Source: an uncultured Prevotellaceae bacterium (GTDB lineage Bacteria; Bacteroidota; Bacteroidia; Bacteroidales; Bacteroidaceae). From it: 46,725 nucleotides of DNA. Below, piece after piece: positions 1 to 46,725 of this stretch (position 1 is its first letter; each line of letters begins with the position of its first letter). The translations under genes and the position numbers were made by a program. Below the pieces are notes generated by a model that worked only from the letters and a program-made list of their open reading frames with translations, was not told the origin of the DNA and did not search any database. The stretch is from the NCBI GenBank assembly GCA_900320565.1, contig ONSR01000005.1:1-46725 (forward strand). Direction: 5' to 3'.

Positions 1-746
1 TTGACTTTTATGCCGGCCTGGGAGAGTGCTTGCAGCCAGTTCTTCTCGAAGGTGTCTTTGCCGTTGACGAGCAGGGCAGAGAGTGGGCCATAGTCGTCGT
101 CCCAGCACCAACCCCAGCCGAGTGGCTTGTCTTCGCGCATCGAGAGGTCATAGACGATGCCGCCCGTGATGCTCTCTATGCCTTGTTTCTGCCTGATATC
201 CTGTGCCGCTTCGAACAATTCGTCAGGAGTAACCATGGGATCCATACCGCCAACCACGATGAGGTCGCCTTGCAGGACGCCACTCACCACCTTTCCCTTC
301 GTGCGAAACTCTGTGCGAAGTTGGTAATCTCCGCCAAGACAATCGAGTGCCGTGATAGCCGTCACGACCTTCTGACACGAGGCTGGTCGCATCCTTTGCG
401 CAGCATTGACGGCATAGAGAGGCAGCCCGTCCGTCAGGTCATATACGTAGAGTCCGAGCTGGGTGGTCTCGAAAAGCGACGACTGACAAAGCAGATCGAG
501 TGCCTGCTGCTTGTCGGCCTGCCAAGTTCCTTCTGGGAAAGGACGAACCTGAGACACCAGCGGACGGGCGCTCACCACAGGTTCTCCCTGCGCCACACCT
601 TCCTGCTCGCCAGTCGTGACAGGCTGCTGCACCACAACAATCTGGTCAGGCTGTTGATTGGCCTGATAGTTATGGTGGCGTACAGAGCGCTGCGAGGCAC
701 AAGATGCCAGCAGAAGCAACAGTAGCAAGGACTTTGTGTATTTCAT
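1..746 (-). CDS. dacB: D-alanyl-D-alanine carboxypeptidase, PBP4 type (peptidase S13), 3' end outside window
   Basis: Partial gene on the minus strand: the first 248 codons are present and the C-terminus lies beyond base 1. S13 enzymes cleave the terminal D-Ala or the cross-links of peptidoglycan in the periplasm. Translating from the ATG at 746 gives a lipoprotein-like signal (MKYTKSLLLLLLLASCAS, with Cys as the likely lipidated residue), then a low-complexity Gln/Val linker. The active-site motif SxxK appears as RPASCQKVV, with Ser at about residue 123 and Lys at 126. It is followed by TALDCLGGDYQLRTEF and the family segments VVGGMDP and GWGWCWDDDYG. The SxxN and KTG motifs would lie in the missing part. 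A promoter element TATATTTG lies at 790-797, and repeat array A is further upstream. The family call is firm; the exact gene name is by family. Confidence 0.85.
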   Translation of the reverse strand, partial: MKYTKSLLLLLLLASCASQRSVRHHNYQANQQPDQIVVVQQPVTTGEQEGVAQGEPVVSARPLVSQVRPFPEGTWQADKQQALDLLCQSSLFETTQLGLYVYDLTDGLPLYAVNAAQRMRPASCQKVVTAITALDCLGGDYQLRTEFRTKGKVVSGVLQGDLIVVGGMDPMVTPDELFEAAQDIRQKQGIESITGGIVYDLSMREDKPLGWGWCWDDDYGPLSALLVNGKDTFEKNWLQALSQAGIKV

Positions 747-789
747 CTATTTGTGCTGCAAAAGCAAATTCAGTATATCTTATCGAGTG

Positions 790-797
790 CAAATATA
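790..797 (-). promoter_or_regulatory. Promoter -7 element of dacB
   Basis: TATATTTG followed by C on the minus strand matches the Bacteroidetes -7 consensus TAnnTTTG. It lies about 43 bases upstream of the dacB ATG. The -33 element is weak (TTTTC-like). Confidence 0.6.
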
Positions 798-855
798 CGA
801 CATTTAATTGAAAACAGGAAAAAGAAAAAAGAAAATTATCGTGCTAAGGAAAATA

Positions 856-962
856 TTCCCTTTTGGGGCGTTTATAATTCCCCTATAGGGCGTTGCTCAC
901 TCCCCTATAGGGCGTTGCTCATTCCCCTATAGGGCGTTGCTCACTCCCCTATAGGGCGTTGG
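856..962 (+). repeat. 22-bp palindromic repeat array A (CCCTATAGGG class)
   Basis: Four exact cores CCCTATAGGG start at 881, 903, 925 and 947, a strict 22-bp step. A decayed unit (CCCTTTTGGGG) precedes them at about 859, also in register. The 12-base linkers read CGTTGCTCACTC or CGTTGCTCATTC. The array lies in the divergent gap between dacB (-) and the beta-helix gene (+), upstream of both promoters. It has no coding potential and is not CRISPR, because the linker is constant. The 76-bp element follows directly at 964. Confidence 0.95.
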
Positions 963-963
963 C

Positions 964-1039
964 TCTTCCTCCGTCGCGAGTGGAAACTCGCTCCCCTTTG
1001 TGGGGCCGAAGCCACATTCAGTGGCTTCTCCGGAGCATA
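964..1039 (+). repeat. 76-bp three-hairpin element, copy 1
   Basis: This stretch is identical to 46627-46702. It holds three consecutive inverted repeats: GCGAG/CTCGC around TGGAAA, CCCC/GGGG around TTTGT, and GAAGCCAC/GTGGCTTC around ATTCA, then the palindrome CTCCGGAG. Both copies follow a CCCTATAGGG array in the same orientation. It could be a REP/MITE-like repeat or a structured RNA segment; the sequence does not decide. Confidence 0.9.
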
Positions 1040-1128
1040 AAGGGCTTGTTTTCTTACAATGTGTTACAAAATGGAGGAAAAATATGAGAATTTTTCTTCA
1101 AAACAATAAGTAATTAAACAAAACTTCC

Positions 1129-1136
1129 TATTTTTG
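1129..1136 (+). promoter_or_regulatory. Promoter -7 element of the beta-helix gene
   Basis: TATTTTTG followed by CC matches TAnnTTTG, 34 bases before the ATG at 1171. No clear TTTG is seen at -33, only a T-run near 1091. Confidence 0.55.
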
Positions 1137-1170
1137 CCAACAACAAACGCTTATACATTATATATATTAT

Positions 1171-4017
1171 ATGAAAAAGGCCAAAATTCTCCTTAGCGTC
1201 GGCATGACCATCGTTATGCTCGCACTCTCGGCCGCAGAGTTCGACGGTTTTTACTTCTGGAAGAACGGTTCTTACACCAAGTTCGACCTCACCGAAATAC
1301 TCTTCGCAGACGACAAGATAACCATCGGCGACAACACTTTCGACGTGAGTGAAGTGGACAGCATCACCTTCAAAAAACCCGATGAAACCGCCGAAATTGT
1401 GACAGACACCCTGTTTATCACCTACGACGGACAGCAGGCAACGGTCACTCCGGAGAACGTGGCTGGCATCACCAGCGAGGTGAATGGTGCTGCAGTCACT
1501 CTTACGAATGCCAACGAGGACCGCGAGATGTGTTTCATCCTCAGCGGAGAAAGCACCGAGGGCAGTTTCACATACAACGGTACATTCAAGGCTTGCATCC
1601 GACTGGCTGGCCTGAGCCTGAAGAGCACTACAGGTGCGGCACTCGACATCAAGTGCGGCAAACGCATCGCCCTCGAGCTGCTCGAGGGGACGGAGAACTA
1701 TCTGGAGGACGCTCCAGACAGCCTCGGACAGAAAGCAGCCCTGTATTGTAAGGGACATCTCGAGGTCAGCAAAGGCGGCTCTCTGACAGTGAAAGGCAAC
1801 TACACGCACGCTATCAAGACGAAGGAATATATGCTCGTGAAGAGCACGACTGGCAGCATCAACGTCGTCGGCGCTGAAGGCGACGGCATCCATGCTGGTC
1901 AGTACTTCAAGATGAACGGCGGCTCGGTCACAGTTAGCGGTGTGAAGGGCGACGGCATTCAGGGCGAGGCAACTCAGGAAGGCGATGACTTCGACGGACA
2001 AGTCATCCTGCGTGGAGGCACGCTCAACGTTTCTGTCACCGAAAGAGATGTGGCCGCCATCAAGTGCGACAGCCTGATAAACATCTCCGACGGTAACATC
2101 ACACTCACCACGACTGGCGACGGCAACAAAGGCCTCAAGAGTAAGGACGAAATCCTCATCAAAGGGGGAGAAATCTCTATTACCCAGAGCGGTAAGTACA
2201 TCGTGGAGAACAACGACCCGGGCTATGTGGTCGGCATCAAGGCAAGCGGCAACCTCGACATCAGCGGCGGCACAATCGTCATCAACAATACTGCCGAAGC
2301 AGGCAAAGGCATCAGTGCCGACGGCGACCTCAACATCATTGAAGACGAAACGTCGCCCACCATCAACATCAAGGCAAACGGCTCCGGCGCTGCCCTCGAC
2401 CTGTCGAGAAACGTGGAGGTCGATGATGATGAAGGTGGCGACGGCGGCGGCGACGACCCCGATAACCCGGAGACTGTCTATCGCATCTGTGTAGCACTCA
2501 GCAGCACAACCAGCCAGTACTGGAAAGACGTCGTATATCTCTACAACTCGACTGGTACCAGGATTGCCCAGCTGACCAACAACATCACCGTTCAGGCTAC
2601 AGGTCAGACCACAAGGACCTTCTATTATTATGACTTCGACGAAGCCCCCGACGGTCAGTTCTACTTTGCGAGCGACGATTACACCCGTCAAGGTGGCGGC
2701 GGTCCTGGCGGTGGCGGCGGCGGACAAACCTATACGATTCGCACCTCGACAGTCGCCGGACCGACCGACACGAACCCCTCTGTCTATTACTACATCAATG
2801 TGTCGAACCCCACCAGAAGCGGCTCGGTCTATACGTTCACCGTTACTGACTACACAACTCGCTATAAAGACGGCACCATCACAGGCAGCGGCTCCGTAAC
2901 ACCCTCCAGCGGAAAGTTCGCAACTGCCGCAGGTATCAAGGGCGACGGCAACATCACCATCGGTGGCGGAACCATTATCATCAACAACACCGGCGCTGCT
3001 GCGAAGGGTATCTCTTGTGACAAAGTGCTCACCACAACTGGCGGAAACCTGACCATCACCAACAGCGGAACAGGCACCGGAACCACCAGCAGCTACTCGA
3101 CAGCCAAGGGGCTGACCTCCGACGGCAGTATTGACCTGCAAGGCGGAACCATCTCCATCACGATGACTGGTCAGGGAGGCAAAGGCATCAAGAGTGACGG
3201 GACGCTCGTCATCGGCAAGAGCGACACAGAAGGACCTACGCTTACCGTCAGCACGACGGGTGCCAAGTATCTCAGCACATCGTCGGCCAAAGCTATTAAA
3301 GCCACAAGTACCATCACGATAAACGGTGGCGAAATGGTCGTCACAACTGGTCAGAATGGTGCAGAAGGCCTGGAGAGCAAACTGAAGTCGAACGCCTCGA
3401 TTGTCTTCAAAGGCGGCAAGCACTACTTCAAATGCTATGATGATTGCATCAACACGGCTGGAGCAATTAAATTCGAGGGCGGTATCGTCGTCTGCTACGG
3501 CACTGGAAACGATGCCATCGACAGTAACTACGGACAAAGCGGCGCCATCCAAATCGGCAATGGCACTGTGCTGAGTTACTCTGCAGCCGGTGGTCCGGAA
3601 GAAGGCTTCGACTGCGACAACAACTCCTACATACAGATAACAGGCTACGGCATCGCTATCAGCGGCGGCGGTTCGCAAGGCGGCGGTGGCGGCTGGGGCG
3701 GTTGGGGTGGCTCCTCAAGCGGTATAGGAAGTGCCGTTCAGGGCTACAGTCTCAGCACATCCAGCATCAGTTATGCAGCGAATCGCTACTACACGTTGGC
3801 CGATGCAAGCGGCAACAACCTCGTCACCTACTCGGTGGAAGGCAGCTTCAGCAGCAGCCTGTCACTCTTCACGGCTACCGGTATGACGAAAGGCAGCACA
3901 TATACCCTCAAATATAATACCTCAAAGCCTGCTGATGCCACGACCGAATGGCATGGCATCTACCTGGGAAGTTCAGCCACGGGTACTACCCAAGTGCTGA
4001 GCTTCACAGCACAGTAA
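1171..4017 (+). CDS. Secreted carbohydrate-binding beta-helix protein (Cthe_2159 / DUF4353-like)
   Basis: 948 residues. The N-terminus is a signal peptide (MKKAKILLSVGMTIVMLALSAAE). Residues about 25-75 carry the short VDSITF-type segment common at the start of Bacteroidetes surface proteins. From about residue 90 there are many short repeats such as GDGIHAG, GDGIQGE, GNKGLKSKDEILI and KGIKSDG, each about one rung of a parallel beta-helix. This is the pattern of the Cthe_2159 family, described as polysaccharide-binding. Around residues 417-432 and 507-519 lie Gly/Asp-rich and Gly-rich linkers, which bracket an Ig-like insertion (about 434-575). The beta-helix then resumes. A third Gly/Trp-rich stretch (about 830-850) precedes a small C-terminal beta domain. 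The stop lies one base from the convergent downstream gene. The ligand is unknown. Confidence 0.75.
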   Translation: MKKAKILLSVGMTIVMLALSAAEFDGFYFWKNGSYTKFDLTEILFADDKITIGDNTFDVSEVDSITFKKPDETAEIVTDTLFITYDGQQATVTPENVAGITSEVNGAAVTLTNANEDREMCFILSGESTEGSFTYNGTFKACIRLAGLSLKSTTGAALDIKCGKRIALELLEGTENYLEDAPDSLGQKAALYCKGHLEVSKGGSLTVKGNYTHAIKTKEYMLVKSTTGSINVVGAEGDGIHAGQYFKMNGGSVTVSGVKGDGIQGEATQEGDDFDGQVILRGGTLNVSVTERDVAAIKCDSLINISDGNITLTTTGDGNKGLKSKDEILIKGGEISITQSGKYIVENNDPGYVVGIKASGNLDISGGTIVINNTAEAGKGISADGDLNIIEDETSPTINIKANGSGAALDLSRNVEVDDDEGGDGGGDDPDNPETVYRICVALSSTTSQYWKDVVYLYNSTGTRIAQLTNNITVQATGQTTRTFYYYDFDEAPDGQFYFASDDYTRQGGGGPGGGGGGQTYTIRTSTVAGPTDTNPSVYYYINVSNPTRSGSVYTFTVTDYTTRYKDGTITGSGSVTPSSGKFATAAGIKGDGNITIGGGTIIINNTGAAAKGISCDKVLTTTGGNLTITNSGTGTGTTSSYSTAKGLTSDGSIDLQGGTISITMTGQGGKGIKSDGTLVIGKSDTEGPTLTVSTTGAKYLSTSSAKAIKATSTITINGGEMVVTTGQNGAEGLESKLKSNASIVFKGGKHYFKCYDDCINTAGAIKFEGGIVVCYGTGNDAIDSNYGQSGAIQIGNGTVLSYSAAGGPEEGFDCDNNSYIQITGYGIAISGGGSQGGGGGWGGWGGSSSGIGSAVQGYSLSTSSISYAANRYYTLADASGNNLVTYSVEGSFSSSLSLFTATGMTKGSTYTLKYNTSKPADATTEWHGIYLGSSATGTTQVLSFTAQ

Positions 4018-4018
4018 A

Positions 4019-5524
4019 TTATTTCCGACGGTATAGCCGATAAGTTATGAACGCGTGCTCCGGCGTATAAACACGTTCGATGAGACTGTTCATGTAGCCC
4101 AAGCTCCACAGGAATTGCAACGGGTGTAGGATGAATTCATATCGGCGTGCATCCGAGGCCTCTTGTATCAGTTCATAGTCTCGCGTCAGGTCAGGATGGA
4201 ATGAGCCATAGTAGATGGGCTCTTCCGTCTTCATAATGAGATACTTTGCCTGACGCGACTCCAGATAAGCTGTTTGCTCTGTGACAAGTTCCTCTACATA
4301 AGCATTTGGCGTAACGAAGAACTTGATGGGAGGCAAGCAGTCGGTGAGCGTATAGATACCCGTATCGTATGACCTAATCGTCAGCACTTGTTTGTTGGGA
4401 TCTTTGTCGGCATTCACCGTTTCAGCCAAAGGCAAAACGGCATGAGGCAGGTTGCCCGTGAGCAAGGTCATGAGGTTGTAGTTCGTAGCAACTGCAAGCA
4501 ACGTAAGCACAACTGCTCCGAAAGCGATGACGGCACGCGATTGGACTCTGCGGACAAAGTATATCACGAGTGGAGCAAATACGAAGATGATGAGGAAGTA
4601 GTACAGATAGACCTTGAAGAGAACGAAGGTCAGCAGTTCGGCTCCCCAGCAGCATGCTATAGCCAACTTCACTTCGCGAGACGTCCGAACAAGTAAAACA
4701 ACACTTACAAGCAATACCCAGCCAGCCAGTTTAAGTGGCATGAACCACCACGCTTCAGGCGAACCAACGCTGCCAGCATCGACATATTTGAAGATGTTGA
4801 AGTAGAAGTAAGAATAGTAAAGGTCCTGAATGTTGCCGTGCAGGATGAAGTACAGCAATACACCTATCGTTACTATTGCCAATCCCACTATGACCCATGC
4901 CAGACATCGCAACAGAAGATTCATCTCTCGACGCTGCCATGCCAGTATGCAAAGGGCAACGAGTGCTCCCATACACATAGCCAGCAGCGTGAACTTCGTC
5001 CAGAAGATGGCAGCCATGAGTGCACCAATGATAACCGACTCCTTGATGTCAGGCAACTCATTCAGCTTAGCATATCGCAGTGTCTTGTACAGGATGTAAA
5101 GCAAGATAGGCAATGACAACTCCTCGACAGTATCGCCATAACACATGAAGTCTGTGGTATAGGTCAGTATGCCAACGATGCAAGTTGTAATCAGGCTTAT
5201 GCCGTGTCCGGCAAACATACGCATTGTCTTGTAAGAGAAGACAAGGAACATGAAGCAGCAGAGTATCTCGAGTAGATAGATGCCAATAAATGTCTTGGAT
5301 GACAAAGCTGCAGCCCATTCATGGATAAAGAAGAGCAAAGGACCCTTCTGGTCGTGCACATCAGTGTACAGCAACTTGCCAGAGAGCATGCTCTTGCCTA
5401 TAGCCATGAACCAATTGACATCGTCGTGGGGTTGAAGAGGGTAAATCCACGAACAGCAACTGAATAGTGTGATGAGGATTACTGCCAGCAGGCAAAGTAG
5501 CAGAGGTGTTTTACAGTCTTTCAT
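4019..5524 (-). CDS. Polytopic membrane glycosyltransferase, GT-C fold (PMT/ArnT-like)
   Basis: 501 residues with about ten hydrophobic segments. Near the N-terminus, after the first membrane segment, is PHDDVNWFMAIGKSMLSGK followed by LYTDVHDQKGPLLF. This acidic first loop and the D.KGP motif are typical of GT39/GT-C enzymes that use a lipid-linked sugar donor at the periplasmic face. The start overlaps the last 14 bases of the upstream GT2 gene, so the two are translated together. The natural reading is that GT2 makes a polyprenyl-phosphate sugar and this protein transfers it. Substrate and acceptor cannot be read from the sequence. The C-terminal 100 residues are soluble. The stop codon is one base from the convergent beta-helix gene, so there is no room for a separate terminator. 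Confidence 0.7.
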   Translation of the reverse strand: MKDCKTPLLLCLLAVILITLFSCCSWIYPLQPHDDVNWFMAIGKSMLSGKLLYTDVHDQKGPLLFFIHEWAAALSSKTFIGIYLLEILCCFMFLVFSYKTMRMFAGHGISLITTCIVGILTYTTDFMCYGDTVEELSLPILLYILYKTLRYAKLNELPDIKESVIIGALMAAIFWTKFTLLAMCMGALVALCILAWQRREMNLLLRCLAWVIVGLAIVTIGVLLYFILHGNIQDLYYSYFYFNIFKYVDAGSVGSPEAWWFMPLKLAGWVLLVSVVLLVRTSREVKLAIACCWGAELLTFVLFKVYLYYFLIIFVFAPLVIYFVRRVQSRAVIAFGAVVLTLLAVATNYNLMTLLTGNLPHAVLPLAETVNADKDPNKQVLTIRSYDTGIYTLTDCLPPIKFFVTPNAYVEELVTEQTAYLESRQAKYLIMKTEEPIYYGSFHPDLTRDYELIQEASDARRYEFILHPLQFLWSLGYMNSLIERVYTPEHAFITYRLYRRK

Positions 5525-6461
5525 CTTTTATATTGAAACGTGGACGACGCTTGACTTCCATGTATATCTTGCCGATGTACTCGCCCACAATACCAAGGCC
5601 GATAAGTACACAGCCGCTGCAGAACCAGATAGACAAGATAAGCGATGACCAGCCGGTTATTGCTTTATGTTGGACGAGACAGACTATGACCCATATCGTG
5701 ATACCCAATGCAATCAATAGGAAAATAAGTCCCAACCACAGCACCATATGAACAAGACTCATGGAAAAGCTTGTTATGCCGTCGAATGCAAGGTTGAGCA
5801 TCTTGGTAAGGGGATATTTGCTTTCACCAGCCTGACGTTCCTTGCGAGCATACTCCACCTGAGCCGTTTTGTATCCCAGCAAAGGAACCAAGCCACGCAG
5901 GAAGAGGTTGCGCTCCTCGTAATGCAGCAAAGCTTCTACTGCTCTACGCGACATGAGACGATAGTCAGCATGATTATAGACAGTCTTCACGCCCATCTTG
6001 CCCATCAGCCTATAGAAAGCTTGTGCTGTGGTACGCTTGAACCATGTGTCAGTCGCACGAGAACTGCGAACGCCATACACGATGTCATTACCCTGCAAAG
6101 CCAGCTGCACCATCTCCTTGATGACAGTTTCATCGTCCTGCAAGTCAGCATCGATAGTCACAGTCAGGTCGGCAAAACGTATGGCAGTAGTAAGTCCGGC
6201 CATAAGGGCATTCTGATGTCCACTGTTGTGAGCAAGACTGATACCGGCAATGCGTCTGTCCTCTGCATGCAACTGCTCAATCATGCTCCATGTGGCATCA
6301 TGACTTCCATCATCAACATAGAGTATTCGGCTATCATGACTGACAATCTCCTGCATTCCTTCAAGCACAGCGAGCAAATGCTGAGTGGTCTGCTCAAGAA
6401 CGGGCTCTTCGTTATAACATGGTACAACGATTGCGAGGCAAGGTTTCTTCTCTGTTTCCAT
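5511..6461 (-). CDS. GT2 polyprenyl-phosphate glycosyltransferase (GtrB/DPM1-like)
   Basis: 316 residues from the ATG at 6461; a longer frame begins with TTG at 6491 but adds only a non-conserved stretch. The N-terminal GT-A domain has VVPCYNEEPVLEQT, YVDDGSHDAT and TIDADLQDDETV (the nucleotide-sugar/metal motif). It is followed by NHADYRLMSRRAVEALL and the amphipathic segment before two C-terminal membrane helices (about 230-300). This is the architecture of GtrB-like enzymes, which load glucose or a related sugar from a nucleotide donor onto undecaprenyl phosphate on the cytoplasmic face. It overlaps the GT-C gene downstream by 14 bases. It lies 68 bases after metF on the same strand, so it may be read through from the met genes. 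The sugar is unknown. Confidence 0.8.
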   Translation of the reverse strand: METEKKPCLAIVVPCYNEEPVLEQTTQHLLAVLEGMQEIVSHDSRILYVDDGSHDATWSMIEQLHAEDRRIAGISLAHNSGHQNALMAGLTTAIRFADLTVTIDADLQDDETVIKEMVQLALQGNDIVYGVRSSRATDTWFKRTTAQAFYRLMGKMGVKTVYNHADYRLMSRRAVEALLHYEERNLFLRGLVPLLGYKTAQVEYARKERQAGESKYPLTKMLNLAFDGITSFSMSLVHMVLWLGLIFLLIALGITIWVIVCLVQHKAITGWSSLILSIWFCSGCVLIGLGIVGEYIGKIYMEVKRRPRFNIKDERL

Positions 6462-6529
6462 AGTCTTAGTATTTATTGAATCAGCATGCAATCTTAAAGT
6501 TATTTGGCAATGCAGTAAGCCACATTATC

Positions 6530-7486
6530 TCAGAAGACTGCCCTTACGATTTGGCAGACATTGTCGGGTTTGGCCATAGTATAATAATGTATAGCAGGAA
6601 CATCATGTTCAAGGAGTTCGCGACTCTGCTTGACAGCCCAGTCGATGCCGGCCTGATATGCTTCTTCGGCTGTCTTTGTCTTACTCATCAGGCTGACAAG
6701 TTCCTGCGGAATGTCAATGTGGAAGGCACGCGGAAGCAGGTCAATCTGCTTCTTCGACGAGATGGGTTTGAGGCCGGGAATGATGGGAACGGTGATGCCA
6801 GCCTTTCGACATAGTTCAACAAACTGGAAGAACTTCTTGTTGTCGAAGAACATCTGAGTGACGATATAGTCGGCTCCTGCTTCCACCTTCTGTTTGAGAT
6901 GCTGGATGTCGCTCTCCAGATTGGCAGCCTCAAAGTGCTTCTCGGGATAAGCTGCCACGCCGATGCAGAAGTCGGTGCTGAGGCCTTGCTTCACTGTCGG
7001 GTCGAGATATTGTCCGCGATTCAGGTTGCTTATCATTCCAACAAGTTCAGAACTGTGCGAGAAGCCATCGGGCTCGGGGATGAAGACCTTTTGGCCAGGG
7101 AGCGCATCGCCTCGTAAAGCCATGATGTTACTGATGCCCAGGAAGTGGAGGTCCAGCAGTTCCGATTCGACGCGGCTGCAAGACGAACCGCCGCAAATAA
7201 CGTGAGGAACGATTTCCAACTCGGGATAACGACGCATGATGGCAGCCACGATGGCAACTGTGCCAGGTCGTTTGGCTAGTGTCATGCGGGTGTAAGTGCC
7301 GTCGGCATTGGGCACATATTCAATCTCGTCGCGGTGGCATGTAATATTGATGAAGGGAGGTTGGAACTCCATCAAGGGGTCGAGGCTCTGGTAGAGTCGG
7401 CTCGCATCACTTCCCTTCAAGGGAGGTACGAGTTCGAAACTGGCGAAAGGACGTCGTTTGCTGTTCAGTATGTCAATGACTTTCAT
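6530..7486 (-). CDS. metF: 5,10-methylenetetrahydrofolate reductase
   Basis: 318 residues, normal for bacterial MetF. It reduces methylene-THF to methyl-THF with an FAD cofactor, supplying the methyl donor for MetH encoded immediately upstream. Signature segments include FASFELVPPLKG at the N-terminus (the FE..PP motif of the barrel's first strand), NITCHRDE, a nucleotide-binding region near PHVICGGSSCSR, NIMALRGD, and DYIVTQMFFDN followed by PIIPGLKPI. The ATG is one base past the metH stop codon, so the two genes form a translationally coupled pair. The start is unambiguous. Confidence 0.95.
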   Translation of the reverse strand: MKVIDILNSKRRPFASFELVPPLKGSDASRLYQSLDPLMEFQPPFINITCHRDEIEYVPNADGTYTRMTLAKRPGTVAIVAAIMRRYPELEIVPHVICGGSSCSRVESELLDLHFLGISNIMALRGDALPGQKVFIPEPDGFSHSSELVGMISNLNRGQYLDPTVKQGLSTDFCIGVAAYPEKHFEAANLESDIQHLKQKVEAGADYIVTQMFFDNKKFFQFVELCRKAGITVPIIPGLKPISSKKQIDLLPRAFHIDIPQELVSLMSKTKTAEEAYQAGIDWAVKQSRELLEHDVPAIHYYTMAKPDNVCQIVRAVF

Positions 7487-7487
7487 G

Positions 7488-10400
7488 TTATGATGAGTGT
7501 GTTATGAACTTAGATAAGAGTTGTTCGCCTTCCTCGATGGTGATGCCGCGACGCTGGCAATAGTCGCGGAGCTGTTCGCGGTCGATGCGGCCTACAGGGA
7601 AGTATTGAGCTTCGGGGTGGTGGATGAACAGGCCACACACGGAGGTCGAGGGCTGAATGCTGTAGTGGTCGGTCAGCGTGACGTCCAGTTTCTGTTCAGC
7701 CTGCAGCCTGTCGAAGACGATGCGCTTAAGCGAATGGTCCGGGCAAGTGGCGTAGCCGAAGGCAACTCGCAAAGGGCGGACCCCCTCTAACTCCCCCTTA
7801 AAGGGGGAGAACTCCCTCCCTTTAAGGGAGGGTTGGGGTGGGTCTGTCAGTCTTTCTGCAGCAGCTTCGGCCAGACGAGCACAGAGGGCATGTGTCATCA
7901 GCCGTTCTTCTTCGTTGGCCGATTCTTGCAGCGGTCGGGCTGTCACCAGGAAGAGTCCGATGGGGGAGGGTTGTTGCTCGTCGAAGTAATCTGCGAGACA
8001 ACGGTAATGATACGCAGCAGACTGGCTGCGAAGCATGGGCAGGAGTTGTCCGTCAGCACAGAGCACGATATCATTCCCCCTTCTTGTCGCCGCCTCTTCC
8101 TTATATAAAGCTTTCACCTCAAGCAGGCCTTTTTGTAGGAGCGACTCGAGGAATTGCTTACCTTTCTTTAATGTCTTTTCCGCCTCAGGGTTGACCAAGA
8201 GCTGAGGCAGTGTCTCGCCTTTGAAGCCCCAGAACAGCAGGAACATCCGCCAGTCGATGAGGGAAAGGAGATCTTCGCATTGAACATTGAACATTGAACA
8301 TTGAACATTAACGGATTCGCTGTTCTGCCAATGGTATTGTGGACGTAATAGGTTGGCTTCCTCATAGGGTGTGAGGGGTGCATGATGCTCGTTATATGCA
8401 TCACGTATCTGCCTCTGTTCGTCCTTTATTTGCTCGATGAAATCGGTCTTTTTTGAAGTTAATCGCTTTGCCAGCACTGATGTTTGCGAGGCATCTCCAC
8501 CATAAATGACCAGACCATCATAGAGGGGTGCTAACTTCACTGCAGTGTGAACAGCCGATGTTGTTGCTCCGCCTACCAGAATAGGTACGTCGAGATGCTC
8601 TTCTTGGAATGTTTGGCAGAGTTTCTCCATCTCCTTTAATGATGGTGTAATCAAGCCGCTGATGCCGACAAGGACTGGTTTATGTTCTTTTGTGGCTTCC
8701 AGAATTGTCTCGCACGGCACCATGACACCGAGGTCGACCACTTCGAAACCATTGCACGCAAGCACGATGCCGACGATGTTCTTGCCGATATCATGCACAT
8801 CGCCGTTGGCTGTGGCGAGTACTACACAAGGCTTCAGGCTGCCTCCCGTTGCTTTGTCCGAGGCATCGATGTATGGTTGCAGAATAGCCACAGCATCCTT
8901 CATGACCTGAGCCGAGCGGACGACTTGTGGCAGGAACATCTTTCCTTCGCCAAACAAGACACCGATGTGCTCCATGGCCTGCATGAGTGGTCCCTCGATG
9001 ACCTTAATAGGCTGACCATATTTAGCAAGTGCCTCGGGCACATCCTCCACGAGATGACTGCTGTCGCCCTTTGTCAAAGCGAGTTGAAGACGCTGTTCAA
9101 TGGGGAGACCCGGGGCGAGGGGCATGGGGTCAGGGGCAAGAGTTTTGTCTGTTGAAGCCTCATTCTTTAGTTCTTCACTCAAGGCGAGCAGCCTGTCGGT
9201 GGCTTCGTCGTCGGTGTTCATGATGACGTCCTCGACTGCGCGACGCAGGTTTGGGTCGATTTCATCGTATATTTGGAGCATCGACGGATTGACGATGGCC
9301 ATATCGAGACCTGCGCGGATGGCGTGGTAGAGGAACACCGAGTGCATCGCTTCCCTTACCTTATTATTACCACGGAAAGCGAAGGAGAGGTTGCTCACAC
9401 CGCCACTTGTCTTTGCGAAGGGCAGGTTCTGCTTGATCCATTCTACGGCGCGGATGAAATCGACGGCATAGGCCTGATGCTCTTTAATGCCCGTTCCGAC
9501 CGAAAGAATATTGACGTCGAAGATGATGTCTTGTGGCGGGAAACCGATGGAAGTCAAGAGGTTGTAGGCACGACGAGCAATGGCAATCTTGCGTTCGTAT
9601 GTCGTGGCTTGTCCTTCTTCGTCGAAAGCCATCACGACAACTGCGGCACCCAAGCGTCTCAATTCAAGGGCTTTACCAAGGAAATCCTGCTCTCCGGCCT
9701 TGAGACTTATGGAGTTGACGATGCATTTGCCTTGCGCGTTCTTCAATCCGGCCAGAACTGTCTGCCAGTCGCTGCTGTCGATCATCAGGACGGCCTTGCC
9801 CACGGCAGGTTCTCCGCTGATGTGCCGGCAGAAAGTCTGCATTTCGAGTTGGCTGTCGAGCATGGCATCGTCCATGTTGATATCGATGACCGTTGCCCCG
9901 CCCTCTATTTGGTTTCGTGCCACGGAGAGTGCTTCGCCGTATTGCTTTTCAGCGATGAGACGTGCGAATTTGCGTGAGCCAGCGACGTTTGTACGCTCCC
10001 CGACGTTCGTGAAGTTCTGTGTTTCTCGGTCGATGAGCAATGGCTCGAGACCTGAGACACGCAGTTTGTTGTCTGCAGCAGGAATGGTTCTGGGCTTGAT
10101 GTCGCGCAATGCGTCAGCAATCGCCCTGATGTGTTGTTCGTCAGTTCCGCAGCAGCCACCGGCGATATTGATGAGTCCGGCTTCTGCCATCTTGCGGAGA
10201 TGCGAGGCGGTAAAATTGGGAAGTTCCTCATATTCACCCATTTGGTTGGGCAATCCGGCGTTCGGATAGATGGAAATCGGCAGCGGAACATTGGCCGAGA
10301 GCTGTTCCATGAAGGGTCGCAAATCAGTGACGCCGAAGGAACAGTTCAGTCCGAAGCTGAGCAAGTAGGGATAGTGGCTGACGCTTGTATAGAAGGCCCA

Positions 10401-11183
10401 GAGTGTTTGTCCCGTAAGGGTTCGGCCGCTTCGGTCGTTGATTGTGACCGACACCATGACCGGAATTTCCCGATGAAACCGTCGGTTTATGTCGCTTATG
10501 GCATAGAGAGCGGCCTTCGTATTGAGGGCATCGTAGCAAGTTTCCAAGAGGAGAAAATCGGCGCCGCCTTCGAGGAGTGCTTCTGCTTGCTCGCGATAAG
10601 AATCGGCCATTTCATCGAAAGAAACGGCTCTTTTGGCGGGCTGACTCATGTCGGAAGGGAGTGTCAGTGATTTCGATGTGGGACCCATGGAACCGGCCAC
10701 GTAAATCTTCCTGCCAGACCCTCTCCCAACCTCTCCCTTGTAGGGAGAGGAGTTAATAGTTTTGCCATTGATAAAGCTGTCAGAAGAAGTAACTTCTCCC
10801 CTCCCTTCAAGGGAGGGGTTGGGGGTGGGTCTGTCGGCCACTTGTCGGGCCAGCCTTGCACCTTCGCGAGCCATTTCTGCCGCGATGTCCGAGCAACCAT
10901 ATTCATGTTGGCTGATGCGGTTGGAGGAGAAAGTGTTTGTGGCAATGATGTCGGCTCCGGCCTCGATGTAGAGTCGGTGAATCTGCTTGATGACATCGGG
11001 TTCCGTCAGGCAAAGGACATCGTTGTTGCCCACCAAAGAGACTGGCCACGAGGCGAATCGTCCCCTGTGGAAACTCTCTGGGGAAAGCCCGAAAGCCTGA
11101 ATCCTGGTGCCCATCGCGCCGTCGAGAATGAGGATGCGCTGGGCCAGTTGTTCCCTTATTTCCTTAAACGTCTGCTCCATTTC
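7488..11183 (-). CDS. metH: Cobalamin-dependent methionine synthase, with three in-frame repeat insertions
   Basis: 1231 residues from the ATG at 11183. The frame is open to a TTG at 11192, but that would overlap the -7 promoter element. MetH transfers the methyl group of methyl-THF to homocysteine through B12. In order: the homocysteine domain (ILDGAMGTRIQ, zinc ligands in GLNCSFG and GGCCGTD), the pterin domain (NFTNVGERTNVAGSRKF), the cap and B12 domains (DVHDIGKN, with His at about residue 797 as the lower cobalt ligand) and the C-terminal activation domain (FGYATCPDH). Compared with the family, extra sequence sits at about 117-157, 958-969 and 1113-1136. These coincide with repeats at 10715-10833, 8278-8310 and 7777-7846. 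The last may displace part of a usually conserved activation-domain stretch. The frame is intact, so the enzyme is probably functional. Confidence 0.95.
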   Translation of the reverse strand, partial: EMEQTFKEIREQLAQRILILDGAMGTRIQAFGLSPESFHRGRFASWPVSLVGNNDVLCLTEPDVIKQIHRLYIEAGADIIATNTFSSNRISQHEYGCSDIAAEMAREGARLARQVADRPTPNPSLEGRGEVTSSDSFINGKTINSSPYKGEVGRGSGRKIYVAGSMGPTSKSLTLPSDMSQPAKRAVSFDEMADSYREQAEALLEGGADFLLLETCYDALNTKAALYAISDINRRFHREIPVMVSVTINDRSGRTLTGQTLWAFYTSVSHYPYLLSFGLNCSFGVTDLRPFMEQLSANVPLPISIYPNAGLPNQMGEYEELPNFTASHLRKMAEAGLINIAGGCCGTDEQHIRAIADALRDIKPRTIPAADNKLRVSGLEPLLIDRETQNFTNVGERTNVAGSRKFARLIAEKQYGEALSVARNQIEGGATVIDINMDDAMLDSQLEMQTFCRHISGEPAVGKAVLMIDSSDWQTVLAGLKNAQGKCIVNSISLKAGEQDFLGKALELRRLGAAVVVMAFDEEGQATTYERKIAIARRAYNLLTSIGFPPQDIIFDVNILSVGTGIKEHQAYAVDFIRAVEWIKQNLPFAKTSGGVSNLSFAFRGNNKVREAMHSVFLYHAIRAGLDMAIVNPSMLQIYDEIDPNLRRAVEDVIMNTDDEATDRLLALSEELKNEASTDKTLAPDPMPLAPGLPIEQRLQLALTKGDSSHLVEDVPEALAKYGQPIKVIEGPLMQAMEHIGVLFGEGKMFLPQVVRSAQVMKDAVAILQPYIDASDKATGGSLKPCVVLATANGDVHDIGKNIVGIVLACNGFEVVDLGVMVPCETILEATKEHKPVLVGISGLITPSLKEMEKLCQTFQEEHLDVPILVGGATTSAVHTAVKLAPLYDGLVIYGGDASQTSVLAKRLTSKKTDFIEQIKDEQRQIRDAYNEHHAPLTPYEEANLLRPQYHWQNSESVNVQCSMFNVQCEDLLSLIDWRMFLLFWGFKGETLPQLLVNPEAEKTLKKGKQFLESLLQKGLLEVKALYKEEAATRRGNDIVLCADGQLLPMLRSQSAAYHYRCLADYFDEQQPSPIGLFLVTARPLQESANEEERLMTHALCARLAEAAAERLTDPPQPSLKGREFSPFKGELEGVRPLRVAFGYATCPDHSLKRIVFDRLQAEQKLDVTLTDHYSIQPSTSVCGLFIHHPEAQYFPVGRIDREQLRDYCQRRGITIEEGEQLLSKFITHSS
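7777..7846 (-). mobile_element. MITE-like palindromic element inside metH (C-terminal site)
   Basis: About 70 bp ending in imperfect terminal inverted repeats (plus strand starts CGGACCCCCTCTAACTCCC and ends GGGTTGGGGTGGGTCTG). Two internal hairpins are built from CTCCC..GGGAG arms. On the metH strand it is read in frame as DPPQPSLKGREFSPFKGELE. It shares its ends and peptide style with the 10715-10833 element and its left half with 26440-26477. No transposase is seen, so any mobility would be in trans. Confidence 0.8.
8278..8310 (-). repeat. Heptamer tandem repeat inside metH
   Basis: CATTGAA repeats 4.7 times (plus-strand reading), 33 bp with a 7-bp period. It is read in metH as VNVQCSMFNVQC just before the activation domain segment EDLLSLIDW. 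Because 7 is not a multiple of 3, gain or loss of one unit would shift the metH frame. Confidence 0.9.
10715..10833 (-). mobile_element. MITE-like palindromic element inside metH (N-terminal site)
   Basis: About 119 bp. The left end CAGACCCTCTCCCAACCTC and the right end (CAGACCCACCCCCAACCCC on the other strand) form terminal inverted repeats of about 23 bp. Each arm carries its own hairpin (CTCTCCCTTGTAGGGAGAG and CCCTCCCTTCAAGGGAGGG). On the metH strand it is read as PTPNPSLEGRGEVTSS, then about 10 residues, then SSPYKGEVGRGSG. It sits between the conserved RLARQVAD and KIYVAGSMGPT segments of the homocysteine domain, so it is an insertion into a surface loop. Confidence 0.85.
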
Positions 11184-11189
11184 CGAGTG

Positions 11190-11197
11190 CAAAGGTA
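11190..11197 (-). promoter_or_regulatory. Promoter -7 element of metH
   Basis: TACCTTTG followed by C on the minus strand. Only six bases separate the G from the ATG at 11183, which implies a leaderless or nearly leaderless mRNA. No clear -33 TTTG is seen; the upstream region is the 8-bp repeat AAAAGTTG. Confidence 0.65.
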
Positions 11198-11284
11198 CGA
11201 CAAAAAGTTGAAAAGTTGAAAAGTTGTAAGGTTAAAAAGCAGAATGGAAAATGAAAAATGATGGGATGCCGCCAGGAGGGTGTG

Positions 11285-11440
11285 TAATTCCCCTATAGGG
11301 CGCCACTCATTCCCCTATAGGGCGTTATTCATTCCCCTATAGGGCGCCAGTCATTCCCCTATAGGGCGTTTGCTCTTCCTCTATAGGGCGTTTGCCAGAG
11401 AATACTAATGCCTTTTTCAAAGACCTATACCTCTTTGAAG
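11285..11440 (+). repeat. 22-bp palindromic repeat array B (CCCTATAGGG class)
   Basis: Exact cores start at 11291, 11313, 11335 and 11357, and a variant CTCTATAGGG at 11379. Linkers are CGCCACTCATTC, CGTTATTCATTC, CGCCAGTCATTC and CGTTTGCTCTTC. Two steps further, at 11423 and still in register, ACCTATACCT forms the loop of an 8-bp hairpin (TTCAAAGA 11416-11423 / TCTTTGAA 11432-11439). The array fills the divergent gap between metH (-) and nadB (+). Confidence 0.93.
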
Positions 11441-11481
11441 CGACACCTGTGTGGAATAGTAAAAGAAAAAATGATTTTTCT

Positions 11482-11512
11482 TTTGTTGTTCGCTGCTTAA
11501 TTCGTAAATTTG
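11482..11512 (+). promoter_or_regulatory. nadB promoter (-33 and -7)
   Basis: TTTG at 11482-11485 and TAAATTTG at 11505-11512, separated by 19 bases, match the Bacteroidetes housekeeping promoter closely. The proposed nadB ATG (11549) lies 36 bases downstream; an alternative ATG at 11525 lies 12 bases downstream. Confidence 0.8.
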
Positions 11513-11548
11513 CAGCCGGAAAACATGTCATTAAAGACTACAAAGACA

Positions 11549-13141
11549 ATGATTAAGAAGACAGAATTCCTGATTATAGGCAGTGGCGTGGCTGGTATGA
11601 GCTATGCGCTGAAGGTGGCGAACGCAGGCAAGGGCAAGGTGACACTCATCTGCAAGACAACCCTCGAAGAAGCCAACACTGCAAAGGCTCAGGGCGGCAT
11701 CGCTTCGGTAACGAACCTCCTGGTCGATAACTTCGAGAAGCACATCGAGGACACCATGATTGCGGGCGACTACATCAGCGACCCCGCAGCCGTGGAACAA
11801 GTGGTGCGTAATGCGCCGCAGGGTATCCGGGACCTCGTCAAATGGGGCGTAAACTTCGACAAGAAAGAGGATGGTGAGTTCGACCTGCATCGCGAAGGCG
11901 GTCACTCGGAGTTCCGAATCCTGCATCATGCCGACGATACCGGTGCCGAAATACAGCGCGGACTGATGGCTGCTGTTCGTCAGAATCCAAACATCGAAGT
12001 GCTGGAGCATCACTTTGCCGTCGAGATTATCACCCAGCACCACTTGGGCATCCGCGTCACTCGCCGCACGCCCGACATCGAGTGCTACGGTGCTTACGTC
12101 CTGAACCCCAAGACCGGCAAGGTGGATACCTACCTGAGCAAGGTCACGCTCATGGCGACAGGCGGCACAGGAGCCATCTATGCCACCACATCCAACCCGA
12201 ATATCGCTACCGGCGACGGCATCGCCATGGTCTATCGTGCCAAGGGAAAAGTGCAGGACATGGAGTTCGTGCAGTTCCATCCGACTGTCCTCTTCAACCC
12301 TCAGGAAACGCATCCCGCTTACCTCATCACAGAGGCGATGCGTGGCTATGGCGGCATTCTCAGACTTCCAAACGGCGAGGAGTTCATGCAGAAATACGAC
12401 GAGCGGCTCTCGCTGGCTCCCCGCGACATCGTGGCTCGTGCTATTGACCGCGAGATGAAGATTCACGGATTGGACCACGTCTGCCTCGACGTCACCCACA
12501 AAGACCCGGAGGAGACCAAGCATCACTTCCCCAACATCTACGCCAAGTGCCTCAGCATCGGCATCGATATCACGAAGCAGTACATTCCGGTGGCGCCCAG
12601 CGCACACTATATGTGCGGCGGCATCAAGGTAGATCTCGATGGGCAGAGCAGCATCCGCAGGCTTTATGCTGTCGGCGAATGCTCCTGCACGGGACTGCAT
12701 GGCGGCAATCGTCTGGCCAGCAACTCGCTCATCGAAGCCGTCGTCTATGCCGATGCAGCAGCCAAGCACTCGCTGGAAGTCATCGACCAGTACGACTTCA
12801 ACGACCGTGTGCCCGAATGGAACGACGAAGGCACCATGACGAACGAGGAGAAAGTCCTCATCGCCCAGGACGTCAAGGAAGTGAATCAGATCATGAGCAC
12901 CTATGTCGGCATCGTCCGCAGCGACCTTCGCCTGCACCGTGCTTGGGAGCGTCTCGACCTCCTCTACGAGGAGACAGAACACCTCTTCAAGCGCGTCAAG
13001 CCCACGAAAGACATCTGTGAACTGCGAAACATGATAAACGTAGGCTATCTCATCACACGCCAGGCCCTCGAACGCAAAGAGAGTCGTGGTCTGCACTACA
13101 CTATCGACTACGCCAAGCACGCGCTGGACAAGAAGAACTGA
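11549..13141 (+). CDS. nadB: L-aspartate oxidase
   Basis: 530 residues. It oxidises L-aspartate to iminoaspartate with FAD, the first step of de novo NAD synthesis; quinolinate synthase (nadA) is not in the window. The N-terminus MIKKTEFLIIGSGVAGMSYA has the FAD-binding GxGxxG at 11-16. Further on are NTAKAQGGIASV, HREGGHSEFRILH, MATGGTGAIYATTSNP, EFVQFHPT, LAPRDIVARAID, the substrate-site PSAHYMCGGI and GGNRLASNSLIEA. These distinguish it from succinate dehydrogenase flavoproteins together with its C-terminal helical domain. I chose the ATG at 11549 because it begins directly before the FAD strand, as in related proteins. The ATG at 11525 is possible and would make the mRNA almost leaderless. 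A long antisense frame here is a composition artefact. Confidence 0.95.
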   Translation: MIKKTEFLIIGSGVAGMSYALKVANAGKGKVTLICKTTLEEANTAKAQGGIASVTNLLVDNFEKHIEDTMIAGDYISDPAAVEQVVRNAPQGIRDLVKWGVNFDKKEDGEFDLHREGGHSEFRILHHADDTGAEIQRGLMAAVRQNPNIEVLEHHFAVEIITQHHLGIRVTRRTPDIECYGAYVLNPKTGKVDTYLSKVTLMATGGTGAIYATTSNPNIATGDGIAMVYRAKGKVQDMEFVQFHPTVLFNPQETHPAYLITEAMRGYGGILRLPNGEEFMQKYDERLSLAPRDIVARAIDREMKIHGLDHVCLDVTHKDPEETKHHFPNIYAKCLSIGIDITKQYIPVAPSAHYMCGGIKVDLDGQSSIRRLYAVGECSCTGLHGGNRLASNSLIEAVVYADAAAKHSLEVIDQYDFNDRVPEWNDEGTMTNEEKVLIAQDVKEVNQIMSTYVGIVRSDLRLHRAWERLDLLYEETEHLFKRVKPTKDICELRNMINVGYLITRQALERKESRGLHYTIDYAKHALDKKN

Positions 13142-13179
13142 GCCGAATGGTAAGTAAATGATTAAATGGTAAATGTGAG

Positions 13180-14652
13180 GTGAAAAAGGGAATCCTCGGC
13201 ATGCTCATCATTATGGAGAGCTTCTTCCTGTTGCTCTCCATGCTTGTTGCCTTCCTCAATAATGAGGACGACTGGCTTTGCTTCCTGCTCACGGCACTCG
13301 GAACGATAGCTGTCGGCTCGTTCTGTATCTTCCTGAGCCGTAGGGAAGAACACAGAAGGATGCGCCGCGCTGACAACTTCCTCATCGTTGCCTTGTCATG
13401 GATAGTGTTCTCAATCATCGGCATGGTGCCGTTCCTCTACCTTACCGACATGGATGTGGCGAGTGCTTTCTTCGAGACCATGAGCGGCTTCACTACGACG
13501 GGTGCCACTTGCATCCGTGAGATAGACACCCTGCCGAAAGGCTTACTCTTCTGGCGCGCCATCACACAATGGATAGGCGGCCTCGGCATCGTGGTCTTCT
13601 CGTTTGCCCTCATCCCCGTCTACGAGATGAAGAACAGCAACATCTATTCGGCCGAGGTAACAGGTTTGGGACTCGACAAGTTGCGACCCAAGATAGGTGC
13701 TACGGCCCGACGAGTGCTCCTGATTTATCTTGTGCTGACCAGCGCTTGTGCTTTCTGCTACTGGCTCGGCCCGATGAACCTCTATGATGCTGTCTGCCAC
13801 GCCTTTACCACGATTGCGACCGGCGGCTTCAGTACACACTCCGAGAGCATGGCTTACTTCCACAGCAGCTATATAGAATATGTTGCCAGCCTGTTTATGG
13901 TGGTCAGCAGCATCAATTTCTCGCTCTACTACTACATGAGCATTCGTCGCAGCCGTGTGCTCTTCCAGAACGAAGAGGTGCGTGTCTTCCTTTCTTATAT
14001 AGGCATCGCAGTCGTCATCTTCATACTGCTCTTCTACTTTGCTCCTGTTCCAGAGAGTGCCGACAAGTTGTTGCCGAAGGGCTTCGAAGAGTCGTTCCGC
14101 TCGGCCCTCTTCCATGTGAGCAGTGTAGCGACCAGCACCGGCTTCTCGGCACAGAAGTTCGATTATGTGGCGTGGGGAGCCTCGTTCTGGATGCCGACAG
14201 TCGTCATCATGGCAATCGGCTCGTGTGCCGGCAGCACGGCTGGTGGCATCAAGGTCATCCGCATCATCATCTGTGCCAAGAGCGCCTTTAATGAACTCAT
14301 CCAGATGCTGCACCCCAGAGCCGTCCTGGGCGTTCGTGTCAACAAGCAAATCGTGCCTGACCATAAGGTGCGACAGGCTTTGGTCTATGTCTTCATCTAC
14401 TTCCTGTTGGTAGTCATCGCTATGTCCTGTTACTCCCTGCTCGGTGCAGATGTCGATACAGCGCTTGGAAGTAGCATCAGCATGCTGAGCAATGTCGGTC
14501 CCGCCACAGGTGCCACAGGTCCAGCCAGCACCTTTGCCAACGTTCCAGCCTCAGGCAAATGGCTCATGAGCGCTTATATGTTGATAGGCCGTCTTGAGAT
14601 ATTCACCGTCCTCTTCCTCTTCATGCCAGGCTATTGGAAGGATAGGAAATAG
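13180..14652 (+). CDS. trkH: Potassium uptake protein, TrkH family
   Basis: 490 residues with about ten membrane helices arranged as four M1-P-M2 repeats. The four pore-loop filters can be seen in order: GFTTTGAT, TIATGGFS, ATSTGFSA and SNVGPATGATGP. Family members form the K+ pore of the Trk/Ktr system and normally need a cytoplasmic nucleotide-binding TrkA subunit; no trkA is present in this window. The start is GTG at 13180, with GAGG just upstream. No ATG is available in that frame until 13201, which would remove the first residues of the first helix. It follows nadB by 38 bases on the same strand, so it may share its promoter. Confidence 0.92.
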   Translation: MKKGILGMLIIMESFFLLLSMLVAFLNNEDDWLCFLLTALGTIAVGSFCIFLSRREEHRRMRRADNFLIVALSWIVFSIIGMVPFLYLTDMDVASAFFETMSGFTTTGATCIREIDTLPKGLLFWRAITQWIGGLGIVVFSFALIPVYEMKNSNIYSAEVTGLGLDKLRPKIGATARRVLLIYLVLTSACAFCYWLGPMNLYDAVCHAFTTIATGGFSTHSESMAYFHSSYIEYVASLFMVVSSINFSLYYYMSIRRSRVLFQNEEVRVFLSYIGIAVVIFILLFYFAPVPESADKLLPKGFEESFRSALFHVSSVATSTGFSAQKFDYVAWGASFWMPTVVIMAIGSCAGSTAGGIKVIRIIICAKSAFNELIQMLHPRAVLGVRVNKQIVPDHKVRQALVYVFIYFLLVVIAMSCYSLLGADVDTALGSSISMLSNVGPATGATGPASTFANVPASGKWLMSAYMLIGRLEIFTVLFLFMPGYWKDRK

Positions 14653-14692
14653 CGAGCCAATATGTCGCAATTGTACTTTTAATGTAGAACCT

Positions 14693-15067
14693 ATGTCACA
14701 GAAACGTACGACACCGGAGTTTATTACTGAGCTTCAGCAAGGAGAGATATTCGTGTTCGGCAGTAATTTAAGTGGTATGCATGGCGGCGGGGCAGCACTT
14801 GTTGCCTACCGCAAGTTTGGGGCTGTCTGGGGACAGGGTGTCGGCTTGCAAGGCCAAAGCTATGGAATTCCTACGATGCAAGGTGGGGTGGAGACGATTC
14901 GACCCTATGTGGACGAGTTTATCCAGTTTGCTGGTGAGCATCCGGAGCTGACCTTCCTTGTTACTCGAATCGGTTGTGGCATAGCAGGCTTTACGGATGA
15001 CGAGATATCTCCGCTATTCAAAAAGGCGCACAGCATAGAGAATATTGTTCTGCCAGAAGGGTGGTAA
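14693..15067 (+). CDS. Small A1S_2505-type phage non-structural protein family, macro-like
   Basis: 124 residues from the ATG at 14693; the open frame extends upstream inside trkH but without similarity. The N-terminal half carries EIFVFGSNLSGMHGGGAALVA followed by KFGAVWGQGVGLQG and SYGIPTM, then LVTRIGCGIAGF. This pattern (FGSN, G.HG.GAA, G.GLQG.SY.IPT) is that of a small family found in phages and bacterial chromosomes and annotated from Acinetobacter A1S_2505. The glycine-rich loop resembles the nucleotide-binding loop of macro domains, so ADP-ribose or nucleotide binding is a reasonable guess but not shown. It starts 40 bases after trkH, and its stop precedes repeat array G. No function can be assigned. 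Confidence 0.7.
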   Translation: MSQKRTTPEFITELQQGEIFVFGSNLSGMHGGGAALVAYRKFGAVWGQGVGLQGQSYGIPTMQGGVETIRPYVDEFIQFAGEHPELTFLVTRIGCGIAGFTDDEISPLFKKAHSIENIVLPEGW

Positions 15068-15095
15068 AACCCAATAAAAACGGGGCATTTGTAAA

Positions 15096-15160
15096 GACCT
15101 CTCGTCGAGTTGTCAAAGACGGCACGTCGAATAGAGAAACTCGGCACGTCGAATTTTTAT
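15096..15160 (+). repeat. 22-bp palindromic repeat array G (CGGCACGTCG class)
   Basis: Cores CGGCACGTCG start at 15120 and 15142, a 22-bp step. A decayed unit at 15098 (CCTCTCGTCG with linker AGTTGTCAAAGA) is in the same register. The array lies in the 97-bp convergent gap between the small protein gene (+) and the radical SAM gene (-). The last core is followed by AATTTTTATT, so it might also help termination. Confidence 0.8.
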
Positions 15161-15164
15161 TATC

Positions 15165-15941
15165 TTAGCAGCTGACGCTTACTTCGATGCCAAGCTGTCG
15201 GATACGAGCTGCTATGGATTGCATCACTTCGGGGTCTGCTTTCTCGAGTCCGGCGACGGGCGTCTCGCGATCCAAAGTGTAGAGCATGACTGAGCGAGGT
15301 TTGATGCGGGCCAATGCTTCGAGGTAGGGAACAATGTACTCCTCGCCAGTGTTATCGACGGAACGGCCTTCGTACTCGCCCCGCATGAGCATTGTCTGGA
15401 TGATGCAATGGCCGCGGAAGAGTTCAAGGCACGCGATTTGCTCTTCCACATCGTAGTGTCCTTGCGGACGATCTACATTATTTATATATATAGGGCTGAC
15501 GGTGTCGAGTTTCAAGATGTTGTTGTCGAAGTGGAGGAGTGCTTCGCGAATCTCGGGCCGGCGTATTTGTGTGGCGTTCGAGAGGATGCTCATCTTGGCC
15601 GACGGGCAATAGATGTCCCTGACCTGACGCACCCTATCGACTATTTCAGGGAAATTGGGGTGCAAGGTTGGCTCGCCGTTTCCGGCGAAGGTCAGTACGT
15701 CGGGCACTATGCCTTCTGCCTTCAGTTCCTGGAGTTTGCTTTCGAGGCCATCGACCACCTCGTCGGCCGTTGGCAATGGATTCTTTGTGCGACGCTCACG
15801 GTTCAAGCCGCACTCGCAATAGATGCAGTCGAAACTGCACACTTTTCCACCCTTCGGCAGCAGATTGATGCCGAGAGAGATGCCCAACCGACGGCTGTGG
15901 ATGGGTCCGAAAACAGGGGAATCGTAGATGATTGTGCTCAT
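15165..15941 (-). CDS. Radical SAM protein, COG0731-like
   Basis: 258 residues from the ATG at 15941. A frame from a TTG at 15962 exists, but its first codons are the -7 promoter element. The radical SAM cluster motif CxxxCxxC appears as CSFDCIYC, about 40 residues from the start. It is preceded by FGPIHSRRLGISLGINLLP and followed by the SAM-binding TFAGNGEPTLHP. The rest is a compact TIM-barrel (ILSNAT, LKLDTVSP, IQTMLMRGEYEG, VMLYTLDRETP). Related proteins are often annotated only as radical SAM or Fe-S oxidoreductase. Substrate and product are unknown. It is monocistronic and converges on the gene at 14693-15067 across array G. Confidence 0.85.
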   Translation of the reverse strand: MSTIIYDSPVFGPIHSRRLGISLGINLLPKGGKVCSFDCIYCECGLNRERRTKNPLPTADEVVDGLESKLQELKAEGIVPDVLTFAGNGEPTLHPNFPEIVDRVRQVRDIYCPSAKMSILSNATQIRRPEIREALLHFDNNILKLDTVSPIYINNVDRPQGHYDVEEQIACLELFRGHCIIQTMLMRGEYEGRSVDNTGEEYIVPYLEALARIKPRSVMLYTLDRETPVAGLEKADPEVMQSIAARIRQLGIEVSVSC

Positions 15942-15949
15942 AACTTGTG

Positions 15950-15957
15950 CAAAGGTA
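15950..15957 (-). promoter_or_regulatory. Promoter -7 element of the radical SAM gene
   Basis: TACCTTTG followed by C on the minus strand, eight bases before the ATG at 15941, so the 5' leader must be extremely short. The A/T-rich region upstream has no clear TTTG. Confidence 0.65.
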
Positions 15958-16069
15958 CGCAATAAAATTAAAAAATAAAAATGAAAAATTAAAAATTGAA
16001 TGCTATGGGCAAAGAATTAAAAAAACATAATTATGAACGATGAACTATGTATTATGAGCTAAAAAGTCG

Positions 16070-16077
16070 TACTTTTG
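16070..16077 (+). promoter_or_regulatory. Promoter -7 element of the DUF4294 gene
   Basis: TACTTTTG followed by C, eight bases before the ATG at 16086. It rules out the longer frame starting at 16047 as the translated form and implies a leaderless or nearly leaderless mRNA. Confidence 0.65.
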
Positions 16078-16085
16078 CAGCGGAA

Positions 16086-16721
16086 ATGGTAAGGAAGGCA
16101 ATTATAATGAGCATGTTGGTGCTCCTGAGCCCTTGTGCTTTTGCTCAGGGAGAGGACGACGGACTGCTGCCGCAAGAGCCGGTGAACTACAAGCTCAAAC
16201 TGCAGAGGTTTCGCTACGTGAAGCCCGTCGTAGAGAATGGCGACACAATGTGGTGCTACCTCTTGCCCGAGTTGTGGGTATATCCGCCAATGGTATTCAA
16301 GAATGAAAAGCAGCGACGGGCCTACAACCGACTCGTCTATAATGTGAAGAAGGTGCTGCCCATCGCCCAACAGGCCAATGCTCTTATTGCCGAGACTTAC
16401 CTGGCACTGGAAGCCCTGCCTACCAAGAAGGAGAAGAGCGCCCATATCAGTGCGGTGGAAAAGGAGATTAAGGAGATGTACACGCCGCAGATGAAGAAGC
16501 TCACCTATTCGCAGGGCAAACTCCTCATCAAGCTTGTGGACCGCGAATGCAACCAGTCCTCCTACGAAATCGTGCAGGCGTTTCTGGGTCCAGCCCGTGC
16601 CGCTTTCTATCAGGTCTTTGCCTGGACGTTCCGAGCCAGCCTGAAGAAAGAGTACCGTCCGGAGGAAGAAGACAGGCTCATCGAACGCGTCGTCCGTCAG
16701 GTCGAAACAGGGCAGATATAA
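16086..16721 (+). CDS. DUF4294 domain secreted protein
   Basis: 211 residues from the ATG at 16086. This start gives a clean signal peptide (MVRKAIIMSMLVLLSPCAFAQ) and lies just after a -7 promoter element; the ATG at 16047 is upstream of that element. The mature part has WCYLLPELWVYPPMVFKN, the hallmark of DUF4294, then a long charged helical region (residues about 85-210) rich in Lys and Glu. The family is restricted to Bacteroidetes and has no known function; a periplasmic location is expected. The stop codon is followed after three bases by repeat array I, which fills the convergent gap to cysS. Confidence 0.8.
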   Translation: MVRKAIIMSMLVLLSPCAFAQGEDDGLLPQEPVNYKLKLQRFRYVKPVVENGDTMWCYLLPELWVYPPMVFKNEKQRRAYNRLVYNVKKVLPIAQQANALIAETYLALEALPTKKEKSAHISAVEKEIKEMYTPQMKKLTYSQGKLLIKLVDRECNQSSYEIVQAFLGPARAAFYQVFAWTFRASLKKEYRPEEEDRLIERVVRQVETGQI

Positions 16722-16724
16722 ACA

Positions 16725-16823
16725 CGACGTGTGGCGATAAAAAATGCGACGCGTCGCATTGGCCAATGCGACGCGTCGAAAATGCCAACGCGACGCGTCG
16801 CGTTTGAAGACGCGACACGTTGC
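16725..16823 (+). repeat. 22-bp palindromic repeat array I (CGACGCGTCG class)
   Basis: Cores start at 16725 (CGACGTGTGG), 16747, 16769 and 16791 (all CGACGCGTCG) and 16813 (CGACACGTTG), exactly 22 bp apart. Linkers are CATTGGCCAATG, AAAATGCCAACG and CGTTTGAAGACG. The array occupies almost the whole 111-bp convergent gap between the DUF4294 gene (+) and cysS (-). Confidence 0.93.
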
Positions 16824-16832
16824 ATCTGTTTT

Positions 16833-18332
16833 TTACTTGTTCAGGGTCCAAGAGAAGCCGTCCTTCGTGTCCTTCACCTCAAAGCCGAGGGCAGCGAGGT
16901 CGTCGCGAATCTTGTCGCTCAAGGCCCAGTTCTTCTCTGCTTTTGCTGCCTGACGTTGTTCGAGGAGCATGTTCACGACGGCTCCGAAAGCCTCTTCGCG
17001 TGCCTTATTGCTTACGCCAGTGTCCTGCTTGAGACCGAGGATGTCGGTTGTGAACGTCTCCATGAGTTGGAGCAATGCCTGTGCCACTTCGGCAGTGATG
17101 CTGGCCTTTTTGTCCGTCAGCGTGTTGATGACGCGGCAAGCATCGAACAGGTGGCTGATGACGATGGGCGAGTTCAGGTCGTCGTTCATCGCGTCGTAGA
17201 GCTTCGTGCGAAGTTCATCGACGTACTTCATCTCGACCTGCGGCTGACCCTTCACCTTTTGTCCCTCCTGGAGGCGGCGCAGGTTCTTCAGTCCGTCCAT
17301 CAGTCGGGCCAGTCCCTTCTCTGCAGCCTGAAGTGCCTCGTTGCCGAAGTCCACCGTCGAACGATAGTGTGCCTGTAGGATGAAGAAGCGGATGGTCATC
17401 GGCGTGTAGGCCTGGGAGAGCAGCGGATGGTCGCCCGTGAAGAACTGCGGCAGGGTGATGAAGTTATTGTACGATTTGCCCATCTTCTTGCCGTCGATGG
17501 TAATCATGTTGTTGTGCATCCAGTAGTGGACCATCTGGTCACCCTGACTGGCGACAGCTTGAGCTATTTCGCATTCGTGGTGCGGGAAGATGAGGTCCAT
17601 GCCTCCGCCGTGTATGTCGAAGTGATCCCCCAAGTACTTACGTCCCATTGCAGTGCACTCGCAGTGCCATCCGGGGAATCCATCGCTCCAAGGCGACGGC
17701 CAGCGCATGATATGTTCGGGTTGTGCAGCTTTCCAAAGGGCGAAGTCCGCCTGGTTCTTCTTCTCGCCCACGCCGGCCAGGTCGCGGCTCGCGTCCTTGA
17801 TGTTCTCAAGGTCTCTGCCCGAGAGAATGCCCCAGCGGTGGTCCTTGTTGTACTTCTCGATGTCGAAGTAGACGCTGCCGTTCGACTCGTAGGCATAGCC
17901 GTTGTCGAGAATCTGGCGCACCAGGGCCTGTTGCTCGATGATGTGGCCCGTGGCGTGCGGCTCGATGCTTGGCGGCAAGCACCCCAGCGCGTCCATCGCC
18001 TCGTGGAAGCGATTTGTGTAGTATTGCGCTACTTCCATCGGCTCGAGTTGTTCCAGTCGGGCTTTCTTAGCAATCTTGTCCTCGCCCTCATCAGCATCGT
18101 GCTCCAAGTGGCCTACGTCCGTAATGTTGCGAACATAGCGCACCTTGTAGCCAATATGCTGCAGGTAGCGGAAAAGGAGGTCGAACGTGATGGCCGGTCT
18201 GGCGTGTCCGAGGTGGGCATCACCATAGACAGTCGGACCGCAGACATACATTCCGACGCGCCCCGGATTGAGCGGCTTGAAGAGTTCCTTCTGCCGGCTC
18301 AGGGTATTATAAATAAGGAGTGGTTGTTCCAT
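16833..18332 (-). CDS. cysS: Cysteinyl-tRNA synthetase
   Basis: 499 residues from the ATG at 18332; an open frame reaches 18545 but its extension is the antisense of the upstream gene. The enzyme charges tRNA-Cys. Class I signatures are present: the HIGH-type motif inside [20 protein letters not shown] and the KMSKS-type motif as [14 protein letters not shown]. Zinc ligands are the Cys of MYVCGPT, the Cys of GWHCECTAM and FPHHECE. The C-terminal DALR-like helical region ends with [17 protein letters not shown]. It starts 20 bases after the acidic protein gene and is probably co-transcribed with it. Converges on the DUF4294 gene across array I. Confidence 0.96.
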
Positions 18333-18351
18333 GTTGTAGTGTTTTGTGGCT

Positions 18352-18675
18352 TTAACTTTCAATTGACTCTCCGTACTCCAGTTCGCCGTCCACAACCCAA
18401 CGAAGGTCTTCAGGGTCGAACTCGCCCATCTTGTCCTTCTTGGCTTGCTTTGCGACATACTTTGCCACTTCCTCCACGTCGATGTCAATGTCTTCGTCGC
18501 CATTATGCTTGTCGAGTAAATCGACATAATACTCGCCGATGACATCGATGAAGTAGTAGAGTTCTTCCTCCGTGAACTTGTCCTTGAGTTCCTGCGGCAG
18601 GTAGTTCTGAATGTATTCGACCGTCAAGCGGTCGTCCTCAGCATCGTTGAGGAGGTCTTCTTCAAAGGTACTCAT
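18352..18675 (-). CDS. Small acidic conserved hypothetical protein
   Basis: 107 residues, very acidic (runs such as [10 protein letters not shown] and [11 protein letters not shown]), with no signal peptide or membrane segment and a predicted mostly helical body. I do not recognise a domain. It starts MSTFEEDLL and lies between trxA and cysS on the same strand, 19 bases before cysS, which suggests a housekeeping cytoplasmic role. A heptamer repeat (GATTAAA) lies just upstream of its start. Codon use resembles its neighbours, so it looks like a real gene. Confidence 0.7.
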
Positions 18676-18679
18676 ATGG

Positions 18680-18712
18680 GTTTAGGATTAAAGATTAAAG
18701 ATTAAGGAATAA
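18680..18712. repeat. Heptamer tandem repeat before the acidic protein gene
   Basis: GATTAAA, GATTAAA, GATTAAG then GAATAAGG: a 7-bp-period A/T-rich repeat in the 47-bp gap between trxA and the acidic protein gene. Confidence 0.8.
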
Positions 18713-18722
18713 GGGATGGGAA

Positions 18723-19037
18723 TCAGAGCATAGCCTTGATTTTCTCTTCGAGAGCGGGCTTAGGTACAAGACCTACGCTGCGGTCCACTTCCTTGCCGTC
18801 CTTGATGAAGACAACGGTAGGGATGTTGCGTACGCCAAAGCGCATTGGCAGGTCCTCGTCCTCTTCTACATCGCACTTGCCAATGATGGCCATGCCGTCA
18901 TAATCCTTTGCCAGTTCCTCGATGACGGGAGCAAGGCGTTTGCAAGGGCCACACCAAGTTGCCCAAAAATCCAATACGATAGGCTTGCCGGTTGCTACCA
19001 GAGCCTCAAAGTTACCTGTGTTAATTACTTGTGCCAT
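18723..19037 (-). CDS. trxA: Thioredoxin
   Basis: 104 residues from the ATG at 19037 (MAQVINTGNF); the open frame extends 14 codons upstream into the dnaE end, without similarity. It is a typical thioredoxin: the catalytic WCGPCK lies at about residues 29-34 after VLDFWAT, the cis-proline segment reads NIPTVVFIKDG, and the C-terminal helix is ALEEKIKAML. It reduces protein disulfides in the cytoplasm. No signal peptide. It starts 13 bases after the dnaE stop, so the two are probably co-transcribed. Confidence 0.95.
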   Translation of the reverse strand: MAQVINTGNFEALVATGKPIVLDFWATWCGPCKRLAPVIEELAKDYDGMAIIGKCDVEEDEDLPMRFGVRNIPTVVFIKDGKEVDRSVGLVPKPALEEKIKAML

Positions 19038-19050
19038 AATACTTATATTT

Positions 19051-22000
19051 TTATTGGTTAATGCTATATGATAGTGCATCGCTGTTCTCGATGTCGTTCA
19101 GGAGCTGTCGCGTCACCTTGATTCGAGTGTTGCGAGAGTTCATGCGAAGTTGGTTGTGAGGATTGGTCGCGTCGATGAAGACAAGGCGCAAAGCCGTGTT
19201 GCCCTTGTTCTCCTCGACGTATGAGGTCAGCATTTCCACGTCGTCCTTGCTCAAGGTGGCCGTGTTCACATTTACCGTGATGTGCTCTATCACCTTGTCG
19301 CTCACGTCGGCAAGCCAGTCGATGTGGCCTATGCGAAGCTCAAACTCGCCCTCCTTGAAACGATGCTTCTCAATAGTACCTTTGATAAGCACGGAGCGGT
19401 CGATGCATAGGTAGCCGCCCCACTTCACCCAGTTGTCGCCAAAGAGCGCTATTTCGCCAGTGCCGCTGAAGTCCTCGATGGTGGCGACGCCCCAAGGCTT
19501 TCCGTTCTTTGAAGTGCCCGAACGAACTTCGGTGACAATGCCGCCAAGTTGAACGCTCTGCCCGGCAAAGGCTGTGAGGTACTCCATTTCTGCCATCTTC
19601 AGGTTGCAGACGTGCTGAAGAATCACGTAGTACTCGTCGAGCGGATGCGCCGAGAGATAGATGCCGACCAGCGAGCGCTCCTTGTTGAGTCGCTCAAGAG
19701 CAGTCCATTCTTCTGCCTCTGGCACTGCAGGTTTGTTGAGTTCGATGGCATCCATGCCAAAGAGCGAGAACTGCGCTTCCATTTGCGTCTGCTGGAATTG
19801 CTGTCCGTAGCGAACAAGCAAGTCGAGGAAGATGTCGCCCTTCTGGTTCTCGGCAACGAATTGTTCGCGGCGGATGTTGCCCGCAATGGTATCGAAGGCA
19901 CCGCTCAGGGCAAGGCATTCCATTCCATTGCGCTTGATGGCTGACATGTTGACGCGTTCGGCAAAGTCGAAGATGTCCTTGAACGGGCCGTTCTTCTCCC
20001 TTTCGTCCACGATGGCTTGCACAGCTGCTTCACCAAGTCCCTTGATGGCCATCAGGCCGTAGCGTATCTGTTGTAGCTTGTTGACGCCAAAGTCACGATG
20101 TGATTCGTTGACATCTGGACCAAGTACCTCAATCTTCATGGCGTGGCACTCCTCGAGGAGCTTCGTCACTTCCTTCACGTCGTCCTTGCCTCGCGTCAGC
20201 AAAGCAGCCATGAACTCGGCAGGATAGTGTGCCTTCATGTAGGCCGTCTGATACGAGACCCAAGAGTAGCAAGCCGCATGGGACTTGTTGAAGGCGTAGG
20301 AGGCGAACTTCTCCCAATCTGCCCAAATTTTCTCGAGAATCTTCGGGTCGTGGCCGTTCTTTATTCCGCCCTGGATGAACTTGGGTTTCATCTGGTCCAC
20401 AATGTCCTTCTTCTTCTTGCCCATTGCCTTTCGAAGTCCGTCGCTTTCGCCTCTGGTGAAGCCTGCAAGCTTTCGTGCGAGCAGCATGACTTGCTCCTGA
20501 TAAACAGTGATGCCGTATGTGTCGCGCAGATATTCCTCGCAAGCCGGCAGGTCGTAGGTGATGGGCTCCTGCCCATTCTTGCGCCTGATGAACTGCGGAA
20601 TGTAGTCCATGGGTCCGGGGCGATAAAGGGCGTTCATCGCTATGAGGTCCTCGAAGACTGTCGGATGCAGCTCCTTCAAGTACTTACGCATGCCTGCCGA
20701 TTCGAACTGGAATGTTCCGACGGTCTTGCCCTCCTGATATAATTTGTAGGTAAGCGGGTCGTCGATGGGAATATTGTCGATATCGATGTCAATACCGTGA
20801 GCTTCCTTGACGATGCGGCATGCTTCCTTCAGCTGAGACAAGGTCTTCAAGCCAAGGAAGTCCATCTTGATGAGGCCGGTGCTCTCGATGACGTGGCCGT
20901 CGTATTGTGTTACGGCAGTCTTGCGGTCTGGGAAGTCCGGGTCGTCTGCAGTTGAGACAGGCACGTGGTCGCTTATAGGGTCGCGACAGATGATGAAGCC
21001 GCAAGCATGGATGCCTGTATTGCGCACTGTTCCCTCGAGTTTCAGGGCGTACTTGATGGTATCGGATTCCTTTAAGTCTCGCGAGTATTTCGCTTCTCTC
21101 AGCTCTGGTGTCGCCTCGATATAGTTCTCCAAGGTTGGCTTCTTGCCATCCGGCAGGCGGTCGGGCATAGCCTTGCACCAAGCATTGACTATGGACAGAG
21201 GAACCTTCTCCACCCTTCCGACATCTTTGATGCTATTCTTTGCTGCCATCTTTCCATAGGTAATGATATGGGCACAGTTCTCTGCTCCATACTTATCCAT
21301 TACCCATTGCAAGACTTTTCCTCTGCCATCGTCGTCAAAGTCGGTATCGATATCGGGCAGAGAGATGCGGTCAGGATTGAGGAAACGCTCGAACAGGAGG
21401 TCGTACTTGAGCGGGTCGAGGCGCGTGATGCCGAGGCAATAGGCAACGACAGAGCCTGCTGCCGAACCTCGACCAGGACCTACCCATACATCCAAATTGT
21501 TACGAGCGTTGTTGATGAAGTCTTGCACGATGAGGAAGTAACCAGGGAAGCCCATGGTCTTCATGATGTGCAGTTCGAAGCGAATACGATCGTCTACCTC
21601 TTTGGAAAGTGGGGTGGGATAGAGGCGCTCGGCACCCTCGTAGGCAAGTTTGGCAAGGTAGTCTGCTTCGAACTTTATCCTGTATAGTTTGTCAATGCCG
21701 CCAAGTTTCTTTATCTTCTTTTCGCCTTCTTCTCGGGGCATGGGGTTCTCTCCATTCTCATCGCAGGTAAACTCCTTGAAGAGATCCTCATCTGTATATT
21801 TCTGCCTCCATAGTTCTTCTGTACCAAACTCCTCAGGAATGGGGAAGAAAGGCATGATGGCATTTGATTCGAGGTCGTATATCTCGACTTTATCTAATAT
21901 CTCTTGGGTGTTGGCAAGTGCCTCGGGAATGTCTTTGAAGAGGAGATTCATCTCGGCTCGTGTCTTGAACCATTCCTGCTTGCTATAGCGCATGCGATTG

Positions 22001-22764
22001 GGGTCGTCCAGGTCTTTGCCGGTCGAGAGGCAGAGGAGCAAGTCGTGAGCCTCCGCATCATCTTCGTTGAGGAAGTGCGAGTCGTTGGAGCAGATGAGCT
22101 TTATGCCGTGCTTTTTCGCCAAGTCGATGAGGACAGGATTGACGCGTTTCTGTACCTCGTAAGTGTCACGATTGGCAACCTGTGTCGGGTTGATTACCTC
22201 GTGCCGCTGCAGCTCGATGTAATAGTCGTCGCCCCAAATGTCATGGAACCACTTGACGGCTTCTTCTGCGCCCTTGATGTCGCCGTTCTGTATCTTCTTG
22301 GGAACTTCGCCACCAATACAAGCCGAGCAGATGATGAGGCCTTCGTGGAACTTCTCCAAATCCTTATGGTCGGTACGAGGTCGCATATAGAAGCCATCGA
22401 CCCAGGAGCGCGAAACGAGTTTGATGAGGTTGTGATAGCCTGTCAGATTCTTGGCGAGAACAATGAGGTGCCAGCCGGACTGGTTCTCTTTGCCTTCTTT
22501 GACGCTTTTGTCTCCACCTCTGGCAACATACATCTCGCAGCCGAAGATGGGTTTGAAGGGCTCCAGGTCATTCTTCGCTCTCTCCTTGTTGACCTTCTTG
22601 CAATAGTCATAAAGCTCTTTGATCCCATACATGTTGCCATGATCGGTGAGTGCCATTCCGCGCATTCCATCGGCAACAGCTTTATCGACCATGCCTTTGA
22701 TGGACGATTGCCCGTCGAGCAGAGAGTATTGCGAGTGAACGTGTAAGTGAACGAAGTCCTCCAT
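19051..22764 (-). CDS. dnaE: DNA polymerase III alpha subunit
   Basis: 1237 residues, the usual DnaE length. It is the replicative polymerase subunit. It begins with the PHP domain (FVHLHVHSQYSLLDGQSSIK, then ALTDHGNMYG). The polymerase core has GPGRGSAAGSVVAY and LPDIDTDFDDDGR, whose aspartates bind the catalytic metals. The finger/thumb region includes YRPGPMDYIP and YGITVYQEQVM. The C-terminus has the helix-hairpin-helix (GLMAIKGLGEAAVQAI) and an OB fold (SVQLGGIVTEVRSGTSKNGK). The start is the ATG at 22764. A -7 element TATCTTTG lies 27 bases upstream. Confidence 0.97.
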   Translation of the reverse strand: MEDFVHLHVHSQYSLLDGQSSIKGMVDKAVADGMRGMALTDHGNMYGIKELYDYCKKVNKERAKNDLEPFKPIFGCEMYVARGGDKSVKEGKENQSGWHLIVLAKNLTGYHNLIKLVSRSWVDGFYMRPRTDHKDLEKFHEGLIICSACIGGEVPKKIQNGDIKGAEEAVKWFHDIWGDDYYIELQRHEVINPTQVANRDTYEVQKRVNPVLIDLAKKHGIKLICSNDSHFLNEDDAEAHDLLLCLSTGKDLDDPNRMRYSKQEWFKTRAEMNLLFKDIPEALANTQEILDKVEIYDLESNAIMPFFPIPEEFGTEELWRQKYTDEDLFKEFTCDENGENPMPREEGEKKIKKLGGIDKLYRIKFEADYLAKLAYEGAERLYPTPLSKEVDDRIRFELHIMKTMGFPGYFLIVQDFINNARNNLDVWVGPGRGSAAGSVVAYCLGITRLDPLKYDLLFERFLNPDRISLPDIDTDFDDDGRGKVLQWVMDKYGAENCAHIITYGKMAAKNSIKDVGRVEKVPLSIVNAWCKAMPDRLPDGKKPTLENYIEATPELREAKYSRDLKESDTIKYALKLEGTVRNTGIHACGFIICRDPISDHVPVSTADDPDFPDRKTAVTQYDGHVIESTGLIKMDFLGLKTLSQLKEACRIVKEAHGIDIDIDNIPIDDPLTYKLYQEGKTVGTFQFESAGMRKYLKELHPTVFEDLIAMNALYRPGPMDYIPQFIRRKNGQEPITYDLPACEEYLRDTYGITVYQEQVMLLARKLAGFTRGESDGLRKAMGKKKKDIVDQMKPKFIQGGIKNGHDPKILEKIWADWEKFASYAFNKSHAACYSWVSYQTAYMKAHYPAEFMAALLTRGKDDVKEVTKLLEECHAMKIEVLGPDVNESHRDFGVNKLQQIRYGLMAIKGLGEAAVQAIVDEREKNGPFKDIFDFAERVNMSAIKRNGMECLALSGAFDTIAGNIRREQFVAENQKGDIFLDLLVRYGQQFQQTQMEAQFSLFGMDAIELNKPAVPEAEEWTALERLNKERSLVGIYLSAHPLDEYYVILQHVCNLKMAEMEYLTAFAGQSVQLGGIVTEVRSGTSKNGKPWGVATIEDFSGTGEIALFGDNWVKWGGYLCIDRSVLIKGTIEKHRFKEGEFELRIGHIDWLADVSDKVIEHITVNVNTATLSKDDVEMLTSYVEENKGNTALRLVFIDATNPHNQLRMNSRNTRIKVTRQLLNDIENSDALSYSINQ

Positions 22765-22791
22765 GTGTTACATTATTATAATAAGAGAAGG

Positions 22792-22799
22792 CAAAGATA
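22792..22799 (-). promoter_or_regulatory. Promoter -7 element of dnaE
   Basis: TATCTTTG followed by CC on the minus strand, 27 bases before the ATG at 22764. No canonical -33 is visible. Confidence 0.55.
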
Positions 22800-22894
22800 C
22801 AAAAAAGTTTAGAGTTTGGAGATAAGAGAAAAGAGAATTTTCGTTATTTAGCAAATTTTCAGTCAACATTGCTCGATGTTCAATTTATTTTTTG

Positions 22895-22902
22895 TAACTT
22901 TG
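22895..22902 (+). promoter_or_regulatory. Promoter -7 element of psd
   Basis: TAACTTTG, 22 bases before the psd ATG at 22925, matches TAnnTTTG. The dnaE and psd promoters are divergent within a 160-bp gap. Confidence 0.6.
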
Positions 22903-22924
22903 AGGCGCACTATGTAAAAAAACT

Positions 22925-23626
22925 ATGGGCAAAAGGTTAAGAAAACTGAAAAAGATACGTCTTCATCACGAGGGAAAGAGCACGCTTCTATGGAGCGCCA
23001 TCGTGCTTGGAGTACTGAACTTTACTATCCTACATATCTTCGAATCGAGGCTTCCCTTCGATATCTGCATAACGGTGAGTGCCATCCTGTATGCCATCCT
23101 GCTGAACTTCTTCCAATGTCCCATCCGCACCTTCGAGGGCGAGACGGAGGGACTGGTTCTGGCACCTGCCGATGGCAAGGTCGTGGTGGTGGAAGAGACG
23201 GAGGAAAACGAGTATTTCCACGATCGTCGCATCATGGTGAGCATCTTCATGAGTCTCTTCAATGTGCATGCCAACTGGATTCCTGTGGATGGAACGATTA
23301 AGGAGGTACGGCATTACGACGGCAATTTCCATAAGGCTTGGCTGCCGAAGGCAAGCGAAGAGAATGAGAGGAGCACCGTCGTCATCGAGACCCCCGACGG
23401 AACGGAGATTCTGCTTCGTCAGGTAGCGGGTGCTATGGCTCGTCGCATCGTCACTTATCCCAGCGTTGGCGAGGATTGCTATGTGGACGAGCATCTTGGT
23501 TTCATCAAGTTCGGTTCACGTGTTGACCTGTATCTTCCACTTGGAACTGAGGTTTTGGTGAAGCTTGGCCAGAAGACCGTTGGCAACGAGACTATTGTTG
23601 CAAAACTAAAGACCAAGGAAGAGTGA
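22925..23626 (+). CDS. psd: Phosphatidylserine decarboxylase proenzyme
   Basis: 233 residues, the short (archaeal-type) form of the family. It decarboxylates phosphatidylserine to phosphatidylethanolamine at the membrane. Two hydrophobic segments lie at about residues 20-60, then [13 protein letters not shown], the conserved [16 protein letters not shown], and the self-cleavage site in [14 protein letters not shown]. Cleavage between Gly197 and Ser198 would give the pyruvoyl-bearing alpha chain. The next gene on the strand, pssA, makes its substrate, so the two form a phosphatidylethanolamine pathway pair in reverse order. Confidence 0.93.
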
Positions 23627-23760
23627 ATGAATGAAATATGGAGTAAAAGGAGTTAAGGACGATACTTTTGGCAACTCCCCAATCTATTGTCTTTAACTTC
23701 CTAGCGAGCAATGCGAGCGATAACTTCTTTAACTTCTTGAACTCCCCCAATTAATTGTAT

Positions 23761-24465
23761 ATGATTAAACGACACATTCCGAACTCCATTACCTGCTGCA
23801 ATCTCATCAGCGGTTGTGTGGCAACTGGCTGTGCCTTCTACGGTCAGTATCAGTATGCAGTATTGATGATAGTCATAGGAGCCGTGTTTGACTTCTTCGA
23901 TGGCTTGGTGGCAAGGGCTCTCGGCGTATCGTCGCCCATAGGCAAGGAACTCGATTCGCTGGCCGATGTGGTTACCTTTGGTGTGGCACCCAGCGCGATT
24001 ATCTTCTATCTTTTCCACGAGGTGCATTGCCCCGAGCTGTTGATGCCGATAAAGCACCTGCTGCCATATACGGCTTTCCTGATGGCGGCATTCTCTGCCT
24101 TAAGGTTGGCGAAGTTCAATCTCGACGAGCGTCAGCACTATGGCTTCATCGGTTTGCCCACGCCTGCCAATGCCCTCTTCTGGGGAAGCCTTGTGCTGAG
24201 CGAGCATGCGTTCCTGGTTTCGCTGAAGTTCAACGCCGTCTTCCTCTTCCTCTTCATGCTGCTGTTCTGCTTCTTGCTGGTCTCGGAAGTGCCGATGCTG
24301 GCGTTGAAGTTCAAGAACTTCAGCTGGCAGGATAACAAGCTGCGCTACATTTTCCTCATCGGTTGCTTGCCCCTCTTGCTTCTTGCCCCTTGCTCTCTGC
24401 ACCTCATCATATTGTGGTACGTAGCCATCTCTATTGCTTTCCCGAGGTTCGTAAAAAGTGAATGA
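23761..24465 (+). CDS. pssA: CDP-diacylglycerol--serine O-phosphatidyltransferase
   Basis: 234 residues from the ATG at 23761 (MIKRHIPNSITCCNL). A TTG three codons... two codons upstream would add only two residues. The CDP-alcohol phosphotransferase motif DGxxAR(x8)GxxxDxxxD is complete: DGLVARALGVSSPIGKELD followed by SLAD. About six membrane helices. It joins serine to CDP-diacylglycerol, producing the substrate of Psd. The 134-bp gap after psd contains a TACTTTTG element at 23663-23670, so it may also have its own promoter. Its stop overlaps the next start (ATGA), so it is translationally coupled to the NlpC/P60-CapA gene. Confidence 0.92.
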   Translation: MIKRHIPNSITCCNLISGCVATGCAFYGQYQYAVLMIVIGAVFDFFDGLVARALGVSSPIGKELDSLADVVTFGVAPSAIIFYLFHEVHCPELLMPIKHLLPYTAFLMAAFSALRLAKFNLDERQHYGFIGLPTPANALFWGSLVLSEHAFLVSLKFNAVFLFLFMLLFCFLLVSEVPMLALKFKNFSWQDNKLRYIFLIGCLPLLLLAPCSLHLIILWYVAISIAFPRFVKSE

Positions 24466-25925
24466 TTATGAGATACAATAAGAAATGGCCGGTGCTATTG
24501 GTGGCTCTGTTCACGTTCGTGACGTTCGGATGCGCCTCGCTTCCAAGTGGTGACATCAATGTCTCGGGCGAAGCGGTTGTAAAGGCAGCGATGAAGTACA
24601 TCGGTCGCCCTTACCGTCATGGTATGGCGGGCCCTAATGTGTTCGACTGCTCTGGCTTTACAAGTTTCATCTACAAGCAGTTCGACATTTCCCTGAGCCG
24701 TGATTCGCGTACCCAGTACAGGCAGGGCGTTTCCGTGGGCCGTAAGGACCTTCGCGTGGGCGACCTCGTTTTCTTCACCAGCCCACGCTCGGGGCGTTCC
24801 GTGGGTCACGTTGGAATCGTGTCGAAGGTGGAGAGTGACGGGAACTTCTACTTCGTTCATGCTGCCAGGCGTGGCGTGATAGAGGACAGCTACCGCGCCT
24901 CTTCCTACTACTATAACCGCTACCTCGGGGCACGTCGCGTCATCAGCGACAAGGACACCCTCACCATTGCCATGTGTGGCGACATCATGATGGGTACGAC
25001 CTACCCCAGCGTGCAGCTGCCCGATAACGACGGCAGGGACATTTTCCTCGATACTAAAGAGTTGACGGAGGCTGCCGATATTGCTGTGGGCAACCTGGAG
25101 GGAGCCATCACCGACGGCGGTCACTGCACGAAGGGTAACGGCCCCAACACCTACGCCTTCCGCATGCCAACGAGCTACGGGCACCTTCTGGGCGAAGCAG
25201 GATACGATTACCTGAGCCTCGCCAACAACCATGCCAACGACTTCGATACCGAGGGCATTGCCTCCACAGAACAGGTGCTCGAGGAACAGGGAATAAAGTT
25301 CTCGGGCATCGAGGGCAGGACGGAGTCGGCTGTTGTGGAACGAGACGGCATCCGCTACGGCCTCTGCGCCTTCGGCCACAACAGTTACACGCTGAAGCAC
25401 AAGGACCTCGCGACCGTGAGGCGCATTCTGGACGACCTGAAGAAGAAGTCGGACGTCGTGGTTGTCTCCTTCCACGGCGGTGCCGAAGGCAGGGACAAAC
25501 GCCACCTGCCTATCGGAACGGAGATATTCCTTGGCGAGGACAGAGGCAACCTCCGCGAGTTTACTCATTTCTGCATCGATAATGGAGCAGACGTCGTCTT
25601 CGGCCATGGTCCGCACGTCTGCCGTGCGATGGAGGTCTATAAAGGCAAGTTCATCGCCTACAGCCTCGGCAACTTCTGCACCCCCTACGGCATGAGCCTG
25701 ACCAGCATCTCGGCCTATGCTCCTGTTGTTACGATAAAGATTGACCGGAAGGGGCGTTTCCTGGAGGGCAAGATACATTCCTTCATCCAGCAGAAAGGCG
25801 TAGGGCCGCGCAAGGACAACAGCGATGCCGTGGCTCGTGAGATAAAGGAACTCACCGAGAGCGACATCCAGGGTTCGCCCATCCGCATCGACGGCGCAGG
25901 CAACATCACACTCGCCGACGAATAA
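24462..25925 (+). CDS. Lipoprotein fusion of NlpC/P60 peptidase and CapA-type phosphoesterase domain
   Basis: 487 residues; start ATG at 24462 overlapping the pssA stop, with a second in-frame ATG at 24468. A signal with lipobox ends in VTFGCAS. Residues about 38-160 are an NlpC/P60 domain, a papain-like peptidoglycan endopeptidase, with catalytic Cys in NVFDCSGFTSF, His in GHVGIV and a third His in YFVHAARR. From about residue 168 a CapA (poly-gamma-glutamate synthesis) domain follows: IAMCGDIMMG, GNLEGAITDGG, LSLANNHANDF, VVVSFHGGAE, DVVFGHGPHVCRAMEVY and IAYSLGNF, the metal-ligand motifs of that metallophosphoesterase-like family. Both domains look intact. No cap genes lie nearby, so capsule synthesis is not implied; a cell-wall hydrolytic role is an inference. 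Confidence 0.85.
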   Translation: MIMRYNKKWPVLLVALFTFVTFGCASLPSGDINVSGEAVVKAAMKYIGRPYRHGMAGPNVFDCSGFTSFIYKQFDISLSRDSRTQYRQGVSVGRKDLRVGDLVFFTSPRSGRSVGHVGIVSKVESDGNFYFVHAARRGVIEDSYRASSYYYNRYLGARRVISDKDTLTIAMCGDIMMGTTYPSVQLPDNDGRDIFLDTKELTEAADIAVGNLEGAITDGGHCTKGNGPNTYAFRMPTSYGHLLGEAGYDYLSLANNHANDFDTEGIASTEQVLEEQGIKFSGIEGRTESAVVERDGIRYGLCAFGHNSYTLKHKDLATVRRILDDLKKKSDVVVVSFHGGAEGRDKRHLPIGTEIFLGEDRGNLREFTHFCIDNGADVVFGHGPHVCRAMEVYKGKFIAYSLGNFCTPYGMSLTSISAYAPVVTIKIDRKGRFLEGKIHSFIQQKGVGPRKDNSDAVAREIKELTESDIQGSPIRIDGAGNITLADE

Positions 25926-25945
25926 CGCTGAACGGCACATAATTT

Positions 25946-26028
25946 TATCCCCTATAGGGGAATGCTCAACGCCCTATAGGGGAATGACAAACGCCCTATA
26001 GGGGAATGAGCAACGCCCTATAGGGGAT
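25946..26028 (-). repeat. 22-bp palindromic repeat array C (CCCTATAGGG class)
   Basis: Exact cores start at 25950, 25972, 25994 and 26016, 22 bp apart. The plus strand reads GAATGCTCAACG, GAATGACAAACG and GAATGAGCAACG between cores, so the array is inverted relative to arrays A, B and F. It fills most of the 135-bp convergent gap between the NlpC/P60-CapA gene (+) and fbp (-). Confidence 0.94.
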
Positions 26029-26060
26029 GAAAAGATGCTTTAGCGGGGCAGGGAAATCCC

Positions 26061-28055
26061 TTACTTCTTCGTGTTCTCCTTGATGATGCCGTGGCGGTAG
26101 GCGTGGAGCAGGCTGCGCAGTTCTTTTATCTGTTCCTGAATCTGGCGGCCCTTGTCGGTGTCGCGCACGCGAATGCGTCGGCCCATCATCTCCACGATTT
26201 GCTTGCTGCTCTTGATGTCAGTGCCGCTGGCTACGGCCTCTGCGGTGCTGGTGAACGGCTCGTGCTGGATGAGTTCGAAGCCGCGGCTGTGATAGACGAG
26301 GGTGTAGCCTGCGATGCCCGTCGTGTGGTGGTAGGACTTCGAGAAACCTCCGTCGATGACCATCAGCATGCCGTCGGCCTTGACGGGGTTCTCGCCTTGG
26401 CTGGCATGGACAGGCACGTGGCCGTTGATGATGTGAGGGCAGACCCCCTCTAACTCCCCCGTAAGGGGGAGAACTCCGAAGTGCTGGAGGATGCGGCTGC
26501 AAACGGCAGGGTTTTCTCTGAGCTGATAGTAAGCGCCTTTCTCTTCGTGGTGCGTAGCGGGTTCGGCAAGGAAGTAACGCTCGAACGTCGCCATGCGGTT
26601 CTTGTCGAAGAGTGGGCTGTCGGGACCGCACCACAGGTACCAGAAGAAATCCCGTACGGCTCCCTTCCGGCTTCCCCCGATGGAGGAGGGATAAGCGGTG
26701 CGCATCTTGAACTCGATTTGCTGCATGAGTTCGCGTCCCTGGTATGTCTTGCCGTCAATCTCGACCTGCCGCAAGCTGCCGTCGGCATTGAGGGGAACGG
26801 AGGCATGGAAGAGGAGGTTGCTGTTGCAAACCAGGTACATCGAGCCATGACTGAAGAGCAGGCGGACGTGCTTCTGCAGTTTCTCGCTGATGCGGAAGGA
26901 GTGGTGGAGCCGTTTCATCAGGTCCTGCTCCTCGGCCGTCAGCCTGTATGGGTCGCTCGGGTCGAGGGTGGGGAAGTGGGTGTCGAGCAGCGGATAGTCT
27001 TTCTCTTCGAAGCGATAGGTGCCGCGGCTCAGGTCGATGTTCTCCAAAGTACCTCGGCGGTCGATGTTCCACTCGGGATGTGCATTGATTAACTGCCCTT
27101 CGAGTTTGAACTGAATGACGGAAATGGCCTTGTGCATCTGTGCGATGAGTCGCATCCGCTTCTCGTCGCCTTTCACTTCGGCCAGCGTTCCGATGGGCTG
27201 GAACTGCAGGCAGGGGTCGTCGGCATACGTGTCCATGGCAAAGGTGGCCAGCGGCAGGAGGTTGATGCCGTAGCCCTCCTCGAGTGTTGCCAAGTTGGCG
27301 AAGCGCAAGGAGAGGCGCAAGACGATGGCGATGCAGGCATCCTGACCGGCTGCCGCACCCATCCAAAGGGCGTCATGATTGCCCCATTGCAGGTCGAAAT
27401 TGTCGCGCGTGAGCAGGTAATCCATGATGATATGCGCCCCTGGCCCGCGGTCGAAGATGTCGCCAAGGATGTGCAGCTGGTCGATGCTCAACTTGTGGAT
27501 GACGTTACAGATAGCGACGATGAAGTTTCGGGCCTGTCCTATCTGCACGATTGTCTCGACAATCCTTTGCACATAAGCATCTTTATCTTCGTCGTTCGGA
27601 CTCTCGTGGAGGAGTTCCTCGATGATGTAGGCGAACTGTTTCGGCAGGGCTTTGCGGACCTTGCTGCGGGTGTATTTGCTGCTCACGGACTGGCAGACCT
27701 GTATGAGTTGCAGCAGGGTTCGGGCGTAGAAGCCGGAGAGGTCTTCGTCCGTGCCCTCCTCAATCATCTCGAGCCGCTTTTCGGGATAGTAGATGAGGGT
27801 GCAGAGGTCGCGCATCTCTTGCTCCGGGAGCGATTCGTCGAACAGGTCGTGGACCTTCCTCTTGATGTTTCCGCTGGCATTCCTGAGAATATGCAGGAAG
27901 GCTTCATGCTCGCCATGAATGTCGGCGACGAAGTGTTCGGTACCTTTCGGAAGGCTGAGAATTGCCTCAAGATTTATGATTTCCGTGCTTGCGCTCTCAC
28001 TATTGGGGAACGTTCTGGCAAGCAGCTGGAGCAGACGCATATCAGGATAGTTCAT
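26061..28055 (-). CDS. fbp: Fructose-1,6-bisphosphatase, class III, with in-frame repeat insertion
   Basis: 664 residues, as expected for the class III (Firmicutes/Bacteroidetes) enzyme. It dephosphorylates fructose-1,6-bisphosphate in gluconeogenesis. The calcineurin-like metal-binding motifs are present: FVADIHGEHEAF near residue 42, ILGDIFDRGPGAH near 195 and LQWGNHDALWMG near 220. Near the C-terminus, HIINGHVPV supplies the distal His ligands. Just before it the sequence GVLPLTGELEGVCP is longer than expected. It coincides with a G/C-rich repeat at 26440-26477 that resembles the metH insertions. The start codon lies inside a heptamer repeat shared with the rsmA stop. Downstream it converges on array C. 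Confidence 0.93.
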   Translation of the reverse strand: MNYPDMRLLQLLARTFPNSESASTEIINLEAILSLPKGTEHFVADIHGEHEAFLHILRNASGNIKRKVHDLFDESLPEQEMRDLCTLIYYPEKRLEMIEEGTDEDLSGFYARTLLQLIQVCQSVSSKYTRSKVRKALPKQFAYIIEELLHESPNDEDKDAYVQRIVETIVQIGQARNFIVAICNVIHKLSIDQLHILGDIFDRGPGAHIIMDYLLTRDNFDLQWGNHDALWMGAAAGQDACIAIVLRLSLRFANLATLEEGYGINLLPLATFAMDTYADDPCLQFQPIGTLAEVKGDEKRMRLIAQMHKAISVIQFKLEGQLINAHPEWNIDRRGTLENIDLSRGTYRFEEKDYPLLDTHFPTLDPSDPYRLTAEEQDLMKRLHHSFRISEKLQKHVRLLFSHGSMYLVCNSNLLFHASVPLNADGSLRQVEIDGKTYQGRELMQQIEFKMRTAYPSSIGGSRKGAVRDFFWYLWCGPDSPLFDKNRMATFERYFLAEPATHHEEKGAYYQLRENPAVCSRILQHFGVLPLTGELEGVCPHIINGHVPVHASQGENPVKADGMLMVIDGGFSKSYHHTTGIAGYTLVYHSRGFELIQHEPFTSTAEAVASGTDIKSSKQIVEMMGRRIRVRDTDKGRQIQEQIKELRSLLHAYRHGIIKENTKK
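26440..26477 (-). mobile_element. Half-element of the MITE-like palindrome inside fbp
   Basis: The plus strand reads CAGACCCCCTCTAACTCCC, then a hairpin with CCCCC/GGGGG arms, then GAGAACTCC. This matches the left half of the metH element at 7777-7846 almost base for base. It is read in frame as LTGELEGVC just before the conserved HIINGHVPV of fbp. Confidence 0.8.
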
Positions 28056-28081
28056 AATTCATAGTTCATAGTTCATAGTTC
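28051..28081 (-). repeat. Heptamer repeat forming the rsmA stop and fbp start
   Basis: On the minus strand the unit ATGAACT is repeated four times (one as ATGAATT). The rsmA stop TGA (28075-28073) and the fbp ATG (28055) both lie in it. Other ATGs occur at 28062, 28069 and 28076, each in a different frame. Confidence 0.9.
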
Positions 28082-28891
28082 TGGGATGCAGGCTTCAATT
28101 CTTAGGGTCAGGCCGATGAAGTCCTGGACGCTGAGCTGTTCGGGTCGCTTCTGCATGATGGGGTCGGAGAGGAGTGCCGTGAAGTCGGGCCCCGCGGGTC
28201 GTTCCGCTTCGAGTGCCGTGAGGAGCGGCTTGATGTTGTTGCGCAGGGTCTTTCTCCTCTGGTTGAACGTCGTCTTGACCAGCCGCTTAAAGAGCCTCTC
28301 GTCGCAGCCCAAATCGGTCGTCTTGTTGCGGGTCAGGCGTATAACAGCGCTGCGAACCTTTGGCGGCGGGTTGAAGACGTGGGGTTCTACCGTGAAGAGA
28401 TATTCCACATCATACCAGGCCTGTACGAGGATGCTCAGTATGCCGTAGGTCTTGCTGCCAGGTCCCGCTGCCATTCGCTCCGCAACTTCCTTCTGAATCA
28501 TGCCTGTGCAGCAGGGTATCAAGTCCTTGTTGTCGAGCATCTTAAAGAAGATTTGCGAGGAGATGTTGTAGGGGTAGTTGCCCGTCAGGACGAATGGCGA
28601 GCCCCCAAAAGTGCGGTCGAGGTGCATCTTCAGGAAGTCGTCCTCGATGATGTTGTCCTCCAGATCTGGGTAGGTTTTGCGGAGATATTCCACACTTTCA
28701 TAGTCTATCTCGACAACTTTGACCAGTCGCGGCTTCTGGACCAGGTATTGAGTCATGACGCCCATGCCAGGTCCAACTTCCAGAATCGGCAGTTCCGGAC
28801 ACGCATCAACCGTGTCGGCAATACGCGAAGCTATGCTCAAATCGGTCAAAAAGTGCTGTCCGAGGAACTTTTTTGGCTTAACTGCTCTCAT
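28073..28891 (-). CDS. rsmA: 16S rRNA adenine dimethyltransferase
   Basis: 272 residues from the ATG at 28891 (MRAVKPKKFLGQHFL). It is preceded by AAGGAG at a good distance, one of few Shine-Dalgarno-like sites here. An ATG at 28912 is the alternative and would be nearly leaderless. RsmA (KsgA) dimethylates two adjacent adenines near the 3' end of 16S rRNA during 30S assembly. The SAM-binding motif is ILEVGPGMGVMTQYL, and the catalytic NxPY motif reads LTGNYPYNISS. The C-terminal domain has FNPPPKVRSAVIRL and FNQRRKTLRNN. It overlaps nothing and is followed after 17 bases by fbp, so the two are coupled. Confidence 0.95.
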   Translation of the reverse strand: MRAVKPKKFLGQHFLTDLSIASRIADTVDACPELPILEVGPGMGVMTQYLVQKPRLVKVVEIDYESVEYLRKTYPDLEDNIIEDDFLKMHLDRTFGGSPFVLTGNYPYNISSQIFFKMLDNKDLIPCCTGMIQKEVAERMAAGPGSKTYGILSILVQAWYDVEYLFTVEPHVFNPPPKVRSAVIRLTRNKTTDLGCDERLFKRLVKTTFNQRRKTLRNNIKPLLTALEAERPAGPDFTALLSDPIMQKRPEQLSVQDFIGLTLRIEACIPEL

Positions 28892-28920
28892 TCTCCTTAA
28901 TTCTTTGTACATTTGCACTG

Positions 28921-28928
28921 CAAAGATA
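28921..28928 (-). promoter_or_regulatory. Promoter -7 element of rsmA
   Basis: TATCTTTG followed by C on the minus strand, 29 bases before the proposed ATG at 28891 and eight bases before the alternative at 28912. Confidence 0.55.
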
Positions 28929-28950
28929 AGAAAAAAAGTTCATTTAGGAC

Positions 28951-29937
28951 GTGCAAAGAGTAAGAAAGTTTATAAAGATTGGTGTTCCTTTAGCTTTGGC
29001 TGTTGGCATACTTTGGTGGATGTATCGCGGCATAGGTTGGGAAGAACTGACGGACGCTTTGGAGCACAAGATGTCGTGGACGTGGATGCTCCTTAGCATG
29101 CCGTTTGGCATTCTGGCGCAGGTGTTTCGAGCCATGAGATGGCGCCAGGTTCTGGCTCCAACCGGTGAGAAGCCGCGGCTCTCGACTTGCATCCATGCCG
29201 TTTTCCTCAGCTACGCCAGCAGTCTCGTCGTGCCGAGAGTTGGCGAGGTCCTGCGTTGTGGCGTCTTGAAGCGCTACGAGGGAACCAACTTCACCATGAG
29301 TGTCGGCACGGTCGTTACGGAGAGAATCATCGACACCATGCTCATCCTGCTGCTTTCCCTGCTGACGTTCCTGACGCAAATCCCAGTCTTCCTGAACTTT
29401 TTCCGCGAGACGGGCGTCTCTTTGGGCAGCCTGCTGAGCCGGTTCACTGTGGCGGGTTGGCTGGTGACGGCAGTTTGCGGACTGCTGGCCCTCGTTTGCG
29501 TTTGGTTAGTTGCCCTTAGGTTCCGACTCTTATCGAGGACGAAATCCGTTCTTTCCGACTTGAAGAACGGCCTGCTTTCCGTCAGGAAAGTGGAGCATCC
29601 CCTGCTTTTCTGGTTTTATTCGATAGGCATCTGGGTGAGCTATTACCTGCATTTCTACCTGACGTTCTATTGCTTCGACTTCACGGCAGGGCTTGGGCCT
29701 TTGGCAGCCCTCGTGGCTTTCGTGGTCGGCACGTTCGCCGTGTTGGTTCCCACACCTAATGGAGCTGGCTCATGGCACTTTGCTGTCAAGACCGTTCTGG
29801 TGCTTTATGGCGTCGGACAAACAGAGGCCGCTTTGTTCGTCCTCATTGTTCACACCCTGCAGACCCTGCTCGTAGCGCTCCTCGGCGTCTGGTCTTCCGC
29901 AGCACTTGCCCTGCGGAAGTCGAAAGACTCTCTATAG
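28951..29937 (+). CDS. Membrane protein of the lysylphosphatidylglycerol synthase TM (UPF0104/AglD) family
   Basis: 328 residues, about eight membrane helices. The family signature is visible in RAMRWRQVLAPTG, SYASSLVVPRVGEVLRCGVL and VLVPTPNGAGSWHFA. These match the flippase-like membrane region of MprF and of archaeal AglD-type proteins, here without a soluble synthase domain. A role in moving or modifying a lipid-linked molecule is inferred from the family only. The start is GTG at 28951, because a TAG stop is two codons upstream and no ATG is in frame nearby. It is divergent from rsmA, with a 59-bp gap. Downstream is array H. Confidence 0.75.
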   Translation: MQRVRKFIKIGVPLALAVGILWWMYRGIGWEELTDALEHKMSWTWMLLSMPFGILAQVFRAMRWRQVLAPTGEKPRLSTCIHAVFLSYASSLVVPRVGEVLRCGVLKRYEGTNFTMSVGTVVTERIIDTMLILLLSLLTFLTQIPVFLNFFRETGVSLGSLLSRFTVAGWLVTAVCGLLALVCVWLVALRFRLLSRTKSVLSDLKNGLLSVRKVEHPLLFWFYSIGIWVSYYLHFYLTFYCFDFTAGLGPLAALVAFVVGTFAVLVPTPNGAGSWHFAVKTVLVLYGVGQTEAALFVLIVHTLQTLLVALLGVWSSAALALRKSKDSL

Positions 29938-29949
29938 CATATCTCAAAA

Positions 29950-30092
29950 CACGGCACGCCATCTTTACCAACTCGGCGTGCCATCTTTGTCAACTCGGCG
30001 TGCCATCTTTGCCAACTCGACACGTCGAATTGCTCAACTCGACACGTCGAATTGCTCAACTCGGCACGTCGCGTTTTGAGCAGAGGCACGGC
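29950..30092 (+). repeat. 22-bp palindromic repeat array H (CGGCGTGCC / CGACACGTCG class)
   Basis: Cores start at 29952 (CGGCACGCC), 29974 and 29996 (CGGCGTGCC), 30018 and 30040 (CGACACGTCG), 30062 (CGGCACGTCG) and a decayed one at 30084, all exactly 22 bp apart. Linkers are TCTTTACCAACT, TCTTTGTCAACT, TCTTTGCCAACT and AATTGCTCAACT. Core types are ordered along the array. It occupies half of the 276-bp gap between the flippase-like gene and sppA; the rest holds the sppA promoter. Confidence 0.94.
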
Positions 30093-30130
30093 ATAAGATT
30101 TCATAAAGCTGTCATTTTTTGCCGAAAACC

Positions 30131-30161
30131 TTGCAGGGAAACGGATTATTTGCTAACTTTG
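30131..30161 (+). promoter_or_regulatory. sppA promoter (-33 and -7)
   Basis: TTG at 30131-30133 and TAACTTTG at 30154-30161, 20 bases apart. The sppA ATG is 52 bases downstream. Confidence 0.7.
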
Positions 30162-30213
30162 CTCCCCAATACTATATATAATAAGGAAAGTATTAACCCA
30201 AATAAACTGTTTT

Positions 30214-31983
30214 ATGAAAGAGTTTTTCAAGTACGTGCTGGCTACGATAGTAGGTATCATCCTGACCAGCATCATTTTCACCATCATTACAATCGTGTCC
30301 GTTGCCGGTATGGTGGCCAACGAAGGAACAAGCGGCTCCGTACCTAAGAACAGCGTGCTCCGCATCAAGCTGCAGGGCGAAATCGTGGACAGAGCAGGCG
30401 AGGGCTCTCCGATGGACTTCCTGAATTATGGAGAAGACTTCACTATCGGACTCGATCAGGCACTCGACGCTCTGAAGAAGGCCGCTAAGAACGACCGCGT
30501 GAAGGGTATTTACCTCGAAGCAGGAAGCCTGGGCGCTTATCCTGCCGACCTGCAGGAACTGCGTCGCGCACTCGTCGAGTTCAAGGAATCAGGCAAATGG
30601 ATTGTGGCTTATGGCGATAGTTATTCTCGTGCAGCCTACTATCTTTGCTCTGTTGCAGATGAAATCTATCTCAATCCTATCGGCTCAATTGACTGGAGTG
30701 GTATGTCGAGCCAGCCCATCTTCTTTACAGGTTTGATGAAGAAGATTGGCGTAAAGATGCAAGTCTTTAAGGTTGGAACTTACAAGAGCGCAGTAGAACC
30801 TTACATCAACACAGAGATGAGTGATGCAAATCGCGAGCAAGTAATGAGCTACCTGAGCAGCATCTGGAACAATATGCTCAAGGACGTGGCCAAGAGCCGC
30901 AAGCTCGAAGTGGACGCCCTCAACAGCATGGCCGACACAACAATCGTGCTTTGCGAGGCAAAGACCTACATCGAAAATAAACTCGCAGACAAGCTCGCTT
31001 ACCTGAGCGACGTGAAGGAAGCACTGAAGCAGCGTCTCGAACTGGGTGAAGACGACGACCTGAAGTTCACAAACATTGCAGATGTTGCTGCTGGAGACAA
31101 CCTCGGAGACAAGGTCAGCGAAGAGGTGGCCGTCTATTATGCCTATGGAGAAATCAACGATAGCCAGGGAAGAGGCTTCGACCAAGAGCACGCTATCACT
31201 ACGAAGGAAACAATTACCGACCTGCAGAAACTGCGTAAGAACAAAGACGTAAAGGCAGTCGTCATCCGCGTCAACAGCCCAGGTGGCTCAGCTTATGCAA
31301 GCGAACAGATCTGGCACGAGATACAACTCTTGCGTGCCGAGAAGCCTGTCATCATCAGCATGGGCGGCTTGGCAGCCAGCGGCGGCTATTATATCAGCTG
31401 TGGAGCCAACGAGATATGGGCTGAGCCAATGACCTTGACGGGTAGCATCGGCATCTTCGGCATGATTCCTGACGCAAGCGAACTGCTCACACAAAAGCTC
31501 GGCCTCAGCTTCGACGTCGTAAAGACCAACGCGATGAGCGACTTCGGAGCAATGGGCAGACCGTTCAATGCCAATGAATCCGCCAAGTTGCAAGCCTACG
31601 TCAACCAAGGCTATGAACTCTTCACAGGCCGTGTCGCAGGTGGCAGAGGTATGGCTCAGGACAGCGTGAAGGCTATTGCAGAGGGTCGTGTATGGACAGG
31701 AGAACAGGCCAAGAAGATAGGACTTGTTGACAAGTTGGGCAACCTCGACGACGCCATCGAAGCGGCAGCTAAGCTGGCAGAGGTAGAGAAGTACACCGTC
31801 GGACGCTATCCCAGCCCCGAACCCTGGTACATGAGTCTGCTCGACAAGAGCACCAATGAATACATGGAGAGCCAGATACGTGCCGCTCTTGGCGAGTACT
31901 ATTCGGCCTTTGCCCTTGTTCGCCGTATCGGCAAGATGGACCCCATCCAGGCTCGTATGCCGTTCGATCCGAACATCAAGTAA
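30214..31983 (+). CDS. sppA: Signal peptide peptidase SppA, 67K type
   Basis: 589 residues with one N-terminal membrane helix (about 7-33) and two tandem S49 domains, the long E. coli-like form. It cleaves signal peptides left in the membrane. The catalytic Lys is in VGTYKSAVEPY (about residue 191, N-terminal domain) and the nucleophile Ser in GGLAASGGYYISCGA (about residue 389, C-terminal domain), the same split dyad as the E. coli enzyme. LTGSIGIFGMIPDA follows. It heads a same-strand run sppA-lpxK-punA-thiL, but a 116-bp gap with an inverted repeat separates it from lpxK. Confidence 0.95.
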   Translation: MKEFFKYVLATIVGIILTSIIFTIITIVSVAGMVANEGTSGSVPKNSVLRIKLQGEIVDRAGEGSPMDFLNYGEDFTIGLDQALDALKKAAKNDRVKGIYLEAGSLGAYPADLQELRRALVEFKESGKWIVAYGDSYSRAAYYLCSVADEIYLNPIGSIDWSGMSSQPIFFTGLMKKIGVKMQVFKVGTYKSAVEPYINTEMSDANREQVMSYLSSIWNNMLKDVAKSRKLEVDALNSMADTTIVLCEAKTYIENKLADKLAYLSDVKEALKQRLELGEDDDLKFTNIADVAAGDNLGDKVSEEVAVYYAYGEINDSQGRGFDQEHAITTKETITDLQKLRKNKDVKAVVIRVNSPGGSAYASEQIWHEIQLLRAEKPVIISMGGLAASGGYYISCGANEIWAEPMTLTGSIGIFGMIPDASELLTQKLGLSFDVVKTNAMSDFGAMGRPFNANESAKLQAYVNQGYELFTGRVAGGRGMAQDSVKAIAEGRVWTGEQAKKIGLVDKLGNLDDAIEAAAKLAEVEKYTVGRYPSPEPWYMSLLDKSTNEYMESQIRAALGEYYSAFALVRRIGKMDPIQARMPFDPNIK

Positions 31984-31987
31984 ACAG

Positions 31988-32080
31988 GAATTCACAATTC
32001 ACAATTCATAATTCATAATTAGGCTACGCCAAGAGACAGAGCGCAAGGAACTATGAATTATGAATTAACAATTATGAATT
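31988..32080. repeat. Heptamer repeats forming an inverted repeat between sppA and lpxK
   Basis: TTCACAA twice and TTCATAA twice (7-bp period) are followed about 30 bases later by their complement. AATTCATAATTCAT (32003-32016) pairs with ATGAATTATGAATT (32053-32066), a perfect 14-bp stem with a 36-base loop. No T-run follows, so it is not a canonical terminator. Confidence 0.85.
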
Positions 32081-32099
32081 GAAGAAAGTGGAAGGTGAT

Positions 32100-33176
32100 A
32101 TGACACAGATACGCAGGTGGCTGATGCCGCTCAGCTGGCTTTATGGGCTGGGAGTGGACATCAGGAACGCCCTCTTCGACATGGGCGTGCTGCCTTCTGT
32201 GTCGTATGACATACCTATTATCAACGTCGGAAACATCACCGTGGGCGGGACAGGCAAGACGCCCACCGTGGAATATCTCATCCGGCTCCTTGCCGGGAGA
32301 TATCGGGTGGCTGTGCTCAGCAGGGGATACAAACGCAAGACGAAGGGCTACATCCTCTCTACGACGGCTTCTTCTATTGAGGAAATCGGCGACGAACCCT
32401 GGCAGATAAAGCAAAAGTTCCCTGACGTCATTGTTGCCGTAGATGCCAACAGACGTCGAGGCATCGAGCGGCTTATGACGGATGAGGCTACCAAGGATGT
32501 TGATGTGATCCTGCTCGACGACGCTTTCCAGCACCGATATGTGAAGGCGGGGCATAATATTTTGCTCGTCGATTACCACCGCATCATTTCCGACGACTGC
32601 CTTCTTCCTGCAGGAAGACTGCGTGAACGACCTTCTTCGAGCACCCGAGCCTCGACGATTATTGTGACGAAATGCCCGCAGCACATCAATGCGATGGGCT
32701 TCCGGGTCATCCTCTCTTCCCTGAACGTCAGGCCGTATCAGCAGCTCTTCTTCAGTACGTTCACCTATGAAACCATGCATCAGCTCTGGGGCGACGGCAT
32801 GCTCGAACCCGAGACGCTGAGGAAAGACAACACCCACGTACTCCTCCTGACCGGCATCGCTGGTCCTCGTCAGATGGAGCAGGACGTCAGGAAGTTCGTT
32901 CAACACGTGAGCACGCTCACATTCCCTGACCATCATTACTTCACGAAGCGTGATGTTGATACCATCAACAGGGCATTGCAAGACCTGCCCCAGCCGCATA
33001 TCATCATCACCACAGAGAAGGATGCGGCCCGGCTCCTGCACCTTGAGGGACTCACGGAGGAGGTGAAGCGGTGCACTTATGTACTCCCCATCGGGATAAG
33101 TATTATGCGAGAAGAAAAGGAAAAGTTCGATAAAACGATTAACGACTATGTACAAGAAAATAAAAGAAACAGCTGA
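32100..33176 (+). CDS. lpxK: Tetraacyldisaccharide 4'-kinase (lipid A synthesis)
   Basis: 358 residues from the ATG at 32100, preceded by GAAGGTG; a TTG at 32079 is in frame but lies in the repeat. It phosphorylates the 4' position of the lipid A disaccharide at the inner membrane, so the organism makes LPS. The P-loop is in NVGNITVGGTGKTPTVEY, followed by LSRGYKRKTKGY, GDEPWQIK and VILLDDAFQHR, the family's signature. The N-terminal hydrophobic helix (about 10-30) anchors it. Its last 29 bases overlap the start of the purine nucleoside phosphorylase gene. Confidence 0.95.
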   Translation: MTQIRRWLMPLSWLYGLGVDIRNALFDMGVLPSVSYDIPIINVGNITVGGTGKTPTVEYLIRLLAGRYRVAVLSRGYKRKTKGYILSTTASSIEEIGDEPWQIKQKFPDVIVAVDANRRRGIERLMTDEATKDVDVILLDDAFQHRYVKAGHNILLVDYHRIISDDCLLPAGRLRERPSSSTRASTIIVTKCPQHINAMGFRVILSSLNVRPYQQLFFSTFTYETMHQLWGDGMLEPETLRKDNTHVLLLTGIAGPRQMEQDVRKFVQHVSTLTFPDHHYFTKRDVDTINRALQDLPQPHIIITTEKDAARLLHLEGLTEEVKRCTYVLPIGISIMREEKEKFDKTINDYVQENKRNS

Positions 33177-33954
33177 ATGGATCCAACAAAGGATGCCAAA
33201 CGCACCGACGATTGCTATTATCCTGGGTTCAGGCCTTGGGGAACTGGCAAAGCGCATAGAGAGACTTAAGACATTTCCTTATAAAGAGATTCCCAATTTC
33301 CCAGTTTCCACCGTCGAAGGCCATGCGGGAGAACTCATCTTCGGCAAGCTCGGAGGAGTGGATGTATTGGCCATGGAGGGCCGTTTCCACTACTATGAAG
33401 GCTGGACGATGCAGCAGGTGACGTTCCCCGTCCGCGTGATGTACGAGTTGGGCATCAAGACGCTTTTCGTCAGCAATGCAGCCGGAGGAACCAATCCGGA
33501 CTTCCAGATTGGCGACCTCATGATAATAACCGACCACATCAACTACATGCCCGAGAATCCTCTTCACGGTCCCAACGTCCCGACCGGGCCGCGTTTCCTG
33601 GACATGGGCGAGGCTTACTCCAAGAAACTCATTGCCAAGGCCGATGCGATTGCCGCTAAGCACGGTATCAAGGTCCAGCATGGTGTGTATCTCGCCACAC
33701 AAGGCCCCACCTACGAAACGCCGGCTGAGTACCGCATGTTTGCGCGCTGGGGAGCCGATGCAGTAGGCATGAGCACCGTTCCCGAAGTGATTGTTGCTCA
33801 CCATTGCGGTATTGAGTGTTTCGGTATGAGCATCATCACCGACCTGGGCGGCATGGAGAATCCGATGAAGATTACGCACGAAGAGGTGCTCAGAGCTGCC
33901 GAAGCAGCCCAACCCTTCATGGCGACCATCATCGAGGAAATGATTAAGGTATAA
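33148..33954 (+). CDS. punA: Purine nucleoside phosphorylase I
   Basis: 268 residues. It splits inosine and guanosine with phosphate in purine salvage. Signatures of the trimeric PNP/MTAP family: IILGSGLGELA (phosphate loop), EGHAGELIFG, EGRFHYYEG, FVSNAAGGTNPDFQIGDLMI and TQGPTYETPAEYRM. GMSTVPEVIVA and the base-binding ITDLGGMENPMK follow. The last (with Asn rather than Thr) fits a purine-nucleoside enzyme rather than MTA phosphorylase. The start ATG overlaps the lpxK 3' end by 29 bases in another frame, so expression is coupled. Confidence 0.94.
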   Translation: MYKKIKETAEWIQQRMPNAPTIAIILGSGLGELAKRIERLKTFPYKEIPNFPVSTVEGHAGELIFGKLGGVDVLAMEGRFHYYEGWTMQQVTFPVRVMYELGIKTLFVSNAAGGTNPDFQIGDLMIITDHINYMPENPLHGPNVPTGPRFLDMGEAYSKKLIAKADAIAAKHGIKVQHGVYLATQGPTYETPAEYRMFARWGADAVGMSTVPEVIVAHHCGIECFGMSIITDLGGMENPMKITHEEVLRAAEAAQPFMATIIEEMIKV

Positions 33955-34056
33955 AAAATGAAAGAATGAAAGAATGAGGAAATTAAAGTGACATCTCCTT
34001 AGGAGCGCTTTTTCTTCATTATTTCATTGTTTCATTGTTTCATTTTTAAGAAGTTT

Positions 34057-35127
34057 ATGGAGATTTCCGAACTGGGTGAGTTTGGTCTTATTGACCGCCT
34101 CGCGAAAGATATTACGATAAAAAACGAGTCCACCATCCGTGGCATTGGCGACGATTGTGCCATCCTTGCGCCAACGCAAGGCATGCGAACTGTAGTCACG
34201 ACCGACCTTTTGATGGAGGGCGTACACTTCGACCTCACATACGTTCCCTTGCGACACCTTGGCTATAAGGCGGTTATGGTGAACCTCAGCGATGTCTTCG
34301 CCATGAATGCCAGGCCGCAGCAGGTGACCGTGAGCCTCGCCATCTCGAGCAAGTTCAAGGTGGAAGACATTGAGGACCTCTATGCCGGTATGCGTCTGGC
34401 TTGCGAGAAGTGGGGCGTCGATATTGTGGGCGGCGACACGACTGCCAGCCTGACCGGCCTGGCCATCAGCATTACGGCCATCGGCGAGGCACGGAGCGAG
34501 GACCTGGTCCTGCGTAGTGGTGCCCAGCCGACCGACCTCATCTGCGTCAGCGGAAACCTCGGCGCCGCCTATATGGGGCTGCAACTTTTGGAGCGGGAAA
34601 AGGCCATCTACAACGACCAGGTTGAGGAGGCTCGCCGCAGCGGCAGCAAGGAGCAGATGGAGGCTCTGCGCGAGGCTCAGCCCGACTTCAGCGGCCGCGA
34701 GTACATCCTCGAGCGACAACTCAAGCCCGAGGCGCGTGGAGACATCATTGAGGCGCTCCGAAAGGCCGGAATTCACCCGACGAGCATGATGGACATCAGC
34801 GACGGATTGAGCAGCGAACTCATGCACATCTGCCGGCAGAGCCAGACGGGTTGCCGCATCTACGAAGAGCGTCTGCCCCTCGACTACCAGACCGCCGCAA
34901 TGGCCGAAGAGCTGAACCTGAACGTCAGCACCTGTGCCCTGAACGGCGGTGAAGACTACGAACTGCTCTTCACCGTGCCGCTCTCGATGAACGACACCGT
35001 TTCGGCCCTCGAAGACATACACGTCATCGGCTACATCACCGAGCAGGACAAGGGCATGGCCCTCATTTCGCGCGACGGCGGAGAGCACCAGCTCAAGGCA
35101 CAAGGCTGGAATCCCCTAAAGGAGTAA
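34057..35127 (+). CDS. thiL: Thiamine-monophosphate kinase
   Basis: 356 residues from the ATG at 34057 (MEISELGEFGLIDRL). Upstream codons to 34027 are in an octamer repeat (TTTCATTG) and are not conserved. It makes thiamine pyrophosphate from thiamine monophosphate with ATP. Family motifs: GIGDDCAIL, TTDLLMEGVHFD, KAVMVNLSDVFAM, DIVGGDTT, SMMDISDGLSSEL and ALNGGEDYELLF. The segment around residues 180-215 is longer and more charged than in E. coli ThiL, which is common in Bacteroidetes. The stop is followed by a good intrinsic terminator and array D. Confidence 0.95.
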   Translation: MEISELGEFGLIDRLAKDITIKNESTIRGIGDDCAILAPTQGMRTVVTTDLLMEGVHFDLTYVPLRHLGYKAVMVNLSDVFAMNARPQQVTVSLAISSKFKVEDIEDLYAGMRLACEKWGVDIVGGDTTASLTGLAISITAIGEARSEDLVLRSGAQPTDLICVSGNLGAAYMGLQLLEREKAIYNDQVEEARRSGSKEQMEALREAQPDFSGREYILERQLKPEARGDIIEALRKAGIHPTSMMDISDGLSSELMHICRQSQTGCRIYEERLPLDYQTAAMAEELNLNVSTCALNGGEDYELLFTVPLSMNDTVSALEDIHVIGYITEQDKGMALISRDGGEHQLKAQGWNPLKE

Positions 35128-35144
35128 AACACCGACCTTACTGG

Positions 35145-35165
35145 CGCGGCACGCCGCGTTTTTTT
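35145..35165 (+). terminator. Intrinsic terminator after thiL
   Basis: Stem CGCGG/CCGCG around loop CACG, followed directly by seven T residues. Its core CGGCACGCCG is of the array-H type and is centred 21 bp from the first unit of array D. Confidence 0.8.
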
Positions 35166-35166
35166 C

Positions 35167-35292
35167 CCCCTATAGAGGAATGACCAACGCCCTATAGGGG
35201 AATGACCAACGCCCTATAGGGGAATGACCAACGCCCTATAGGGGAATGAGTAACGCCCTATAGGGGAATTTTTTGCCCCCTCTGTTGGGGGT
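35167..35292 (-). repeat. 22-bp palindromic repeat array D (CCCTATAGGG class)
   Basis: Cores start at 35168 (CCCTATAGAG), 35190, 35212, 35234 and 35256 (all CCCTATAGGG), 22 bp apart. Plus-strand linkers read GAATGACCAACG and GAATGAGTAACG. A decayed inverted repeat CCCCC(TCTGTT)GGGGG follows at about 35276-35291. The thiL terminator adjoins its left end. The 277-bp gap otherwise holds only the promoter of the next gene. Confidence 0.94.
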
Positions 35293-35348
35293 TTTATAGT
35301 ACCTATATTCTATAGTTACTATAGTTGCCCGAAAAACTCGACCGATTA

Positions 35349-35380
35349 TTTGTCTTTTTGCTAGGAAATGTGTAATTTTG
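35349..35380 (+). promoter_or_regulatory. Promoter of the small secreted protein gene / glsA operon
   Basis: TTTG at 35349-35352 and TAATTTTG at 35373-35380, 20 bases apart, 24 bases before the ATG at 35405. It probably drives the run from 35405 into glsA and glsB. Confidence 0.75.
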
Positions 35381-35404
35381 TCGCTTGATAGTGGAAAAGT
35401 TTTC

Positions 35405-35770
35405 ATGAGAGCAACTTCGAGATTGCAAATATGTCTGTTCGTGCTGGCTGCCCTGCTGTGCTTGCCGGCCGATGGTGCCGTGCGCAAACGCAAGGCCAAG
35501 GCGCGTCGCAATCCCGATACACTCGTGGTGGCAATGCCATCACCCGAAATGCCACAGTCCAGGCGGATGAGCACCTCGGCCTATCCCGTACAGATAAGCG
35601 TCACGGGTCGCGTCGTGCAGATACAAAGCGACCATAATCAGCTGCTGCCCATCTACAACCAGAACGGCGTACTCTACCTGACGGCTCGCCTCAACAAGGG
35701 CACCAACTGGCTCGGCGGACTGCCCCGAGGACGCTACTTCATCAATAACCGACCAATAACAATCAACTAA
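35405..35770 (+). CDS. Small secreted protein of unknown function
   Basis: 121 residues from the ATG at 35405, which gives a signal peptide (MRATSRLQICLFVLAALL, with cleavage near ADGA). The frame from a TTG at 35378 would overlap the promoter. After a basic stretch (RKRKAKARRN) and a short Ser/Pro region, the last 60 residues form a likely small beta domain (VQISVTGRVVQIQ, LPIYNQNGVLY, LPRGRYFINNRPI). This recalls the short C-terminal beta modules of Bacteroidetes secreted proteins, but I do not recognise a named family. The stop TAA overlaps the glsA ATG by one base, so it is translationally coupled to the aminolipid genes. Confidence 0.65.
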   Translation: MRATSRLQICLFVLAALLCLPADGAVRKRKAKARRNPDTLVVAMPSPEMPQSRRMSTSAYPVQISVTGRVVQIQSDHNQLLPIYNQNGVLYLTARLNKGTNWLGGLPRGRYFINNRPITIN

Positions 35771-36573
35771 TGATAAACGAAATCAACATAGATAAAATAG
35801 TTCGCGAACGTGCAGGCAAGAAAGCCAAATACATCCCGAAATGGCTGACAGGCCTGCTGGCTCGCATCATCCATCAGGAGTTCATCAACGTATATCTGCG
35901 CCGAGGCAGGGTAGGCGTTGACTTTTGCAAAGGCGTCGTAGAGTACGTCGGTGCCGAAGTCAGCGTGGAGGGCACGGAGAATCTCCCCGACGACGGACGT
36001 CTCTACACCTTCGTCTCGAATCATCCCCTCGGGGCAATCGATGGCGTAACCCTCGGCTGGATTATCGGCGAACACTATGGCGGCAAGATAAAATACCTGG
36101 TGAACGACCTGCTGATGAACCTCGAGGGACTCGCTCCCCTGTGCGTCCCCGTCAACAAGATTGGCAAGAACGCCCGCTCCTTCCCTGCTCTGGTGGACGG
36201 AACTTTTGCCAGCGACTGCCACGTCATCATGTTCCCCGCAGGACTCTGCAGTCGTAAACAAGACGACGGAACCATCCGCGACATCCCATGGAACAAGGCG
36301 TTCGTCGTAAAGAGCGTGCAGCATGAGCGCGACATCGTGCCCATCCACTTCGAGGGAAGGAACTCGAACCGCTTCTACAACGTGGCGCGATGGTGCAAGC
36401 GGCTGCATCTGCCCAATTTCGCAATGGCCCTCCTGCCCGACGAAATGTACCGGAGCCGAGGCAAGCACTACGTCGTACGCATCGGCAAACCCATCCCCTG
36501 GCAGACATTCGACAAGACAAAAACACCCACCGACTGGGGAAGATGGGTGCAGGATAAAGTTTATAGTTTATAG
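35770..36573 (+). CDS. glsA: O-acyltransferase of the glycine-lipid pathway (PlsC fold)
   Basis: 267 residues. The lysophospholipid-acyltransferase motif NHxxxxD is in FVSNHPLGAIDGVTLG. The acceptor motif usually written FPEGT appears as FPAGLCSRK. Later segments HFEGRNSNRFYN and HYVVRIGKPIPW are typical of acyltransferases paired with an OlsB/GlsB-type protein. In Bacteroides thetaiotaomicron an adjacent pair, GlsB and GlsA, makes glycine lipids: GlsB N-acylates glycine and GlsA adds the second acyl chain by ester linkage. The neighbour at 36592 is the GlsB-like member. Assignment rests on fold plus neighbourhood. No membrane helix is obvious; peripheral membrane association is expected. Confidence 0.8.
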   Translation: MINEINIDKIVRERAGKKAKYIPKWLTGLLARIIHQEFINVYLRRGRVGVDFCKGVVEYVGAEVSVEGTENLPDDGRLYTFVSNHPLGAIDGVTLGWIIGEHYGGKIKYLVNDLLMNLEGLAPLCVPVNKIGKNARSFPALVDGTFASDCHVIMFPAGLCSRKQDDGTIRDIPWNKAFVVKSVQHERDIVPIHFEGRNSNRFYNVARWCKRLHLPNFAMALLPDEMYRSRGKHYVVRIGKPIPWQTFDKTKTPTDWGRWVQDKVYSL

Positions 36574-36591
36574 TTGAGAGTAAAGAGAATA

Positions 36592-37602
36592 ATGGAAGAC
36601 AACAAGATAATGGAACCCATCGCAGAACCCATCCCTGTAGAAGTACTAAAGGCAGAACTCACGCCCGACAAGAAGTTACGAATGACAAACAAGAGCGACA
36701 ACGAAGTTTACGTTGTCACTTGGCACGACTCACCGCATGTCGTACGCGAGATAGGACGCCTCCGCGAGATAGCCTTCCGTGCTGCCGGCGGCGGAACGGG
36801 TAAGAGCTTTGACCTCGACGAGTTCGACACTTGCGAGAACTGCTATAAGCAAATCCTCGTCTGGGACCCTGAGACGGAAGAGATCGTAGGCGGCTACCGC
36901 TACATCCTCGGTAAGGACTGGCAGATAGCCCCCGACGGACAACCCGTCCTGGCCACCAGCCACATGTTCCGCTTCTCGGAGAAGTTCATGAAGGAGTACG
37001 CTCCCTGGACCATCGAACTGGGACGAAGCTTCGTCACCCTCGAGTATCAGAGCACGCTCCGGGGCAGGAAAGGCATCTTCGCACTCGACAACCTTTGGGA
37101 CGGCCTCGGGGCAATCGTGGTCATCGAACCTACCATCCGATACCTCTTCGGCAAGTTCACAATGTATCCCAGCTATGATCGTATGGCAAGGGACATGATT
37201 CTCTACTTCCTTAACAAACACTTCCCCGACCCGGATAACCTCATTTATCCCATGAAGCCCCTCAAGTTCTGGCACGATCCGGAACAGTTCAAGACACTCT
37301 TCACCGAGGATGATTTCAAGGCGGACTATCGTATCCTCAATCACGAAGTACGTGCCTTGGGTTACAACATACCGCCGCTCGTCAACGCCTATATGGGCTT
37401 GAGCCCGACGATGAAACTGTTCGGCACCGCAATCAACGATGGTTTTGGCGACGTGGAGGAGACGGGAATACTCATCGCAGTGGATGAAATCCTGCAGGAA
37501 AAGCGCATGCGCCACATCGACACCTTCGCTGCAGAGCATCCCGAACTGGTGCAGATTACCAGCGGAGCCAATAGGATCTTCTATAAACCCGACGATAAGT
37601 AG
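36592..37602 (+). CDS. glsB: N-acyltransferase of the glycine-lipid pathway (GNAT/OlsB-like)
   Basis: 336 residues from the ATG at 36592; a TTG at 36574 would add six residues directly abutting glsA. The acyl-CoA/ACP N-acyltransferase fold is recognisable from REIGRLREIAFRAAGGGTGK, FDTCENCYKQILVWD, EEIVGGYRYILG and WTIELGRSFVTLEYQ. FALDNLWDGLGAIV and MYPSYDRMARDMILYFL follow. This matches the hemolysin-like GNAT group that includes OlsB and Bacteroides GlsB, which N-acylates an amino acid with a 3-hydroxy fatty acid. The acyl chain and amino acid cannot be read from the sequence; glycine is inferred from Bacteroides. It follows glsA by 18 bases and precedes dgt by 14. Confidence 0.82.
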   Translation: MEDNKIMEPIAEPIPVEVLKAELTPDKKLRMTNKSDNEVYVVTWHDSPHVVREIGRLREIAFRAAGGGTGKSFDLDEFDTCENCYKQILVWDPETEEIVGGYRYILGKDWQIAPDGQPVLATSHMFRFSEKFMKEYAPWTIELGRSFVTLEYQSTLRGRKGIFALDNLWDGLGAIVVIEPTIRYLFGKFTMYPSYDRMARDMILYFLNKHFPDPDNLIYPMKPLKFWHDPEQFKTLFTEDDFKADYRILNHEVRALGYNIPPLVNAYMGLSPTMKLFGTAINDGFGDVEETGILIAVDEILQEKRMRHIDTFAAEHPELVQITSGANRIFYKPDDK

Positions 37603-37616
37603 AGGCGTTCATAGTG

Positions 37617-38984
37617 ATGGAAGAGATGATGAAATGGGAGCAGTTGCTCTCCAACAAACGCCTCGGGCAGGAGGGAATGCAGCAGCGGAGCGACGACCGG
37701 ACAGAGTTCCAGCGCGACTACGACCGCTTGATCTTCTCTGCCCCCTTCCGGCGTTTGCAGAACAAGACGCAAGTCTTTCCCCTGCCTGGCAGCATCTTCG
37801 TGCACAACAGGCTGACGCATAGCCTCGAGGTCAGCAGTGTGGGACGTAGTCTGGGCAACGACGTCAGCCGACTCATCCTGAAGAATCACCCCGAGCTCTA
37901 CAGTACACATTTCACGGAACTGGGCAACATCGTATCGGCCGCCTGCCTTGCCCACGACATGGGAAACCCTCCCTTCGGTCATAGTGGCGAGACGGCTATA
38001 GGAACCTACTTTAGTGAAGGTGGCGGGCTGTTCCTGAAGGATTACATTTGCCCTGAGACGGGCGACGGCATCTCGCCCAGGCAGTGGGAGGACATCATAC
38101 ACTTCGAGGGTAATGCCAATGCTTTCCGCCTGCTCACGCACCACTTCAAGGGGCGTCGCAAGGGCGGTTTCGTCATGACGTACAGCACGCTGGCGAGCAT
38201 CGTGAAGTACCCTTTCACGTCCGACTTGGCAGGCGACAAGCGCAAGTTCGGCTTCTTCCGTAGCGAGGTGAAGGACTATGAGTCTATTGCCAAAGAGCTT
38301 GGCATCATCAAACTTCCTGCTCCAAAGGGGGCGATCCGCTACGCCCGTTATCCGCTTGTTTATCTCGTTGAGGCTGCGGACGACATTTGCTATGAGATCA
38401 TGGACATCGAGGATGCCCATAAGTTGAAGCTCCTGACGACGGAAGAGACCAAGCGGCTTTTCCTCGCTTACTTCACTGCGGAGCAGCAGCAACACATCAA
38501 GAAACGCATGAGCCAGCTGGTGGACGACGTCAACGAGCAGATTGTCTATCTCCGTTCATGCGTCATCAACTGCCTGGAACAGCAGTGTGTTCAGGTCTTT
38601 GTTAAGAATGAGAAGGCCATCTTGAGCGGCACTTTCGAGGGTTCCCTCATAGAGCACATCGACGATCTTCCGCGCAAGGCATACGAGCAATGCGAGCGCG
38701 TGGCTTATGGAAAGATATATCATTGCAAGGATGTGGTCGATATAGAGATAGCCGGCTACAAGGTCATCACGACCTTGACCGACCTGATGGTGCAGGCGGC
38801 CACGCATTCCGACCGTGCTTTCTCGCGCTTGCTCATCAGTCGCGTCAGCACGCAGTACGACATCTTGGCGCCCACCCTCTACGAGCGAATCATGGCCGTC
38901 CTGGACTACATCTCGGGGATGACCGATGTCTTTGCGCTCGACCTTTACCGCAAAATAAATGGCATGAGCCTACCCGACGTATAA
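37617..38984 (+). CDS. dgt: Deoxyguanosinetriphosphate triphosphohydrolase
   Basis: 455 residues from the ATG at 37617 ([18 protein letters not shown]). A GTG one codon earlier and an ATG at 37629 are alternatives. Dgt cleaves dGTP to deoxyguanosine and triphosphate. The HD-superfamily metal motifs are seen as [32 protein letters not shown] and, further on, [16 protein letters not shown]. The N-terminal [17 protein letters not shown] and [11 protein letters not shown] are typical of dGTPases. Next gene on the strand is dut, so two dNTP-pool enzymes are paired, 14 bases apart. Confidence 0.94.
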
Positions 38985-38998
38985 TAATATATAATCCA

Positions 38999-39433
38999 AT
39001 GAAAGTACAGATAATCAATCGCAGCCATCATCCGCTGCCACAGTATGCCACGCCGCAGTCGGCAGGCGTCGATCTTCGTGCGAATATAGAGTCGCCCATC
39101 GAATTGAGGCCAATGGAACGACGCCTTGTTCCTACAGGGCTCTTCATGGCCTTGCCTCCTGGTTTCGAGGCACAGGTGCGTCCTCGCAGCGGCTTGGCCA
39201 TCAAGCATGGCATCACCGTGCTGAATACTCCGGGCACCATTGATGCCGACTATCGTGGCGAAGTCTGTGTCATCCTGGTCAACCTCTCGGACGAACCCTT
39301 CCTCATTGCCGACGGCGAACGCATCGCACAAATGGTGATAGCGCGTCATGAACAGGCTGAGTGGGAACCCGTGGAGGTGTTGTCGGAAACGGAACGCGGT
39401 GCTGGTGGCTTCGGCCATAGCGGTACGAAATAA
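38999..39433 (+). CDS. dut: dUTP diphosphatase
   Basis: 144 residues from the ATG at 38999 ([16 protein letters not shown]); the open frame upstream is an out-of-frame reading of dgt. It hydrolyses dUTP to dUMP, keeping uracil out of DNA. All five trimeric dUTPase motifs are present: [44 protein letters not shown] and [11 protein letters not shown]. The last is the mobile C-terminal arm. The stop codon is followed within three bases by array E. Confidence 0.96.
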
Positions 39434-39434
39434 A

Positions 39435-39515
39435 CGCCCTATAGGGGAATGCTCAACGCCCTATAGGGGAATGCTTAACGCCCTATAGGGGAATGACCAA
39501 CGCCCTATAGGGGAG
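39435..39515 (-). repeat. 22-bp palindromic repeat array E (CCCTATAGGG class)
   Basis: Exact cores start at 39437, 39459, 39481 and 39503, 22 bp apart. Plus-strand linkers are GAATGCTCAACG, GAATGCTTAACG and GAATGACCAACG. It begins immediately after the dut stop codon and lies upstream of the TPR gene. Confidence 0.95.
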
Positions 39516-39576
39516 TGAATGGCGTCGGCTGGAGCATATTCAACTTCCCTTGCAAGGAAACAATAACCAACTGATA

Positions 39577-41298
39577 TTGAAAAGAATACTCATCATAACA
39601 AACTTGTTGCTCACGCTGTTTGTAACAGACGTTAGTGCTCAGACCAACTTCGACTACTTCTATCTGGAAGCCGAGAAGTGCCGCCTTGCAGAGGATTTCT
39701 CGTCGGCGATGGACCTCTACCGCCATTGTCTCGACATCAATCCCGAGGCGCCCGAGGCGCTATACAACATTGGCTTGCTCTATCTGTACCTGCGCTCGGA
39801 CAGCATCGGCACGGCATACATCCGTCAGGCTTGCCAGCGCGATGCCAACAATCCCTACTACCTGGAGACGCTCGCCGCGCTCTATCTGAACAAGCGCGAC
39901 GCTGAGTCGTCCATCCCTGTCTTGGAGAAGATGGCGTCGCTGCAGCCCAGACGAAGCGACATCCTGTCGCAACTGGCACAACTCTACAGCACAGTCGGCG
40001 ACACGGACAAGGCTATCGGAGTGCTCGACCGCATCGAGTTGCTCGAAGGATTCAGCCCGCAGGTGAGCGTCGAGAAGTTCAGGCTGTACAAGGAGAAAGG
40101 GCAGTTGGACTCAGCCTTCGTGCAGCTGCAGACACTTTGCGACGACGCTCCGCACGACATGAACCTGCGTGTAGTGGTAGGTAGCCAATACATGCTGGCC
40201 GGAGATACCGTAAGGGCACTCCAGATATACGACGAGGTGCGACAGAAGGAGCCGACAAACACGAACCTTCAGCTTGCCACGCTGGACTACCTGCGCGACA
40301 GCCGGCAGGACGACCGCTACAATGCGATGCGCGACTCTCTGCTCTTCCTCGCCGATTCCCCCACACAACTCCGTGTGCTGATGTTGCGGTCGTACATCGC
40401 CGACGTACAGAGCGACTCGACGTATGCACCACGGCTCGAGGCCGCCTTCGACACTCTGCTCGCCCGTCCGCAGCAGGATGCTCAGGTGCTCATCATGAAG
40501 GCCGCCTATCAGGTCTATAGAAAGCAATCCCAAGAGGCTATCTGCGAGACCATGCGAAAAGTGCTCGAAGTGGAGCCGGGCAACGAGACGGCACTCCGCG
40601 AACTGCTGCAATACTATGCAGAGAAGAACGATGAGAAGGGCGTGGAAGACATCAGCCGGCGCGGACTCAACTACCATCCCGAGGAGATAGCCTATGCCTA
40701 CTACCTCGGCATGGCACTGGCCGAGCAGAAGAAATATACGGATGCTACGGACGTCCTGCAGCAAGGACTTCGCGTCCGGACAGAGTTCGTCTCGCCACGT
40801 CTCGTGTCGAATGTGTTCGGAGTGCTGGGTGACATCTATTATCAGCAACAGAAAGAGACCGAAGCTTTCGCGGCTTACGACTCGGCGCTGGTCTATATGG
40901 GGGACAACATCATGTGCCTCAACAACTATGCCTACTACCTCAGCCTCAAGGAGGAACAGCTCGACCGGGCCGAGGAAATGAGCTATCGCACCATCCGCCA
41001 AGAGCCGGAAAACATCACCTACCTCGATACCTATGCCTGGATACTCTTCAAGAAGGGAGACTATTCTCATGCCCGTTCCTACATGGACAAAGTCGTCAAT
41101 CCCAACAAGACTGACGAAGAACTCCTGGCCGACGAGCGGCTCATGGGCAACCTCATCGAGCACGCAGGCGACATCTATGCCAACCTCGGCGAACTCGAAA
41201 CGGCGCTCCGCTTCTGGAAACTTGCCAAACAGAAAGACGACGACACCTGCACGCCTCTACTCAAAAAGAAGATTAAACGTAAGAAATATATTAAATAG
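39577..41298 (+). CDS. Secreted TPR protein
   Basis: 573 residues from a TTG at 39577, which gives a signal peptide reading (M)KRILIITNLLLTLFVTDVSAQ. No ATG occurs in this frame before residue 45, and the frame stays open upstream to 39511 through another TTG at 39550. The mature protein is built of about ten or more tetratricopeptide repeats, for example FSSAMDLYRHCLDINPEAPE, ALYNIGLLYLYL, and TEAFAAYDSALVYMGDNIMC. TPR proteins act as scaffolds; a periplasmic location is expected. It starts the run TPR-DUF4292-EnvC-like that is conserved in Bacteroidetes genomes and likely connected with the envelope. No clear promoter is seen; array E lies 62 bases upstream. It ends in a basic tail (KKKIKRKKYIK). 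Confidence 0.8.
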   Translation: MKRILIITNLLLTLFVTDVSAQTNFDYFYLEAEKCRLAEDFSSAMDLYRHCLDINPEAPEALYNIGLLYLYLRSDSIGTAYIRQACQRDANNPYYLETLAALYLNKRDAESSIPVLEKMASLQPRRSDILSQLAQLYSTVGDTDKAIGVLDRIELLEGFSPQVSVEKFRLYKEKGQLDSAFVQLQTLCDDAPHDMNLRVVVGSQYMLAGDTVRALQIYDEVRQKEPTNTNLQLATLDYLRDSRQDDRYNAMRDSLLFLADSPTQLRVLMLRSYIADVQSDSTYAPRLEAAFDTLLARPQQDAQVLIMKAAYQVYRKQSQEAICETMRKVLEVEPGNETALRELLQYYAEKNDEKGVEDISRRGLNYHPEEIAYAYYLGMALAEQKKYTDATDVLQQGLRVRTEFVSPRLVSNVFGVLGDIYYQQQKETEAFAAYDSALVYMGDNIMCLNNYAYYLSLKEEQLDRAEEMSYRTIRQEPENITYLDTYAWILFKKGDYSHARSYMDKVVNPNKTDEELLADERLMGNLIEHAGDIYANLGELETALRFWKLAKQKDDDTCTPLLKKKIKRKKYIK

Positions 41299-41307
41299 GT
41301 AAACAAG

Positions 41308-41991
41308 ATGAAAGCAATCACACGACTCTCCATAATGATGCTTTGCCTGCTGCTCGCCGCCTGTGGAAGCAAAAAGCATGCCGTCTCCTCGTCCACCACA
41401 GTTCCAGGCGAGACGACCATCACCACATCTCCCACCACGGCAGACAATCAACCCGCAGATGCCAGTAAGCAGGAAGAAACTTGCATCACAGCCAAGGTCC
41501 GCATGGAACTCTCCTCGGGCGGAAGAGGCACTACTGTCGGAGGCACGCTGCGTATGAAGCGAAACGATGTCATACAGCTCTCCCTCGTCACCTTTGGCGT
41601 TCTCGAGGTGGCTCGCATCGAGATGACACCCGATTACTTCATGGTCGTCGACAAGATGGGAAGGCAATATGTCAAGGCATCCTATGGCGATGTGTCGTTC
41701 CTAAGGAATAGCGACGTCGATTTCTACACTATCCAGACCTTCTTCTGGGACGAGCAAACATACAACTACTCAGGCTGGGAACGTACGGACTTCGTAAGCC
41801 TTGCAGGAAGAAACCTCCCCACCAAGCATCACATAACAATCCCCAACGGTAGCAAACCTATTAAGGCAGACCTCACGCTCTCTAACCTGAGGATCGATTC
41901 AGAGTGGGAGAAGCGTACACAACTCTCGGCGCGTTATACGGAAGTCTCAGTAGATGAACTCCTCTCACGCATAATGGAACTGACCAGATAA
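41308..41991 (+). CDS. DUF4292 lipoprotein
   Basis: 227 residues. The signal with lipobox (LLLAACGSKK) marks a lipoprotein. A Ser/Thr-rich linker (about 25-55) is followed by the DUF4292 domain: TAKVRMELSSGG, GTLRMKRNDVIQLSLVTFGV, ARIEMTPDYFMVVDKMGRQY and later NLRIDSEWEKRTQLSARYTEV. The beta-strand pattern is like the LolA/LolB lipoprotein-binding fold, so an outer-membrane lipoprotein role is plausible but unproven. It starts nine bases after the TPR gene and is followed after 14 bases by the EnvC-like gene. Confidence 0.8.
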   Translation: MKAITRLSIMMLCLLLAACGSKKHAVSSSTTVPGETTITTSPTTADNQPADASKQEETCITAKVRMELSSGGRGTTVGGTLRMKRNDVIQLSLVTFGVLEVARIEMTPDYFMVVDKMGRQYVKASYGDVSFLRNSDVDFYTIQTFFWDEQTYNYSGWERTDFVSLAGRNLPTKHHITIPNGSKPIKADLTLSNLRIDSEWEKRTQLSARYTEVSVDELLSRIMELTR

Positions 41992-42005
41992 TACTCTTAG
42001 CAGAT

Positions 42006-43328
42006 ATGACGAATAAGCTTCTTGCTCTCCTCCTTTGTGCTATCTTTGCACTTCCTCTTGCCGCCCAAAACAGCAAGAAAGTGAAGGATTTGCAGCAACA
42101 GCAGTCTAAGTTGAAGACTGAACTGCAGAAATCCAAGTCACAACTTGACCAGACGAGGAAACAGGTGAAGACAGGACAGCAGAACGTGGACTTCCTGGGA
42201 CTGCAGATGAACAATAGGCTTTCGCGCATCCATCAGCTTGAAAAGGAACTCGACGACCTCGAAGCCGACATCATCCGCCTGCAGAAGAACATCACGGAGC
42301 TGGATAGTGAGGTTCGTACACGACGCCAACGCCTCAAGGCTGCCGTGCGGTATGCCAGGACGCAGCGCTCTAATAATGATCCTATAGTGTTCGTCCTTTC
42401 AGCAAAGACTATTAGTCAGATGTACAGGAGGGCGCGTTTCGCTCATGAATATGCCAGCTATCAGCAGAACCTCGGCGAGCAGATCTTGCAGAAGCAGGCA
42501 GAGTTGCTCGATGCTCAAAACCTCTTGCTTTCGGCGAAAAGCCAGAAGAACGGTGTCCTGCACGAGGTGATGTTGCAGCGCAAGGACTTGAACGTGCAAC
42601 AAGTTCAAGAGCGGCAGAAGGTGGCGGGCCTTAAGAAGAAGGAGAGCGGACTGCAGGGCAAGGTGGCAGAACAGCAGAAGCAAATAGCAGCCCTCGATAA
42701 GAAGATTGAGCAAGTCATTGCCTACGAGATAGAACAAGCACGAAAGAAGGCCGAAGAGGAGGCTCGTAAGAAGGCTGCTGCGGAAGCGGCCCGTAAGGCA
42801 AAAGAAGCAGAGAAAGCGGGCAAGAAACCTGCTGCGACGTCTGCTCCAAAGCAGCAGACGAAGCCTTCCACGCCAGCGAAGTCGGGCACATGGCTTACTG
42901 CGGAGGACCGTCAACTCAATGGAACTTTCGAACAGAACAAGGGGCGTTTGCCTGTGCCTATTACCGGACAATATATGTTGGGCAGTCGCTTCGGCATTTA
43001 TAATGTGCCGGGAATGAAGAATGTCCAGCTTGACAATAAGGGCACAAACTATATCGGCCGTCCTGGAGCCCGTGCCCGTGCGGTCTTCGATGGTGTTGTG
43101 TCGAGTGTTTTCCAGTTCGGCGGCACCCGAAACGTCTTGGTTCGTCACGGCAGTTATATCTCTGTCTATTGCAACCTCTCCAGCACCATCGTCACGAAAG
43201 GGCAGAAGGTGCAGGCGAAGGATATCTTGGGAACGGTTGCCGACGATGGCAGCGGCAACTGCACCTTGCATTTCCAGCTGCGCAAGGAGACAGCCAAACT
43301 CAATCCTGAAGCCTGGATAGGCAAGTAG
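42006..43328 (+). CDS. EnvC-like murein hydrolase activator (coiled coil plus degenerate M23/LytM domain)
   Basis: 440 residues. Signal peptide MTNKLLALLLCAIFALPLAAQ. Residues about 22-260 are long coiled coils (KVKDLQQQQSKLKTELQKSK and similar), then a Lys/Ala-rich stretch (about 245-290), and a C-terminal LytM (peptidase M23) domain from about 320. The metal ligands of active M23 peptidases are missing. The usual H.G.D motif reads NKGTNYIG, and the HLHFE motif reads TLHFQL. This is what is seen in EnvC-type proteins, which do not cut peptidoglycan but activate amidases during cell division. Role in septal cleavage is inferred from family. It is the third gene of the TPR-DUF4292-EnvC run. 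Confidence 0.85.
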   Translation: MTNKLLALLLCAIFALPLAAQNSKKVKDLQQQQSKLKTELQKSKSQLDQTRKQVKTGQQNVDFLGLQMNNRLSRIHQLEKELDDLEADIIRLQKNITELDSEVRTRRQRLKAAVRYARTQRSNNDPIVFVLSAKTISQMYRRARFAHEYASYQQNLGEQILQKQAELLDAQNLLLSAKSQKNGVLHEVMLQRKDLNVQQVQERQKVAGLKKKESGLQGKVAEQQKQIAALDKKIEQVIAYEIEQARKKAEEEARKKAAAEAARKAKEAEKAGKKPAATSAPKQQTKPSTPAKSGTWLTAEDRQLNGTFEQNKGRLPVPITGQYMLGSRFGIYNVPGMKNVQLDNKGTNYIGRPGARARAVFDGVVSSVFQFGGTRNVLVRHGSYISVYCNLSSTIVTKGQKVQAKDILGTVADDGSGNCTLHFQLRKETAKLNPEAWIGK

Positions 43329-43336
43329 TTTCTGCT

Positions 43337-45241
43337 ATGACACAGTATCAGGAGATACTCAGGAAGTACTGGGGCTATGATGATTTCCGAGGCATCCAGC
43401 GTGATGTCATTGAGAGCATAGCTGAGGGGCGCGACACACTTTGCCTTATGCCGACGGGTGGGGGAAAGAGTATAACGTTCCAAGTGCCTGCCCTTGCGAT
43501 GAAGGGCGTCTGCATTGTCTTCACGCCGCTTATCTCCTTGATGAAGGACCAGGTTGAGGCTTTGCGCAAACGCAACATAAGGGCTGCTTACATCACCGGT
43601 TATATGTCGCGCGAAGAGGTGTTGGGAATCTTGGACAGCGCCATATTCGATGCCTACAAGTTCCTGTATGTCTCGCCCGAAAGGCTTGAGAGCAAGATGT
43701 TTGTCAATAAGCTGAGTCGCATGAAGGTCAGCTTTATCACGGTCGATGAGGCACACTGCATCTGCCAATGGGGCTATGATTTCCGCCCGTCTTATCTGGA
43801 GATATCGAAGATTCGAGAGTTCTTCCCCGACCGTCCCATCCTTGCGCTTACGGCTACGGCCACTCCTAAGGTGGTAAGGGACATACAGCAGAGGTTGCAG
43901 TTCCGCCAGGAGAATGTTCTGCAGATGAGTTTTGCGCGAAGCAACCTGGCATATATCGTCCGTCGGGAAGACGATATGCTGCAGGGCATCGTGCGTGCTT
44001 TGGAGCGCATTCCCGGCAGTTGCATCGTCTATACCCGCAGCCGGAGGAAGTGTAAGGAACTGGCCGAACAACTCAATGCATTAGGCTTCTCTGCCACTTT
44101 CTACCATGCGGGTTTGAATGCCGCACAGAAGAACGAGCGTCAAGAGCGCTGGCGGCGTGACGAGTTCCGCATTATGGTGGCTACCAACGCCTTTGGTATG
44201 GGCATCGACAAGCCCGATGTGCGTCTGGTGCTTCATGCAGATATACCGGATTCCATAGAGGCCTACTTTCAGGAGGCCGGCCGTGCGGGTCGAGACGGGA
44301 AGAAGGCTTATGCTATTCTGCTGACGTTGGGGAAGGAGCGACAGATAGTGGCGCGTCGGCTGTCGCACCAGTTTCCTGAACTCGATTATGTGCGTAATGC
44401 TTACGAGTTGCTGTGCTGCTTTCTGGGCATCGCCGAGGGGGAGGGCATGAATGTCATGCGTGAGTTCAACCTCGAGAAGTTCTGCAGCACCTTTGGCTAT
44501 TACCCGACTACGCTCGTCAGTGCGCTCGACTTGCTGGACAAGGCTGGCTACATTGAGTATCGCGACGAGGAGGAAGCGTCCAGCCGACTGCGTATAGACG
44601 TCACTCGAGGCGAGCTTTTCGGTGCGCTCTTTCCGTCGGAGGAGCGGCTTGTCCTCTCTGTGTTGCGTCATTATGGCGGCATCTTCGTCGATTATGTCTA
44701 TATAGATGAGGGTTTGCTGAGCAGCGATACGGGTCTTTCTGTTGACGACATTTACCAGACCTTCATTCGTCTGTCGAAGCTTCACCTCATTTCGTTTATT
44801 CCTCGAAAGCATTTGCCCTGCGTCACCTTCCGCACTCGTCGTGTCGATAAGGAGAAGGTGTATCTTCCTCGACTTGTTTATGAGGAGCGACGGAGGCATT
44901 ATGAGGAGCGCATGGGTGCAATGTTGAAGTATGCCGAGGAGGAAAGCAATTGTTGTCGCAGCCGCATGCTGTTGCGCTATTTCGGTGAGGAAGCGGACCA
45001 CGATTGCGGCATCTGCGATGTCTGCATCCGCAGGAATGAGGGTTCGTCGCAGCCGGCAGAAGGTAAGGAGGCTCTGAGAAATCACATCCTCAGCCAGCTT
45101 CGGGAGGGTCCTCGCAATGCTTATGACCTAGACCTTGCCGGCTTCAATCCTGCACTCCTTGAGGAGGTCATCGATGGGATGCGCGCCAGTGGTGAGATTG
45201 CCTTTGACGGGCCTTTGCTGGTCATCGCCAAGCCTTCCTGA
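43337..45241 (+). CDS. recQ: ATP-dependent DNA helicase RecQ
   Basis: 634 residues. It unwinds DNA 3' to 5' in recombination and repair. Motif 0 (YWGYDDFRGIQRDVI), Walker A PTGGGKS at about 39-45, Walker B DEAH at 137-140 with the aromatic loop HCICQWGYDFRPSY, and motif VI (FQEAGRAGRDG) are all present. A zinc-binding four-cysteine cluster follows (about 539-563, CCRSRMLLRYFG then DCGICDVC). The winged-helix (RQC) region is at about 400-520, but it is short and there is no recognisable HRDC domain at the end. It begins eight bases after the EnvC-like gene. Its last 20 bases overlap the convergent unknown gene. Confidence 0.93.
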   Translation: MTQYQEILRKYWGYDDFRGIQRDVIESIAEGRDTLCLMPTGGGKSITFQVPALAMKGVCIVFTPLISLMKDQVEALRKRNIRAAYITGYMSREEVLGILDSAIFDAYKFLYVSPERLESKMFVNKLSRMKVSFITVDEAHCICQWGYDFRPSYLEISKIREFFPDRPILALTATATPKVVRDIQQRLQFRQENVLQMSFARSNLAYIVRREDDMLQGIVRALERIPGSCIVYTRSRRKCKELAEQLNALGFSATFYHAGLNAAQKNERQERWRRDEFRIMVATNAFGMGIDKPDVRLVLHADIPDSIEAYFQEAGRAGRDGKKAYAILLTLGKERQIVARRLSHQFPELDYVRNAYELLCCFLGIAEGEGMNVMREFNLEKFCSTFGYYPTTLVSALDLLDKAGYIEYRDEEEASSRLRIDVTRGELFGALFPSEERLVLSVLRHYGGIFVDYVYIDEGLLSSDTGLSVDDIYQTFIRLSKLHLISFIPRKHLPCVTFRTRRVDKEKVYLPRLVYEERRRHYEERMGAMLKYAEEESNCCRSRMLLRYFGEEADHDCGICDVCIRRNEGSSQPAEGKEALRNHILSQLREGPRNAYDLDLAGFNPALLEEVIDGMRASGEIAFDGPLLVIAKPS

Positions 45242-46466
45242 TGTCCAGGTGCATGTTCCAGTTTGATTCGGTGGCTGTGTAGATGCCTGCTTCGTGGAGG
45301 ATGGTCCAGAGCGGGCGGTGGCAGTTTGCGGCGCAGATGCGTTTATCCCTGACCCATAGTGTGACGAGTGTTGTGATGTCCGACGGTTTCTGTCCTCTTG
45401 CAAGCAGTAGGAATTCGCGGGCATCGTCGGTGTTTCCGTAGAAGATGGGTGCGAGCTGCAGAGCCAGATCGCGTTCCCTTTTGTCGAGAAGGCTTGCGGA
45501 GTCGTCGTCGGACAGTCCCAGTTGACGGCGCAGACACTGTTGCAGGACAAGGGCCGACTGCAGCATCTGGAGTTTGCGGCGTGGTATGTTCAGGTAGATG
45601 AGGCGGTGCATGAGTTCGCCGAACAGGTCTTTTTGGTAGCAGAGGTCGGCCGGAAGTTTGAGGAGGCAGGCTTCGATGGTTTCCAGTTGCTGCATGATGG
45701 TCTGTTGCCAAAGTTTGATGCTTGTCAACTGGGCTTTGTGGAGGGAGCACCACTGGCGGTGCATCTGTGCGGCCTCTGTGCTTCGGCAGAGTTCGGGAAA
45801 GTGTATCTCCTGAAATTCTACGGTGCGTTTCTTGCTGCCCAGGGCGGAGAGCGTGTGCCGGAATTGTGGTGCGAGGGCTCGGACGTCCTGGTCGGCGTGG
45901 CTGCTTACCAGTCGTCGTGTCTGTTCGAGCTGTTCCTGAGTTTCTCGGCTGACGTCCCATCTGGCGAGCAGCAGGATGCGGTTCAGGTGCTCCAGGAGTG
46001 TCTGCTTGCTGATGCTTCCGTTGTGCGTGAGTTCGGTCATCGCTACTTTGAGGCTGACGTCGAGTCGCCGGTCGTCGTCGGAACTGTTCAGCATCGGAGC
46101 ACCCGTCCATTTCCAGTCGGCCCAGATGTCTGGAGCATCGGCGGAAGTGCTGTCGGGGGTAGGGTAGTTTCCTCTGACGCGAACGGTGTAGCAGCGTCCT
46201 TCCTGGTCGGTCTCCGTCACCTGTGTCACGAGGACCGAAGAGCTATCGTGCCTCATCATGGCGAGCACCCGTTCCAGGTCGAAGCGGCTGACGACGCCGC
46301 GATATGTGGTGCCCCTGAGGGCGCGGACGATGATGCCGAAGTCTTGTGTCTGTTCCGTGACGAGCAGCATCTCGGGTTTCTGCTGCTCCAGTTCTGTCAT
46401 CACGACAGCGATGTCAGCATCCGTGCAGTCGTACTGCAGGCCGGTGATTTGAATAAGCGTTTCCAT
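45222..46466 (-). CDS. Hypothetical protein
   Basis: 414 residues from the ATG at 46466; a TTG at 46484 would add six residues. I do not recognise a family with confidence. The first 110 residues are a likely alpha/beta domain with segments ALRGTTYRGVVSRFDLERV and CYTVRVRGNYP. It may be a distant HIRAN-like or small SH3-like module, which is only a guess. Residues about 140-420 are mostly helical, rich in Gln, Leu and Arg, with paired cysteines but no zinc motif I can support. No signal peptide or membrane segment. It overlaps recQ tail to tail by 20 bases. Upstream are array F and copy 2 of the 76-bp element. Confidence 0.6.
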   Translation of the reverse strand: METLIQITGLQYDCTDADIAVVMTELEQQKPEMLLVTEQTQDFGIIVRALRGTTYRGVVSRFDLERVLAMMRHDSSSVLVTQVTETDQEGRCYTVRVRGNYPTPDSTSADAPDIWADWKWTGAPMLNSSDDDRRLDVSLKVAMTELTHNGSISKQTLLEHLNRILLLARWDVSRETQEQLEQTRRLVSSHADQDVRALAPQFRHTLSALGSKKRTVEFQEIHFPELCRSTEAAQMHRQWCSLHKAQLTSIKLWQQTIMQQLETIEACLLKLPADLCYQKDLFGELMHRLIYLNIPRRKLQMLQSALVLQQCLRRQLGLSDDDSASLLDKRERDLALQLAPIFYGNTDDAREFLLLARGQKPSDITTLVTLWVRDKRICAANCHRPLWTILHEAGIYTATESNWNMHLDIRKAWR

Positions 46467-46517
46467 AGTTCGATGTAAATGCAAGAGTGTTTCTTAAAGA
46501 AGTAGTGTTTTTTGAAT

Positions 46518-46622
46518 AAAGAGGTATAGGGCGTTGTTTACTCCCCTATAGGGCGTTGCTCATTCCCCTATAGGGGAGTTTGCATTCCCCTATAGGGCGT
46601 TGGCCATTCCCCTATAGGGCGT
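46518..46622 (+). repeat. 22-bp palindromic repeat array F (CCCTATAGGG class)
   Basis: Cores start at 46522 (AGGTATAGGG), 46544, 46566, 46588 and 46610 (all CCCTATAGGG), 22 bp apart. Linkers are CGTTGTTTACTC, CGTTGCTCATTC, GGAGTTTGCATTC-like and CGTTGGCCATTC. The first decayed unit shares AAAGAGGTATAGG with the reverse strand of the hairpin in array B. Lies upstream of the unknown gene (-). Confidence 0.94.
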
Positions 46623-46626
46623 TTGT

Positions 46627-46702
46627 TCTTCCTCCGTCGCGAGTGGAAACTCGCTCCCCTTTGTGGGGCCGAAGCCACATTCAGTGGCTTCTCCGGAGCA
46701 TA
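46627..46702 (+). repeat. 76-bp three-hairpin element, copy 2
   Basis: Identical over 76 bases to 964-1039 and again placed directly after a CCCTATAGGG array. After the identical part, the plus strand continues TACTCCGGACCCC, so TCCGGAG/CTCCGGA forms a further inverted repeat absent from copy 1. Confidence 0.9.
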
Positions 46703-46725
46703 CTCCGGACCCCAGTCGCCCCTAT

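Follow-up and report, generated by a model that had tools for sequence, protein, structure and literature searches.

Intergenic arrays of mostly palindromic units with a common 22-bp register and differing sequences in an uncultured Prevotellaceae bacterium

Described repeat systems and how the arrays compare

REP elements are bound by gyrase, and BIMEs are mosaics of REP units. Plasmid iterons are direct repeats near 22 bp that form helically phased protein sites, with one origin per replicon. In the Neisseriaceae, DNA uptake sequences are short genome-wide words at gene ends, and their dialect differs between species.

REP units are described as having GTAG/CGTC tags and as going with RAYT genes (PMC3733652, PMC6006769). 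BrickBuilt, a MITE/minisatellite of Porphyromonas gingivalis, is one repeat family of 23-nt units at 19 loci, with up to 22.8 units, a leader and a tail with terminal inverted repeats, a strain-variable copy number, and predicted stem-loops (PMC4596501).

We analyzed a window of 46,725 nucleotides (contig ONSR01000005.1, positions 1 to 46,725) from the assembly GCA_900320565.1 of a rumen bacterium, hereafter genome G000. Its arrays are like BrickBuilt in belonging to Bacteroidales, in lying between genes, and in having tandem units close to two helical turns (PMC4596501). Unlike it, they number dozens in 13% of the genome and place many unrelated classes in one register; a tail follows only a subset of one class (CCCTATAGGG), and no shared leader was noticed. 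With REP and BIME elements, they share extragenic palindromes, location on gene 3′ sides, unit mosaics, and classes that differ between species. They differ from these in the fixed 22-bp register across unrelated palindromes, in the near-absence of lone main-class units, and in that G000 and its sister G087 gave no Y1_Tnp match.

The arrays are like iterons in spacing and unlike them in lying at hundreds of gene ends. The Neisseriaceae uptake sequences are similar in gene-end placement and species dialects and differ in having no tandem 22-bp arrays. CRISPR arrays, which are accompanied by cas genes, differ in having unique spacers, whereas here the period is 22 and the 12-base linkers are near-uniform. 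No account of these arrays was found in the openly licensed full-text literature. None of the described families that were tested fits, and a sceptic could call the arrays a variant of extragenic palindromic repeats.

Period, unit classes, and placement of the arrays

The preliminary description had reported nine arrays in the window. All nine were found at their places, each with period 22 (Table 1), and every one of the six CCCTATAGGG arrays contained exactly four perfect cores. The period also extends beyond the window: CCCTATAGGG-N12-CCCTATAGGG occurred at 113 places genome-wide versus 0 for the reversed control pattern.

Table 1. Arrays, single units (beads), and conserved tails in the window
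Feature	Position	Strand	Description
Array A	852..974	.	CCCTATAGGG class, 4 perfect cores and a decayed first unit; divergent gap
Conserved tail, ~95 bp, behind array A	967..1060	+	
Array B	11278..11394	.	CCCTATAGGG class, 4 perfect cores and one CCTCTATAGGG; divergent gap
Single AATAC-class bead (AATACTAAT)	11395..11416	.	22 bp from last array B unit
Single GGTAT-class bead (CCTATACCT)	11417..11438	.	22 bp from AATAC-class bead
Array C	15093..15156	.	CGGCACGTCG type, 3 units; convergent gap
Array D	16725..16823	.	CGACGCGTCG class; convergent gap; adjoins cysteinyl-tRNA synthetase gene (16833-18362)
Array E	25942..26038	.	CCCTATAGGG class, 4 cores; convergent gap; adjoins FBPase_2 gene (26061-28055)
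Array F	29942..30081	.	GGCGTGCC and CGACACGTCG units combined in a single register; tandem gap
Single GGCA-class bead with T-run	35141..35162	.	21 bp from first array G unit
Array G	35158..35285	.	CCCTATAGGG class, 4 perfect cores and one degenerate; tandem gap
Array H	39422..39526	.	CCCTATAGGG class, 4 cores; tandem gap
Array I	46516..46641	.	CCCTATAGGG class, 4 perfect cores; begins with GGTAT-type unit in register
Conserved tail, second copy, behind array I	46630..46725	+	Interrupted by window end

Tandem-array scans with chosen array thresholds were done on the window and 20 further stretches (349,225 bases in all, 13% of the genome). At the strict threshold, 45 arrays were found at lag 22 and 25 at lag 44, with one each at lags 10, 14, and 21, and none at the remaining lags from 10 to 60. 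A looser scan of the same 349 kb yielded 54 non-microsatellite tandem arrays with period 22 versus one across the other periods from 14 to 39. The arrays are far commoner than had been stated. They consist of three to six units, each 21-22 bp long and usually dyad-symmetric, and reach about 11 units in one relative.

Exact copies of CCCTATAGGG numbered 96 in the 349 kb; none was in a gene, two were isolated, and neighbors stood at 22 (64) or 44 (3). With variants counted, 1 of 111 copies was isolated. For the rarer classes, lone intergenic matches were 4 of 9 (AATAC), 5 of 12 (GGCA), and 1 of 7 (GGTAT), and may be chance or relics; these counts, like the in-register single units and the neighboring pairs given below, used motif sets composed after inspection of the arrays.

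Three core classes had been proposed, a number that is too low: with a lenient cut, the 54 arrays grouped into about eight clusters, of 28, 14, 5, 2, 2, 1, 1, and 1 arrays. The single linker plan, with a shared TTGnnCA, survives as a tendency of the CCCTATAGGG arrays, 9 of 28 of which repeat this motif at 22 bp (null mean 0.77, maximum 4). As a general plan it is weak, since 5 of the 26 other arrays repeat it (null mean 0.75, maximum 5), which is inside the null-maximum range. In the main class, variation is greatest at the center of the linker, and the two core-adjacent bases on each side are of fixed types.

According to gene calls made with a simple script, 0 of the 54 arrays lay inside a called gene. 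Tandem gaps held 29, convergent gaps 14, and divergent gaps 3, with 8 at stretch edges; the gaps of more than 60 bp used for comparison were 78 tandem, 27 convergent, and 28 divergent. Arrays per gap were more frequent in convergent than in divergent gaps (p = 0.001), and in tandem than in divergent gaps (p = 0.009). One convergent gap had two arrays, so that 13 of the 27 were occupied. Within tandem gaps, 25 of 29 arrays were closer to the upstream stop (median distance 27 bp) than to the downstream start (median 136 bp). The arrays sit mostly at gene 3′ ends. In the window, no match to a structured RNA was obtained from Rfam at the gathering threshold, and no tRNA was found.

Register across unrelated units and conservation of position

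Array B is continued, with the register kept, by two single units that belong to two further classes. Neighboring pairs of unrelated classes (n = 22) were spaced by 22 in 16 cases, by 44 in four, by 21 in one, and by 28 in one, and 20 shuffled motif sets together gave one neighboring pair; the 22 pairs are partly non-independent, as they contain orthologous copies (array B in G000 and G027, array I and L230, array G and L072). Slippage had been suggested as a way of keeping the repeats uniform. Slippage of a single unit does not explain the presence of unrelated classes in one register, and likewise copies of one unit, as in a single-family minisatellite, do not account for it. A ruler of about two helical turns fits.

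The idea that the spacing corresponds to about two helical turns gained support from the period of 22 genome-wide, which recurs in relatives with other cores, and from the 21-bp arrays. These are AT-rich, as expected from helical phasing, with a mean GC of 0.33 (n = 13, several of them not palindromic) versus 0.49 (n = 159).

In gaps of at least 60 bp, relatives had an array in 35 of 45 cases when G000 also carries one there, versus 1 of 63 cases when the G000 gap lacks an array. Relatives often carried 21- or 22-bp arrays with other cores at the same gaps. Position and spacing are kept between species while sequence is exchanged, and the proposal of an array family with one geometry and diverging cores was supported both here and in relatives.

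At individual gaps, the sister G087 had GGCGTGCC units at the array D gap and GGCACGCC units at the gaps of both array G and array H. Its array A gap, scored as having no array among the 45 cases, contained by eye three in-register units, two degenerate CCCTATAGGG and one of the AATAC class. Two-unit arrays, below threshold, were seen at gap 16 in G112.

Outside the genus, arrays were rarer. Stretches from the family had seven at lag 22 in 353 kb, one of which passed the dyad test, and stretches from the order had one at lag 22 in 273 kb. The exact CCCTATAGGG pair was present in 0 of the 38 family-listing genomes that belong to other genera, in 0 of 39 genomes of the order, and in neither of two further members of the genus. 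G000 and G087 had the most CCCTATAGGG pairs.

Candidate explanations

We favor, at a probability of roughly 0.4, the reading of the arrays as modular DNA boundary elements, located chiefly at transcription-unit 3′ ends, that are read by a protein lattice. It draws on the observed period, on the location between genes at their 3′ sides, on positions that stay conserved while sequences are exchanged, on classes shared within genomes, and on the register that holds across unrelated units. The units would be bound by protein, and the ruler would be one or more dyad-binding proteins in contact with neighbors two turns away on the same helix face. That geometry is kept and sequence is not suggests a DNA-binding protein family with one oligomer contact and a fast-changing base specificity, so that each species would have its own bead vocabulary. 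The least certain step is that the assembled complex might act as a roadblock to transcription or as a topological barrier and thereby keep neighboring transcription units apart. More generally, and tentatively, the arrays may represent a sequence-independent geometry code, in which conserved transcription-unit boundaries are marked by helically phased bead strings and proteins with a common lattice contact swap DNA specificity between species; unrelated palindromes could then be mixed in one array with the 22-bp register intact.

Several results count against boundary elements. Three arrays, A and B among them, lie in divergent gaps. Little class sharing was seen in three genomes, G027, G102, and G112, where a similarity of at least 0.6 was reached by 0.07-0.10 of pairs, and some classes had no clear dyad (dyad z 0.43 in G093, −0.36 in G102, and 0.22 in G124). 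The dyad register into dissimilar flanks was weak, with 2.66 matched pairs at register versus about 2.2 around it. Moreover, more than one protein would be required to serve the several classes of a genome, and a change of specificity would demand the rewriting of hundreds of sites.

If boundary elements are the right reading, abundant gut bacteria mark gene ends with an undescribed protein lattice whose letters are rewritten in each species. One could then test how such a genome-wide DNA vocabulary and its readers change together, and by what means Bacteroidales insulate neighboring transcription units. If the beads are selfish instead, they are parasites that insert by a precise geometric rule.

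Such a selfish origin, which we regard as somewhat unlikely, would involve REP/BIME-like palindromes spread by a transposase or recombinase that targets gene 3′ ends or existing beads, with in-register pile-up by linker insertion or recombination. BIMEs, too, lie at gene 3′ ends. The classes are dispersed, being common to several loci within a genome and to several species, and the ~95-bp tail, linked to CCCTATAGGG arrays, is nearly identical between species. RAYT genes (Y1_Tnp, PF01797) were present in 11 of the 20 searched genomes of the genus, and in relatives 5 of 8 Y1_Tnp loci had a 21/22-bp array no further than 1.5 kb away, at 270-790 bp. However, G000 and G087 (89% and 80% complete), the richest in CCCTATAGGG pairs, gave no Y1_Tnp match, and the Y1_Tnp genes appeared by eye to be flanked by other repeats. 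Isolated main-class units are rare (2 of 96 exact copies), and the contrast of 35/45 with 1/63 gaps is unexplained unless target preference is extreme. Some end beads recur in orthologous arrays (e.g., array B of G000 and of G027), consistent with arrays that persist at their sites. RAYT-driven REPs are unsupported for this genome, with 0 Y1_Tnp matches, but may still be involved, given the 5 of 8 RAYT loci near arrays in relatives. An origin from phages or plasmids was rejected: the exact pattern was unmatched in viral contigs, and array A with its tail had no blastn match in plasmids or phages.

It is unlikely that the arrays are bidirectional terminator strings, that is, serial RNA hairpins in which pairing is selected and sequence drifts freely. 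Their position on the 3′ side of genes agrees with this, as does the strong folding in G000 (z = −2.9 relative to column-permuted arrays). In convergent gaps, counted as strand entries (22 with and 26 without an array), 2 of 22 entries with an array had a classic terminator located outside it, versus 14 of 26 entries without an array (p = 0.0017), and a hairpin with T-run overlapped the array itself in 8 of 22. On the other hand, 12 of 22 had no T-run hairpin at all. Once hairpins within arrays were counted, the difference was lost (10/22 vs. 14/26, p = 0.77), a result that counts against boundary elements. At orthologous gaps, a classic terminator was not commoner in array-less species (3 of 12 entries vs. 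10 of 49), which counts against both readings. This genome hints at a replacement of terminators, a pattern that the orthologous gaps did not show again. In three relatives (G087, G052, and G124), an array was seen by eye downstream of a classic terminator. Folding was no better than in permuted arrays in G102 (−0.1), G031 (−0.3), and G050 (−0.5), so hairpin strength is not common to all classes. Constraint on the RNA strand was rejected because no G-U excess was found (dyad mismatches read on the transcribed sense: 203 G-T vs. 224 A-C, p = 0.33), which points to constraint at the DNA level, and RNA pairing would not need a 22-bp register between unrelated units.

Neutral minisatellites, made palindromic by slippage copying and hairpin-templated repair and persisting where harmless, would agree with near-uniform units within arrays, the differing unit number of array F in the sisters (six in G000, four in G087), and symmetric changes in several units between the sisters at gap D, but are improbable given the single period of every class, the register across unrelated classes, and the absence of arrays from other gaps of similar size (1/63).

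Among genome contigs, 34 stretches contained the exact CCCTATAGGG pair: 20 were of rumen Bacteroidaceae/Prevotellaceae type, three were from other Bacteroidales, four from a Kiritimatiellaeota bin, and seven from scattered taxa, some of which may be chance or unrelated pairs. The ~95-bp tail, which stands behind some CCCTATAGGG arrays only, was also found at L005, L007, L017, L027, L036, L055, and overlapping loci. At L027, the last core of the array and the core that follows it are 110 bp (5 × 22) apart.

Extent and register of the 22-bp arrays

The preliminary description placed nine intergenic arrays of period 22 (A to I) in the window, and all were found there as claimed. The spacing also held beyond the window: CCCTATAGGG, the core of the main class, was followed after 12 nucleotides by a second copy at 113 places in the window's own genome (G000; 2.63-Mb assembly, 89% complete, of which the window is contig 73), and the reversed control pattern occurred at 0.

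A period scan covered 349,225 bases of G000. At a strict threshold, lags 10 to 60 yielded 45 arrays at lag 22, 25 at lag 44, one each at lags 10, 14, and 21, and none at the remaining lags. A looser scan, in which microsatellites were taken out first and lags 14–39 were compared, detected 54 arrays at lag 22 and one at all other lags together. These 54 arrays usually had 4–5 units, showed dyad symmetry above the 95% null in 42 cases, and at a lenient similarity cut formed eight clusters, the biggest being CCCTATAGGG (28). In relatives' stretches, the looser scan gave 40 arrays at lag 22, of which 25 were dyadic. A further 17 had other lags and mostly lacked dyad symmetry; of the four at lag 21, three were dyadic. 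Public records with matches were mostly rumen genomes of Bacteroidaceae/Prevotellaceae type, which suggests that G000 belongs to a Prevotella-like member of the Bacteroidales.

Adjacent units of different classes kept their dyad centers on the 22-bp step. A first count of 27 mixed-class pairs gave 21 at 22 bp (four from duplicate loci), 4 at 44, 1 at 21, and 1 at 28; with duplicates removed, 16 of 22 pairs were at 22 bp (4, 1, and 1 at 44, 21, and 28), a few being orthologous and hence not independent. Twenty shuffled motif sets combined produced one pair and reversed motifs none. In array B, CCCTATAGGG units are followed by one AATAC and one GGTAT unit (rarer classes), each at a 22-bp step, and the relative G027 has the identical order. 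Since unlike neighboring units share the register, it does not result from copying one unit.

Features of the window and cores found at the FBPase gap
Feature	Position	Unit or core	Genomes
Array A	852..974		G000
Array B	11278..11394		G000
Array C	15093..15156		G000
Array D	16725..16823		G000
Array E	25942..26038		G000
Array F	29942..30081		G000
Array G	35158..35285		G000
Array H	39422..39526		G000
Array I	46516..46641		G000
~95-bp tail	967-1060, 46630-46725		G000
7-bp tandem repeats	8278-8309, 15964-15997, 18684-18714, 28047-28081, 31989-32020, 32048-32080	CATTGAA, AAAATTA, AGGATTA, ATAGTTC, AATTCAC, GAATTAT	G000
FBPase gap		CCCTATAGGG	G000, G087, G112
FBPase gap		TATCACGTGGG	G052
FBPase gap		GTTAACGTGTTACG	G039
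FBPase gap		CGCCGCACGCGG type	G091, G016
FBPase gap		GTCACACTAGT	G093, G054
FBPase gap		AAGTACACGTTCTTAT	G037
FBPase gap		GGTTAACC	G050, G024
FBPase gap		GAAAATATATTTTC type, 21-bp	G086

The 349 kb of G000 held 96 copies of CCCTATAGGG, only two of them isolated and none inside called genes, though ~88% of this sequence codes. Neighboring exact copies were spaced by 22 bp (64) or 44 bp (3). Linkers could be read as CG...TC in 65 of 79 cases, the four central bases being most variable; at array E, G000 and its sister G087 have the same cores and different linker centers. A ~95-bp tail with several short dyads, also seen at loci L005, L007, L017, L027, L036, and L055, was always behind a CCCTATAGGG array and nearly identical across species with protein divergence up to ~16%; it had no match among plasmids, phages, or Rfam. 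At L027, the last array core and the core beyond the tail are 110 bp apart, five periods. Palindromes like CCCTATAGGG in 22-bp steps also occur in a bin of a distant phylum, Kiritimatiellaeota (L030, L031, L044, L061), some with a third in-step unit by eye.

Conserved places and exchanged cores

None of the 54 arrays was within a called gene; tandem gaps held 29, convergent gaps 14, and divergent gaps 3, and the remaining 8 were at stretch edges. Gaps >60 bp numbered 78 tandem, 27 convergent, and 28 divergent; 13 of the 27 convergent gaps were occupied, one by two arrays. In tandem gaps, the upstream stop was the nearer neighbor in 25/29 (p = 0.0001).

The window's gaps were compared with 14 relatives. 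Where the gap was 60 bp or longer, an array was present in the relative in 35/45 cases with an array in G000 and in 1/63 cases with none there (35/50 vs. 1/86 without a length limit). Among the 19 most similar orthologous FBPase loci, that of G000 included, the detector found an array directly 3′ of the gene in 13; G112 had two units by eye, in G027 the array was farther off, and G136, G124, G032, and G053 had none. At the convergent gap of array D, a 22-bp array was present within a distance of 330 bp in 9/21 genomes, and a control gap (classic terminator in G000) had a 21/22-bp array in 4/18. In G087, GGCACGCC-type units stand in place of the CGACGCGTCG of G000 in gap D and of CCCTATAGGG in gaps B, G, and H; at locus A, visual inspection of G087 shows three units in register, two of them degenerate CCCTATAGGG and the third of AATAC type.

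Class sharing (the fraction of array pairs with similarity of 0.6 or more) between loci of one genome was 1.00 in G050, 0.76 in G039, 0.67 in G093, 0.55 in G016, 0.43 in G052, 0.33 in G091, 0.28 in G000, and 0.21 in G087, and little in G102 (0.10), G112 (0.10), and G027 (0.07). Between genomes it was 0.064 of 7,778 pairs, and in the permuted null 0/600. Three 22-bp arrays of GGAAAAAG...CTTTTTCC type stand within 20 kb in another genus of the family (L147), and the habit may thus not be confined to the genus.

Possible function and origin of the period

In convergent gaps of G000, strand entries with an array had a classic terminator beyond the array in 2/22 cases, and entries without an array had one in 14/26 (p = 0.0017); with hairpins inside arrays included, the counts were 10/22 versus 14/26 (p = 0.77). 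Orthologous gaps had terminators at like frequency with and without an array (10/49 vs. 3/12). Support for the arrays as a terminator replacement is mixed, and we therefore prefer to read them as a boundary platform, with a probability of about 0.4. That the units are selfish beads is a weaker possibility, terminators acting by structure only are unlikely, and neutral slippage is improbable.

Dyad mismatches had no G-U excess (203 vs. 224 A-C). Hairpins were markedly stronger than in permuted arrays in G000 (z −2.9), and not in G102, G031, or G050. Among non-microsatellite arrays, G+C was lower at 21 bp (0.33, n = 13, several non-dyadic) than at 22 bp (0.49, n = 159; p = 6e-5). Together these results favor DNA helical phasing by a putative protein assembly over RNA structure.

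Relation to described repeats

Y1_Tnp had no match in G000 or G087, and full-text searches of an open-access library turned up no account of the 22-bp system. The closest published element found was BrickBuilt of P. gingivalis, which is a single family of 23-nt units at 19 loci with a leader and tail (PMC4596501). On these grounds we rate the system as belonging to no described kind; others may instead place it among the extragenic palindromic repeats, as a distant variant. Relatives' Y1_Tnp (RAYT-like) genes (L112-L119) have their own flanking palindromes, for example, GCCCTGAAAGGGC, and at 5/8 of these loci a 21/22-bp array lies within 1.5 kb of the gene. G000 has a second repeat habit, many 7-bp tandem repeats with differing units.
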